A stretch of DNA of 39,332 nt from Lachnospiraceae bacterium (GTDB lineage Bacteria > Bacillota > Clostridia > Lachnospirales > Lachnospiraceae): NCBI GenBank assembly GCA_017476665.1, contig JAFUZJ010000047.1, positions 1 through 39,332 on the forward strand, written 5' to 3'. This document shows, in pieces, positions 1 to 39,332 of the stretch. Position 1 is the first letter of the stretch. Each line of letters opens with the position of its first letter. Position numbers and translations under genes: made by a program. The notes under the pieces are model-generated. The model made no database searches and had not been told where the DNA came from. It worked only from the letters and a program-made list of their open reading frames with translations.

Positions 1-136
1 CCGCAAATTTAAATCCCGGAAGCAGACTCTGTTCTCCGCCCATTACAATAATGACTGCTCTGTCACTTCCCGTATCCGGCTCTGCCATATGACCGACAAA
101 GCCATGCTCTTTCCTGTTGAAATCCGTGTGGATCAT
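1..136 (-). CDS. Partial N-terminus, probable acyl-CoA thioesterase/alpha-beta hydrolase
   Basis: Only the first 45 codons lie in the window; the gene runs off the left edge. The ATG at 136 overlaps the stop codon of the preceding membrane-protein gene (ATGA), which indicates translational coupling in the same operon. The visible residues contain HGFVGHMAEP followed by DRAVIVMGGEQSLLPGF. That looks like the start of the BAAT C-terminal/alpha-beta hydrolase family, in which a beta strand with 'AVIVMxG' opens the fold. No catalytic residue is visible here. It is the last seen gene of the methyltransferase-glycosyltransferase operon. The family call is tentative. Confidence 0.4.
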   Translation of the reverse strand, partial: MIHTDFNRKEHGFVGHMAEPDTGSDRAVIIVMGGEQSLLPGFKFA

Positions 137-864
137 TTTTCGAATCTCTCTTTCCCATATTTGAATCCATCCGGTAGGAAAAGGCAGGCCAGAAAATACA
201 GAAGCGGTGCTGCATTACCGGAGCATTGTGTGCACACGTAATCAAGCGTGACCAGATGACTGCCGATTTCCTGCCTGATATCCGGTATCAATCCGAAGAT
301 TCCCATCCAGAGAATCGGTGCAAACAATACCATCCTTCTGGAATATATGGTTTTCCCCGCAATCAGCATGATGATATGTATGATGAAGATTGCTGCAATC
401 GGAAGATACAGAATATAAAATCCCGGAAGAACTTTATTCGCATAATCCTCCGCTGCCTTTATTGCAGCTTCTTTTCCGTAATTTCCCGCCATATAGGAAG
501 TCAGGTATGCCCCCATTCCGATTCCAAAGTGAATCGCAAGTCCGGAAAAACAAAACAACATACCTGAGAACTGAAAACACTTCCTTGCTTTGCTATACCT
601 GACATCGATGGAATCATGCATGGCCTGCAAGCCATACCAATATCCGAATATTCCCACTACACCTGTAAGAAACAGCGCAATGAGTCTCCATGCAGGATAC
701 TCCCCGTCATAATATGCCTGTCTTAAAAAAAGTCCCTGATCCGTATCACAGGGAGTAATAACACTGAGCGTAAGATCACCCAGCATCATGAAAAATGCTC
801 CCATTGCGCCCAGAATCATATTTTTCCTGTAAAGTTCCTTATTATTCCAAGAAGCTCTTGTCAT
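133..864 (-). CDS. Multi-pass membrane protein, first of three similar neighbours (DUF6796-like)
   Basis: A 243-residue integral membrane protein with about six or seven hydrophobic segments and no recognised enzyme motif. The start chosen is the ATG at 864, with AAAGGG about nine bases upstream; the open frame reaches 918 only through an ATT codon. The start overlaps the end of the upstream gene by 23 bases. The N-terminal segment has GAFFMMLGDLTLS, followed after a loop by YPAWRLIALFLTGVVG. The same layout (small-residue helix, G-D near residue 20, then YPxW) occurs in the neighbour at 842-1531. I associate this with the uncharacterised DUF6796 type of clostridial membrane protein, from memory only. 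Role unknown; the operon partners suggest lipid or envelope chemistry. Confidence 0.75.
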   Translation of the reverse strand: MTRASWNNKELYRKNMILGAMGAFFMMLGDLTLSVITPCDTDQGLFLRQAYYDGEYPAWRLIALFLTGVVGIFGYWYGLQAMHDSIDVRYSKARKCFQFSGMLFCFSGLAIHFGIGMGAYLTSYMAGNYGKEAAIKAAEDYANKVLPGFYILYLPIAAIFIIHIIMLIAGKTIYSRRMVLFAPILWMGIFGLIPDIRQEIGSHLVTLDYVCTQCSGNAAPLLYFLACLFLPDGFKYGKERFEK

Positions 865-1531
865 GGCTATGCCCTTTCTTATCACTGTTTTCGAAACATT
901 TCCCGGCAAACCATACAATCATCCCGCCATTCATGCAAAACGTATAAAGTCCTTTAGAAAAAGCACTTTCCGGCAGAATCATGGAGATAAGGCCTATCAC
1001 CAAAATCCATGTCAGAGGTGTCAGAAATGCTTCTCTTTTCTTAAGGGTCGTTCGTTCCCTTACAATGGCAATGATCAGATCCACAAATGCAACCAATACG
1101 ATAAGATACGAAATAGATACACAGGGGTCAAATATCTTATCCATGTTATGTGACATGATCGCAGCCTGCTCTCCTCCGACATTTTTACACATATAGGAAT
1201 ATGCGAATACAATGATTGTAACGATTGTGTGGATCATCAGCCATGCATAGGTAAGGAACGTGAAGATTCTTGCCGCACCGGCTTTCTCTTTCTCGTCCTT
1301 CCTATAGTCGGCAATATGCACACATCCCTGTTGTAAAAAGAGCACACCGATTATGGCGCAAGTGAGAGTGACAACGATTTTCCACTCCGGGTATCCGGCA
1401 CCGTGCCCGGCAGAGATATAATAGAATACATCTCCTTCTACCTTACCGGGATCCACAAAACCAAGCAGCCAGTCCCCTACACCAAATAATGCACATCCTA
1501 TCATTCCCTGTATGGCATATTTCTTTTCCAC
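842..1531 (-). CDS. Multi-pass membrane protein, second of three similar neighbours
   Basis: A 229-residue membrane protein with about six hydrophobic helices. The GTG at 1531 is taken as start because AGGAGAG lies six bases before it; the frame upstream begins only with a TTG and contains that ribosome site. It shares GVGDWLLGFVDPG, YPEWKIVVTLTCAIIGVL and the order of helices with the downstream gene, so the two are probably tandem paralogues. A 16-base gap separates it from the upstream gene and its 3' end overlaps the next start. No catalytic or metal-binding motif is apparent. Function unknown. Confidence 0.75.
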   Translation of the reverse strand: MEKKYAIQGMIGCALFGVGDWLLGFVDPGKVEGDVFYYISAGHGAGYPEWKIVVTLTCAIIGVLFLQQGCVHIADYRKDEKEKAGAARIFTFLTYAWLMIHTIVTIIVFAYSYMCKNVGGEQAAIMSHNMDKIFDPCVSISYLIVLVAFVDLIIAIVRERTTLKKREAFLTPLTWILVIGLISMILPESAFSKGLYTFCMNGGMIVWFAGKCFENSDKKGHSHDKSFLE

Positions 1532-1547
1532 ACTTATCTCTCCTCTG

Positions 1548-2198
1548 CTACACCGCAATTCTCATACCGGCTATGATGAGAAGAATTGCAAACATCATGA
1601 ATCCCACACCCAATGCCCCAATAATCTTTATTCCGCACTTCTTTAGTATGAGGAGAATTATCGTGGATGGAATCGGATTCAAAAGAAGACACCACGCCGG
1701 TACATTCAGATCCCCTCCTATGATCGCTGCTGTTACGATCACGGTGGTACCCAGCCACAAGGACAAAAATCCTATGACTATAGGCGCAGCAGATACCTTA
1801 TCCACCACTCCCAGCGCATCTGATATTTCTTCCTCCGTGAGATTTTTGCAGATTCCTCTGTATACCAGCGGTTTGATGCAATATACCACATGACATAAAA
1901 GCCCTGTATAACACCCGATAAATGTATTGATCTTAAGGCTAAGTCCCAGTCCCGGATTCCTTTCCCCTATCAAGACCGCCAACATCCACATTGTGAGATA
2001 GGTACCGGGCTGTCCCAGAAATGACAGCCAAAACGATATCGTAAAACGTTTCTCCGGAACTTCTGACCACCAGGCCTGCGGCTTTCTTGAGGGAATCTGT
2101 TCTGATCCTTTTCCCGGCTTCACAAGCGGAACGTCTGCAAGCGCTGCAAGTAAACCACTGATCAGACCAAACGCCCCAACCGCAACATACTGATTCAT
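1548..2198 (-). CDS. Multi-pass membrane protein, third of three similar neighbours
   Basis: A 216-residue protein with about six hydrophobic helices. The ATG at 2198 follows AAGGAGAG by nine bases. The N-terminus (GAFGLISGLLAALADVPLV) has the same small-residue helix with an acidic residue at its end as the two genes downstream, but the rest is more diverged: it has an RFTISFWLSFLGQPGTY segment where the others have YPxW. It lies 16 bases after the glycosyltransferase gene, so co-transcription is likely. It could be a subunit of a hetero-oligomer with its neighbours or a divergent paralogue. Function unknown. Confidence 0.75.
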   Translation of the reverse strand: MNQYVAVGAFGLISGLLAALADVPLVKPGKGSEQIPSRKPQAWWSEVPEKRFTISFWLSFLGQPGTYLTMWMLAVLIGERNPGLGLSLKINTFIGCYTGLLCHVVYCIKPLVYRGICKNLTEEEISDALGVVDKVSAAPIVIGFLSLWLGTTVIVTAAIIGGDLNVPAWCLLLNPIPSTIILLILKKCGIKIIGALGVGFMMFAILLIIAGMRIAV

Positions 2199-2214
2199 AA
2201 TGCCGCTTCTCTCC

Positions 2215-3453
2215 TTAATAATTGATATACGCCTCTATTGCATCAGCGGCTTCCCTGATACCGTCTTCCCTAAGAATCTCCTTTGATGCTTCAGCTGCAC
2301 CCCGGTCATATTTTCCACTGATGAGATCTTTTAACGCATTCTTGATCTCATCTACCGTACACAGCCTTTTCCTGATATAAAGCGGCGCCGGTCCTGCCCC
2401 GATACGATGATCCATGCGTCCGTAAAAATACTGATCCAATGCCAACGGTATCACCAATGTCGGCAGCCCGGCGCGAAGTCCAAGACCATTTGTGGTATTT
2501 CCGCCATGATGCACCACGGCACGCACTTTTTCAAATATATAAGAATATGGCACTGCGCCAATAAAATAGAGCTTATCCGTATTCACCCTATCGGACTTTG
2601 GTATCTGATCCGCCTGTATGACCGCACGGATTCCGCTTTCTTTTATTGCCTGCAGCACCCTCATCTGTAACTCGGCAAGCTCCCGTGATTCCGCTTTTCC
2701 AAATGCTACAAAAACCGGCTTTTCCCCGGCGGTCAGAAAACTCTGCAAATCTTCCGGTACCTGATAGGAAACTGCTGCTTCGTCCGGATGATACCAGTAG
2801 CCCGTCACATGGATATGATCTCCCCATGACAGATCGGGTTTCATGATAACCCGACTGGTTGGATAAAACGTCAGGAGCTTACGCCCGTTCATCACCTTAT
2901 AGGTACTGCTTAACTTCCACCCGGCAAGTCCGTTCCGTCTTCTCCATTTGTTCATGGCGATCATAGTCATCAGATTCATGCCTTCCGGCAGACCATTGTA
3001 GCTTTTTAAGACCTTTTCCGAATCATATTCATCGGAATAAAGAGAGTATTGTCTGGTCGGATCCATCGGAGAGTAAAATACTCTGGCACAGGGAATCCCC
3101 AAAGATTCTGCCGCATGATACGCAAACGCGCCGCATGTACCATACATCACAAGATCAGAACCGCGAATCGCCGATATCGTCTGCTCCATAAACCCGGGAT
3201 TCTCTTTCTTCAGTTTGAACATCCCTTTCATGAAATCCATGCTGGTCTTATACTCCGCGACCAGGTATTGCATTACGTGATCCGCATCTGTATCCAGTTT
3301 AAAAAAAGAAATGCCTTTCCTCTCGATCAAAGGCCTGAATGCCTCATGGGTCAAAATGCGGAATACATGCCCTCTTGCTATCATTTCTTCGCCCAGCTCC
3401 GCCAGAGGATTCACATCTCCTCTGGTGCCGACTGCAACTGCTGTTATGACCAT
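2215..3453 (-). CDS. GT1-type glycosyltransferase (sterol/macrolide glucosyltransferase-like)
   Basis: A 412-residue GT-B glycosyltransferase expected to move a sugar from a nucleotide donor to a small hydrophobic or lipid acceptor in the cytoplasm. The N-terminus shows the family acceptor-domain opening AVAVGTRGDVNPLAELGEEM. The C-terminal domain holds the donor-binding stretch HHGGNTTNGLGLRAGLP followed by IPLALDQYFYG, equivalent to the H-x-G...P...DQ signature of UDP-sugar transferases. Length fits the bacterial family. The ATG at 3453 has AGGAGAG six bases before it. It sits between a methyltransferase (nine bases upstream) and three membrane proteins, which suggests assembly and export of a methylated glycolipid or glycosylated secondary metabolite; that part is inference. 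Confidence 0.88.
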   Translation of the reverse strand: MVITAVAVGTRGDVNPLAELGEEMIARGHVFRILTHEAFRPLIERKGISFFKLDTDADHVMQYLVAEYKTSMDFMKGMFKLKKENPGFMEQTISAIRGSDLVMYGTCGAFAYHAAESLGIPCARVFYSPMDPTRQYSLYSDEYDSEKVLKSYNGLPEGMNLMTMIAMNKWRRRNGLAGWKLSSTYKVMNGRKLLTFYPTSRVIMKPDLSWGDHIHVTGYWYHPDEAAVSYQVPEDLQSFLTAGEKPVFVAFGKAESRELAELQMRVLQAIKESGIRAVIQADQIPKSDRVNTDKLYFIGAVPYSYIFEKVRAVVHHGGNTTNGLGLRAGLPTLVIPLALDQYFYGRMDHRIGAGPAPLYIRKRLCTVDEIKNALKDLISGKYDRGAAEASKEILREDGIREAADAIEAYINY

Positions 3454-3462
3454 TTTCTCTCC

Positions 3463-4119
3463 TTATTTCTTTGCTATCACAGTGATCCACGGTTTACTCT
3501 TATGATGATCGGTCTTAACCTTCGTAAAACCTGCCGCTTTCAGAGCATCTGTGATCTGCTCAGCCGTATAGCATTTCATTCCGTCTATGATCTTTTCAAA
3601 CTTCAGGCTTGCAGCGTCCGTACCATCTGATTCATTGACGATCATGAAACAGCCATCGTCTTTCAGGACTCTTGCAACCTCCGCAAAACACGCTTCAAGC
3701 CCCGGCCAGAAATAGATGGTTTCAAAAGCCGTAGCCAGATCAAACGTATTATCCGGAAGCGCAAGCGCAGATACATCGCCTTGCTTTATTTCAAGTCTCC
3801 CGCTTGAGATCAGGTCCTTGTTGTATTCGCTTGCTTTTTCGACCGAAAGCTCGGAATAATCTATCGCCACCCCTTGGGCGGAAGGATATTTCTTTAGTAA
3901 TTCTCCTGCGTTTCGACCGCCACCGCACCCCAGATCAACAATTGCTTCCGGGACAATCGTTTTTAAATGTGCCAGACCCCAATCCGCCATTTTCGCATGA
4001 CCGGAGTTCATCCCATTTAACATCATCTTTCCTAATTTCCCTTCTGGCTTTCTCGTCTGACTTACATAGTCTTTAAATAATCCCATATTTTCTTTTGCTT
4101 TTTCTATGTTAGTTTCCAC
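3463..4119 (-). CDS. Class I SAM-dependent methyltransferase
   Basis: A 218-residue Rossmann-fold methyltransferase. Motif I is VDLGCGGGRN at residues 61-70, which binds S-adenosylmethionine; GVAIDYSELSVEKA (motif II acidic residue) and GDVSALALPDNTFDLA follow in the expected order, as in UbiE/Methyltransf_11 proteins. The start used is a GTG at 4119 with only a weak AGCAGG ahead; an ATG at 4086 (residue 12) is an alternative. The GTG lies inside one copy of a GTTAG-N6-CTAAC palindrome. It is the first gene of the left-hand operon and is followed closely by the glycosyltransferase. The substrate is unknown. Confidence 0.88.
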   Translation of the reverse strand: METNIEKAKENMGLFKDYVSQTRKPEGKLGKMMLNGMNSGHAKMADWGLAHLKTIVPEAIVDLGCGGGRNAGELLKKYPSAQGVAIDYSELSVEKASEYNKDLISSGRLEIKQGDVSALALPDNTFDLATAFETIYFWPGLEACFAEVARVLKDDGCFMIVNESDGTDAASLKFEKIIDGMKCYTAEQITDALKAAGFTKVKTDHHKSKPWITVIAKK

Positions 4120-4123
4120 TAAC
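4108..4123. promoter_or_regulatory. Palindromic operator candidate, site 1
   Basis: GTTAG, six bases, CTAAC. It overlaps the GTG start codon of the methyltransferase gene, about 70 bases downstream of the predicted transcription start, where a bound repressor would block elongation or initiation. Same consensus as the sites at 4172, 4292 and 19087. Confidence 0.6.
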
Positions 4124-4171
4124 CTGCTGTTAAAAAAATTTTTTATAATTGTATGCGATATTGATGCAGTA

Positions 4172-4187
4172 GTTAGTTTTACCTAAC
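4172..4187. promoter_or_regulatory. Palindromic operator candidate, site 2
   Basis: GTTAG-TTTTAC-CTAAC. It overlaps the expected transcription start (about 4186) of the leftward promoter whose -10 box is at 4193-4198. This is a classic repressor position for the methyltransferase-glycosyltransferase operon. Confidence 0.7.
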
Positions 4188-4192
4188 AAATC

Positions 4193-4221
4193 ATTATAGC
4201 ACCTATTTTCTTAATTGTCCA
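4193..4221 (-). promoter_or_regulatory. Promoter of the methyltransferase-glycosyltransferase operon
   Basis: On the minus strand TGGACA (4221-4216), a 17-base spacer, then TATAAT (4198-4193): five of six and six of six matches to the sigma-A consensus. Transcription would start near 4186, inside operator site 2, and leave a leader of about 67 bases. Confidence 0.75.
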
Positions 4222-4248
4222 CATCTCCAAGAAGTTTTCTAATTTCTC

Positions 4249-4277
4249 TTGCCAATTCTCTATGGCGGTGCTATAAT
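4249..4277 (+). promoter_or_regulatory. Promoter of the DUF4418-ABC transporter operon
   Basis: TTGCCA (4249-4254), 17-base spacer, TATAAT (4272-4277). Transcription should start near 4284, just before operator site 3, leaving a leader of about 95 bases before the ATG at 4379. It diverges from the leftward promoter at 4193-4221. Confidence 0.78.
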
Positions 4278-4291
4278 TCATAAATATTTAT

Positions 4292-4307
4292 GTTAGTTAC
4301 AGCTAAC
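4292..4307. promoter_or_regulatory. Palindromic operator candidate, site 3
   Basis: GTTAG-TTACAG-CTAAC, located at about +9 to +24 of the rightward promoter. The position fits repression of the DUF4418-ABC transporter operon by the same regulator as the leftward operon. Confidence 0.7.
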
Positions 4308-4378
4308 CCGCAGTAAATACGTTATTGGAATTTAGGCAATTTGATCTATAGATAATTTAAGACGGAGGAGATTATCAT

Positions 4379-4807
4379 ATGGCACAATCTACAAAAGAAA
4401 CAGCAACCCCAAATATCATATACGGCATTGTCCTGCTCTTGTCAGGCATCTGCCTCGCCGCCGGCACGCAGTTTGTCTTTCACGCATGCGGCATGCATGA
4501 GGACGGCAGCTACGGGCGGTGTCATTATGCACAGCTTGTCATAGTCTGCATAGGTCTGCTGATGACTGCCGGAGCGCTGTGCACCATCTTTTTGCGAACC
4601 AGAGAAGTGATGCTCGCCGTATCCGTGATCACCGCCTGCGAGGCTGTGTTTACACTGTTGATCCCGGGTACTGTCATTCCGCTCTGCATGATGGCAACCA
4701 TGAGCTGTCTTGCCAAAATGAAGCCTTTTACGACAGTGATGGGCATTGTTATTTTGCTCGTATCCATTGCAGGATTTATCCCGGCGCTTTCAAGAAAGGA
4801 AAACTAG
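4379..4807 (+). CDS. DUF4418 family membrane protein
   Basis: A 142-residue protein with four hydrophobic helices, matching the length and layout of the uncharacterised DUF4418 family. Between helices 1 and 2 a short loop carries FHACGMHEDGSYGRCHYAQ, so two cysteines and three histidines are clustered in a region that could face outside. Such a cluster could bind a metal; this is inference. The ATG at 4379 follows GGAGGAG by eight bases. The gene is first in an operon with an FtsX-type permease (four bases downstream) and an ATPase, and it lies behind a GTTAG-N6-CTAAC operator also found at the iron operon, which supports a role in metal transport or sensing. Confidence 0.75.
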   Translation: MAQSTKETATPNIIYGIVLLLSGICLAAGTQFVFHACGMHEDGSYGRCHYAQLVIVCIGLLMTAGALCTIFLRTREVMLAVSVITACEAVFTLLIPGTVIPLCMMATMSCLAKMKPFTTVMGIVILLVSIAGFIPALSRKEN

Positions 4808-4811
4808 ATTC

Positions 4812-6026
4812 ATGCCTGCTATTGAATCATTTACATTAAAACAATTATCCCGCCGACCGGCGCGGACGACGGCGCTGATCCTTCTGGCCATGCTGCTGTC
4901 CCTGTCGATCATGGGCGGGACGCTTATTGTCTCCGGACTGAAAAGCGGTCTGGACTCTCTGGAGACCAGACTGGGGGCTGATATTATGGTAGTGCCCTAT
5001 GAGGTACGGACCAAAACCAACTTAAACAACCTGATCCTCCAGGGAAATAATGGCTATTATTACGTAGACAGACAGTACCTGAACAAGCTCTATGACGGCA
5101 GCATTGCGGGAATCGGTCAGATTTCCGAGCAGTATTATTTTGCCACCGCCAGTTCCGGTTGCTGTTCCGCAGCTTTACAACTCATTGCCTTTGACCCCGA
5201 GACGGATTTTACCATTAAGCCCTGGATCAATGTCTCTTACAAAAAAGAGCTGCAGGACTGTGAAATCGTGGTAGGAAATGATATCAACGCTTTTCCGGGC
5301 GACACCCTGGTCTTCTACGGCGTAGAATGCACGGTGGCTGCGCGAATGGACAAAACAGGGACTTATCTCGACACCTCTGTCTACACCAGCCATGCAACCA
5401 TTGAAAAATTAATTGAAAATGCTCAGTCTAAGCAGCTTGCTGCTTACACCGGCAACACCTCGCCCTCCACCCATGCCTCCTGCGTATTGATCAATGTGGC
5501 AGAAGGATACACCGTGGAGGAGGTTCTGAATGACATCAACATCCATGTAAAAAAAGTGGTAGCGATCCAATCCAAGAGCCTGATTTCCAATGTGGCAGAA
5601 GGACTCTCCAATGTATCCGGTATTATCAGCGCTTTGGTGGTCGTAGTCTGGATTTTATCTCTCATTATCATGGTGATTTCTTTTACCATGATGATCAACG
5701 AGCGAAAAAAGGAATTTGCAGTCATCCGTGTCATCGGTGCCTCAGAGAAGATGCTGACCCGGATGGTGATGAAAGAAGCCTTTACCGTAAGTGCTGCCGG
5801 CAGTCTGCCGGGCGCGGCGTTGGGGCTTTTGGTGGTATCCCTGTTCTCCGGTATGATCGAGGACAGCCTGAATCTGCCGTTTCTGCTGCCTTCCGTCCCC
5901 GGACTTGCCATTCTGTTTGTCGCAGCCATCATTGCATCCACCATCGCCGGTTCTCTGGCTGCATCCTATGCCGCGCTGCGCATCAGCCGGATCGATCCCG
6001 CACTGATTTTGAGGGAGGACAACTAA
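4812..6026 (+). CDS. FtsX/MacB-type ABC transporter permease
   Basis: A 404-residue permease of the MacB/LolCE superfamily. One transmembrane helix near the N-terminus (TALILLAMLLSLSIMGGTLI) is followed by a large extracytoplasmic domain of about 220 residues and three C-terminal helices; the motif MINERKKEFAVIRVIGASEK precedes helix 3, as is typical for FtsX domains. The ATG at 4812 is four bases after the preceding stop; upstream TTG codons in the frame are inside the DUF4418 gene and were rejected. Its stop directly abuts the ATG of the ATPase. MacB-type systems usually do mechanical work on periplasmic partners rather than moving substrates through the membrane. The partner here is unknown. 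Confidence 0.9.
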   Translation: MPAIESFTLKQLSRRPARTTALILLAMLLSLSIMGGTLIVSGLKSGLDSLETRLGADIMVVPYEVRTKTNLNNLILQGNNGYYYVDRQYLNKLYDGSIAGIGQISEQYYFATASSGCCSAALQLIAFDPETDFTIKPWINVSYKKELQDCEIVVGNDINAFPGDTLVFYGVECTVAARMDKTGTYLDTSVYTSHATIEKLIENAQSKQLAAYTGNTSPSTHASCVLINVAEGYTVEEVLNDINIHVKKVVAIQSKSLISNVAEGLSNVSGIISALVVVVWILSLIIMVISFTMMINERKKEFAVIRVIGASEKMLTRMVMKEAFTVSAAGSLPGAALGLLVVSLFSGMIEDSLNLPFLLPSVPGLAILFVAAIIASTIAGSLAASYAALRISRIDPALILREDN

Positions 6027-6704
6027 ATGTTACTGAAAGCCGAACAGATCAGCAAAGAATATATAAGAAAGCGCGGGGAAAGCAATGTGTTCCAGGCGGT
6101 AAAGCCCCTCGACCTCACACTTGCGGAGAATGCACTGACTATCCTGCGGGGTGCCTCCGGCAGCGGCAAAAGTACATTGCTCAATATGCTGGCGGGACTC
6201 CTTAGCCCCACAACCGGCAACGTCACCCTGGATGGCACGGATCTCTACGCCCTGAATGACGCAGACCGCTCAAAGCTGCGCAACACTTATTTCGGCATTA
6301 TACCTCAGGGACAGACCGCGCTGCACAGCTTTAACGTATTGGAAAATGTTCTGCTGCCCTATACCATTTACGGGAAAAAAATTACCGCAAAAGAAACCGG
6401 ACATGCCCTCACTCTGTTAGACCGACTGGGTATCTCGGACTTAAAAGATGTCATGCCATCAGAACTCTCCGGCGGTGAACTGCGCCGTGTCTGCATTGCA
6501 CGGGCATTGATCAAAAATCCCAGGATTCTGCTGGCAGACGAGCCCACCGGAGATTTGGATGAAGAAAATACAGAGATTATTTTGAATCTGTTTAAGACCT
6601 GTACAAAAGAGGGGAAATCCATCCTCATGGTTACCCACGAAAAAGACATTGATTCCTACGCGGATCATTTATACCAAATGAAAAACGGCGAACTGATCGC
6701 TTGA
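6027..6704 (+). CDS. MacB/LolD-type ABC transporter ATPase
   Basis: A 225-residue nucleotide-binding subunit. Walker A GASGSGKST is at 42-50, the Q-loop glutamine near 94, the signature LSGGE at 147-151 and Walker B ILLADE at 167-172, then an EPTGDLD stretch typical of the MacB/LolD subgroup and a VTHEKD switch histidine. All catalytic positions are present. The ATG starts immediately after the permease stop (TAAATG), so the pair is translationally coupled. The gene ends only seven bases from the end of the convergent transglutaminase-like gene. It should power the 4812-6026 permease. Confidence 0.93.
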   Translation: MLLKAEQISKEYIRKRGESNVFQAVKPLDLTLAENALTILRGASGSGKSTLLNMLAGLLSPTTGNVTLDGTDLYALNDADRSKLRNTYFGIIPQGQTALHSFNVLENVLLPYTIYGKKITAKETGHALTLLDRLGISDLKDVMPSELSGGELRRVCIARALIKNPRILLADEPTGDLDEENTEIILNLFKTCTKEGKSILMVTHEKDIDSYADHLYQMKNGELIA

Positions 6705-6711
6705 TCCTGCA

Positions 6712-7632
6712 TTATTTATAGTCCCGCTGTGCCATTGGATACTGAGCATAAAAGGTTTCTGTTGCAAACGCCTCATCCCGCACGTGATCCGCCATATTTC
6801 CGTCTGTTTTCAGATAATAGGCATTGCTTCCCATCATTTTATCCCAAGTCACATCCAGATTGTACCACGCACCGTCAATCTCCACGAGATTCCAGGCATG
6901 ATACTCCGTCCCGTTACCATCCTTTAATGTTCCTGTGATCACACGGGCATTCACGCCCGCTTCCCGCAAAAGCCGGTACATTAGCACAGAATACCCCTGA
7001 CATACCGCCCGCTTGTTCACCAACGCCGCATAAGCCGTGGTTTTCAGATGGTATTGCCTGTTGTTGCGATGGACCATATCATATTCCACCGTATCATATA
7101 CGTATTCATAAATTCGACGTACCGTTTCCCCATCTGAGGTGTACCGGTGAAAATGCATGTCCGTGAGAATCACATTTACCATATCATCCACCGTTTCCTC
7201 CTGTTTCAGTGTGGTATAGTAATTCGGCGTGATGGTTAAATGATATTGATAAATTCCATCCAGTTCCGTGTAACCATATTCCAGTTCGTATCCGCCATAC
7301 TGATAGCGCAGATAATCTCCCTGCCGGGGATCATCTGTCTCGCAAAGCGCACATTCTATCAGCTCATGTACCAGCGCACTGATATCCCCCATATGATCAT
7401 TGTCCGTGGTAAAATCAATCATGATATGTTGGTTACGGTTCTGCAGCCCCTCTCTGATCTGTTCAATGACATAATCTGCATTGGTAAAATTCAGCCGTAA
7501 CTCCTCGCTGAGCTCATAGTGATACTTCGGAACGGAAATCCTATGATACAGCAGTCTGCCTAACACGCAGGCTGCCAAAAAGACGACCGATATTCCGAAT
7601 ATAACTGCTGCCCGCCTCTGCTTTCTATCCAT
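6712..7632 (-). CDS. Membrane-anchored transglutaminase-like (cysteine protease fold) protein
   Basis: A 306-residue protein with an N-terminal signal anchor (residues 8-29) and a transglutaminase-like domain in the C-terminal half. The catalytic triad is visible: C211 in RAVCQGYSVLM, H245 in EYHAWNLV and D260 in WYNLDVTWD. Bacterial members are usually proteases, peptidases or cross-linking enzymes acting outside the cell. The ATG at 7632 was chosen because GGAGG lies four bases upstream and the start overlaps the stop of the iron-sulfur subunit gene by eight bases; an ATG at 7656 lacks a ribosome site. It is the last gene of the long iron/redox operon. Its substrate is unknown; maturation of a lipoprotein of the operon is one possibility. 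Confidence 0.85.
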   Translation of the reverse strand: MDRKQRRAAVIFGISVVFLAACVLGRLLYHRISVPKYHYELSEELRLNFTNADYVIEQIREGLQNRNQHIMIDFTTDNDHMGDISALVHELIECALCETDDPRQGDYLRYQYGGYELEYGYTELDGIYQYHLTITPNYYTTLKQEETVDDMVNVILTDMHFHRYTSDGETVRRIYEYVYDTVEYDMVHRNNRQYHLKTTAYAALVNKRAVCQGYSVLMYRLLREAGVNARVITGTLKDGNGTEYHAWNLVEIDGAWYNLDVTWDKMMGSNAYYLKTDGNMADHVRDEAFATETFYAQYPMAQRDYK

Positions 7633-8365
7633 GCTGCCTCCATACTGCAATTCCATTGGAGCTGCTCAGAAGATGGTCCACATCGATTCCGGCCGGACAG
7701 ACATCCCTGCACGCCAGCGATTTGCCACAGCCCGCATACACATGTGCCTCATACTGCTCTCTGACCTCCCGCTGTTCCTCCACCGAAAGCGTGGATAAAA
7801 GCCTCGCCGCAGGCACAAATGCCGCCGCGCCAAAGAACTCTCCTCCCGGATAAAAATTGGGACAGATTTCCAGACAACAACCGCACTGCAGACATCGGGA
7901 TGCCTCATAAGCCTGGTCGCTTCGCTTTTCAGCCACCTTTCCGGAACCGTTTACCCAGGTCTGCATGATCCGCAGATTTTCAAACAAAATACTCCTGTCC
8001 ACGATCAGATCTGCCACAACCGGAAACTTGTGCAGCGGCTCCAGACGGATTTCACCCATCTGATCACCCGAATTGCCTTTCCTTTTTTTTCGGAATTCCC
8101 TCAACTCCGTGTCGCAGGCCAGGCGCGGTCTGCCGTTAATGACCATGGCACAGGCACCGCACTTTTTTTGCAGACAGCTACACTCCCAGCGGATGGGGAG
8201 TTCCACTTCCCTGCCTTCTGTGTCAGTCAGACCTTTCGTCCGGTTCATCTGATTCAACGCATAGGCAACCGTTGCATTCTCGTCTGTGGTTTCAAAGGGA
8301 ATGCCCTGCCAATAATTGTCCGAAAACGCACTCTTGCGTCTAAGTATCTTGATCTCTGCCTTCAT
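7625..8365 (-). CDS. frdB: Fumarate reductase/succinate dehydrogenase iron-sulfur subunit
   Basis: A 246-residue electron-transfer subunit. The N-terminal plant-type ferredoxin domain has C62, C64, C69, C72 and C84 for a [2Fe-2S] cluster; the C-terminal domain has CLQCGCCLEICP (158-169) and C213, C219, C223 with CP, for [4Fe-4S] and [3Fe-4S]-type clusters. It would carry electrons between the flavoprotein and the membrane subunit. The ATG at 8365 overlaps the flavoprotein stop (ATGA) and follows AGAGGAAAC. An upstream start at 8398 has no ribosome site. Finding it inside an iron-uptake operon is unusual; it may feed an extracytoplasmic reductase rather than respiration, which is inference. 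Confidence 0.9.
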   Translation of the reverse strand: MKAEIKILRRKSAFSDNYWQGIPFETTDENATVAYALNQMNRTKGLTDTEGREVELPIRWECSCLQKKCGACAMVINGRPRLACDTELREFRKKRKGNSGDQMGEIRLEPLHKFPVVADLIVDRSILFENLRIMQTWVNGSGKVAEKRSDQAYEASRCLQCGCCLEICPNFYPGGEFFGAAAFVPAARLLSTLSVEEQREVREQYEAHVYAGCGKSLACRDVCPAGIDVDHLLSSSNGIAVWRQHG

Positions 8366-10002
8366 ACTGTTTCCTCTGCCCGCTGTGCTTTGCGACATGT
8401 GATCTGAATAGGAATGTCCTCACCCTGCTTTATCTCTGCCTGCATAATGCCTGAGAATGTCTCATCCCGCTCCGGATAATCCTCTCTGTAATGCGCCCCT
8501 CTGCTCTCCCTGCGGGAGATTGCACTGGCCACCATCGCCTGCGCCAGATAGATACGGTTTCTCTCCCTTTCATTCAGTCCGTCCCGCTGCAATAATTGCG
8601 CCAGCCGCTCCTCTGCCTTCCTAAGTCCTTGCGCATTGCGCACGATTCCCATAGCAGCCGCCAGAATATCCCGTATCTCATAAATGACTTGTTGGGAGGC
8701 TTCCCTGAAATCTCTGTCCGTCTCCGGAATTTTCTCATATTTTATCTTTTTCTCATTTCCGTCATAGACATCCGCAGCTTGCTCTACCCTCTCCGCCACG
8801 GTCCGTGCCGCTACTCTGCCGCCATAAATGGCGCCCAGCATGGAATTACCGCCCAGACGGTTTGCACCATGATACTGATCGCAGCACTCCCCTGCCGCAT
8901 AGAGTCCGGCTATATTCGTCTGATGCTTTCTGTCCACATCGATTCCACCCATAAAATAATGGATTCCAGGTTCCACCGGTACAGGAGTAGTCTGCGGGTC
9001 GATCGACAGATAGTGAATCAGTTCCGCCCGCAGATCCGGCAGGCGCTTTCTCCATACTTCCCCGGATAATCCGGTCATATCCAGGTAAACTTGTTCCCCA
9101 CAGGACGGATCTTTCCTGACAAAATAAATCTCCCGAGACACCACATCTCTCGGCATCAGATTCTTAAACTCCGGATATTTCTCCTCCATGAAATACCACG
9201 GCTTTCCCGCCCGCATCACAAACAGCCTGCCGCCTTCCCCTCTGGCAGCTTCCGTCACCAGGCAGCGCTTGCCGGAAATACAGATCGTAGTAGGATGATA
9301 CTGAATCATCTCCAGATTGCCCAACCGCACCCCCTGGGCAAAAATCTGCGCCAGCGCATCGCCACTGTTTGCAGTGGTGCCGGTGGTCAATTCCGGGAAC
9401 ACACCGTTCATGCCCCCGATTGCCAGAATCACGGATCCTTCAAAGAAATGCATCCTGGTCGTATAAGTGTCCCTGATCAGGGCACCTCTGCATGCTCTTT
9501 CGGTTGTCTCATCGGACAAAACCAGGGACTCAAATGCATGATGCGGATATCTGGAGATCAGCCCCTGTGCCTCATACTTTCTGGCTTCATCAATCAACGC
9601 AGTCATAATGATCTTACCCGTGCTACTCCTGGCATACGCAGTGCGCTTCTTTTTCTGTCCGCCGAAATTCCGCAGCAAAATTTCTTCCTTCTGCGTGTTA
9701 AATGCCACACCCAGTCTCTCCAGATCACGAATGATCTGCGGCGCTTCGTCTGTCAATCCGCGAACCGCCTCCTCGTCTGCCAGATAAGCCCCTGCACGCA
9801 TAGTGTCTTCCTTGTGATACTTTGGGGCATCTTCCTCGCCCATGGTGTTCAATGCACCATTAATGCCGCCCTCTGCCAGCACAGACTGCGCCCGTTCCGA
9901 CGGCTGCAGCGAGATCAAATTGGATTGTATCTTGTTTTCAGCCAAAGTGATTGCCGCGGACAATCCCGCCAACCCTGCGCCGATAATATTCACTCTTTGC
10001 AT
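8362..10002 (-). CDS. frdA: Fumarate reductase/succinate dehydrogenase flavoprotein subunit
   Basis: A 546-residue FAD protein. The N-terminal dinucleotide fold GAGLAGLSAAITLAE, the flavin-site motif SVLAEGGINGAL, the substrate-site segments MIQYHPTTI and TEAARGEGGRLF, and HGANRLGGNSMLGAI near residue 390 are all present, so catalytic His and Arg residues of the fumarate reductase family are retained. No signal peptide is visible, so it is cytoplasmic. The ATG at 10002 has TTGGAGA upstream; the frame extends to 10029 but overlaps the previous gene. L-aspartate oxidase (NadB) was considered, but the partner iron-sulfur and membrane genes favour a fumarate-reductase-type complex. Whether fumarate is the true substrate in this operon is open. 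Confidence 0.9.
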   Translation of the reverse strand: MQRVNIIGAGLAGLSAAITLAENKIQSNLISLQPSERAQSVLAEGGINGALNTMGEEDAPKYHKEDTMRAGAYLADEEAVRGLTDEAPQIIRDLERLGVAFNTQKEEILLRNFGGQKKKRTAYARSSTGKIIMTALIDEARKYEAQGLISRYPHHAFESLVLSDETTERACRGALIRDTYTTRMHFFEGSVILAIGGMNGVFPELTTGTTANSGDALAQIFAQGVRLGNLEMIQYHPTTICISGKRCLVTEAARGEGGRLFVMRAGKPWYFMEEKYPEFKNLMPRDVVSREIYFVRKDPSCGEQVYLDMTGLSGEVWRKRLPDLRAELIHYLSIDPQTTPVPVEPGIHYFMGGIDVDRKHQTNIAGLYAAGECCDQYHGANRLGGNSMLGAIYGGRVAARTVAERVEQAADVYDGNEKKIKYEKIPETDRDFREASQQVIYEIRDILAAAMGIVRNAQGLRKAEERLAQLLQRDGLNERERNRIYLAQAMVASAISRRESRGAHYREDYPERDETFSGIMQAEIKQGEDIPIQITCRKAQRAEETV

Positions 10003-10007
10003 ACTCT

Positions 10008-10562
10008 TTATCTCCAAATCACATTCCATCTGAGATAATAAATTACCATGCCGATTCCGCCAAACAACAAAACAATCGCCAGAATAAACAGAACATCCTT
10101 CATATAAATCCGCCCCCCTTTGATTCCGAATGAAATCAACAGCGGCCTGATATTTGTCATCACATGCACCGCAATAGATAATATCAGCAGGATCTGAGTC
10201 ACCAGCTGTACTCCTTCAAACATCGTCAATCGGTACACCTCCCCCGCTGGTCCCAGAAAAATTGCGATATGGCAAAACACAAACAACATGACAGCAAAGC
10301 CACTGATCCGCCTCGCCCAAAAAATTCGATTTTCACGCGGATACGAAACGCCCGATTTTCGAATGGCTCTCAATGTAGCTATTGTCAATTGAATCCCGAT
10401 GGCAATATGCAGAATGATCAATCCTGTCATGATCCAGGAGAGCACCGATACCACCCGGTTGCCGCCGGGCAGCACTCCCATCAATTGAAAACCGCCCACC
10501 ACTGCATGTATTACCAAAAGTATCAAAACACTCGCACTGATAACTGCATTTATTTTTCTCAT
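10008..10562 (-). CDS. Cytochrome-b-like membrane anchor of the fumarate-reductase-like complex
   Basis: A 184-residue protein with five hydrophobic helices. Histidines lie within or next to helices (about residues 19, 52, 97 and 133), as expected for heme b ligation in succinate/fumarate dehydrogenase anchors; 'IMTGLIILHIAIGIQ' and 'MLFVFCHIAIFLGPAG' are the clearest. The ATG at 10562 follows AGGAAG. It ends five bases before the flavoprotein gene, so the order anchor-flavoprotein-iron-sulfur is an intact complex operon. Sequence similarity to characterised FrdC or SdhC is weak by eye; the assignment leans on topology and context. Confidence 0.75.
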   Translation of the reverse strand: MRKINAVISASVLILLVIHAVVGGFQLMGVLPGGNRVVSVLSWIMTGLIILHIAIGIQLTIATLRAIRKSGVSYPRENRIFWARRISGFAVMLFVFCHIAIFLGPAGEVYRLTMFEGVQLVTQILLILSIAVHVMTNIRPLLISFGIKGGRIYMKDVLFILAIVLLFGGIGMVIYYLRWNVIWR

Positions 10563-10611
10563 CTATGCTTCCTCATTTTCTTCCGTCAATCCTTCCTGAT
10601 GCCACCCTTCA

Positions 10612-11115
10612 CTACTCTCTGTCGCTCAACACGATCACATCCACATTGTCCCGATATGCTGTGTCTGCGGAATATCCCTCCGCAAACTCTTTTGATAATA
10701 CGATCACATCAAATTTTCCATGGTCTGCCCTGGACAGGAGCAATGTTGCGTCCTCTGACCGGATCCGCATCTGATTCTCCGGAAGTCTGGACTGAAAACT
10801 CCGCGCCATCTCCTGACCACCTGCGTCTCCCGCAGCCACGGAACAGGAGATATCCTCAAAAATATAGGACACCTCTTCTCCCCTGAAAAAATGATGCCAC
10901 AATGCCAGATTTTCCTCATTTTTATGGAAATCCCGATTAATTAAAACAACATACTCTCCGGATGGCTTATCTATGATCAGGGATGCGCCGGAGACCGCAT
11001 CCACGCCATCTGTCATATTCTTAAAATAGTCCGAACCAAGAAAGGGCAATCCCAATATAAGGAAAGCCCCTGTCACTATGATCAATATATGTTTTATCAC
11101 CTGCAAAATCTTCAT
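10612..11115 (-). CDS. Membrane-anchored protein with a flavinylation-like motif, function unknown
   Basis: A 167-residue protein with one N-terminal hydrophobic anchor (residues 5-25) and the rest predicted outside. Directly after the anchor lies DGVDAVSGAS (36-45), which resembles the D-x-x-SGA[S/T] motif where ApbE attaches FMN to a threonine or serine. The remaining 120 residues have a mixed alpha/beta look and no known domain that I recognise. The ATG at 11115 (GAGGG about eight bases upstream) is preferred; an ATG two codons earlier is equally possible. It sits between the FMN-binding lipoprotein and the fumarate-reductase-like genes, so a role in the same electron path is plausible. 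Confidence 0.65.
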   Translation of the reverse strand: MKILQVIKHILIIVTGAFLILGLPFLGSDYFKNMTDGVDAVSGASLIIDKPSGEYVVLINRDFHKNEENLALWHHFFRGEEVSYIFEDISCSVAAGDAGGQEMARSFQSRLPENQMRIRSEDATLLLSRADHGKFDVIVLSKEFAEGYSADTAYRDNVDVIVLSDRE

Positions 11116-11154
11116 GCACATTCCCTCTGCCGTGACAAATTCGACAAATTTACG

Positions 11155-11604
11155 CTACTCTTCCGCCTGCTGCAAAGCCGCCCCTGCCGCGTCCAGAAAC
11201 TCATTATAATTGATGGTTGCGCCGGAAATAGCGTCGATATCCCGGATATCGTTTTTCTCCACCAGCTGTGCCGCATACTGGTCACAGGCGGCCACCGCCT
11301 TCTGTGCCTTATTATAATAATCTCTGTTCGCAACCTTTCCGCCTTCTTTGCCGTATTCGGCGTCCTTCAATGTGCCATCCAGTTCATAGGTCCGGAAAGT
11401 GCAGGCGGTAATAGCGTTATCTTTGATCGTGATCTCCACCACACCGTAGCCGTTCCCTGCCTCAGAATCGTCATCCCCATTGGTATAGGTCTCACTCTGG
11501 GCGCTGTAGGTTCCGTCCTTATATGTCGGTCTGCCGCCGCAGCCTGCAGCGATCACTGCTATCATTGTACAACAAATAAATGCCACAATCCATTTCTTTT
11601 TCAT
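11155..11604 (-). CDS. FMN-binding domain lipoprotein (extracytoplasmic flavoprotein)
   Basis: A 149-residue lipoprotein. The signal peptide ends in the lipobox IAAGC, with C22 as the lipidated residue. The rest forms one FMN_bind domain, starting at 'YKDGTYSAQSETY' and ending in DIDAISGAT (122-130), where T130 is the expected ApbE-dependent FMN attachment site. Proteins of this kind (for example Listeria PplA) carry electrons outside the membrane. The ATG at 11604 is preceded by AGGAAA. No apbE gene is in the window. In this operon it could take electrons from the membrane complex and reduce ferric iron for the P19/FTR1 importer; this is inference. Confidence 0.88.
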   Translation of the reverse strand: MKKKWIVAFICCTMIAVIAAGCGGRPTYKDGTYSAQSETYTNGDDDSEAGNGYGVVEITIKDNAITACTFRTYELDGTLKDAEYGKEGGKVANRDYYNKAQKAVAACDQYAAQLVEKNDIRDIDAISGATINYNEFLDAAGAALQQAEE

Positions 11605-11635
11605 GATTTTCCTTTCCTCGTCACACTTTTATTTC

Positions 11636-12325
11636 TCAGTGGAACCGAATATGTCCGGTAAAATTCTCGTTGACAGTTTCCTTACTGATCTTGCCGTTCC
11701 TGAGCACCACCATCCTCTGCGCCGTCTCCGCCACCTCCGGATCATGTGTAACAACGATCAACGTTGTCCCCTCTTCATGCAGTTTGCGGAACAACTCTAC
11801 CACAATCTCTTCATTGGCGTCATCCAGGTTACCTGTGGGCTCATCTGCCAGAATGATCTCCGGGTGATTGATCAGTGCCCGTGCCACACAGACTCTCTGC
11901 TGTTCCCCTCCGGACAACTGGCTGGGCAAATGCTTCGCGCGATCCGCAAGTCCCACTCGTTCCAGCGCCTCCAACGCTTCCTTCTCATCCGGAATACTGT
12001 GATAATACTGCGCCAGCATGACGTTCTCCACCGCAGTCAGATAATTTACCAGATGGAACTGCTGGAAAATCAGCCCGATCTTGTCCCTGCGGATATTTGT
12101 CAGGTTCTTTGCCGACTCCGCCGCAATATTTACTCCGTCCAACAGCACCTCGCCCTTGGACGGCTTATCCATACACCCGATAATATTCATCATCGTACTT
12201 TTACCGGAGCCGGAAGGACCCATGATTGCCAGCCACTCCCCTTTTTCCACCTTCAGATTCACATCATCCAAAGCATGCAGATCTCCGTATATCTTGTAAA
12301 CGTTCTTTAATTCCAACAAGCTCAT
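11636..12325 (-). CDS. MacB/LolD-type ABC transporter ATPase of the iron operon
   Basis: A 229-residue ATPase with Walker A GPSGSGKST (36-44), signature LSGGE (137-141), Walker B with ADEPTGNLD (160-168) and the switch histidine H194 in VVTHDPE. It belongs to the MacB/LolD subgroup. The ATG at 12325 has AAAGGAGAA upstream and lies three bases after the permease stop. It should drive the two permeases encoded just upstream (12329-13507 and 13529-14818). The same arrangement, FTR1, P19, DUF2318 protein, two FtsX permeases and an ATPase, is known from the Campylobacter P19 cluster and related Gram-positive iron-uptake loci. Confidence 0.93.
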   Translation of the reverse strand: MSLLELKNVYKIYGDLHALDDVNLKVEKGEWLAIMGPSGSGKSTMMNIIGCMDKPSKGEVLLDGVNIAAESAKNLTNIRRDKIGLIFQQFHLVNYLTAVENVMLAQYYHSIPDEKEALEALERVGLADRAKHLPSQLSGGEQQRVCVARALINHPEIILADEPTGNLDDANEEIVVELFRKLHEEGTTLIVVTHDPEVAETAQRMVVLRNGKISKETVNENFTGHIRFH

Positions 12326-12328
12326 ACT

Positions 12329-13507
12329 CTATTCTCCTTTCAACACCAGCGCCGGATCAACCTTCGTCGCACTCTTGATGGGCAAAAGACAGGCAACACC
12401 AGTAATCACAATAGACACAATGATAGTAACAGGCACCAATACCGGCCGCAGTGTGATTGTGGAGCTAAATACATTCACACTGACAAACTGCGCAAACGCA
12501 AATCCCAGCCCGGAGCCCAGAATACCGCCTACACCGCCAAGCAACATGCCTTCTCCCATAAACTCTTGAATAATGCTGGCATCCGATGCACCGATTGCCT
12601 TGCGCAGCCCGATTTCCCGCCGCCGCTCTGTCACCACCGCTGTCATGGTGGTAGCCACACAGATCATGGTCAGCGCCAGCACCACCACAGTTACCAGCAA
12701 TACCAGCGCCTGCAGCTTTGACAACACCGTGGTCTCCGAAGCCGTCACACGCTTTACCAGTCTTGCATGTACCGCCGGCACCTGTGTGTTGATGCGCTCC
12801 ATATAAGCGTTCAGCCCATCTCCTGATGTGGAGATGCTGACCTCCGCCAAATCGATCTCTTCCGCAATCCCTGTGAGTTCCTCCAGATCTGCCATGGGAA
12901 TATATACATAATCCTCCTCTGATCCGCCAGTGTTCAAAGTACCCTTCACCACAAAATCGATCATATTGTCTAAAACTACTTCATCATCGGCTCCGGCATT
13001 TTCTGACGCACCCGCGCCCTCATCTGCCTCCGGTGTAAAACTCAATGTCACGGTAGATCCGATTTTCAGATTCAGATTTTCCGCTACATTCTCACCAACC
13101 AGAATCTCTCCGCTTCCCGCCGGCCACTCACCTTCAATCAGCCAGTAGGGACTGGTCTTTTTCACCGCCTCCATATCCGTTCCCGCCGCCATAATGGGCT
13201 GTTCATGGATACGCACAGTCTCATAGCGGAAGGGAGTTGCTCCCACCAGATCCGCAGATGCCACAATTGCCAGTCCGGCGTCCATGTCCTCCTTTGTAAA
13301 AGAACCATCCGCCGCCGTCAGGATCATATTGGCACCGTAATTTCTAAATTGTGCTCCCATCTGTCTGGGCACATCATAATAAATCGTCACAAGCCCCGAA
13401 AGGATTGTCGCCCCGATCGCAATGGCCAACAATGCCACCAGCATTCTGGACCGTCTGCGCATCAAAGAGGCTGTGATCATGCGAAAATACATTTTCCTTT
13501 TTGTCAT
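12329..13507 (-). CDS. FtsX/MacB-type permease, second copy of the iron operon
   Basis: A 392-residue permease with a first helix at about 20-40, an extracytoplasmic domain of roughly 210 residues and three C-terminal helices. The segment VTERRREIGLRKAIGASDAS is the FtsX-domain hallmark. The ATG at 13507 follows GGGAGG by nine bases; the frame can be extended three codons to a TTG. An acidic stretch (EADEGAGASENAGADDE) in the outer domain is distinctive. It is similar in plan to the permease just upstream, and the two likely form a heterodimer with the ATPase at 11636-12325. Confidence 0.9.
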   Translation of the reverse strand: MTKRKMYFRMITASLMRRRSRMLVALLAIAIGATILSGLVTIYYDVPRQMGAQFRNYGANMILTAADGSFTKEDMDAGLAIVASADLVGATPFRYETVRIHEQPIMAAGTDMEAVKKTSPYWLIEGEWPAGSGEILVGENVAENLNLKIGSTVTLSFTPEADEGAGASENAGADDEVVLDNMIDFVVKGTLNTGGSEEDYVYIPMADLEELTGIAEEIDLAEVSISTSGDGLNAYMERINTQVPAVHARLVKRVTASETTVLSKLQALVLLVTVVVLALTMICVATTMTAVVTERRREIGLRKAIGASDASIIQEFMGEGMLLGGVGGILGSGLGFAFAQFVSVNVFSSTITLRPVLVPVTIIVSIVITGVACLLPIKSATKVDPALVLKGE

Positions 13508-13528
13508 CTGACTCAACCTCCCTATGCC

Positions 13529-14818
13529 TTATCTGCCATGCAAAACCTCGGCAGGCTCCAGATGCAGAAGCATCCTTACTGCCGGCATACTACCGATCAA
13601 CGTCACCAGTACAACCAGTACCGCCACCAATGGGATCACCATGGGCTGAATTGTAATGGATGAGGAAAATACCGTCTGCCCTATAATCTGCGCAAATCCT
13701 GCACCTACCACAAATCCCACACACCCGCCAATAATCGCCGTGATGATGATCTCCGTCAGCACCAGTCCCGTAACTGCCCCATTGTGTGCGCCGATGGCCT
13801 TCATCAGACCGATCTCACTGCTTCGCTCCATGACACTGGCCGTCACCAGATTACAGATACCAAGCGCCGCGCCAATCATGCTCAAAATGGTGATCAACAA
13901 CATCAAAAGCTCTGTCTTCTCCAGAATCTCGCCCTCAGAATCCGCCACCTGGCGCACCGCAGATGCCACCGAATCTGTGATCACCTCCTGGATCTGAAAG
14001 CAGATAGAACTCACATACGCCGTACAATACCATGTTTCATACTGGGAAATGGACAAAGAACCGGGATCCTTCGCAGCCTTTTGTGCCAACTCATTATCGG
14101 GGGTCGTCAGCGCACTGACCTCGATACTGTCGATGCAGCCGTCCAGATCATCCAATGCCTGCGCCGAATCCAAAGGTACAAAAATCTGCCCATCTTCATC
14201 ACCGCCCGCGTCAAAAATACCGGCCACCGTATAAGTCGCATCCTGCACGGTTCCGATCACGTGAACCGGATCCCCTACATGCAGATCAAGCTTATCCGCA
14301 AGCTCCACGCCCACCATTGCCATATTTTCATTTTCCGCCGTCTGCTCATTCAGCCAGGCGCCTTCTTTGATCTCCCACCAGCTCCGCAGACTGTTCATGC
14401 CCGCGTCCAGCTGTTCCCCTGTCGGCAGATCCATATGGTGATTGAACCAGCTACCCACCACTGTCACTTCGCTGCCGTCATCCAAGGTCGCCCGGGCACT
14501 GATAAACGGCGCATAGTCCACAATATTAAATGCCCAGAAAATGGTCTTAATCTTGCCCAGTTCATCTTCCCGCAGATAGGTTCCGGTGCTTTGACCGCCC
14601 TCTATCTCATACAGATCGTCCAGCACCGAAGATTGCTTCGGCACCACCGTGATATTTGCACCGTAAGCCTTCAGCTCCTGGTTTACCTTATCGCCTACAT
14701 CCAGCATCACACTCAACATCGCAGTGGCAAGGGAAGCCCCCAGCGCGATTGTGAAGGCGATCATCAACATTTTCTTCCATTGTCTTACAAACGTTCCGAA
14801 AACCATTCTGAAAAACAT
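13529..14818 (-). CDS. FtsX/MacB-type permease, first copy of the iron operon
   Basis: A 429-residue permease with an N-terminal helix (MLMIAFTIALGASLATAML), a large outer domain and three C-terminal helices. VMERSSEIGLMKAIGAHNGA marks the FtsX domain. The ATG at 14818 follows GGAGG by nine bases and lies 14 bases after the DUF2318 gene. The outer domain is expected to touch the P19-type lipoprotein or the DUF2318 protein during ATP-driven cycles. The pairing with the 12329-13507 permease matches the two-permease layout of P19 iron loci. Confidence 0.9.
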   Translation of the reverse strand: MFFRMVFGTFVRQWKKMLMIAFTIALGASLATAMLSVMLDVGDKVNQELKAYGANITVVPKQSSVLDDLYEIEGGQSTGTYLREDELGKIKTIFWAFNIVDYAPFISARATLDDGSEVTVVGSWFNHHMDLPTGEQLDAGMNSLRSWWEIKEGAWLNEQTAENENMAMVGVELADKLDLHVGDPVHVIGTVQDATYTVAGIFDAGGDEDGQIFVPLDSAQALDDLDGCIDSIEVSALTTPDNELAQKAAKDPGSLSISQYETWYCTAYVSSICFQIQEVITDSVASAVRQVADSEGEILEKTELLMLLITILSMIGAALGICNLVTASVMERSSEIGLMKAIGAHNGAVTGLVLTEIIITAIIGGCVGFVVGAGFAQIIGQTVFSSSITIQPMVIPLVAVLVVLVTLIGSMPAVRMLLHLEPAEVLHGR

Positions 14819-14832
14819 TTCTTCCGCCTCCT

Positions 14833-16080
14833 TTACCTGAATTCTTTCTCATGTTCTGCCAGACCATCCACCGGAACCCGGATCGTTCCGTTCGAGATCT
14901 CATAGGGGATCACAATGGGATTGCACCCCCCCTTGAAACCGATGGTATTGATATTCATGACCACATCGCACAGATTGCACACCACCTGTCCGTCCTTCTC
15001 ATAATAACCCGTCTCGCCGCAGATGTCGCAGGCATCCAGTCCGATTCCGTAAGAGGAGGAATTGGGCTTTTGGATCACGATAAAACGTATTGTCACACCG
15101 CCGTCTGTCGTGTACCCGAATCTGTGCAGATGTCCGTCGCTCACCCTCTCAAAAGGCACCACTACATAGCCGTCTTCCACAGGCGCATCCTCGGTGGGTG
15201 AAAGCTCCACCGTCCGATTTGCCATCTTTTTTACCCATGTCATATTTGACAGGACGCAAACCAGACAGATAAGCATCAGAACCGACCAGCGTCTGGTGAT
15301 CCGCCATTTGGCGATGATCTTTCTGCGCTCCGCCGGATTATTGTAAAGCTCGTTCACATGAGCGCTTCGGACAAGAAGCATCACTGCAATGATCAGCCCA
15401 AGGATCATCAGTCCATATATGAAAAATCTGCTGTAATTCGACCCATATTTTGCAAGGGTAAACAGGGTGTGATTGGATTTTAATATCCTCTTTGCCAACA
15501 TCACGCTGATCGCGCTCAAAACCTGTTTGATCACAATAATCAGCTCCGCAAAGAACAACAATACGAATACTTTTTTCTTCTCCAGTCTGACCGAGCCTTT
15601 GTATGCCGCCAATCCGGTCAGAAATACAAGCAAAAGCCCCCCCAGCATTCCGATGAATTTATAGAGATAATTCGTAGAGAGAAGGGTACGCTCTCCGGTA
15701 TAGATTGCATAAGGGTAAGCCAGCACATCCGGCAAAGCATAGAAAATCGCCAGCACGATCAGTACTGCCAATATCACCGCGGGCAGCAATGTCCGGGCCT
15801 TTTCCCATTTTTTCCCAAATGCACTGAAAAGCAGAAATAACACAAAAAACAATAAATAGAGTCCGAATATCCACAGATTCCACTTGCCGGTCTCTATCTT
15901 AGCCGTTGTATTTTTCAGGACAGACATAACAGCCGACAGCACAAAGCCTGCAATTGCCGATCCCTGCATGATACGCTTTGCACGTTCACCCAGAAGCAGC
16001 CTTATATAACCATAGGCTATACCGACACTGATTGTCATAAGAATCAGTTGTTCTGTTGTCTGTATCAGATATTTTAACAC
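14833..16080 (-). CDS. DUF2318 membrane protein with a cysteine-rich outer domain
   Basis: A 415-residue protein: about eight helices in residues 1-280, then an extracytoplasmic DUF2318 domain. That domain has GHLHRFGY (316-323), then CDICGETGYY (351-360), C368, C371 and GGCNPI (386 region), giving two C-x2-C pairs and an extra cysteine suited to binding a metal or a disulfide relay. The GTG at 16080 is chosen because GGAGG lies nine bases before it; the frame reaches 16107 only by a TTG, and that extension contains the ribosome site. DUF2318 proteins accompany FTR1 and P19 in iron uptake and are thought to help iron reduction or transfer. Function not established. Confidence 0.87.
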   Translation of the reverse strand: MLKYLIQTTEQLILMTISVGIAYGYIRLLLGERAKRIMQGSAIAGFVLSAVMSVLKNTTAKIETGKWNLWIFGLYLLFFVLFLLFSAFGKKWEKARTLLPAVILAVLIVLAIFYALPDVLAYPYAIYTGERTLLSTNYLYKFIGMLGGLLLVFLTGLAAYKGSVRLEKKKVFVLLFFAELIIVIKQVLSAISVMLAKRILKSNHTLFTLAKYGSNYSRFFIYGLMILGLIIAVMLLVRSAHVNELYNNPAERRKIIAKWRITRRWSVLMLICLVCVLSNMTWVKKMANRTVELSPTEDAPVEDGYVVVPFERVSDGHLHRFGYTTDGGVTIRFIVIQKPNSSSYGIGLDACDICGETGYYEKDGQVVCNLCDVVMNINTIGFKGGCNPIVIPYEISNGTIRVPVDGLAEHEKEFR

Positions 16081-16117
16081 GTCAAAATTCCTCCAATTGT
16101 TTATCAAATCTCAAAAC

Positions 16118-16198
16118 GCACCAAAGCGCCATGCCGAAATCCTTGAAAATCAAGGTTTTCAGGCACGACGCATTCGGCATTCTTTCACCCGCAGGTGC
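16118..16198. repeat. Nested inverted repeats between the P19 and DUF2318 genes
   Basis: Three nested stems share one region: GCACC (16118-16122) with GGTGC (16194-16198), ATGCCGAA (16131-16138) with TTCGGCAT (16173-16180), and CCTTGA (16141-16146) with TCAAGG (16150-16155, loop of three). The 142-base gap is the longest inside the iron operon. There is no T-run, so it is not a clear terminator; it may stabilise the upstream mRNA or tune expression of downstream genes. Confidence 0.6.
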
Positions 16199-16222
16199 TT
16201 ATTTACTTTGTGGATTCACAAA

Positions 16223-16867
16223 TTACCACTCCTGAGGAACGTACTCCCAACCCTCAAAAGTATAGGTCAAAGGCCACTGAACATCGGTAAGCAGTCCGCC
16301 AGGGCCGGTCTCGGAATCAGAGTGAATCAGATATCCGTTCTCGCCGGGGCTCTTGATGGTGATCTTCAGGCTGTATGTATCTGCATTGGGCAGCTTTACA
16401 TTCGCGCCATAGTGAGGACCGTCAGAAGCAGCCATGGTCATGAAGGTACCTGCTGCTGCGCTCTTACCGTCAGAACCGATCACATCATAATCAACAGTCA
16501 GATAAGGAACCCAGTCGCCGACACCATAACCAAGGTTGTTCTCCAATGCGGAGATATCAGCCTCAAGGTGAAGATCGAAATCCTCTGCAGAAATGTTCTG
16601 GGTCTCGCTCTGCATCGGAACAGGCTGGAAATATACAGCGGAGAGGTTGATGAAACCAAGCTCCTCGTCCTCAAAAATAGGAATCTCCTCGAAACCTGCT
16701 GCATCACCAGGTGCAGCTACTGCAGCGTCTTTGGATACACTTGCCTCTACAGCAGAGCTGGAACTGGTCTGGCTGCTGGGTGCAGAAGCGTTGTTGTTAC
16801 AACCGGTAAGGCTCATAGCAGCTACAGTTGCAACAGCGAGCATAGCAGAAATTGCTCTCTTTTTCAT
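16223..16867 (-). CDS. P19/Tp34-type iron-binding lipoprotein
   Basis: A 214-residue lipoprotein with lipobox LTGC (C23), a low-complexity Ser/Ala linker to about residue 55, then the P19/Tp34 immunoglobulin-like domain. Candidate metal ligands are visible: the acidic EEIPIFEDEE stretch (60-69), H100 in DLHLEADI, M143 or M145, and H152 in GPHYGANV. The family binds iron and copper outside the membrane and delivers iron to FTR1-type permeases. The ATG at 16867 follows GGAGG. It lies 70 bases after the FTR1 gene. Codon choice in the N-terminal part is biased to preferred codons (GCA, CTC), hinting at high expression. Confidence 0.92.
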   Translation of the reverse strand: MKKRAISAMLAVATVAAMSLTGCNNNASAPSSQTSSSSAVEASVSKDAAVAAPGDAAGFEEIPIFEDEELGFINLSAVYFQPVPMQSETQNISAEDFDLHLEADISALENNLGYGVGDWVPYLTVDYDVIGSDGKSAAAGTFMTMAASDGPHYGANVKLPNADTYSLKITIKSPGENGYLIHSDSETGPGGLLTDVQWPLTYTFEGWEYVPQEW

Positions 16868-16937
16868 AATACTTTCCTCCTTAAAAATTTAATTTATATA
16901 TCTTCAAGACAGTTTTGTAAAACTCTCTTAGATACCT

Positions 16938-18533
16938 TTATTTATCAGACTGTTCTTTGTCGTCCTGTTCTTTTACAGGCTGAGCCTTCGCCAGTCCCTG
17001 CTCAACAAGCACCTGCATCACCACTTCGCGGACAACCTTGCGCAGTGCCTCGTCTGCCGCCTTCTTCTCGGCCGCTTCCTTCTCGACTCTCTCCTTTGCC
17101 CTTCTCTCCTCTGCGGCTGCATGAATCTCCCGGTTCTTCTTAGCCTGGATCACAACCAATACAATGGTGATTGCCAATAAAATCAACTGCGGAACAATGG
17201 TCTGCACGCAGGGATAAATGCCCAGCACATCCAAAAAGTCATTAGTAGGAATCCATGCAACCCACGCCGGCGAGGTCATGGTGATCAGATCCGCCTCAAT
17301 CAGTTCCTTGATACCTGCACCCAAAAAGGAGATGGACATAATGTACATCAAAATACTGGTTGCCAGGAAGAAAGGCTTAGTGGGAATCCGCAGGCTCAGG
17401 TAGTGGATCGCCAGATATACAAACGCTAACACCACAAAACCTACAATCAAACCGATCCAAACCGCATGGATGTTTTCATCACTCATAAGCGGCTGGAAGA
17501 ACAATACCACCTCGGCACCCTCACGGAATACTGCCAAAAATGCGGTGAAGCCCAGCGCAAAGAAGCTTCCCTTCGCAGAAGAGGTCTCCGCCTTATCCTT
17601 GATATAGGATACCCATGCATCCGTCTCGGACTTGGAGAACATCCAGTTGCTGACATAATACAACACACATACGGCAAGCAACGCCGTGATACCTTCTATC
17701 ATCTCCTGGGAGGCTGTATTAGCCAGCTTGATCGCTGCCAACAGCCACGCCAGACCGAAGCTCAAAACAATACCGAGCACAGAACCGATGTATACCGGAC
17801 GAAGTGTTTTCTTTCTTCTCTCTTCATCATCGCCTGCGCCTTTATGCAGGTAAGCAATGATCGCGCCTACAATCAGGATTGCCTCTAATCCTTCCCTCAG
17901 AATAATGCCGAAACAAGCAATAAATGTTGCCATTGCTGCGGAACGCTGTGCAGTCGTGCTGCCGGAACCGGAATTCCCTGAATCACTGTTGCCCGAACCG
18001 TCTGCGCTGCCCGAATCATCGGACACACCATCCAACTGATTGGCATCCGCGCGAAGCATCTCTTCCAGCAGATCAACCTGTGCCGTGAACTCCTCCAGTG
18101 TGCCGTTTTTCTTGGCAACAGACTTGCAGGCTGAAAACTGCAGCTCCATCTCTGTTTTTCTGGAGCCGGAAATATATCCCATGGCAATCCGCTCAAAACC
18201 GGTGGTCTCATAATATCCATAGTAAGCGTCACTGACCGACTTATATGCCGCCTGTGTATCACCTGCTGCATAAAGCTCCTTACCGTAATCCAGCACGGCA
18301 TCCATGGCATCTACAACCTCATTCCATGTCCATGCGTAATCCTCCGGTTTTCCTGACGCTGCCTGATATTCCTTCCACTTTGCTATGTAACCGTCCGCTG
18401 CGTTTACCTGCATCAACGGGGAGACAATCAACGCGACTGCCATCAGCGCAATCAGTAAGTGACCCTTGATCTTACCAAAATACTTTCCGTTCTGTTTTTT
18501 ATTCATGACACCCATGCTGTTTATGTCTTTCAT
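16938..18533 (-). CDS. FTR1 family iron permease with periplasmic-type N-terminal domain
   Basis: A 531-residue iron permease. After a signal sequence (about 24-46) there is an outer helical domain (47-165), a Ser/Gly-rich linker (170-193) and a seven-helix FTR1 core. The two iron-binding motifs are REGLE (213-217) and REGAE (337-341). The C-terminus is a charged coiled coil (about 455-495) that is cytoplasmic. The outer domain and linker are usual for bacterial EfeU/FTR1 relatives that work with P19. The ATG at 18533 has GAGGG twelve bases upstream; ATGs at codons 7 and 10 are alternatives and would not change the mature protein much. It takes up iron delivered by the downstream lipoprotein. 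Confidence 0.92.
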   Translation of the reverse strand: MKDINSMGVMNKKQNGKYFGKIKGHLLIALMAVALIVSPLMQVNAADGYIAKWKEYQAASGKPEDYAWTWNEVVDAMDAVLDYGKELYAAGDTQAAYKSVSDAYYGYYETTGFERIAMGYISGSRKTEMELQFSACKSVAKKNGTLEEFTAQVDLLEEMLRADANQLDGVSDDSGSADGSGNSDSGNSGSGSTTAQRSAAMATFIACFGIILREGLEAILIVGAIIAYLHKGAGDDEERRKKTLRPVYIGSVLGIVLSFGLAWLLAAIKLANTASQEMIEGITALLAVCVLYYVSNWMFSKSETDAWVSYIKDKAETSSAKGSFFALGFTAFLAVFREGAEVVLFFQPLMSDENIHAVWIGLIVGFVVLAFVYLAIHYLSLRIPTKPFFLATSILMYIMSISFLGAGIKELIEADLITMTSPAWVAWIPTNDFLDVLGIYPCVQTIVPQLILLAITIVLVVIQAKKNREIHAAAEERRAKERVEKEAAEKKAADEALRKVVREVVMQVLVEQGLAKAQPVKEQDDKEQSDK

Positions 18534-18572
18534 GTCAGTTTAACACCCTCGATTTCTATAGCACTTAGTACT

Positions 18573-19007
18573 CTACGCGTCTTCACACGCGCATGGTACA
18601 ATGACAACACTCTGTATTTTTTGGCTGTCTATGTACCCGCATTTCTTTAATCCTTCCCGGATAACCTCGTTCCAGGCATTTGCTGCCAACTCAATTTTAT
18701 AACCGTCGTCCAGTTCTACCTGGCACGCTTTCTCCACCCCGCACTCTTCTCCGCACGCAATGCGATACATATTTCTGCGATTGATCGCTCCCACATCCTC
18801 CAACGTATTGATCATGCGGTAAACTGTAGCCGCGCCGATGTTTTTATCCCGCTTAGATGCCTTGTAAAAGATTTCTTTACAGTTCGAGCAGTTTCCCTCC
18901 AGGATTATATCCAGTAACATCAGACGTTGCTTGGTTATTCTGCAGCCCCGGTCCTTCATTTTTTGTACAATGATGTCTTTCTGCATATTAATTATCATCT
19001 TTTCCAT
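18573..19007 (-). CDS. Fur-family regulator lacking histidine ligands
   Basis: A 144-residue regulator. The winged-helix DNA-binding part is recognisable (RITKQRLMLLDIILEG, then IGAATVYRMINTLEDVGAI), matching the Fur/PerR recognition helix. The C-terminal half lacks the HHHH..C-x2-C segment of Fur; the protein has no histidine at all from the chosen start, but nine cysteines (22, 40, 43, 85, 89, 95, 123, 139, 141). Metal or redox sensing must therefore use thiolates, or be absent. The start is uncertain: ATG at 19007 (AAGGGG three bases before), or ATG at 18998 or 18986. It is the first gene of the iron operon, and its own promoter carries a dyad over the -10 box, so autoregulation is likely. 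Confidence 0.85.
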   Translation of the reverse strand: MEKMIINMQKDIIVQKMKDRGCRITKQRLMLLDIILEGNCSNCKEIFYKASKRDKNIGAATVYRMINTLEDVGAINRRNMYRIACGEECGVEKACQVELDDGYKIELAANAWNEVIREGLKKCGYIDSQKIQSVVIVPCACEDA

Positions 19008-19064
19008 GTCCCCTTGTCTTAAAATGATCATTCTATGCAAGCACCTATAAGCTATGAATTTTAA

Positions 19065-19124
19065 CAGTTACTTTTCTCCAATGACAGTTAGTATAGTCTA
19101 ACTGCTATTAGAAGTCAATAACTG
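19065..19124. promoter_or_regulatory. Extended nested dyad operator at the fur/iron-operon promoter
   Basis: The core is CAGTTAG-TATAGT-CTAACTG (19085-19104). Outer half-sites CAGTTA (19065-19070) and TAACTG (19119-19124) are centred on exactly the same point (19094.5), so half-sites repeat every 20 bases on each arm. The core overlaps the -10 box at 19090-19095. The GTTAG-N6-CTAAC centre is the same as at 4108, 4172 and 4292. Confidence 0.75.
19090..19118 (-). promoter_or_regulatory. Promoter of the fur-FTR1-P19 iron operon
   Basis: On the minus strand TTGACT (19118-19113), 17-base spacer, TATACT (19095-19090): five of six matches in each box. The -10 box lies inside the palindromic core, so a bound regulator would block polymerase. 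The leader to the start at 19007 is about 75 bases. Confidence 0.78.
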
Positions 19125-19161
19125 TTTTTGATAAATTTTCTCATTTTCTGCACTATGTCCC

Positions 19162-19224
19162 ATAACAAAAACAGAGCGGCACCAAGGCTCTGCCTATCGC
19201 AGATAGCCTTGCTACCGCTCTGTT
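19162..19224 (-). terminator. Rho-independent terminator of the sigma/anti-sigma operon
   Basis: A long hairpin with ACAGAGCGG (19171-19179) paired to CCGCTCTGT (19215-19223), inner stems AAGGCT/AGCCTT and CTATC/GATAG, followed on the minus strand by TTTTTG. It lies just after the anti-sigma stop codon at 19230. Confidence 0.88.
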
Positions 19225-19229
19225 ACGGA

Positions 19230-20768
19230 TCAGTCCTCAGCTGTTATATAAAAGAACCGCAATGCCTCCGGGACACTCCTGAGATCCAAACCGTTCTCAT
19301 CCACTGCAACATCGTCAAACGACTTTGCGAACACTAGTCTGCCATCCGGCAGGGCAAAGAAATATGCGCCCTCCCATTGGAGCGGAGCCTCATACATCTG
19401 CATGATCCTCACCGCCTGCTCATCGCCCAGACTATAGGTATATACGCCTTCAGCTGACCAGAATACAAAATCTGCTTTTCCACCTCTCGCCATATTACCG
19501 AGCTTTAAAACCTGCTCCGGAATGACATGTTCTGCCACTTCTTCATACCCCGCCTGACTGTTTGGATCAAACCGGATCAATATCGTATTCTTGGGATGTG
19601 TCTTCAGATATTCTTCCAATTCCACAGGATCATATATATTAGGACGTTTTTCCAAAGTGGCAAGATACACCGCCCCATCTTTTCCGCGGCACAATTCGTG
19701 CTGATTGCTCATGCTATACTGATCCGGCAGTTGTATGTAGCGAATCTCCTGCCCCTCTCCATCCAAGATATAAATCATATCATAAACCGCCACATACAAA
19801 TTTCCGTTTTTATCTACCGCCAGATTGCCCCCCAAAAGCCACTCCGGTGCCTGCTCAAACACAAGTTTGCCGTCATGGTCCAGGTGTAACATTTTGTATT
19901 GATGAAATATATCGTCTCCCTCAAGGCTGCTCCGCCTCAAAAGCACATACAAGCCGCCGTCTGCGTCTTCCGCCATATCACTGACTCTCATTCCGTCAAA
20001 ATCATATGTGGCAAACGTTTCCGATACACTGCTTCCGATCCGCATTTTATCAATCCGGTTCGTGCCTGCGAGGTAAAAACAATCTGCTCCAAGGGATATC
20101 TCTCCCACATCCAGATCGCCCTCATAAGCGATAATCTGGTCTCCGTCCGCCACCGGCGCCTGAGGCTGCCAGTCCGGATAATCCTCTCTGTCACCGGAAG
20201 CCACCTGATCGACGACCTCATCCACACTATACTCCCACTTATGCTGCAGGTCGATCAACTCCAACAACTCCTCATCCGTCAGATCCTCCTCCGGCAGCAT
20301 ATAAGTAGATCTGGATACCAAAAGCCCAATCCCTTTACCGGTATAGTCCTCCGCCTTTTCCAGATAAGCAGCGCTTCCCTCCGGATAACGCCCTGCAGTC
20401 TCATACTCCAGCTTTAACTGCTTGTACCTCTCCCGCTCTGTTTCCCGCAAGTTCCTGTTCATCTGCATGGAATCGCCCTGTGCCCCCCAGATATAATGCT
20501 CCTCGATCTCTGTCTGATCCATCTGCGCCATGCGCTCCTTATAAGACACAAACGCACCGTACGCAGTGACACCACTCACCAGCAAAAATACAGTCGCTGC
20601 CATAGGAATCGCAAGTTTTGAAAGGGCTGTACTTTTACGAAGGACTCCCTTATCGCCCGCCTTCTGACCCTCTATCTCCTCTAACGCATTCCTCACCGAA
20701 GTGTGAAATACTTCCGGTACTTCCTCAAACTCCGGAACATGATATAATTGCTCTTTCATATTTGCCAT
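19230..20768 (-). CDS. Anti-sigma-like membrane protein with C-terminal beta-propeller region
   Basis: A 512-residue single-pass membrane protein. Residues 1-50 are cytoplasmic and charged, a helix spans about 53-73 (LAIPMAATVFLLVSGVTAYG), and the rest is outside. The outer part begins with a helical region rich in E, R and Y and continues with repeated strands of propeller type (for example DFDGMRVSDMAEDADGGLYV and LLGGNLAVDKNGNLYVAVYD). It has no zinc-finger H-x3-C-x2-C motif, so it is not a classical ZAS anti-sigma factor. The ATG at 20768 follows GGGAGAG and is nine bases after the sigma gene. The outer domain probably senses an envelope signal and the tail holds the sigma factor; both are inferred from position and topology. 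Confidence 0.75.
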   Translation of the reverse strand: MANMKEQLYHVPEFEEVPEVFHTSVRNALEEIEGQKAGDKGVLRKSTALSKLAIPMAATVFLLVSGVTAYGAFVSYKERMAQMDQTEIEEHYIWGAQGDSMQMNRNLRETERERYKQLKLEYETAGRYPEGSAAYLEKAEDYTGKGIGLLVSRSTYMLPEEDLTDEELLELIDLQHKWEYSVDEVVDQVASGDREDYPDWQPQAPVADGDQIIAYEGDLDVGEISLGADCFYLAGTNRIDKMRIGSSVSETFATYDFDGMRVSDMAEDADGGLYVLLRRSSLEGDDIFHQYKMLHLDHDGKLVFEQAPEWLLGGNLAVDKNGNLYVAVYDMIYILDGEGQEIRYIQLPDQYSMSNQHELCRGKDGAVYLATLEKRPNIYDPVELEEYLKTHPKNTILIRFDPNSQAGYEEVAEHVIPEQVLKLGNMARGGKADFVFWSAEGVYTYSLGDEQAVRIMQMYEAPLQWEGAYFFALPDGRLVFAKSFDDVAVDENGLDLRSVPEALRFFYITAED

Positions 20769-20777
20769 CTTCTCTCC

Positions 20778-21275
20778 CTATTCTTCCAAAAGTCTGCGCA
20801 GTTCCCGTCGTCCGCGCAACAGACGTTGTTTCACTGCATTCTCCGAAACCTTCAGGATATCTGCCGTCTCCTTCACTGAGTATCCCTGTATATAGTGCAG
20901 CACCACCGGCATGCGATAGTGCTCCTTCAACTGCATTAAGCTTTCATATACCTCGGAATACTCCCCCATCTGTCTGCTTTCCCCAGCCATGTCCGCTTCC
21001 CTATAAGCATTTTCATACATGGTATCCTGCGGATCATCTGGTATTTCCCGCATCTGCCTTCGCCTGATCTGATAGCATTCATTGATCAAAATTCTGGTCA
21101 GCCATGTCTTAAAAAATGCTTCATTACGCAGCGTATACAGCTTCGTGTATGCCGCCAGGATCGCACTCTGCACTGCATCCGCACAATCTGCATCATTTGA
21201 CAGGATACTTTTTGCCGTACCGTACAGTTGCTTTTCCGCGGCAAGCACCTGCTCGGTAAACGTTAACTTATCCAT
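20778..21275 (-). CDS. ECF-type RNA polymerase sigma factor
   Basis: A 165-residue sigma-70 family factor of the extracytoplasmic-function group. Region 2 is seen in AAEKQLYGTAKSILSNDADC to TWLTRILINECYQI, and region 4 in LKEHYRMPVVLHYIQGYS followed by KETADILKVSENAVKQRLLR, whose helix-turn-helix contacts the -35 box. Length is normal for the group. The ATG at 21275 follows AAAGGAGG by seven bases. It is co-transcribed with the anti-sigma-like gene, which ends at a strong terminator. A TGTCACC sequence upstream may be its own target. The controlled genes are not evident in the window. Confidence 0.92.
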   Translation of the reverse strand: MDKLTFTEQVLAAEKQLYGTAKSILSNDADCADAVQSAILAAYTKLYTLRNEAFFKTWLTRILINECYQIRRRQMREIPDDPQDTMYENAYREADMAGESRQMGEYSEVYESLMQLKEHYRMPVVLHYIQGYSVKETADILKVSENAVKQRLLRGRRELRRLLEE

Positions 21276-21303
21276 TTGGTTCCTCCTTTGTCTGTTTACT
21301 GAT

Positions 21304-21332
21304 TAGATGCAGCAAGGCATCAAGAGGTGACA
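21304..21332 (-). promoter_or_regulatory. Possible ECF-type promoter of the sigma factor operon
   Basis: On the minus strand TGTCACC (21332-21326), 15 bases, then GCATCTA (21310-21304), ahead of the sigma gene start at 21275. The arrangement resembles autoregulated ECF promoters with a conserved -35 and a weak -10. No good sigma-A pair was found nearby. Confidence 0.35.
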
Positions 21333-21350
21333 ACTTTTTTATATTATAAA

Positions 21351-21381
21351 CAAAAAACACGAAGCAGTTGTCTGCTCCGTG
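21351..21381 (-). terminator. Rho-independent terminator after the Dabb gene
   Basis: CACGAAGCAG (21358-21367), TTGT loop, CTGCTCCGTG (21372-21381): a ten-base stem with one mismatch, followed on the minus strand by TTTTTTG (21357-21351). It ends the tocopherol-cyclase-like/azlCD/Dabb operon. Confidence 0.88.
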
Positions 21382-21392
21382 CTCCTCAACTA

Positions 21393-21695
21393 TCAGATCT
21401 GATAATCCATACATACCCGACTGGCTGTGAACGGTCTGACTTTCGTATCCGCCACCTCTACATGCGCGGGGTGCACGGCATAATTCTTCAACGCTTCTTC
21501 CGTTTCAAAGGTGGAATCCAGCATCAGATCACAATTGGAGCCGGGCAGCGGATCTATGTTGACAGCAATGTCCACAAGACCTTCTATTTTTCCTTTCAGC
21601 CCTTCCAAACCTGCCTTGATCTCCTTCTTGATCTGCTCCTTTTCATCAGCAGAATAAGAATCCTTCAATGTCCAAAGTATTACATGCTTTACCAT
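21393..21695 (-). CDS. Dabb (stress-responsive alpha/beta barrel) domain protein
   Basis: A 100-residue protein consisting of one Dabb domain: MVKHVILWTLKD at the start (family pattern V-x-H-x-V-x-[FW]), a lysine-rich helix, then 'DLMLDSTFETEEALKNYAVHPAHVEV' and a final 'VRPFTASRVCMDY'. Dabb proteins form dimeric barrels; some act on small aromatic or polyketide compounds, many are uncharacterised. The ATG at 21695 follows GGGAGG. It lies 33 bases after azlD and directly before a terminator, so it is probably the last gene of that operon. Confidence 0.88.
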   Translation of the reverse strand: MVKHVILWTLKDSYSADEKEQIKKEIKAGLEGLKGKIEGLVDIAVNIDPLPGSNCDLMLDSTFETEEALKNYAVHPAHVEVADTKVRPFTASRVCMDYQI

Positions 21696-21728
21696 ATCTT
21701 TTTTCCTCCCTGTTTTATTCTCATACTA

Positions 21729-22061
21729 CTACACAAATATCAGCTGTACCATGACCATATATGCAACCGTGCCGACGACCACACTTAAAATTGTATTTCG
21801 CTTCCACAGATAAGATCCGGTCACGACGGCCAACGCTAAAATTTCCGGCAGCGCATGGGGTGCCTCCAACACAGACACATCTTTCAGGCAATATACGATC
21901 AATAGCCCCATAGCCGTATAAGGCACTACTCTTCCGAGATACATAATATAGTCCGGCACCTTTTTCCCCTGTCCAAAGATCAGAACCGGCAGGATTCTGG
22001 TTGCCAGAGTAGCCAGTCCCATGACCAGAATAATGATCATGGCGTGATTATAATCTGCCAT
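21729..22061 (-). CDS. azlD: AzlD-type branched-chain amino acid export subunit
   Basis: A 110-residue protein with four hydrophobic helices; LGRVVPYTAMGLLIVYCLKD is the region conserved in AzlD. With AzlC it forms a two-subunit exporter for branched-chain amino acids. The ATG at 22061 follows GGAGGT by seven bases and overlaps the end of azlC by 14 bases; an earlier start at 22085 lacks a ribosome site. 'TLATRILPVLIFG' near the N-terminus (A-T-R-x-[LF]-P) is a further family mark. Confidence 0.9.
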   Translation of the reverse strand: MADYNHAMIIILVMGLATLATRILPVLIFGQGKKVPDYIMYLGRVVPYTAMGLLIVYCLKDVSVLEAPHALPEILALAVVTGSYLWKRNTILSVVVGTVAYMVMVQLIFV

Positions 22062-22773
22062 CCTTCGCACCTCCGGTCTCTTCAATCTTCCCGCGCATTA
22101 CACTCAGAACCGCAATGATAATGATCATGGCCGGTATCAGGAACAGATCCCTCCCAAACAACAACCGACATGCGAGAGTAGCCGTCAATCCGAGTATCGC
22201 CGGTATATGACATTTGGAGTCAATCCATTGCTGTATAAATACTGTTGTGAACAATGCCGTCATCGCAAAATCAATTCCGGTGGAATCAAATTCCAACACC
22301 GTTCCCAATAGGCCGCCCAAAAAGGAGCCCAATACCCATGACACCTGATCAAACAGCGTGACCAGCAATCGGTATGCACTGACATTGGCCTCCGCCGGGC
22401 CGTCATCCTTACTGAGCATAGCATAGGTTTCATCGCACAGTGCATAATAGAGATACCACTTTCTCTTCCCTTCATCCCGATAGCGTCCGATCATCGATAT
22501 ACTGAAAAAAATGTGTCTCGCCGCCACCATCAGAGCCGTGATCGCAGCCATGACAACAGAGCCGGCACGCAACATCGTCACGCTGACAAACTGCACCGTT
22601 CCGCTGAATATAATGATACCGGACAGCAGTGACCAGACCGGACCATATCCATGTTCCTGCATCAAAATTCCGTATCCCGCACCCAGTATCAAAAAGGTTA
22701 CCATGATCGGGAGTGAGGTCCGCAACGCTGCTGTCACATCTTTTCCCGATATTTTAATATATTTCCGTTCCAT
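22048..22773 (-). CDS. azlC: AzlC-type branched-chain amino acid exporter
   Basis: A 241-residue membrane protein with about six or seven helices. Family marks include LPIMVTFLILGAGYGILM at the first helix, SGTVQFVSVTML, and ARHIFFSISM with YALCDETYAM. It exports branched-chain amino acids together with AzlD. The ATG at 22773 is chosen; the open frame extends much further upstream but into the preceding gene. It starts 16 bases after that gene and overlaps azlD, so the three genes are co-transcribed. Some homologues export other compounds, so the substrate is inferred from family only. Confidence 0.92.
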   Translation of the reverse strand: MERKYIKISGKDVTAALRTSLPIMVTFLILGAGYGILMQEHGYGPVWSLLSGIIIFSGTVQFVSVTMLRAGSVVMAAITALMVAARHIFFSISMIGRYRDEGKRKWYLYYALCDETYAMLSKDDGPAEANVSAYRLLVTLFDQVSWVLGSFLGGLLGTVLEFDSTGIDFAMTALFTTVFIQQWIDSKCHIPAILGLTATLACRLLFGRDLFLIPAMIIIIAVLSVMRGKIEETGGAKDGRL

Positions 22774-22789
22774 AACATTCTCTCGATTC

Positions 22790-23908
22790 TCAGCAATATT
22801 CCCCATACTCGCAGCCGACATTTTCGCATCGCATCTTATCAACCAGCCTTCCCTTATGATAAAGGCTGATCGTACCGCTTCCGTTGCCTCCGTTCCACAG
22901 CCGATTGTGTCGCTTTGCCCCGTCCGGCGCCTCATAATTGATCAACAGCATGTCCTTCTTCCTGCAGCAGATCTCACAGATCATCTTGTTGGTCCATGTA
23001 CGTTGCTCCACATACCACAGAATCTGTTCATCCGTTTCCCTGCACTCAAATTTTGTCCTGGTGTTCGTCCAAAACTTGGAGAAATTAAATTCATATGCTC
23101 TCCCTTCATACCAGAACGCAGAAAGAAGCTTTCTTGGCAAAGCGAGCGGTCCCACTTTCGGACAGCCCCCGCCGATATCAAACACACTGTTGTTTAACTT
23201 CTCCCCACTCACCAGACTGGTCAGATGGTTTGAAGACAGCCATACCCAGGGAGATGTAAAATCCTTCCCCCAGTTTTTATCCGCATATCCGTAACAGTCT
23301 TCCGGATTCACACGATATTTTTCCCCGTTCCAGATCACATATCCGGAATAGGCAGTCTTCATCCCCTCCGCATGCCAGAACATCTCAAAAGCCTGAAGAT
23401 TTCTGAACAGCTTTCCGGCTCCGTAGCCCACATTAAAAGCCACCCGCTTATCGATTGTAAGCCGCCAGCTCATCTCCCCGCTCTGACACATCATTTCCGG
23501 ATGTGCAAGGGCTTCCTCCTTCGTCACACAGATACGACCCTGCGTGCGTTTCTCCGTCACAAAACAATCCTCCGTACGGATGCCAAACGGCGTACCCTTG
23601 CGCAGCCTGACCTTTTTCCATCCGAAAAAGCGATGCAGCTGTGCAGCGTCTTCTCCCCATGCTCCGGCTTTCACCATCAGATAGGACGGGCGCTTTCCCC
23701 TCTCTCTGTTCGCTTTCAACTGACCAAGCACCGGCTCATTCCCGCCATAAGCCGGATTACAAAGGAAGAACTCAATAAAAAATGCCTTTGCCTGTCCGGT
23801 CTTCTCATGATACCCCGTAAAAGAATGCCACCACCAGTCATATCCCTTCTTTGCCTGCGCTCCGACCAGCTGAAAGCTGTCTCTTGTAATGTCAGATTGA
23901 TTAAACAT
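22790..23908 (-). CDS. Tocopherol cyclase-like protein
   Basis: A 372-residue soluble protein with no signal peptide. The N-terminal YDWWWHSFTGYHEKTGQA followed by KAFFIEFFLCNP, the central YADKNWGKDFTSPWVW, and the C-terminal strands ending in HNRLWNGGNGSG match the layout of tocopherol-cyclase-like (lipocalin-type) proteins found in many clostridia, whose bacterial role is unknown. Length is right for the family. The ATG at 23908 follows AAGGAAAGGG. It has its own promoter and heads an operon with azlC, azlD and a Dabb gene. A prenylquinone substrate should not be assumed. The family call is by eye and moderately secure. Confidence 0.65.
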   Translation of the reverse strand: MFNQSDITRDSFQLVGAQAKKGYDWWWHSFTGYHEKTGQAKAFFIEFFLCNPAYGGNEPVLGQLKANRERGKRPSYLMVKAGAWGEDAAQLHRFFGWKKVRLRKGTPFGIRTEDCFVTEKRTQGRICVTKEEALAHPEMMCQSGEMSWRLTIDKRVAFNVGYGAGKLFRNLQAFEMFWHAEGMKTAYSGYVIWNGEKYRVNPEDCYGYADKNWGKDFTSPWVWLSSNHLTSLVSGEKLNNSVFDIGGGCPKVGPLALPRKLLSAFWYEGRAYEFNFSKFWTNTRTKFECRETDEQILWYVEQRTWTNKMICEICCRKKDMLLINYEAPDGAKRHNRLWNGGNGSGTISLYHKGRLVDKMRCENVGCEYGEYC

Positions 23909-23945
23909 GCCCTTTCCTTCCTGCTGTATATAAAATAATACTTAT

Positions 23946-23974
23946 ATCATATCCGACATTTTTTTAATGTGCAA
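23946..23974 (-). promoter_or_regulatory. Promoter of the tocopherol cyclase-like/azlCD operon
   Basis: On the minus strand TTGCAC (23974-23969), 17-base spacer, TATGAT (23951-23946). Transcription would begin near 23939, leaving a leader of about 30 bases before the ATG at 23908. Confidence 0.7.
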
Positions 23975-24010
23975 GCATTTTCTATTTCATCTGCCATGCT
24001 GATCGACTGA

Positions 24011-24532
24011 CTATTCACCGCGAGGACGCAATACGATGAGCTCCCACGCCGCCTGTATCCAATAAGCAATCTCTGCCACAAGCACCATAATTGCCGCATA
24101 ATCCAAAAGGAATCTGACTCTTGACTCACCAAAATCAAAAAAAGCAAACATCACCCTCATGAACAGATAGTCCCCTATGCCTCGCCGGATGAAAGCTCAT
24201 CATAAAAAAGCCCCAGTACGCAAGGGGCATGTGGATCGTCCGCAGCGTACTGGATGCTCCGCTGATCGTGATTTCTTTCAACACATACTTTGAAAGCAAT
24301 ATCCCGCTCACAGGCTGCAGGATCCTGAACACGGCAAGAAACAGGTTCACTGCCGTGTTCAGGATCCGTACCGCATTATACTTTCCCTTAAAAAGGCTCT
24401 TCCACCACTTTCGGTTTATGACATGATGCGCGATAAACAGTACAAACATACAGATACCGAGAATCTCATGCACATTCTCTCCGATCAGGGATGCGCCATC
24501 AGGACATCGATCATTATCCTTGCTTTCTTCAT
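24011..24532 (-). pseudogene. DUF4405 membrane protein gene broken by two frameshifts
   Basis: The intact family is a small membrane protein with conserved histidines (cytochrome-b-like). Here the ATG at 24532 gives MKKARIMIDVLM, then the frame breaks: about ten residues of the first helix are missing and the frame shifts. It resumes as SLIGENVHEILG, runs through FIAHHVINRKWW to YWGFFMMSFHPARH, and then shifts again near 24170; the original frame continues as GDYLFMRVMFAFFDFGES to a stop at 24011. The two shifts compensate, so first and last parts are in one frame. A frameshifted fragment from 24473 would make 112 residues. The gene follows the flavodoxin gene by nine bases. A sequencing error could explain the second shift but not the missing helix. 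Confidence 0.75.
24320..24367. repeat. Perfect 17-base inverted repeat inside the DUF4405 pseudogene
   Basis: GGATCCTGAACACGGCA (24320-24336) and its exact reverse complement (24351-24367), separated by 14 bases. It lies in the region coding for the second helix and could form a strong hairpin in DNA or RNA. Confidence 0.8.
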
Positions 24533-24540
24533 ATACTCAC

Positions 24541-25059
24541 TTATCCCAGTTCCTTCTTTGCCCATGCTGCCACCATACTTTCTGACCTTGCGGCATCTGC
24601 TCCGTGGACAGCAAGCCCGCTGCCAACCACAGCACCCTTGCAATGCTTTTTAAGGGCTGCCGTCGAGCCTGCCTGACCGCTTCCTTCATGTGTCATAACA
24701 GGGAATACCTTCTTTCCCGTAAAATCGAGTTTCTCAAGCTGTGAGAATACGGCCATCGGATAGGTTCCCCACCAACAGGGACCTGCAACCACAATGTTGT
24801 CATACTCATGAATATCATCAAGATATTTTTTCAGTTCCGGTCTGGCGTCACTGCGAAGCTCCGCCTTTGCATCATCTATGCACTCATAATAGTCCGCCGC
24901 ATAGGTCTTCACTGTCTCCACCTGGAACAGATCTGCTCCGACTGCCTTCTGGATAAATTCTGCAACGATCTCCGTATTTCCCTTGGAAATGTTCTTCACG
25001 CTTCCGTTCCAGTAGTTCTCTCCGGTTCTTGAATAATAAATGATCAGATTCTTTGCCAT
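24541..25059 (-). CDS. Flavodoxin
   Basis: A 172-residue flavodoxin-fold protein that binds FMN non-covalently and shuttles electrons in the cytoplasm. The N-terminal phosphate-binding loop is YYSRTGENYWNG, preceded by the strand NLIIYYS; IVVAGPCWWGTYP and THEGSGQAG are the other two flavin loops. This is the flavodoxin_4 type common in clostridia. The ATG at 25059 follows GGAGGG; a start at 25092 overlaps the upstream gene. It is close to the NTF2-like gene (14-base gap) and precedes the DUF4405 pseudogene. Confidence 0.92.
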   Translation of the reverse strand: MAKNLIIYYSRTGENYWNGSVKNISKGNTEIVAEFIQKAVGADLFQVETVKTYAADYYECIDDAKAELRSDARPELKKYLDDIHEYDNIVVAGPCWWGTYPMAVFSQLEKLDFTGKKVFPVMTHEGSGQAGSTAALKKHCKGAVVGSGLAVHGADAARSESMVAAWAKKELG

Positions 25060-25072
25060 GTCCTTGCCCTCC

Positions 25073-25441
25073 TTAATATGTTGACGCCTCACTTCGTGTG
25101 ATCTTCCATTCGCCGTTTACTTTCTTCATGCTGCACTTCTGCTGCAGGTGCCAGTTTGATCTGCCGCCGCCAAACACTGCGGCCGCCACATATGACTGCC
25201 CGGTCAGAACCGCTGTATCCCCGTTTATCTCTACCGGCAGATTCTCATGTTCTGCCGAGTAATAGTTGAGCGTTCCGCCCAGTACCGCTCCTATGAACTC
25301 TTCCTTTGGCTGCCGCATTCCGGTCATATGCACAAGTATAAAGCTGTCATCCAGCACTTCCCTAAGGATCTCTTCATCCTTTGCGATCATCCCGTCATAC
25401 ATTTTCTGATAAGCATTTCTGATAAGTTCCTTTTCGTCCAT
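25073..25441 (-). CDS. NTF2-like (SnoaL/DUF4440-type) protein
   Basis: A 122-residue cone-shaped NTF2-fold domain. It begins with a long helix (ELIRNAYQKMYDGMIAKD), followed by 'LDDSFILVHMTGMRQPKEEFI' and strands ending in 'WHLQQKCSMKKVNGEWKITRSEAS', the usual end of this family. Such proteins bind or convert small molecules; no catalytic residues can be assigned. The ATG at 25441 has AGGCGG upstream. It has its own promoter with a dyad in the spacer and is first in a short operon with a flavodoxin. Confidence 0.85.
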   Translation of the reverse strand: MDEKELIRNAYQKMYDGMIAKDEEILREVLDDSFILVHMTGMRQPKEEFIGAVLGGTLNYYSAEHENLPVEINGDTAVLTGQSYVAAAVFGGGRSNWHLQQKCSMKKVNGEWKITRSEASTY

Positions 25442-25462
25442 ACAGCACCGCCTTTTGTGAAT

Positions 25463-25491
25463 AGTATATACGTGTCACTTATGCGAATCAA
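25463..25491 (-). promoter_or_regulatory. Promoter of the NTF2-like/flavodoxin operon with dyad in the spacer
   Basis: On the minus strand TTGATT (25491-25486), 17 bases, TATACT (25468-25463). The spacer holds ATAAGT-GAC-ACGTAT (25482-25468), one mismatch from a perfect dyad and close to the T-N11-A sites at 28747 and 29256. A regulator bound there would sit between the -35 and -10 boxes. Confidence 0.65.
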
Positions 25492-25811
25492 ATTCTCTTG
25501 CCATCGGCGATATCTGCATCCGGATAAGTCTCTTTCAGCTCTTTTACGCTTCCTTCAATCCCGGTGGAAGACGAGGTGGCAAACAGATGGATCGTTTTCC
25601 CCTTCAGGTCAGCCTGATCAGAGAATGTGTTAATGATACGAGGATGGGTATACCACCAGATCGGATAGCCGATCCAGATTTCGTCCACGCCCGCAAGATC
25701 AGGCACTTTCGCCTTGATCTCAAATGTATCCGCCCCGTTTTTCTTTGCCAGAGCCTCTGCCTTTCTTTTTGTCACTCCGCTGTATGAAAAATATGCTACC
25801 ATTTTGCTCAC
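25488..25811 (-). CDS. Short flavodoxin lacking a central segment
   Basis: A 107-residue flavodoxin-fold protein. It has MVAYFSYSGVTKRKAEALAK (first FMN loop), IWIGYPIWWYTHPRIINTF and the C-terminal FATSSSTGIEGS loop. Homologues of this type are about 140-150 residues: they have roughly 30 more residues between the 'FEIK' strand and 'VDEIWIG', where this protein goes directly from KVPDL to AGVDE. The missing part is in frame. Start: GTG at 25811, eight bases after GGAGGG; an ATG at 25802 is possible. It follows the carboxymuconolactone-decarboxylase-like gene by 13 bases. It may still bind FMN because the three loops remain, but the fold would lose part of one side. Confidence 0.8.
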   Translation of the reverse strand: MSKMVAYFSYSGVTKRKAEALAKKNGADTFEIKAKVPDLAGVDEIWIGYPIWWYTHPRIINTFSDQADLKGKTIHLFATSSSTGIEGSVKELKETYPDADIADGKRI

Positions 25812-25824
25812 TGTAGTTTCCCTC

Positions 25825-26631
25825 CTATTCTGACTGCTTCTCTTCAACTCTATTGATCACAGCAAGCGCATTCAGCGTCCTCGGATATCCGATAAACGGA
25901 ATGCAGTGCGAGATGACCTGGATCAGAATGCCCTTGTCATTTCCCATGCGGAAGTTCGCTGCCGTATGCCCTTCCAGCTGCGGTTCGCAACCTCCCTGGG
26001 CATAGATATAGCAGAAGGTCACCAGTTCCCTTTCTGCAAGTGTCAGTCCCCCTCTGGTGTAATAATCCCCAAAGCAGTTATCCGCAAGCCAGTAATTGAT
26101 GTGCCTGCTGTCCTCAGAACCGCTCTTATAAAACTCCTTCATGCCATCCCCAAAGATAGCCACCTGCGTCTGTGTACCTGCCACACGACGGCTCTTCGGA
26201 TTCACTCCGTCATCCTCTGCCGCTGCATCCGTTGTAGACTGGGGCGCAAGCGGAAGTGAAATCGCTTTCGCCTCAAACACTTCGTTGACCGCTTTCAGAA
26301 AAGGAAACACCCTGCCGATACCAAGATACGCCACCGCCTGATACACGATCTCTTTGATCTGCACAGGTGTTACGCCAAACTCCATAGCCGCAGGAACGAT
26401 AGCCTTGAATTCATCAATTCCCTGACAGCCTATCAGAACCGCAAGGATCGCCATGTGCCTTGTCACTTCACTGATCGGTTCTTGACCATCTGCAAGAGGC
26501 ATGTGCAGCACTTCATCAAAGGCAAAATTATCGAACCTCTCGATGAACTCCGGGTCTGTCTCTAAAAACTTTGACACATAACCCGGGAACATCTTCTCGT
26601 GGTATTTACTTGCAAATTCCGTTATCGCCAT
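25825..26631 (-). CDS. Carboxymuconolactone decarboxylase family protein (double domain)
   Basis: A 268-residue protein with two CMD/AhpD-like domains. The first (about 25-120) contains TRHMAILAVLIGCQGIDEFK, the second (about 170-262) LTLAERELVTFCYIYAQGGCEPQLEGHT, where a cysteine and a histidine lie as in AhpD-like active sites, though the C-x2-C motif is not complete. Such fused proteins are often linked to SDR, cupin and flavodoxin genes in clostridia and are thought to act in detoxification of oxidised or electrophilic compounds. The ATG at 26631 follows AAGGAGG. It lies between an SDR gene (10-base gap) and a short flavodoxin. Confidence 0.9.
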   Translation of the reverse strand: MAITEFASKYHEKMFPGYVSKFLETDPEFIERFDNFAFDEVLHMPLADGQEPISEVTRHMAILAVLIGCQGIDEFKAIVPAAMEFGVTPVQIKEIVYQAVAYLGIGRVFPFLKAVNEVFEAKAISLPLAPQSTTDAAAEDDGVNPKSRRVAGTQTQVAIFGDGMKEFYKSGSEDSRHINYWLADNCFGDYYTRGGLTLAERELVTFCYIYAQGGCEPQLEGHTAANFRMGNDKGILIQVISHCIPFIGYPRTLNALAVINRVEEKQSE

Positions 26632-26641
26632 ACCTGCCTCC

Positions 26642-27469
26642 TTACTCTACTACATCTGTAGAAGCTGCAAGCTCGGTCTGGGTTTTATAATCCGTTACAC
26701 GTTCTTCCAGTCTCTCGATAGTTGCCTTAAGCGCCTGAGAGCCGTATACCTGCCTGAGAGGTGCAGGCTCTATGTCAACACTCTCGATCATCCTTGCTGC
26801 CATCTTAGCCGGATCTCCGGGAGCCAGACCTTTTTCAGGATCAAGCATATTCAAGAATCCATGCACATGATCATACTCGGGCATAAGATTCGCAACGTGA
26901 GCACTTCCATATCTGAACTCTGTTCTTGCTCCGCCCGGCTCAACGATGGTGATACCGATATTATACTTTGCCACCTCCTGTACCACAGACTCGCAAAAGC
27001 CTTCGATACCGAACTTTGTGGCGTGATACATGGAATTTGCCGCATAAGCCACCTGTCCGCCGTAGCTTGAAAGCTGGATGATACGCCCGCCGCCCTGTTT
27101 TCTGAGATACGGGAGACTATCATGAATGATCATGATCGGACCCGTCAGGTTCGTGTCAAGGATCTTCTGGATGTTCGCATAGTCCAATTCCTCTGCTGCA
27201 CCGAACAAACCATAGCCCGCATTGTTTACAACCACATCGATTCTACCATGTTTGTCGAACATCTCCGGTATAAAGCTGTGAATGCGCTCAATATCTGTTA
27301 CATCAAGGATCTGACAGTCGAAAGTATCAGGATACTTTTCAATCAGTTCCTCTACCTTGTTTGTATTTCTCACGGTACCGATGACCGTGTCACCCTTTTC
27401 AAGGAGCTGCTTTGTCATCTCATTGCCAAAACCGCTTGATACACCTGTAATTAACCATGTTCTTGCCAT
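26642..27469 (-). CDS. Short-chain dehydrogenase/reductase
   Basis: A 275-residue classical SDR oxidoreductase using NAD(P)H. TGVSSGFG (8-15) binds the cofactor, NNAG is at 82-85, and the catalytic Ser, Tyr and Lys are S134/S135, Y148 and K152 in YHATK. The region after residue 185 (EPGGARTEF) is typical of the retinol-dehydrogenase-like subgroup annotated as 'oxidoreductase'. The ATG at 27469 follows GGAGG. It lies in an operon with a cupin upstream and a CMD protein downstream, which suggests reduction of a reactive carbonyl. Confidence 0.93.
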   Translation of the reverse strand: MARTWLITGVSSGFGNEMTKQLLEKGDTVIGTVRNTNKVEELIEKYPDTFDCQILDVTDIERIHSFIPEMFDKHGRIDVVVNNAGYGLFGAAEELDYANIQKILDTNLTGPIMIIHDSLPYLRKQGGGRIIQLSSYGGQVAYAANSMYHATKFGIEGFCESVVQEVAKYNIGITIVEPGGARTEFRYGSAHVANLMPEYDHVHGFLNMLDPEKGLAPGDPAKMAARMIESVDIEPAPLRQVYGSQALKATIERLEERVTDYKTQTELAASTDVVE

Positions 27470-27488
27470 CTTTCATATCCTCCGTTTC

Positions 27489-27914
27489 TTAAAGTTTATT
27501 GTAGTCTTCATCACTGACCGGCTCACACCACTCAGTAGAGCCCTCTTCTCCGGGTACCTCTATCGCAATATGCGAAAACCATTCATCTTTCTTTGCGCCA
27601 TGCCAGTGCTTCACATTTGCCGGAATCACGATCACCATACCCGGCTTCAGGTCTACAGCCTCTTTCCCTTCTTCCTGATACCATCCGCTTCCTGCCGTGC
27701 AGATAAGGATCTGACCGCCTGCGGACTTAGCGTGATGGATATGCCAGTTATTCCTGCATCCTGGCTCAAAGGTCACGTTTGCCAGGAACATCGGTGACTT
27801 TGCCGGATCCACCAGCGGATTCAGGTACGAATTACCCACAAAATACTGTGCGAAGGCAGTATTCGAATTTCCGATCCCGAAGATGTTTTCCTTGTCAAAC
27901 TGTTCTTTGCTCAT
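27489..27914 (-). CDS. Cupin domain protein
   Basis: A 141-residue single-domain cupin. Metal-ligand positions of motif 1 are H58 and H60 (NNWHIHHAKSAGGQIL) and of motif 2 H103 and H105 (IPANVKHWHGA), so a metal-bound barrel is expected. The group with 'WHIHH' and a C-terminal 'EWCEPVSDEDY' is usually found beside CMD and SDR genes, as here. The ATG at 27914 follows AGGAGG. Substrate unknown. Confidence 0.92.
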   Translation of the reverse strand: MSKEQFDKENIFGIGNSNTAFAQYFVGNSYLNPLVDPAKSPMFLANVTFEPGCRNNWHIHHAKSAGGQILICTAGSGWYQEEGKEAVDLKPGMVIVIPANVKHWHGAKKDEWFSHIAIEVPGEEGSTEWCEPVSDEDYNKL

Positions 27915-27939
27915 GTTTTAGCGCCTCCTGCTTCTTTAT

Positions 27940-28665
27940 TTAGTAACCCAGTCCCGAGAGCCAGTCATTTACACTCTGCCTTACACTGTCCTTATGCTTT
28001 TGTGCGTCCGTTCCCGCTATGGCAAGTCCCGTACCAACCGTGCTGTCTGGACACGCACTGGAAAGCTTCCTGTCAAATCCGGACAGCCCGCTCCCGGCAT
28101 GTGTGGAAAATGGAATAAGTGTCTTCCCAGAGAGCCCTTCCGCATTTTCTTCAAAAAATGTGTACATGATCATCGGCCAGTCGCCCCACCACACCGGAGC
28201 GCCGATAAATATAGTGCTGTACTGCGACAGATCAGGAACATCTCCGGCATATGCCGGTCTCGCATTCTCATTCAGTTCTTTCTTCGCCACATCTGTCAAC
28301 TCATCATAGGTGTAAGGATAGTCATCCTCCTGCGGAAGGATCTCGAACTTATCTGCCCCTGTCTGTTCCGCTATCATATCCGCCACGATGGCTGTATTGC
28401 CTTTATCGATCACACCTACATTATACTGTTCGCCTGTCCTTGAAAAATAAACAACCAGGGTATCCTCTGTCGGTGTTTGGGCGTCCAAGGCAGTTGTATC
28501 GCTATTTCCAGTGTTTTCCGTTTCGGCTGATTCCAACACTTCCACTGTCTGCTGTTCTTCCGCATTTCCGGGTGTGTTAGAATCTGCAGAAGTACCGGAC
28601 TGTCCGCATCCGGCAAGTGCCAGCATACAAACCATCATTACTCCAACTATTATTCTCTTCTTCAT
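27940..28665 (-). CDS. Flavodoxin-domain lipoprotein
   Basis: A 241-residue exported flavodoxin. The signal peptide ends in lipobox LALAGC (C20), followed by a T/E/S-rich linker to about residue 70 and a flavodoxin domain with VVYFSRTGEQYNVG, FIGAPVWWGDWPM and FSTHAGSGLSG loops. A membrane-tethered flavodoxin outside the cell could accept electrons or bind a flavin there. The ATG at 28665 follows GGAGGT; the longer frame to 28737 crosses the promoter. It is the first gene of the operon that continues with the cupin gene and has its own regulated promoter. Confidence 0.9.
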   Translation of the reverse strand: MKKRIIVGVMMVCMLALAGCGQSGTSADSNTPGNAEEQQTVEVLESAETENTGNSDTTALDAQTPTEDTLVVYFSRTGEQYNVGVIDKGNTAIVADMIAEQTGADKFEILPQEDDYPYTYDELTDVAKKELNENARPAYAGDVPDLSQYSTIFIGAPVWWGDWPMIMYTFFEENAEGLSGKTLIPFSTHAGSGLSGFDRKLSSACPDSTVGTGLAIAGTDAQKHKDSVRQSVNDWLSGLGY

Positions 28666-28681
28666 CGGAGTACCTCCATTC

Positions 28682-28698
28682 CTTACTTTTATGGTAAG
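28682..28698. promoter_or_regulatory. Dyad CTTAC-N7-GTAAG at the flavodoxin-lipoprotein start site
   Basis: CTTAC (28682-28686), seven bases, GTAAG (28694-28698). It overlaps the -10 box and expected start site of the promoter at 28697-28725, a position suited to repression or to the downstream contact of a LysR tetramer. Confidence 0.45.
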
Positions 28699-28725
28699 TA
28701 TAAGAAAACCGCTGAAAATCATCAA
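28697..28725 (-). promoter_or_regulatory. Promoter of the flavodoxin-lipoprotein/cupin/SDR operon
   Basis: On the minus strand TTGATG (28725-28720), 17 bases, TATACT (28702-28697), with the start site near 28690. The -35 box lies inside the inverted repeat GAAAATCA/TGATTTTC at 28714-28735, which could be a regulator contact or a terminator of the fragment upstream. Confidence 0.65.
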
Positions 28726-28735
28726 TTTGATTTTC
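28714..28735 (-). terminator. Hairpin over the -35 region; terminator or activator site
   Basis: GAAAATCA (28714-28721), six-base loop, TGATTTTC (28728-28735). On the minus strand it is followed by AGCGGTTTTCTT, a weak T-rich end, so it may terminate the truncated aldo/keto reductase transcript. A similar hairpin stands at 29212-29253. The overlap with a -35 box also fits a regulator site. Confidence 0.45.
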
Positions 28736-28746
28736 AATAGTTTTTA

Positions 28747-28761
28747 ATAAGTGTTACTTAT
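28747..28761. promoter_or_regulatory. LysR-type T-N11-A dyad upstream of the flavodoxin-lipoprotein promoter
   Basis: ATAAGT-GTT-ACTTAT, a perfect dyad containing T-N11-A. Its centre (28754) is about 64 bases upstream of the predicted start site, the usual place of the LysR recognition site. The LysR gene at 31568-32452 is the natural candidate regulator. Confidence 0.6.
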
Positions 28762-28775
28762 GTGAGGCGTCGGTC

Positions 28776-29069
28776 TTATTTCATAAAATCCCTGATCATA
28801 TCAGTATGTTTCACCTGCAGCGCCTGGCTCAGATGCTCCACCATGATCGTTTCCGGAGACGCAAGTGCTTCTCCAACAAGCTCTTCATTGCTTCCTGCTG
28901 CATACGCTTCGGATGTATCAAAGAAGGTCTGCCCCATCTCCACGGCACGATGCAAAAAGCGGATGCTTTCTTCCTTTTCCGGGAACGGAGGATAGCTTTG
29001 GGATAAGCCCATACATCCCAGACCGATTGCAGTTACCTCAAGATCTTTGCCTAAGGTTCTCTTTATCAT
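28776..29069 (-). pseudogene. Truncated aldo/keto reductase
   Basis: A 97-residue open frame. Residues 1-68 match the N-terminus of the YajO/IolS-type aldo/keto reductases: MIKRTLGKDLEVTAIGLGCMG, FFDTSEAYAAGSNEELVGEAL, with the catalytic Asp and Tyr. Normal members have about 320 residues. The last 29 residues (ASPETIMVEHLSQALQVKHT and on) do not match that family at this point, so the gene seems to be a deletion or fusion remnant with a foreign tail. The catalytic Lys and His are absent. The ATG at 29069 follows GGAG. A functional short protein cannot be excluded, but enzymatic activity is unlikely. Confidence 0.7.
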
Positions 29070-29130
29070 GTAACGTACTCCTTTTTCAAAACGATCAGTC
29101 TACACCGTCTATATCACAAAGTACAAGAAA

Positions 29131-29194
29131 GCGGCTTCGCCGCATTCTGGGAGTTGCGTTGCAACTCCTGATTTGAGCGCGTCCTTACGGACGC
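29131..29194. repeat. Three tandem perfect hairpins, REP-like intergenic element
   Basis: GCGGC-TTC-GCCGC (29131-29143), GGAGTTGC-GTT-GCAACTCC (29150-29168) and GCGTCC-TTAC-GGACGC (29179-29194) lie within 64 bases between the truncated reductase and the LtrA-like gene. Stems are perfect and loops are three or four bases. No T-run follows. The form suggests a dispersed intergenic repeat rather than a single terminator. Confidence 0.65.
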
Positions 29195-29204
29195 AATTTC
29201 CTAT

Positions 29205-29253
29205 AAAGTAAAAAATGCAGAGAGAATCATCAATTCGATTTTCCCTGCATTTT
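29205..29253 (-). terminator. Terminator-like hairpin after the LtrA-like gene
   Basis: AAAATGCAG (29212-29220) pairs with CTGCATTTT (29245-29253), with extra pairing inside, and the minus strand continues TTTTTTACTTT. It starts 13 bases after the LtrA stop. It also aligns with the flavodoxin-lipoprotein promoter region at 28700-28760, so it may have a regulatory role as well. Confidence 0.65.
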
Positions 29254-29255
29254 AA

Positions 29256-29268
29256 TAAGTAAAACTTA
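29256..29268. promoter_or_regulatory. Second T-N11-A dyad, homologous to the site at 28747
   Basis: TAAGT-AAA-ACTTA overlaps the stop codon of the LtrA-like gene. The sequence after it on the minus strand (ACTTATTAAAA, then GAAAATC and AATTGATGATT) matches the region after the dyad at 28747 base for base over several blocks. It would drive the truncated reductase, though the -10 box there is poor. Confidence 0.5.
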
Positions 29269-30387
29269 CGCTTCCACTGATCTTCCCCGCTTGTATAAGA
29301 TCAGGAATATCATCATGACATATACTACGCTTATCGCTATATTCAAATACATATTGGTTTTGAAAAGAACCATAAAGGCAAAAAAACTGATTCCGACCAA
29401 TGTGATAAACAGGTAAAACCTCGAATCGAAGCCACAGCACTTTTTCGAGAAGATGCCGATCATGAACAGGCAAATAAAATAAAGTACAAACGAACCTGTT
29501 ATAAACATCGTCTTTGGCAGAAGCGCCACTTCCGCTTCGCGCATGAATTCCAACGCAACAGAAATATTATTGAGTGCCAGGATCAGAAATACATGGATCA
29601 TCATATATGCGGTGCCATTTGTTGTCCGCTCACGATCTACAATTTTATTATACAATATTTCATAGCTCAAGAAAAGCCCCGCCACGATCAGGAATGCCAT
29701 CGCGGAGAAGTACAGCATGGTCGGCGTGATACTGTCTTCAAAATATCCGGTTATAGAAATGATCATCTCGCCAAATGTAAACACAACATAGAGCATGGCT
29801 CTTTCACTCAGATGCATGAAATCTACCGGCACAAGCATATTTACCTTCCCTGACAATGCCGTAGCGACAATACCAAACAAAATAGGAACATAGGCTATTG
29901 ACACACCAGTCTGATGATACACCAGCATATGGATCAATACAAGAACCGTCTCTCCCAAAAGGATCGCGGATTTCCGCTTCAGCATTTCAAGCACCCACGG
30001 TTCCGCCTGATGATTTCTCATTTCAATCAAATGCTGTACACCTATATTGGCAAGTATCAATGCCCACGCGACACAGAATTGATAGAAAGATCCTCTCCAT
30101 CCGGTACTGATCCCGTCTGCCATATGGTACAACAGATACATATTGGTGAAAAGGAAGATATGATCCCTCACTCCATTCCTGCCATACAGATTGATATAAA
30201 AAGTACTGAAATTCCAGATCTGTACCACTGCAAGCGAACACAGCACATAAGCAAGAAACACTTCTCCCGTGACAAATCCGCCCTCCACATAATGGAGTAT
30301 GGAATTATTCCGACCTATGAGATATACAAAGATAAGATCATAGATCAGTTCCAGATATTCTACCTTTTTTTCCTGACTTTCTGGCAT
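29266..30387 (-). CDS. LtrA-like multi-pass membrane protein
   Basis: A 373-residue membrane protein with about ten helices. The N-terminal KKVEYLELIYDLIFVYLIGR resembles the low-temperature-requirement A signature (x-F-x-E-L-F-x-D-L-x-[FY]-V), and HLSERAMLYVVFTFGEMIIS fits the second conserved block (ER-x-x-L-x-x-x-x-x-GE). The role of LtrA proteins is unknown. The ATG at 30387 is used because GGGGGAG lies eleven bases upstream; a GTG at 30399 has no room for a ribosome site. It follows the ferredoxin-type reductase by 29 bases, so it belongs to the LysR-reductase operon. Confidence 0.8.
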   Translation of the reverse strand: MPESQEKKVEYLELIYDLIFVYLIGRNNSILHYVEGGFVTGEVFLAYVLCSLAVVQIWNFSTFYINLYGRNGVRDHIFLFTNMYLLYHMADGISTGWRGSFYQFCVAWALILANIGVQHLIEMRNHQAEPWVLEMLKRKSAILLGETVLVLIHMLVYHQTGVSIAYVPILFGIVATALSGKVNMLVPVDFMHLSERAMLYVVFTFGEMIISITGYFEDSITPTMLYFSAMAFLIVAGLFLSYEILYNKIVDRERTTNGTAYMMIHVFLILALNNISVALEFMREAEVALLPKTMFITGSFVLYFICLFMIGIFSKKCCGFDSRFYLFITLVGISFFAFMVLFKTNMYLNIAISVVYVMMIFLILYKRGRSVEA

Positions 30388-30416
30388 TTCTATACTCACT
30401 CCCCCGTCTCAGATAT

Positions 30417-31547
30417 TTATTCAAAAGCTTTCGCAACCTTAGGAAGCAGTTCTCGAATCTTAAGATGCTGCGGACATACTCTTTCGCATTTACCGCACTT
30501 GATACAATCAGACGCTTTTCCATGCGCCCCGCCGGTGATCACATTGTCATAGTAATAGCCGGTATTCCAGTTGTGGAATGCCTCGTGGGCATTCAGCGCG
30601 GCAAACAGATCCGGAATCCGGATTCCCTTAGGACACTCGCTCTCCTCAATACAATACCTGCAGGACGTACAGGGAATCAGATTCAGTCCTTGAAAGATTT
30701 CGCAGACTTTTCTCACCGCATCCAGCTCCACTTCAGACAGCGGCCGGAAGTCCTGCATCGCGCTGATATTGTCCTGCATCTGCGCCATATCACTCATTCC
30801 GGAAAGAACCACCGCAATATTGGGAAAACTGGCTGCAAACCGCACCGCATAGCTGGCATTGCTTCCACCGTTCAGATTGCGCAGGATCTGATCCGCCTCC
30901 TTAGGAAGATTTACAAGGCTTCCACCCTTTACCGGTTCCATGACAAGCACAGGCTTATTATGTTTCTCGCAGACTTCATATACCTTGCGTGCCTCCACGG
31001 AGGCATCTTCATAATCCAGATAGTTAAACTGGATCTGCACCACTTCAACCTCCGGATGCTCAGAAAGAATCCTATCCAGCACCTCCACCTTATCATGAAA
31101 GGAGATTCCAAAATGTTTGATCAGGCCTTCCTCCTTAAAACGATATGCAGTTTCATACGCCTGACATTTCTTGAACTTCTGGTAATTGTTGCGATCCTGC
31201 GCATGCATAAGATAAAAGTCAAAATAGTCCACGCCGCACCACGACAACTGGTTTTCAAAAAACGGTCTGATATCTTCCTGGGATCTGAAATAAGGATCTG
31301 TCAGCTTATTGGTGAGAAGGAACCGGGATCGGGCATATCTTTTCGCCACGCAGTCTCTTATGGCCGTCTCCGACTGCCCTCCTATGTAACCATGTGCGGT
31401 ATCAAAATAATTGAATCCGGCATCTGTAAAGGCATCCGCCATCTTGGTAAACACCTCATAATCAACCCGACCGCCATTCATCGGCAATCTCATACACCCG
31501 AAACCAAAGTTACCGTTAATCTCAGGAAAAAATTTACTTTTCTGCAT
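30417..31547 (-). CDS. Aldo/keto reductase with C-terminal 4Fe-4S domain
   Basis: A 376-residue fusion of an aldo/keto reductase barrel and a bacterial-ferredoxin-type tail. The catalytic tetrad is D49, Y54 (YFDTAHGY), K81 (LTNKL) and H115 (LMHAQD). The tail has C293, C296, C299 and C305-P, then C348, C351, C354 and C358-P, enough for one or two [4Fe-4S] clusters. Such proteins are frequent in clostridia and can link carbonyl reduction to ferredoxin or flavodoxin electrons. The ATG at 31547 follows GGGAGG by seven bases. It lies 20 bases after the LysR gene. Confidence 0.93.
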   Translation of the reverse strand: MQKSKFFPEINGNFGFGCMRLPMNGGRVDYEVFTKMADAFTDAGFNYFDTAHGYIGGQSETAIRDCVAKRYARSRFLLTNKLTDPYFRSQEDIRPFFENQLSWCGVDYFDFYLMHAQDRNNYQKFKKCQAYETAYRFKEEGLIKHFGISFHDKVEVLDRILSEHPEVEVVQIQFNYLDYEDASVEARKVYEVCEKHNKPVLVMEPVKGGSLVNLPKEADQILRNLNGGSNASYAVRFAASFPNIAVVLSGMSDMAQMQDNISAMQDFRPLSEVELDAVRKVCEIFQGLNLIPCTSCRYCIEESECPKGIRIPDLFAALNAHEAFHNWNTGYYYDNVITGGAHGKASDCIKCGKCERVCPQHLKIRELLPKVAKAFE

Positions 31548-31567
31548 TGCTATACCTCCCTATCTCT

Positions 31568-32452
31568 CTACGACAGTCGTTTTCTCAAAATCTCTGCAAA
31601 CTCTTCAATATAGTATCCCGTCCTTTCCTCCGGCCAGAACAGGCAGTACTTTCTTGTAACCCTGCGATTCTTGCGATAGAGCGGCACTCTCTTGATTGCG
31701 CCGGATACCTCTGGCAGCTTTCCCACAGCCTCAACCGGCAAGAAGCCTCTGTTGCCGATCACCATGAGTCTCGCCTCCTCCTGCGTTTCCGCATAAAGGA
31801 AATCATTTGTAAAGCCAAGAATGCTGCGATAATATTCCGCCTCCGTATCCCTCTGCTCTCTGGAAGATACAATGATGCAAGACAGCTTTGCAAGGTCACT
31901 TACTTCTAATTTTTCTTTGGAAGATAATGCCGATCGTTCCGATAACTCAATGAGGCATTCTGCATTCTTCAGTTCCAGATTCACATAGTCGGCGGAAAAA
32001 GCCCTGCGCTGGTCATTGAGTGCCAGATCAAGCTTCCCGGTAACCAACCCCTGATATAATTCCTCGTGTGTTCCACTCTGAACTGATATTTTAACCTCTG
32101 GATAAAGGCCGGAGAACTCCGCGATCGCTTCCGAGAGCTCCGGACCTGCATACAGATTGATATAACCTACGTGCAAAGCGGTTTCCTCATCGCTTCCCAG
32201 GCGGATTGTCTCATTCCTGACAGCATCCAGATCCGAAAGCAATGATTTACATTTGCGATAAAAATACTCCCCTGCTGTGGTAATCTGAAAGCTCCTGTTT
32301 TTCCGCTCAATCAGCTTCACTCCCAGATCCGACTCCAGCGCATTCATCGCCTGCGAGATGGCAGACTGCGAAACAAAGTTTTTCGCCGCTGCTTCTGTAA
32401 AACTGCGCTCATCCACAATAGAAATAAAAAACTGTATCTGCCTTAACAGCAT
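31568..32452 (-). CDS. LysR family transcriptional regulator
   Basis: A 294-residue regulator. The N-terminal helix-turn-helix is FTEAAAKNFVSQSAISQAMN within residues 18-37, followed by LESDLGVKLIERKNRSFQIT, the standard LTTR pattern; the effector domain (about 90-294) has the usual two-lobed periplasmic-binding fold features (LHVGYINLYAGPELSEAI). The ATG at 32452 follows a GGGAAA stretch; ATGs up to 32473 are possible. It probably controls its own operon and the flavodoxin/SDR/cupin genes, since T-N11-A dyads stand at their promoters. The effector is unknown; electrophilic quinones or carbonyls would fit the gene set. Confidence 0.92.
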   Translation of the reverse strand: MLLRQIQFFISIVDERSFTEAAAKNFVSQSAISQAMNALESDLGVKLIERKNRSFQITTAGEYFYRKCKSLLSDLDAVRNETIRLGSDEETALHVGYINLYAGPELSEAIAEFSGLYPEVKISVQSGTHEELYQGLVTGKLDLALNDQRRAFSADYVNLELKNAECLIELSERSALSSKEKLEVSDLAKLSCIIVSSREQRDTEAEYYRSILGFTNDFLYAETQEEARLMVIGNRGFLPVEAVGKLPEVSGAIKRVPLYRKNRRVTRKYCLFWPEERTGYYIEEFAEILRKRLS

Positions 32453-32486
32453 TTTCCCACGCACCCTTCTCATACCATAACCCACA

Positions 32487-32534
32487 TGATGTTTTCTGCA
32501 ATATATTTATTATCGCAACATCAGTGAGTGTAAA
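32487..32534 (-). promoter_or_regulatory. Probable promoter and inverted repeat of the LysR operon
   Basis: On the minus strand TTTACA (32534-32529), 16 bases, TAATAA (32512-32507). A seven-base inverted repeat TGATGTT (32487-32493)/AACATCA (32517-32523) brackets the -10 box and may be the autoregulatory site. It does not share the TAAGT dyad of the other promoters. Confidence 0.4.
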
Positions 32535-32647
32535 GCCTGCTATCAGATATATTCCCGCATTCTCTACACTGCAGATCATTTGTGACCATAGGGATCAGCA
32601 TTCCGAAGGTTCCCCAGGAACTACCCATGGAAAAACTTCGTTAAAAG

Positions 32648-34264
32648 CTACTTCTTTTGGGCAACGTTCATAAAATCTCTTTTTCCCATGACATCCGCAA
32701 TGGTACGGAACAGCTTCTCCGGGGTCAGAGGTTTCACGATATGCGCATCCATTCCCGCATTCAGACTCTCCTCGAAATTCTCACGGAAGGCATCCGCAGT
32801 CATGGCAATAATCGGTATCTCTGCCGCATTGGAAAGAATTGTCCTGTCAAAACTTCGGATTGTCCGCGCCGCCTCCAGACCATCCATGACAGGCATCAGA
32901 ATATCCATAATGATCACATCAAACTTTCCCTTTTCCTGTAGGAATATCTCCACGGCCTCCTGTCCGTTTGCCGCAGAAACCACATCCATTCCGCCGGACA
33001 ACAGAATCTTCTCCCCCACTTCCCTGCTGAATGTGTTGTCATCCACGATCAAAGCCCTGCACCCTGCATGATCCGGGATCGTCCTGCTCTTGAATTTCTC
33101 CTGCTCCGGCACACTGCCCGTGAGCGGAAATGTCAGGGAAAATCCCACCTTCGTACCCATGCGCTCGTCGCTCTCTGCCACGATCTCATCTGTGCCCAGC
33201 GCCATCAGATAACTCTTGAAAATAACCAGGGACAGATCCATGGAACCGATATTGTCCTCTATCCGCTCGATCAGCTTATCCTGAGGCGCAAAGATCGTCT
33301 GCAGCTGCTCCCGGTCAATCACGATCCCCCTGCTTTCCATAGAAAACGAGATATGCGCAAATCCATCCTTGATATAGACCTTCCTCACATTCAGAGAGAT
33401 CCTGCCCCCACGCACCGTATAATTCATCGCATTCTGCATCAGCTTCATGATCACCTGATACAGCGCATGTTCATCCACAAGCACGACCAGGTTGGAAACC
33501 TCATCCGTTTTCAGGGAGAAGATCAGCTCCCTCTCATTTCCCATGGCCTTGCCATACTGCTGGATCTTGGACAGAAACTCTCCAAGCTTCACCGGCTCCG
33601 GATTGACCACCAGCTTATGCCTGGCAATCCTGCGCAGCTCCAAGATATCATCAATCGTCTCACTCATGTAAGTGCCTGACATGGATATCTTGTGCAGATA
33701 TGCGTCCAAAGCCGAAGAATTCGTCTCGTCCTGCGCAAGCCTGGTCAACCCCATAATAGAATACAGGGGAGTGCGGATATTGTGCTCCATCAGGTTTAAG
33801 AAACTGTTCCTGTCATTAAACTCCCTGTTCGTCATGCGCAGCGCATCCTCCAGCTTCTCCAGCCGATTCGAAATAGCCTCATTCTCATCCGTGACATCCC
33901 GGATCAGACACACCAGACTCTCCTCCTGCATGAAAAAAAGACATTCCTTCAGCAAAAGATTTCCATACACACTCCGTATGGTAAAAAAGAGAGAATACCG
34001 ATCCTTCCGTCTTATCTTCCCCGCCACAAAAGAAAAATCGATCTTCTCCAGTAAATCCCTTGTCTCCGAATCCACACAATAATCCCTGATATAAGTACCC
34101 AGAACCTGAATAAAATCATAAGGATTTCCTATGGTTTTCCCCCATAAGTCATCTTTGGCATAAAGTGTCTGGGCCTGCCCGTCGTCTGTATCGATCCGTA
34201 TGACCGCATCACAGGAATCCCAGATCAGGCTTCCAATCCGATCCCGTATCTCTTTCTCACTCAT
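32648..34264 (-). CDS. Hybrid sensor kinase with receiver, degenerate ATP-binding domain
   Basis: A 538-residue cytoplasmic protein without transmembrane helices. Residues 1-130 form a PAS-like sensing region; a phosphoacceptor helix holds H161 (LMEHNIRTPLYSIMG); the ATPase region (about 255-382) keeps the N-box (MQNAMN, N278-N281) but the G1 box reads ESRGIVI instead of DxGxGI and the G2 box reads SMDLSLVIFKSYL without the GTGLGL glycines. The receiver (about 402-527) is complete: D408, D409, D454 (IIMDILMP), T489, K511. It may thus be a pseudokinase acting as phosphatase or phosphate sink. The ATG at 34264 follows AAGGAAAGAG. It diverges from the CheB/CheR-kinase gene. Confidence 0.9.
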   Translation of the reverse strand: MSEKEIRDRIGSLIWDSCDAVIRIDTDDGQAQTLYAKDDLWGKTIGNPYDFIQVLGTYIRDYCVDSETRDLLEKIDFSFVAGKIRRKDRYSLFFTIRSVYGNLLLKECLFFMQEESLVCLIRDVTDENEAISNRLEKLEDALRMTNREFNDRNSFLNLMEHNIRTPLYSIMGLTRLAQDETNSSALDAYLHKISMSGTYMSETIDDILELRRIARHKLVVNPEPVKLGEFLSKIQQYGKAMGNERELIFSLKTDEVSNLVVLVDEHALYQVIMKLMQNAMNYTVRGGRISLNVRKVYIKDGFAHISFSMESRGIVIDREQLQTIFAPQDKLIERIEDNIGSMDLSLVIFKSYLMALGTDEIVAESDERMGTKVGFSLTFPLTGSVPEQEKFKSRTIPDHAGCRALIVDDNTFSREVGEKILLSGGMDVVSAANGQEAVEIFLQEKGKFDVIIMDILMPVMDGLEAARTIRSFDRTILSNAAEIPIIAMTADAFRENFEESLNAGMDAHIVKPLTPEKLFRTIADVMGKRDFMNVAQKK

Positions 34265-34337
34265 ATTCTCTTTCCTTTTTCCTCCGTATCCCTCATAAAA
34301 AACAACTCCAAAATATGGAAGTTTCCTAATTAAATAT

Positions 34338-34365
34338 AGTATAACACACAATAAGATGTTTACAA
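34338..34365 (-). promoter_or_regulatory. Promoter of the hybrid kinase gene
   Basis: On the minus strand TTGTAA (34365-34360), 16-base spacer, TATACT (34343-34338), ahead of the ATG at 34264. The opposite gene starts at 34482; no equally good rightward promoter was found, although a TACAAT stands at about 34435. Confidence 0.55.
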
Positions 34366-34481
34366 TATCGATTTTTGTTCTCAAATTTTTACATGATTTC
34401 AAATTATTCTTCTTTTATTTTCAAACAATTTGCGATACAATGGATTTAAGTTTGTATATTCTTGGCAAGGGGACTAAAATT

Positions 34482-37400
34482 ATGTATGCAAAAGAGACAA
34501 AATCACTTTCTTCAGGTACAAATACCGTATCCTTACAGCCTAATTGCATCGTGGGGATTGGCGCCTCCGCAGGGGGACTGGAAGCCCTTCAGGAATTCCT
34601 GACCTTTCTGCCGTCCAATACGGGCATGGCCTTTGTGATCATTCAGCATCTCGCTCCGGATCACAAGAGCATGCTGGCTGACATTTTATCTAAATACAGC
34701 ACCATGCCTGTCACTGAGATCCGGGACGGTATAACTCTGGAACGCAATCATGTCTATATGATCCCGCCGAAATACAATGTGGAGTTGGAAGAAGATGTGA
34801 TGCGGCTCAGGGAGTACGACATTGCCCTGATCAACCATCCCATTGATATTTTTTTCCGGTCATTGGCTGCTGCTTATGAAAACCGTTCTGTGGCAGTGAT
34901 CCTCTCTGGCACAGGCTCGGACGGCGCCAACGGGATCCGCTCCATCAAGGAGCGCAATGGTGTCATCATCGTGCAGTCACCGGAATCCGCCAAATTTGAC
35001 GGCATGCCCCGCAATGCCATCGCCACCGGCTTTGCGGATATGATACAGAAGCCAGAGGCCATCGCAAAGGAAATGATCCATATTGCAGGCTCCATTTCGG
35101 ATTCCAACACCCATTTCCTTCCCACAGACGAGGATATGCTTTCCCAGGTCTTTTCCATTTTGAAGGCAGTTACCAATATCAATTACACCTACTATAAACA
35201 GACCACCATTCTCCGCCGCATTGAACGGAGAATGGTCATCACTCACAGTCGGAACCTGAAGCAGTATGTAAATTTTCTCGGCAATAATCCGGATGAGGCG
35301 AAAGTTCTGGCCAAGGAAGTCCTGATCGGCGTTACCGCCTTTTTCCGGGATTCAGATTATTTTGATGTGCTGAAGGAATCCGTGGTAAAACAGATTCTGA
35401 AAAACGCGGACCACGATAAGCAGATCCGTGTCTGGGTGGCAGGTTGCTCCACCGGCGAGGAAGCCTATTCCGTAGCTATCCTCTTTGCTGAATCTATGGA
35501 GGAGCTGGGTATCCACCGGGACATCAAGATCTTTGCCACCGACCTGGATAACGACTCCATCTCTACCGCAGTGCGGGGCGTCTACGGCGACAACATCATT
35601 GAAGATGTCTCCGTATACCGACTGTCCAAATACTTTACCAGAAAAGGTAACCGGTACGTGATCCGCCACGACATCCGGAAGATGATCATCTTTGCCCAGC
35701 ATAATGTTTTCCAGGATCCCCCTTTTGGACGTCTGGATCTGATCTGCTGCCGCAATGTACTGATCTACTTTCAGAGTGTACTGCAGCGCAACCTGTTCTC
35801 CATTTTCCACATGGCGTTAAACAACAATGGCTACCTGTTTTTGGGGCGTTCCGAATCTGTCATGGATTATGATGACATCTTTAAGAACCTCTGCGCGGAT
35901 GAGAAAATCTTTGTTCACAATGCAGGCGGGCGGATACCTTCCCACGAAAAATTCAATTATTCCATGCAGAATTTCATGAGCCCCATTGAGTCCCTGCAGC
36001 TGCCGCCTTATGAGGATGATAAAGATGTGCCATATAAGCCCACAGAACTTGATACCTCCGTCCTGGAGGCTCTGATGCCGGCCTGCGTCCTTGTGAACGA
36101 GAAAAATGAACTTGTGCGCTCCTTTGGGGACTGCTCCCAGTTCCTCGCCATTCCCTCCGGCATGGCCACACTGGATATTTTCATGCTGATCAGGAATGAC
36201 CTGAAAATCGCGGTTTCCACCGCACTCAGGGATTCCAAGGATAAGGATACCCGGATCTGCTACGACTCCGTACCCGTCCAGTTTAACGACAAACCGGAAT
36301 ATATCTCCATCATCACACAGCCGATCCTGGACAAACATGGCATGAAGACCGGACACACTGCAATTGCATTCATCCGGGAAAACAGGAAACTGACCGGCGA
36401 CATTCAGGAATATCAGATTGATACGGCTGCTTCCAGACGAATCTCTGATCTGGAATATGAGCTGAAAGTCACCAAGGACGACCTGCGACAGACCGTGACG
36501 GAACTGGAGTCCGTCAATGCGGAGTTACAGGCGGCCAATGAGGAGCTGCTTACTGCCAATGAAGAACTGCAGTCCTCCAATGAAGAATTACAGTCTGTAA
36601 ACGAAGAACTCTACACGGTCAATTCGGAATACCAGTCCAAGGTCAATGAACTGGCCGGTTTAAACGATGATATGGCCAATTTCCTGTCCACCACACTGAT
36701 CGGCATCCTCATGGTAGACAGAGACTTAAACATCCGCAAATTTACGGATTATATCTCCACAGAATTCAATGTGGCTGACCAGGATATCGGACGCTCCTTC
36801 CGCTATATCACCTACAATTTTACCACTGTGGATCTGTTAAAACAGTGCAAACAGGTGCTGGAAAGCATGGAACCCATTGAACAGCACTGTGCTTCCGTGG
36901 CCGGTAAAACCTACCTGATCCGCATAGCGCCTTACAGAGTGCAGGAAAATTCATCCGGAAGCCGCCCTGCCGAAGGCAGACCTGCCAAAAAAGAGGTGCA
37001 GGGATTGGTGCTCACCTTTGTAGACACCTCCAAGCAGGTGGACGATCAGGAGCAGATTGAGGAAATGGCAAGAGCATTGCGTCTTGCCGTAAAATCCGGA
37101 CAGGAAAAGGAGACCTTTCTGTCCAATATGTCCCATGACATGCGCACGCCCATGACAGCCATCCACGGCCTGACCGAACTCACGCTGAAAGAATACGCCC
37201 TGTCACCCGAAGTGCGGGATAATCTGGAAAAAATCCGTACCTCCAGCAACTATATGCTGAAACTGATTGAAGAAATCCTGGAGACCAGCCGCATCAACGC
37301 CGGAAAAGTAGTGACTGTCACCTCCACCGTAAAGGAAAGCCAGGTGATCGACACACTGCAGGCTGTCATACACGAACAGGCGGAAAGCCACGGCCTGACC

Positions 37401-38276
37401 TTCGATATTCAGCTAAACGGTTTGGAAAACCGATATGTGCTGATGGATGTTCCCCATGTAGAGCGCAGCCTGATGAATATTCTTTCCAACAGTATCAAAT
37501 TTACGCCCAAAGGCGGCAGAATCCTCCTGAAAATGGATGTTGCCTATCATGATGGGCGCGCCGACCACATTTACACCATCACCGATAACGGGGTCGGCAT
37601 CCCGGAAAGCTTCCAGAAGCGCATGTTTCAGGCTTTTGAACAGGGAGATCACACCGTCACAGCCGCCCCCTCTGCTGCCGAAGACATCATTGGCGTCCGG
37701 GAAGGCACAGGACTTGGACTTTTCATCTGCAAAAACCTGGTGGAGCTTATGGGCGGCACCATCAAATGCGTAAGCAGGGTAGGCGAAGGCACTACATTTA
37801 CCGTAACACTAAGTTACAGCCTGGCAACAGACGAACAGATCAAACTCTTATCTGACAGAAAGGACACCTACAAGGACAATATTCTTTCTGACAAAAACGT
37901 ACTTCTCATAGAGGACAATCATATTCACGCGGAACTGATCATCAAACTGCTCTCCTCCAAAGGCATCCATGTGGAACATGCCCAAAACGGTCAGGAGGCT
38001 TTAGACCTCTTTCATGCCAACGGCTCCTATCATTATCAGGCCATTATCACCGACCTTATGATGCCCAAGCTCGACGGCGAGGGTCTCGCCCGCAGGATCA
38101 GACAGCTTCAAAACATGGATGCAAAAACCATTCCGATTATTGCGCTTACCGCAGATGTTACGGAAAATGTGGATGAAAGATGCCGTCAGGCAGGAATGAA
38201 TGCCTGCATCAGCAAGCCGGTGGATCCGGACAGACTATTTGCATTGCTCTCGAAAGAGTTTGAAGGGGAGATATAA
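34482..38276 (+). CDS. CheB-CheR-PAS hybrid histidine kinase
   Basis: A 1264-residue soluble multidomain protein. CheB methylesterase: GASAGG with S29, H56 and D147, residues 22-205. CheR methyltransferase: helical N-part about 212-285, then VWVAGCSTGEEAYS (317-330) and FATDLDND (351-358). A second PAS-like region (about 520-635) leads to a coiled coil of NEEL-type repeats (655-725), a PAS domain (about 732-855), the HisKA helix with H885 (SNMSHDMRTP), the ATPase domain (N1003, DNGVGI 1035-1040, GTGLGL 1075-1080) and a receiver with D1191, T1223 and K1245. All catalytic motifs look intact. The ATG at 34482 follows AAGGGGA; earlier starts lie in AT-rich leader. It is followed two bases later by an Hpt gene. 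No chemotaxis receptor is nearby, so its methyl-group substrates are unknown. Confidence 0.95.
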   Translation: MYAKETKSLSSGTNTVSLQPNCIVGIGASAGGLEALQEFLTFLPSNTGMAFVIIQHLAPDHKSMLADILSKYSTMPVTEIRDGITLERNHVYMIPPKYNVELEEDVMRLREYDIALINHPIDIFFRSLAAAYENRSVAVILSGTGSDGANGIRSIKERNGVIIVQSPESAKFDGMPRNAIATGFADMIQKPEAIAKEMIHIAGSISDSNTHFLPTDEDMLSQVFSILKAVTNINYTYYKQTTILRRIERRMVITHSRNLKQYVNFLGNNPDEAKVLAKEVLIGVTAFFRDSDYFDVLKESVVKQILKNADHDKQIRVWVAGCSTGEEAYSVAILFAESMEELGIHRDIKIFATDLDNDSISTAVRGVYGDNIIEDVSVYRLSKYFTRKGNRYVIRHDIRKMIIFAQHNVFQDPPFGRLDLICCRNVLIYFQSVLQRNLFSIFHMALNNNGYLFLGRSESVMDYDDIFKNLCADEKIFVHNAGGRIPSHEKFNYSMQNFMSPIESLQLPPYEDDKDVPYKPTELDTSVLEALMPACVLVNEKNELVRSFGDCSQFLAIPSGMATLDIFMLIRNDLKIAVSTALRDSKDKDTRICYDSVPVQFNDKPEYISIITQPILDKHGMKTGHTAIAFIRENRKLTGDIQEYQIDTAASRRISDLEYELKVTKDDLRQTVTELESVNAELQAANEELLTANEELQSSNEELQSVNEELYTVNSEYQSKVNELAGLNDDMANFLSTTLIGILMVDRDLNIRKFTDYISTEFNVADQDIGRSFRYITYNFTTVDLLKQCKQVLESMEPIEQHCASVAGKTYLIRIAPYRVQENSSGSRPAEGRPAKKEVQGLVLTFVDTSKQVDDQEQIEEMARALRLAVKSGQEKETFLSNMSHDMRTPMTAIHGLTELTLKEYALSPEVRDNLEKIRTSSNYMLKLIEEILETSRINAGKVVTVTSTVKESQVIDTLQAVIHEQAESHGLTFDIQLNGLENRYVLMDVPHVERSLMNILSNSIKFTPKGGRILLKMDVAYHDGRADHIYTITDNGVGIPESFQKRMFQAFEQGDHTVTAAPSAAEDIIGVREGTGLGLFICKNLVELMGGTIKCVSRVGEGTTFTVTLSYSLATDEQIKLLSDRKDTYKDNILSDKNVLLIEDNHIHAELIIKLLSSKGIHVEHAQNGQEALDLFHANGSYHYQAIITDLMMPKLDGEGLARRIRQLQNMDAKTIPIIALTADVTENVDERCRQAGMNACISKPVDPDRLFALLSKEFEGEI

Positions 38277-38278
38277 AG

Positions 38279-38635
38279 ATGGGGGATTTAAAGCACTTAC
38301 TGGAAAACTGGGGAGCCGACACCAAGGCGGCTCTCCACAGCATGATGGACGATGAAGAATTCTATGTCCGACTTCTCAAGGAATTTTCGGAAAACGCAGA
38401 AATCGAGATGCTCAACAATGCCTTGGAAAAGGAACACTATAAAGAAGCCTTCAAGATTGCCCATGAAATGAAAGGAACCGTGGTGACCTTGGGGTTAAAG
38501 CCCCTATACAAAGCGGTCTCCAGATTAGTGGAAGATCTGAGGGACATACCTGCTGCCACAGTCTATGACGACCTTGAGACAGTCAATTTGGAATATGAGA
38601 GTTTTCTGGAAATCATGAAACTATATCTGATCTGA
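38279..38635 (+). CDS. Histidine phosphotransfer (Hpt) protein
   Basis: A 118-residue helical protein with one Hpt domain. The phosphorylatable histidine is H62 in IAHEMKGTVVTLGL, the usual H-x-x-K-G context. It should accept phosphate from the receivers of the CheB-CheR kinase and perhaps the divergent hybrid kinase. The ATG at 38279 is two bases after the preceding stop, with AAGGGGAG about nine bases upstream, so the genes are coupled. No response regulator with an output domain is found in the window, so the end target lies elsewhere. Confidence 0.93.
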   Translation: MGDLKHLLENWGADTKAALHSMMDDEEFYVRLLKEFSENAEIEMLNNALEKEHYKEAFKIAHEMKGTVVTLGLKPLYKAVSRLVEDLRDIPAATVYDDLETVNLEYESFLEIMKLYLI

Positions 38636-38677
38636 TAGTTCGGATACCATAACACATTTTACCGGCTTTAATTACCA

Positions 38678-38694
38678 GGAGGGAAGTACCCTCC
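38678..38694 (+). terminator. Weak hairpin after the Hpt gene
   Basis: GGAGGG (38678-38683), AAGTA loop, CCCTCC (38689-38694), then CTTAAAC with no real T-run. It lies about 43 bases after the Hpt stop and could end the transcript with help, but it is not a canonical terminator. Confidence 0.35.
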
Positions 38695-38744
38695 CTTAAA
38701 CAGATAGGATCACCACAAACAATATACCCGCGATTCCAAGATCT

Positions 38745-38858
38745 TCATAAAGGCAACTTGATCCCCTTTAAGTACATATCAAAGAATTCCAAGTGGTATC
38801 GGCAGACTGATCCATGCGCCGCATCAATATTGATTCCGCAGCGAAACTCACAGCATCC
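38745..38858 (-). pseudogene. Possible remnant of an alpha/beta hydrolase C-terminus
   Basis: In one minus-strand frame between stops this reads CEFRCGINIDAAHGSVCRYH, then LEFFDMYLKGIKLPL and a stop. The pattern of a histidine followed by a 'LEFFDxYLKG' helix is common at the C-terminus of alpha/beta hydrolases of the dienelactone and prolyl-oligopeptidase type. No start codon or upstream coding is found in frame; TAA precedes it. The 290-base space between the Hpt and macrodomain genes otherwise holds nothing recognisable. Confidence 0.3.
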
Positions 38859-38927
38859 TTAGGTGCCGGATAATATACCCTTGCTGCAACGCTGCGCATT
38901 TCGCCCTAATGGTTGCTGCAAGTGAAA

Positions 38928-39332
38928 TTAAGCGTTCAACAGATCATTATAGATCTCTAAGTCTATATCCTTAAATACATTGAAAACCACCTTCATCTGA
39001 CTGCCATTCTCATCAATCCATTTCCTTACTGTGCGCACAGCAATTTCAGCAGCTCTCTGATTTGGGAACATAAACACACCGGTAGAAAGGCAGCAGAAAG
39101 CAATGGACGCCACACCATTTTCTTTTGCCAAATCCAAGCAAGCACGATAGCACGATGCTAATAAATCCTCGTGTTCTTTCGTAAGCGCCCCCTGTACAAT
39201 TGGTCCTACGGTATGCAAAATACACTTTGCCGGCAAATTATACCCGGAAGTGATCTTCGCCTGCCCGATGGGCTCCTCATGTCCCTGTGCTTCCATGATC
39301 TCGTTCATCTTAAGCCGCAGCTGGATACCCGC
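38928..39332 (-). CDS. Macrodomain protein (ADP-ribose-binding), 5' end outside the window
   Basis: The last 134 residues of a macrodomain protein; the frame is open to the right edge (AGIQLRLKMNEIMEAQGHEE precedes), so the N-terminus with the ADP-ribose-binding GD and Asn motifs is missing. Visible marks are GHEEPIGQAKITSGYNLPAK, ILHTVGPIV, and CLSTGVFMFPNQRAAEIA, the GIF/GVF phosphate-binding loop. Close homologues remove ADP-ribose from proteins or deacetylate O-acetyl-ADP-ribose. 'IQLRLKMNEIMEAQGHEEP' is the usual substrate-loop start of bacterial MacroD-type enzymes. Stop codon TAA at 38930-38928. Confidence 0.92.
   Translation of the reverse strand, partial: AGIQLRLKMNEIMEAQGHEEPIGQAKITSGYNLPAKCILHTVGPIVQGALTKEHEDLLASCYRACLDLAKENGVASIAFCCLSTGVFMFPNQRAAEIAVRTVRKWIDENGSQMKVVFNVFKDIDLEIYNDLLNA

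Follow-up and report, generated by a model that had tools for sequence, protein, structure and literature searches.

The palindrome GTTAG-N6-CTAAC is very probably the operator of an iron-dependent, EqbA-like repressor of the DtxR family, encoded on another contig (C12) of this Lachnospiraceae genome and expected from the placement of its sites to act by blocking promoters. Within the window (the whole 39,332-nt stretch of DNA analysed) the palindrome occurs in four exact copies and no fifth. All four lie where the first-pass annotation had placed them:

4108..4123, no strand: putative operator copy 1, GTTAGTTTCCACTAAC, in the leftward operon's leader or at what may be its start codon
4172..4187, no strand: putative operator copy 2, GTTAGTTTTACCTAAC, at roughly position +1 of the leftward promoter
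4292..4307, no strand: putative operator copy 3, GTTAGTTACAGCTAAC, some 8 bp past the inferred start of rightward transcription
19087..19102, no strand: putative operator copy 4, GTTAGTATAGTCTAAC, over the -10 box of the iron operon

Three promoters accompany these copies:

4193..4221, minus strand: leftward promoter TGGACA-17-TATAAT, a consensus match (a fraction of 0.00 of 300 mononucleotide shuffles reach its score)
4249..4277, plus strand: rightward promoter TTGCCA-17-TATAAT (0.00 of 300 shuffles)
19090..19118, minus strand: iron operon promoter TTGACT-17-TATACT (0.02 of 300 shuffles)

The same promoters had been called earlier, each with a copy of the palindrome at its start site or -10 box. 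Each stands clear of its shuffles, and the geometry was borne out, with one copy near the leftward start, one just past the rightward start and one enclosing the -10 box of the iron operon. Copy 1 overlaps a possible GTG start (4119) of the methyltransferase gene, and the best candidate for a promoter of its own scored no better than shuffled sequence. The genes served by the three promoters are as follows:

3463..4119, minus strand: SAM-dependent methyltransferase, first gene of the leftward operon (Pfam PF08241)
2215..3453, minus strand: macrolide-family-type glycosyltransferase (PF03033/PF06722)
1548..2198, minus strand: DUF6796 protein (PF20599)
842..1558, minus strand: DUF6796 protein (PF20599)
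133..918, minus strand: DUF6796 protein (PF20599)
4379..4807, plus strand: DUF4418 protein, first gene of the rightward operon (PF14387)
4746..6026, plus strand: FtsX-like permease (PF02687)
6027..6704, plus strand: ABC transporter ATPase (PF00005)
18573..19040, minus strand: Fur-like protein (PF01475, model positions 2-64 of 121)
16938..18533, minus strand: FTR1/EfeU-type iron permease (PF03239)
16223..16867, minus strand: P19-type Fe2+ transport protein (PF10634)
14833..16107, minus strand: FtrD-like membrane iron-sulphur protein (PF10080)
11636..14818, minus strand: FtsX/MacB-type permeases and ATPase of the iron operon (13529-14818, PF02687 and PF12704; 11636-12325, PF00005; the ORF at 12329-13516 by reading only)

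The genome-wide motif search that the first-pass annotation had proposed returned 16 exact copies and 11 with one mismatch, specific in both spacing and location. When the gap was varied from 2 to 12, all 16 exact copies fell at gap 6 and the ten other gaps gave none, and no exact site (0/16) was enclosed by an ORF of at least 100 aa; five of the 11 one-mismatch sites were examined, three being intergenic, one within an ORF (C31) and one in no listed ORF (C71). Palindromes could arise from A+T-rich intergenic DNA, but the probability that the four copies are an effect of chance or composition is negligible: none of 100 shuffles of the window reached four copies (mean 0.40, one mismatch allowed), chance predicts far more one-mismatch than exact copies, and the spacing control refutes it. 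Downstream of the sites stand two feoAB operons, FTR1-P19, DUF3793-flavodoxin, and ABC/Trep_Strep and FtsX-type transporters, together with methyltransferases, a glycosyltransferase, DUF6796 genes, DUF4418 and enolase, a content that is mostly iron-related (by Pfam; for C49 by eye). A promoter clear of shuffles was found at 7 of the 16 sites, the three of the window included, and at all seven the site overlaps the promoter or lies no more than about 8 bp away; at the other nine the best candidate was no better than shuffles, so that occlusion of promoters rests on the seven. The enolase and methyltransferases among the site-bearing genes have no obvious iron role. An Rfam scan of seven sources, including stretches with five enolase leaders, gave no match.

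The palindrome recurs at orthologous operons in relatives. One relative (G022) carries sites at FTR1-P19-FtrD and at a glycosyltransferase, the latter a homologue (55%) of 2215..3453 with the site 46 bp upstream, and a site-bearing stretch of another (G018) has DUF6796 together with a methyltransferase: a homologue (73%) of the DUF6796 protein 1548..2198 with a site 28 bp upstream, and a 77% identical homologue of the methyltransferase. Since the relatives' stretches were picked for holding sites and cover only part of those listed, they show that the homologues can carry a site rather than how often they do; in them, 3 of 59 exact sites fall within an ORF of at least 100 aa. The earlier proposal that one regulator serves the three operons thus probably holds, backed by the genome-wide set, the orthologous operons and the iron theme, and a common regulon of DtxR type, probably iron-responsive, is well supported.

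Site and regulator are also linked across genomes. Of 164 genomes with a DtxR homologue (E <= 1e-10), 114 carry at least three exact sites, versus 5 of the 32 without (196 genomes, kinship ignored; p = 1.5e-8), and a control pattern shows no link to the presence of the homologue (p = 0.55). The association has exceptions on both sides: 50 of the 164 have fewer than three sites, and a search for the homologue gave no match in G117 (9 sites) or G226 (5 sites). Restricted to the organism's genus, the association is weak (14/31 versus 0/6, p = 0.06). Among the best 80 of 582 dtxR loci, 24 have an exact site no more than 400 bp upstream of dtxR, versus 17 copies in the remaining 842,378 bp of those loci, and dtxR and feo genes frequently flank the palindrome. 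Because feo (recognised by two short peptide motifs) is present in 22 of these 24 loci, and only 2 of the 44 loci without feo have a site, the site belongs mostly to feo and not to dtxR. Autoregulation of dtxR as a general feature, first suggested by G022 and G006, was ruled out by this dependence on feo, and no TTAG-N6-CTAA copy precedes the organism's own dtxR.

That gene (C12:37028-37393, on a contig other than the window's) encodes a protein of 121 aa, the only DtxR-family protein of the genome above the Pfam cut-off. It has the N-terminal winged-helix domain (PF01325, 39.8 bits) and the central metal-binding/dimerisation domain (PF02742, 60.3 bits), both above cut-off, by which DtxR/MntR proteins are recognised, and ends after the latter with no C-terminal SH3-like domain. 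His78, Cys100, Glu103 and His104 are invariant in an alignment limited to three proteins, and the Met10/Asp8 position is Asn. By these features the C12 protein fits the subclass of EqbA from ICESe2 of Streptococcus equi, described as a DtxR-like protein without an SH3 domain, in which Cys aligns with DtxR Cys102 and Asn takes the place of Met10 (PMC3672683). EqbA required, in gel shifts, a palindrome containing GTTAGATGTATCTAAC; its binding was boosted by Fe2+ and Zn2+ and less by Mn2+, and deletion of eqbA raised the eqbE transcript 13-fold (PMC3672683). The eqbB operator as printed contains the exact GTTAG-N6-CTAAC of the sites described here, and iron uptake is the target there and the probable target here; EqbA, however, is tied to an adjoining siderophore operon through a 36-bp palindrome (PMC3672683), whereas here a 16-bp core is repeated 16 times and the regulator gene lies elsewhere. 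The same palindrome, as GTTAGCCAATACTAAC, is found on plasmid pAPRE01 of Anaerococcus prevotii between a siderophore-type NRPS operon and a DtxR-family gene whose product is 40% identical to the C12 protein.

The comparison with DtxR and IdeR of Actinobacteria (PMC8464063) is instructive in both directions. Common to both are, putatively for the C12 protein, iron sensing and Cys/Glu/His metal ligands, and also the TTAG-N6-CTAA geometry, which, as the first-pass annotation had noted, occurs twice with an offset of five in the IdeR/DtxR consensus TTAGGTTAGSCTAACCTAA (PMC8464063). The C12 protein differs in lacking the SH3 domain and, by eye, in its recognition helix. Its putative sites are lone units without G/C beside the half-sites rather than 19-bp double units: none of the 16 has an exact partner unit shifted by -5 or +5, the closest having two mismatches and the others at least three. 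A lone 14-bp unit can hold one IdeR dimer, reported as the first IdeR example (PMC8464063), and the 14-bp TTAGGNNNNCCTAA proposed for IdeR is fitted by none of the 16 sites.

A DtxR-type regulator that senses manganese, in the manner of MntR, instead of iron is unlikely. MntR of Bacillus and E. coli is a two-domain DtxR-family protein similar in size to the C12 protein, whose best PDB match is MntR 2h09 (E = 8.8e-14) and whose top NCBIfam matches are likewise MntR entries, these far below their cut-offs; a search of the PDB with the last 51 aa returned MntR entries only, and a ZIP-family transporter in G018 has two sites upstream. Against manganese, the putative targets include feoAB, FTR1-P19 and flavodoxin, and the C12 protein has Cys at the MntR Glu99 position (DACRMEH versus DAEGMEH in E. 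coli MntR). Cys there has been linked to Fe2+ (PMC4805248, PMC3672683), but because a Cys-bearing site that binds Mn2+ is also on record (PMC4805248), the residue alone does not decide the metal.

Regulators of other families fit less well. A TetR-family protein was considered because TetR-type genes adjoin several sites (exact sites C29:61272, C29:71184 and C38:457, and the one-mismatch site C29:50752; PF00440 confirmed for two of these four genes, the other two by eye), and TetR proteins bind palindromes of comparable length. Binding by such a protein is nevertheless quite improbable: by our reading a TetR-type gene directly adjoins 3 of the 16 exact sites rather than all or most of them, inspection by eye showed none beside the four sites of the window, nor beside those of DUF3793-flavodoxin, enolase and the C41 feo genes, a single operator common to several paralogous TetR proteins would be needed, and the dtxR-feo and EqbA evidence favours DtxR.

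The first-pass annotation had named two candidates, a DtxR-type protein encoded elsewhere, which we favour, and the Fur-like protein of the window. The latter, with its C41 paralogue, might use the palindrome to regulate its own gene and the other operons: each paralogue opens an operon whose -10 box carries a site, genomes with the Fur-like protein have more sites (mean 6.8 versus 2.4), and at least three sites occur in 8 of 10 genomes with it versus 17 of 51 without. However, no match at E <= 1e-10 was found in 51 of 61 genomes, among them 17 of the 25 with at least three sites, including G022 (11 sites) and G010 (10 sites); G022, which is 95% complete, has a site 64 bp upstream of FTR1-P19-FtrD and yet no Fur-like match. 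In addition, its match to the Pfam Fur model is confined to the N-terminal half. We therefore rejected it as the common regulator, a role that is highly improbable on presence and absence and on the G022 footprint; it is probably a member of the regulon. For the Fur-box consensus TGATAATNATTATCA, no exact or one-mismatch copy was found genome-wide, and with two mismatches there are 43 copies versus 7 for a control, none on the window's contig. In Clostridioides difficile the same job, the response to iron limitation, falls to a Fur regulon, with another protein family and operator (PMC6311696).

For the favoured DtxR-type repressor, we propose that with ample ferrous iron each palindrome would be occupied by one metal-loaded dimer, each subunit contacting one TTAG half-site, the half-sites ten base pairs apart. 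Where the promoter is clear, RNA polymerase would be blocked by a repressor sitting on the -10 box or no more than about 8 bp from the inferred start. When iron is scarce the repressor would be released, turning on the two feoAB operons, FTR1-P19-FtrD, DUF3793-flavodoxin and the ABC/Trep_Strep and FtsX-type transporters, and with them the methyltransferases, glycosyltransferase, DUF6796, DUF4418 and enolase.

Among the open-access papers listed, none on DtxR in Lachnospiraceae was found by title or opening of the abstract. We consider the chances even that in much of Lachnospirales an EqbA-like single-dimer DtxR protein, and not Fur, is the master iron regulator, with a chromosome-wide GTTAG-N6-CTAAC regulon that extends past iron uptake to central carbon metabolism, with enolase and perhaps PEP synthase, and to poorly known methyltransferases, glycosyltransferase and DUF6796/DUF4418 proteins that perhaps make or move an iron-binding compound. 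The lone single-dimer site, of which IdeR gave the first example (PMC8464063), may be a normal DtxR-type operator across a large bacterial group. The little-known families DUF6796, DUF4418, DUF3793 and Trep_Strep would be placed in an iron context, and the odd link between iron and enolase becomes testable. In a gut shaped by competition for iron, a readable operator would allow the iron regulons of many uncultured relatives to be listed from sequence alone.

The window holds the palindrome GTTAG-N6-CTAAC at just four places, 4108, 4172, 4292 and 19087, confirming the four exact copies of the first-pass annotation, and none of 100 dinucleotide shuffles reached four copies even with one mismatch tolerated. 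The three promoters proposed beside them (leftward, rightward and iron operon) agreed to the base, and the claim that each has a copy at its start site or −10 box held, with copy 3 beginning about 8 bp past the inferred start.

Palindrome copies and promoters in the window
4221-4193, minus strand: leftward promoter, copy 2 at its start site
4249-4277, plus strand: rightward promoter, inferred start followed about 8 bp on by copy 3
19118-19090, minus strand: iron operon promoter, −10 within copy 4
4108: copy 1, in the leader of the leftward operon, overlapping a possible GTG start

The proposed genome-wide search, run on the 3.64-Mb assembly (97% complete, the window being one contig), returned 16 exact copies, none enclosed by an ORF of at least 100 aa; such ORFs sum to 85–95% of the stretches examined, and a few sites touch ORF ends (for example, the copy at 4108). 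The 16 exact copies were accompanied by 11 with one mismatch, versus 3 exact and 96 with up to one mismatch for the control pattern read backwards. Freeing the gap to 2–12 returned the same 16 matches only, all with a gap of 6, as against 62 for the backwards control. A selected operator would be expected to be mostly perfect, single-spaced and outside genes, which is what the site looks like, and its specificity is demonstrated at the level of sequence.

A clear sigma-70-type promoter (at most 0.02 of 300 mononucleotide shuffles as good) accompanied seven of the 16 sites, namely window copies 2, 3 and 4 and those of the LCM-type methyltransferase, DUF3793, enolase and contig C41. All seven have the −10 within the site or the inferred start no more than about 8 bp from it, an overlap with predicted promoters that is likewise demonstrated from sequence; the best candidate at the remaining nine scored no better than mononucleotide shuffles. 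At C49:5685 (L041), before a polyferredoxin gene, no clear promoter was found over or downstream of the site; a weak promoter call downstream would put the site upstream of the promoter, which might reflect activation or a missed promoter.

Of the functions that can be recognised behind the sites, many concern iron uptake or the use of flavodoxin in place of iron–sulphur carriers.

Genes behind the sites, by contig
C16 (window): methyltransferase–glycosyltransferase–DUF6796 (×3)
C16: DUF4418–FtsX–ABC
C16: Fur-like–FTR1–P19–FtrD–FtsX–(FtsX)–ABC
C29: methyltransferase (two copies)
C29: feoA–feoB with ABC transporters
C29: ABC–ABC–Trep_Strep
C29: LCM-type methyltransferase–TetR
C38: Trep_Strep
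C41: Fur-like–feoA–feoA–feoB (feoB by Pfam, feoA genes by eye)
C60: DUF3793–flavodoxin
C49: polyferredoxin (by eye)
C50: DUF6796
C9: BAAT-type hydrolase–DUF6796
C6: enolase (by eye and homologues)

On C29, five exact and two one-mismatch sites lie inside about 27 kb (45.7–73 kb; L034, L035) with feoAB, paired ABC transporters, Trep_Strep, a double-ATPase protein, hydrolases, methyltransferases and several TetR-type genes; the cluster looks like an island for uptake or efflux of an iron compound. In the window, 6712-11604 (minus strand), on the same strand as the iron ABC genes and 3′ of them, holds, as read from the ORFs, an FMN-binding protein, small ORFs and fumarate-reductase-like flavoprotein and Fe–S subunits, which may share a transcript with the iron operon.

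Similar arrangements recur in relatives, in stretches selected for holding sites. One relative (G022) has a site 64 bp upstream of FTR1 (62% identical), with P19 and FtrD behind, and another 46 bp upstream of the glycosyltransferase (55%); in a second (G018), a site lies 28 bp upstream of DUF6796 (73%), and that stretch also carries the methyltransferase (77%). Enolase has an upstream site in four relatives too, and in all five genomes (L104, L117, L126, L098, L037) this lies just past a −10-like box, read by eye, with a long leader behind that gave no match in Rfam. The string TCATGTGRA follows the operator in the four relatives' leaders, two of which hold a terminator-like hairpin. Enolase (L037, C6:17460) and the LCM-type methyltransferase (L035, C29:72940) share near-identical operator surroundings and a first leader stretch that includes a hairpin-like repeat, then T's; a promoter–leader duplication seems to have brought the methyltransferase under enolase-type control.

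A DtxR-type regulator encoded elsewhere was one of two candidates previously put forward. The genome encodes one DtxR-family protein above the Pfam cut-off (121 aa, C12:37034); two weaker matches read by eye as GntR-type proteins. The C12 protein has the winged-helix and metal-binding domains, lacks the SH3 domain, and reads DACRMEH at the ligand stretch versus DAEGMEH in E. coli MntR (2h09); PMC4805248 describes Cys at this position as the ligand for iron in DtxR, and Glu as that for manganese in MntR. In one relative (G006), GTTAGTATATACTAAC separates dtxR from a feoA-like gene that points the other way and is followed by feoB, and G022 has a site upstream of dtxR. Among the best 80 of 582 related loci, 24 carry an exact site no more than 400 bp upstream of dtxR, and the other 842,378 bp of these 80 hold 17. 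Feo genes are present in 22 of these 24 loci versus 14 of the other 56 (none in 42), and therefore the link is mainly that of dtxR beside an operator-bearing feo operon; this distribution disfavours dtxR autoregulation as its main reason.

Sites and dtxR homologues (E ≤ 1e-10) also co-occur, with p-values that are optimistic because kinship is not in the statistics. At least three exact sites were found in 25 of 48 genomes with a homologue versus 0 of 13 without (61 genomes; Fisher p = 3.8e-4), in 17/30 versus 0/6 of those at least 90% complete (p = 0.02, kinship ignored) and in 14/31 versus 0/6 within the organism's own genus (p = 0.06, kinship ignored). In a second set of 196 genomes of the order, each at least 90% complete and 20 shared with the first, the counts were 114/164 versus 5/32 (p = 1.5e-8; backwards control 60/164 versus 14/32, p = 0.55), and 104/149 versus 5/27 for the 176 new genomes (p = 1.3e-6). 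We infer that the order is Lachnospirales from the closest named dtxR loci, which, among the matches listed, are from Lachnospiraceae. No homologue at this threshold was found in G117 (nine sites) or G226 (five sites), among other exceptions. Two genomes (G123, G198) have 25 and 23 exact sites and three DtxR homologues each; regulon and regulator seem to expand together.

The other candidate, the Fur-like protein (18573-19040, minus strand), matches the N-terminal half of the Fur model and no more, has a 79% identical paralogue preceding the feo genes on C41, and is present in 10 of the 61 genomes, within about 11 kb of dtxR in five of these; it is an unlikely common regulator, since 17 of the 25 site-rich genomes gave no match, and none was found in G022. 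Two more Fur-family proteins in the genome received no NCBIfam name, all matches being below cut-off. In the Fur-like proteins (window; L218–L228), the Fur-like first half is followed by a different tail whose Cys recur in most of the homologues compared and are largely absent from L226 and L227; the protein possibly senses another signal.

For the DtxR-family protein, a precedent is EqbA of Streptococcus equi, a DtxR-like repressor of a siderophore operon that, as reported in PMC3672683, requires a 36-bp palindrome, described by its authors as unlike other iron boxes, and whose binding is enhanced by Fe2+, Zn2+ and, less, Mn2+. Like the C12 protein, EqbA has no SH3 domain; the two also share Cys and Asn at ligand positions, and the EqbA palindrome as printed contains GTTAGATGTATCTAAC (PMC3672683). 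Plasmid pAPRE01 of Anaerococcus prevotii carries a DtxR-family gene (40% identical to the C12 protein) ahead of a thioesterase–phosphopantetheinyl transferase–AMP ligase–NRPS operon of the same kind as that controlled by EqbA, and GTTAGCCAATACTAAC lies between the two, shortly past a TATAAT; an exact site upstream of the gene was absent in four other plasmid-borne homologues examined. According to PMC8464063, one dimer of IdeR, the actinobacterial DtxR-type regulator, binds a lone 14-bp TTAGGNNNNCCTAA unit. The 16 sites share its spacing, but none has its inner G and C, and none has a second unit offset by five.

The dtxR–feo loci, the co-occurrence and the EqbA precedent together favour the DtxR-type candidate and point strongly to the C12 protein as regulator of the sites. 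Targets, ligands and EqbA suggest that iron would be the signal, and the geometry suggests that repression would act by occlusion of the promoter. We consider it probable that GTTAG-N6-CTAAC is the operator of an EqbA-like DtxR-family repressor, our confidence being held a little lower because only seven of 16 sites have a clear promoter and none fully fits the IdeR half-site. No published description of such a chromosome-wide regulon was found among the open-access papers listed. Precedents exist for the protein family, its mechanism and one such operator; what appears to be new is chromosome-wide use of the operator with this gene set.
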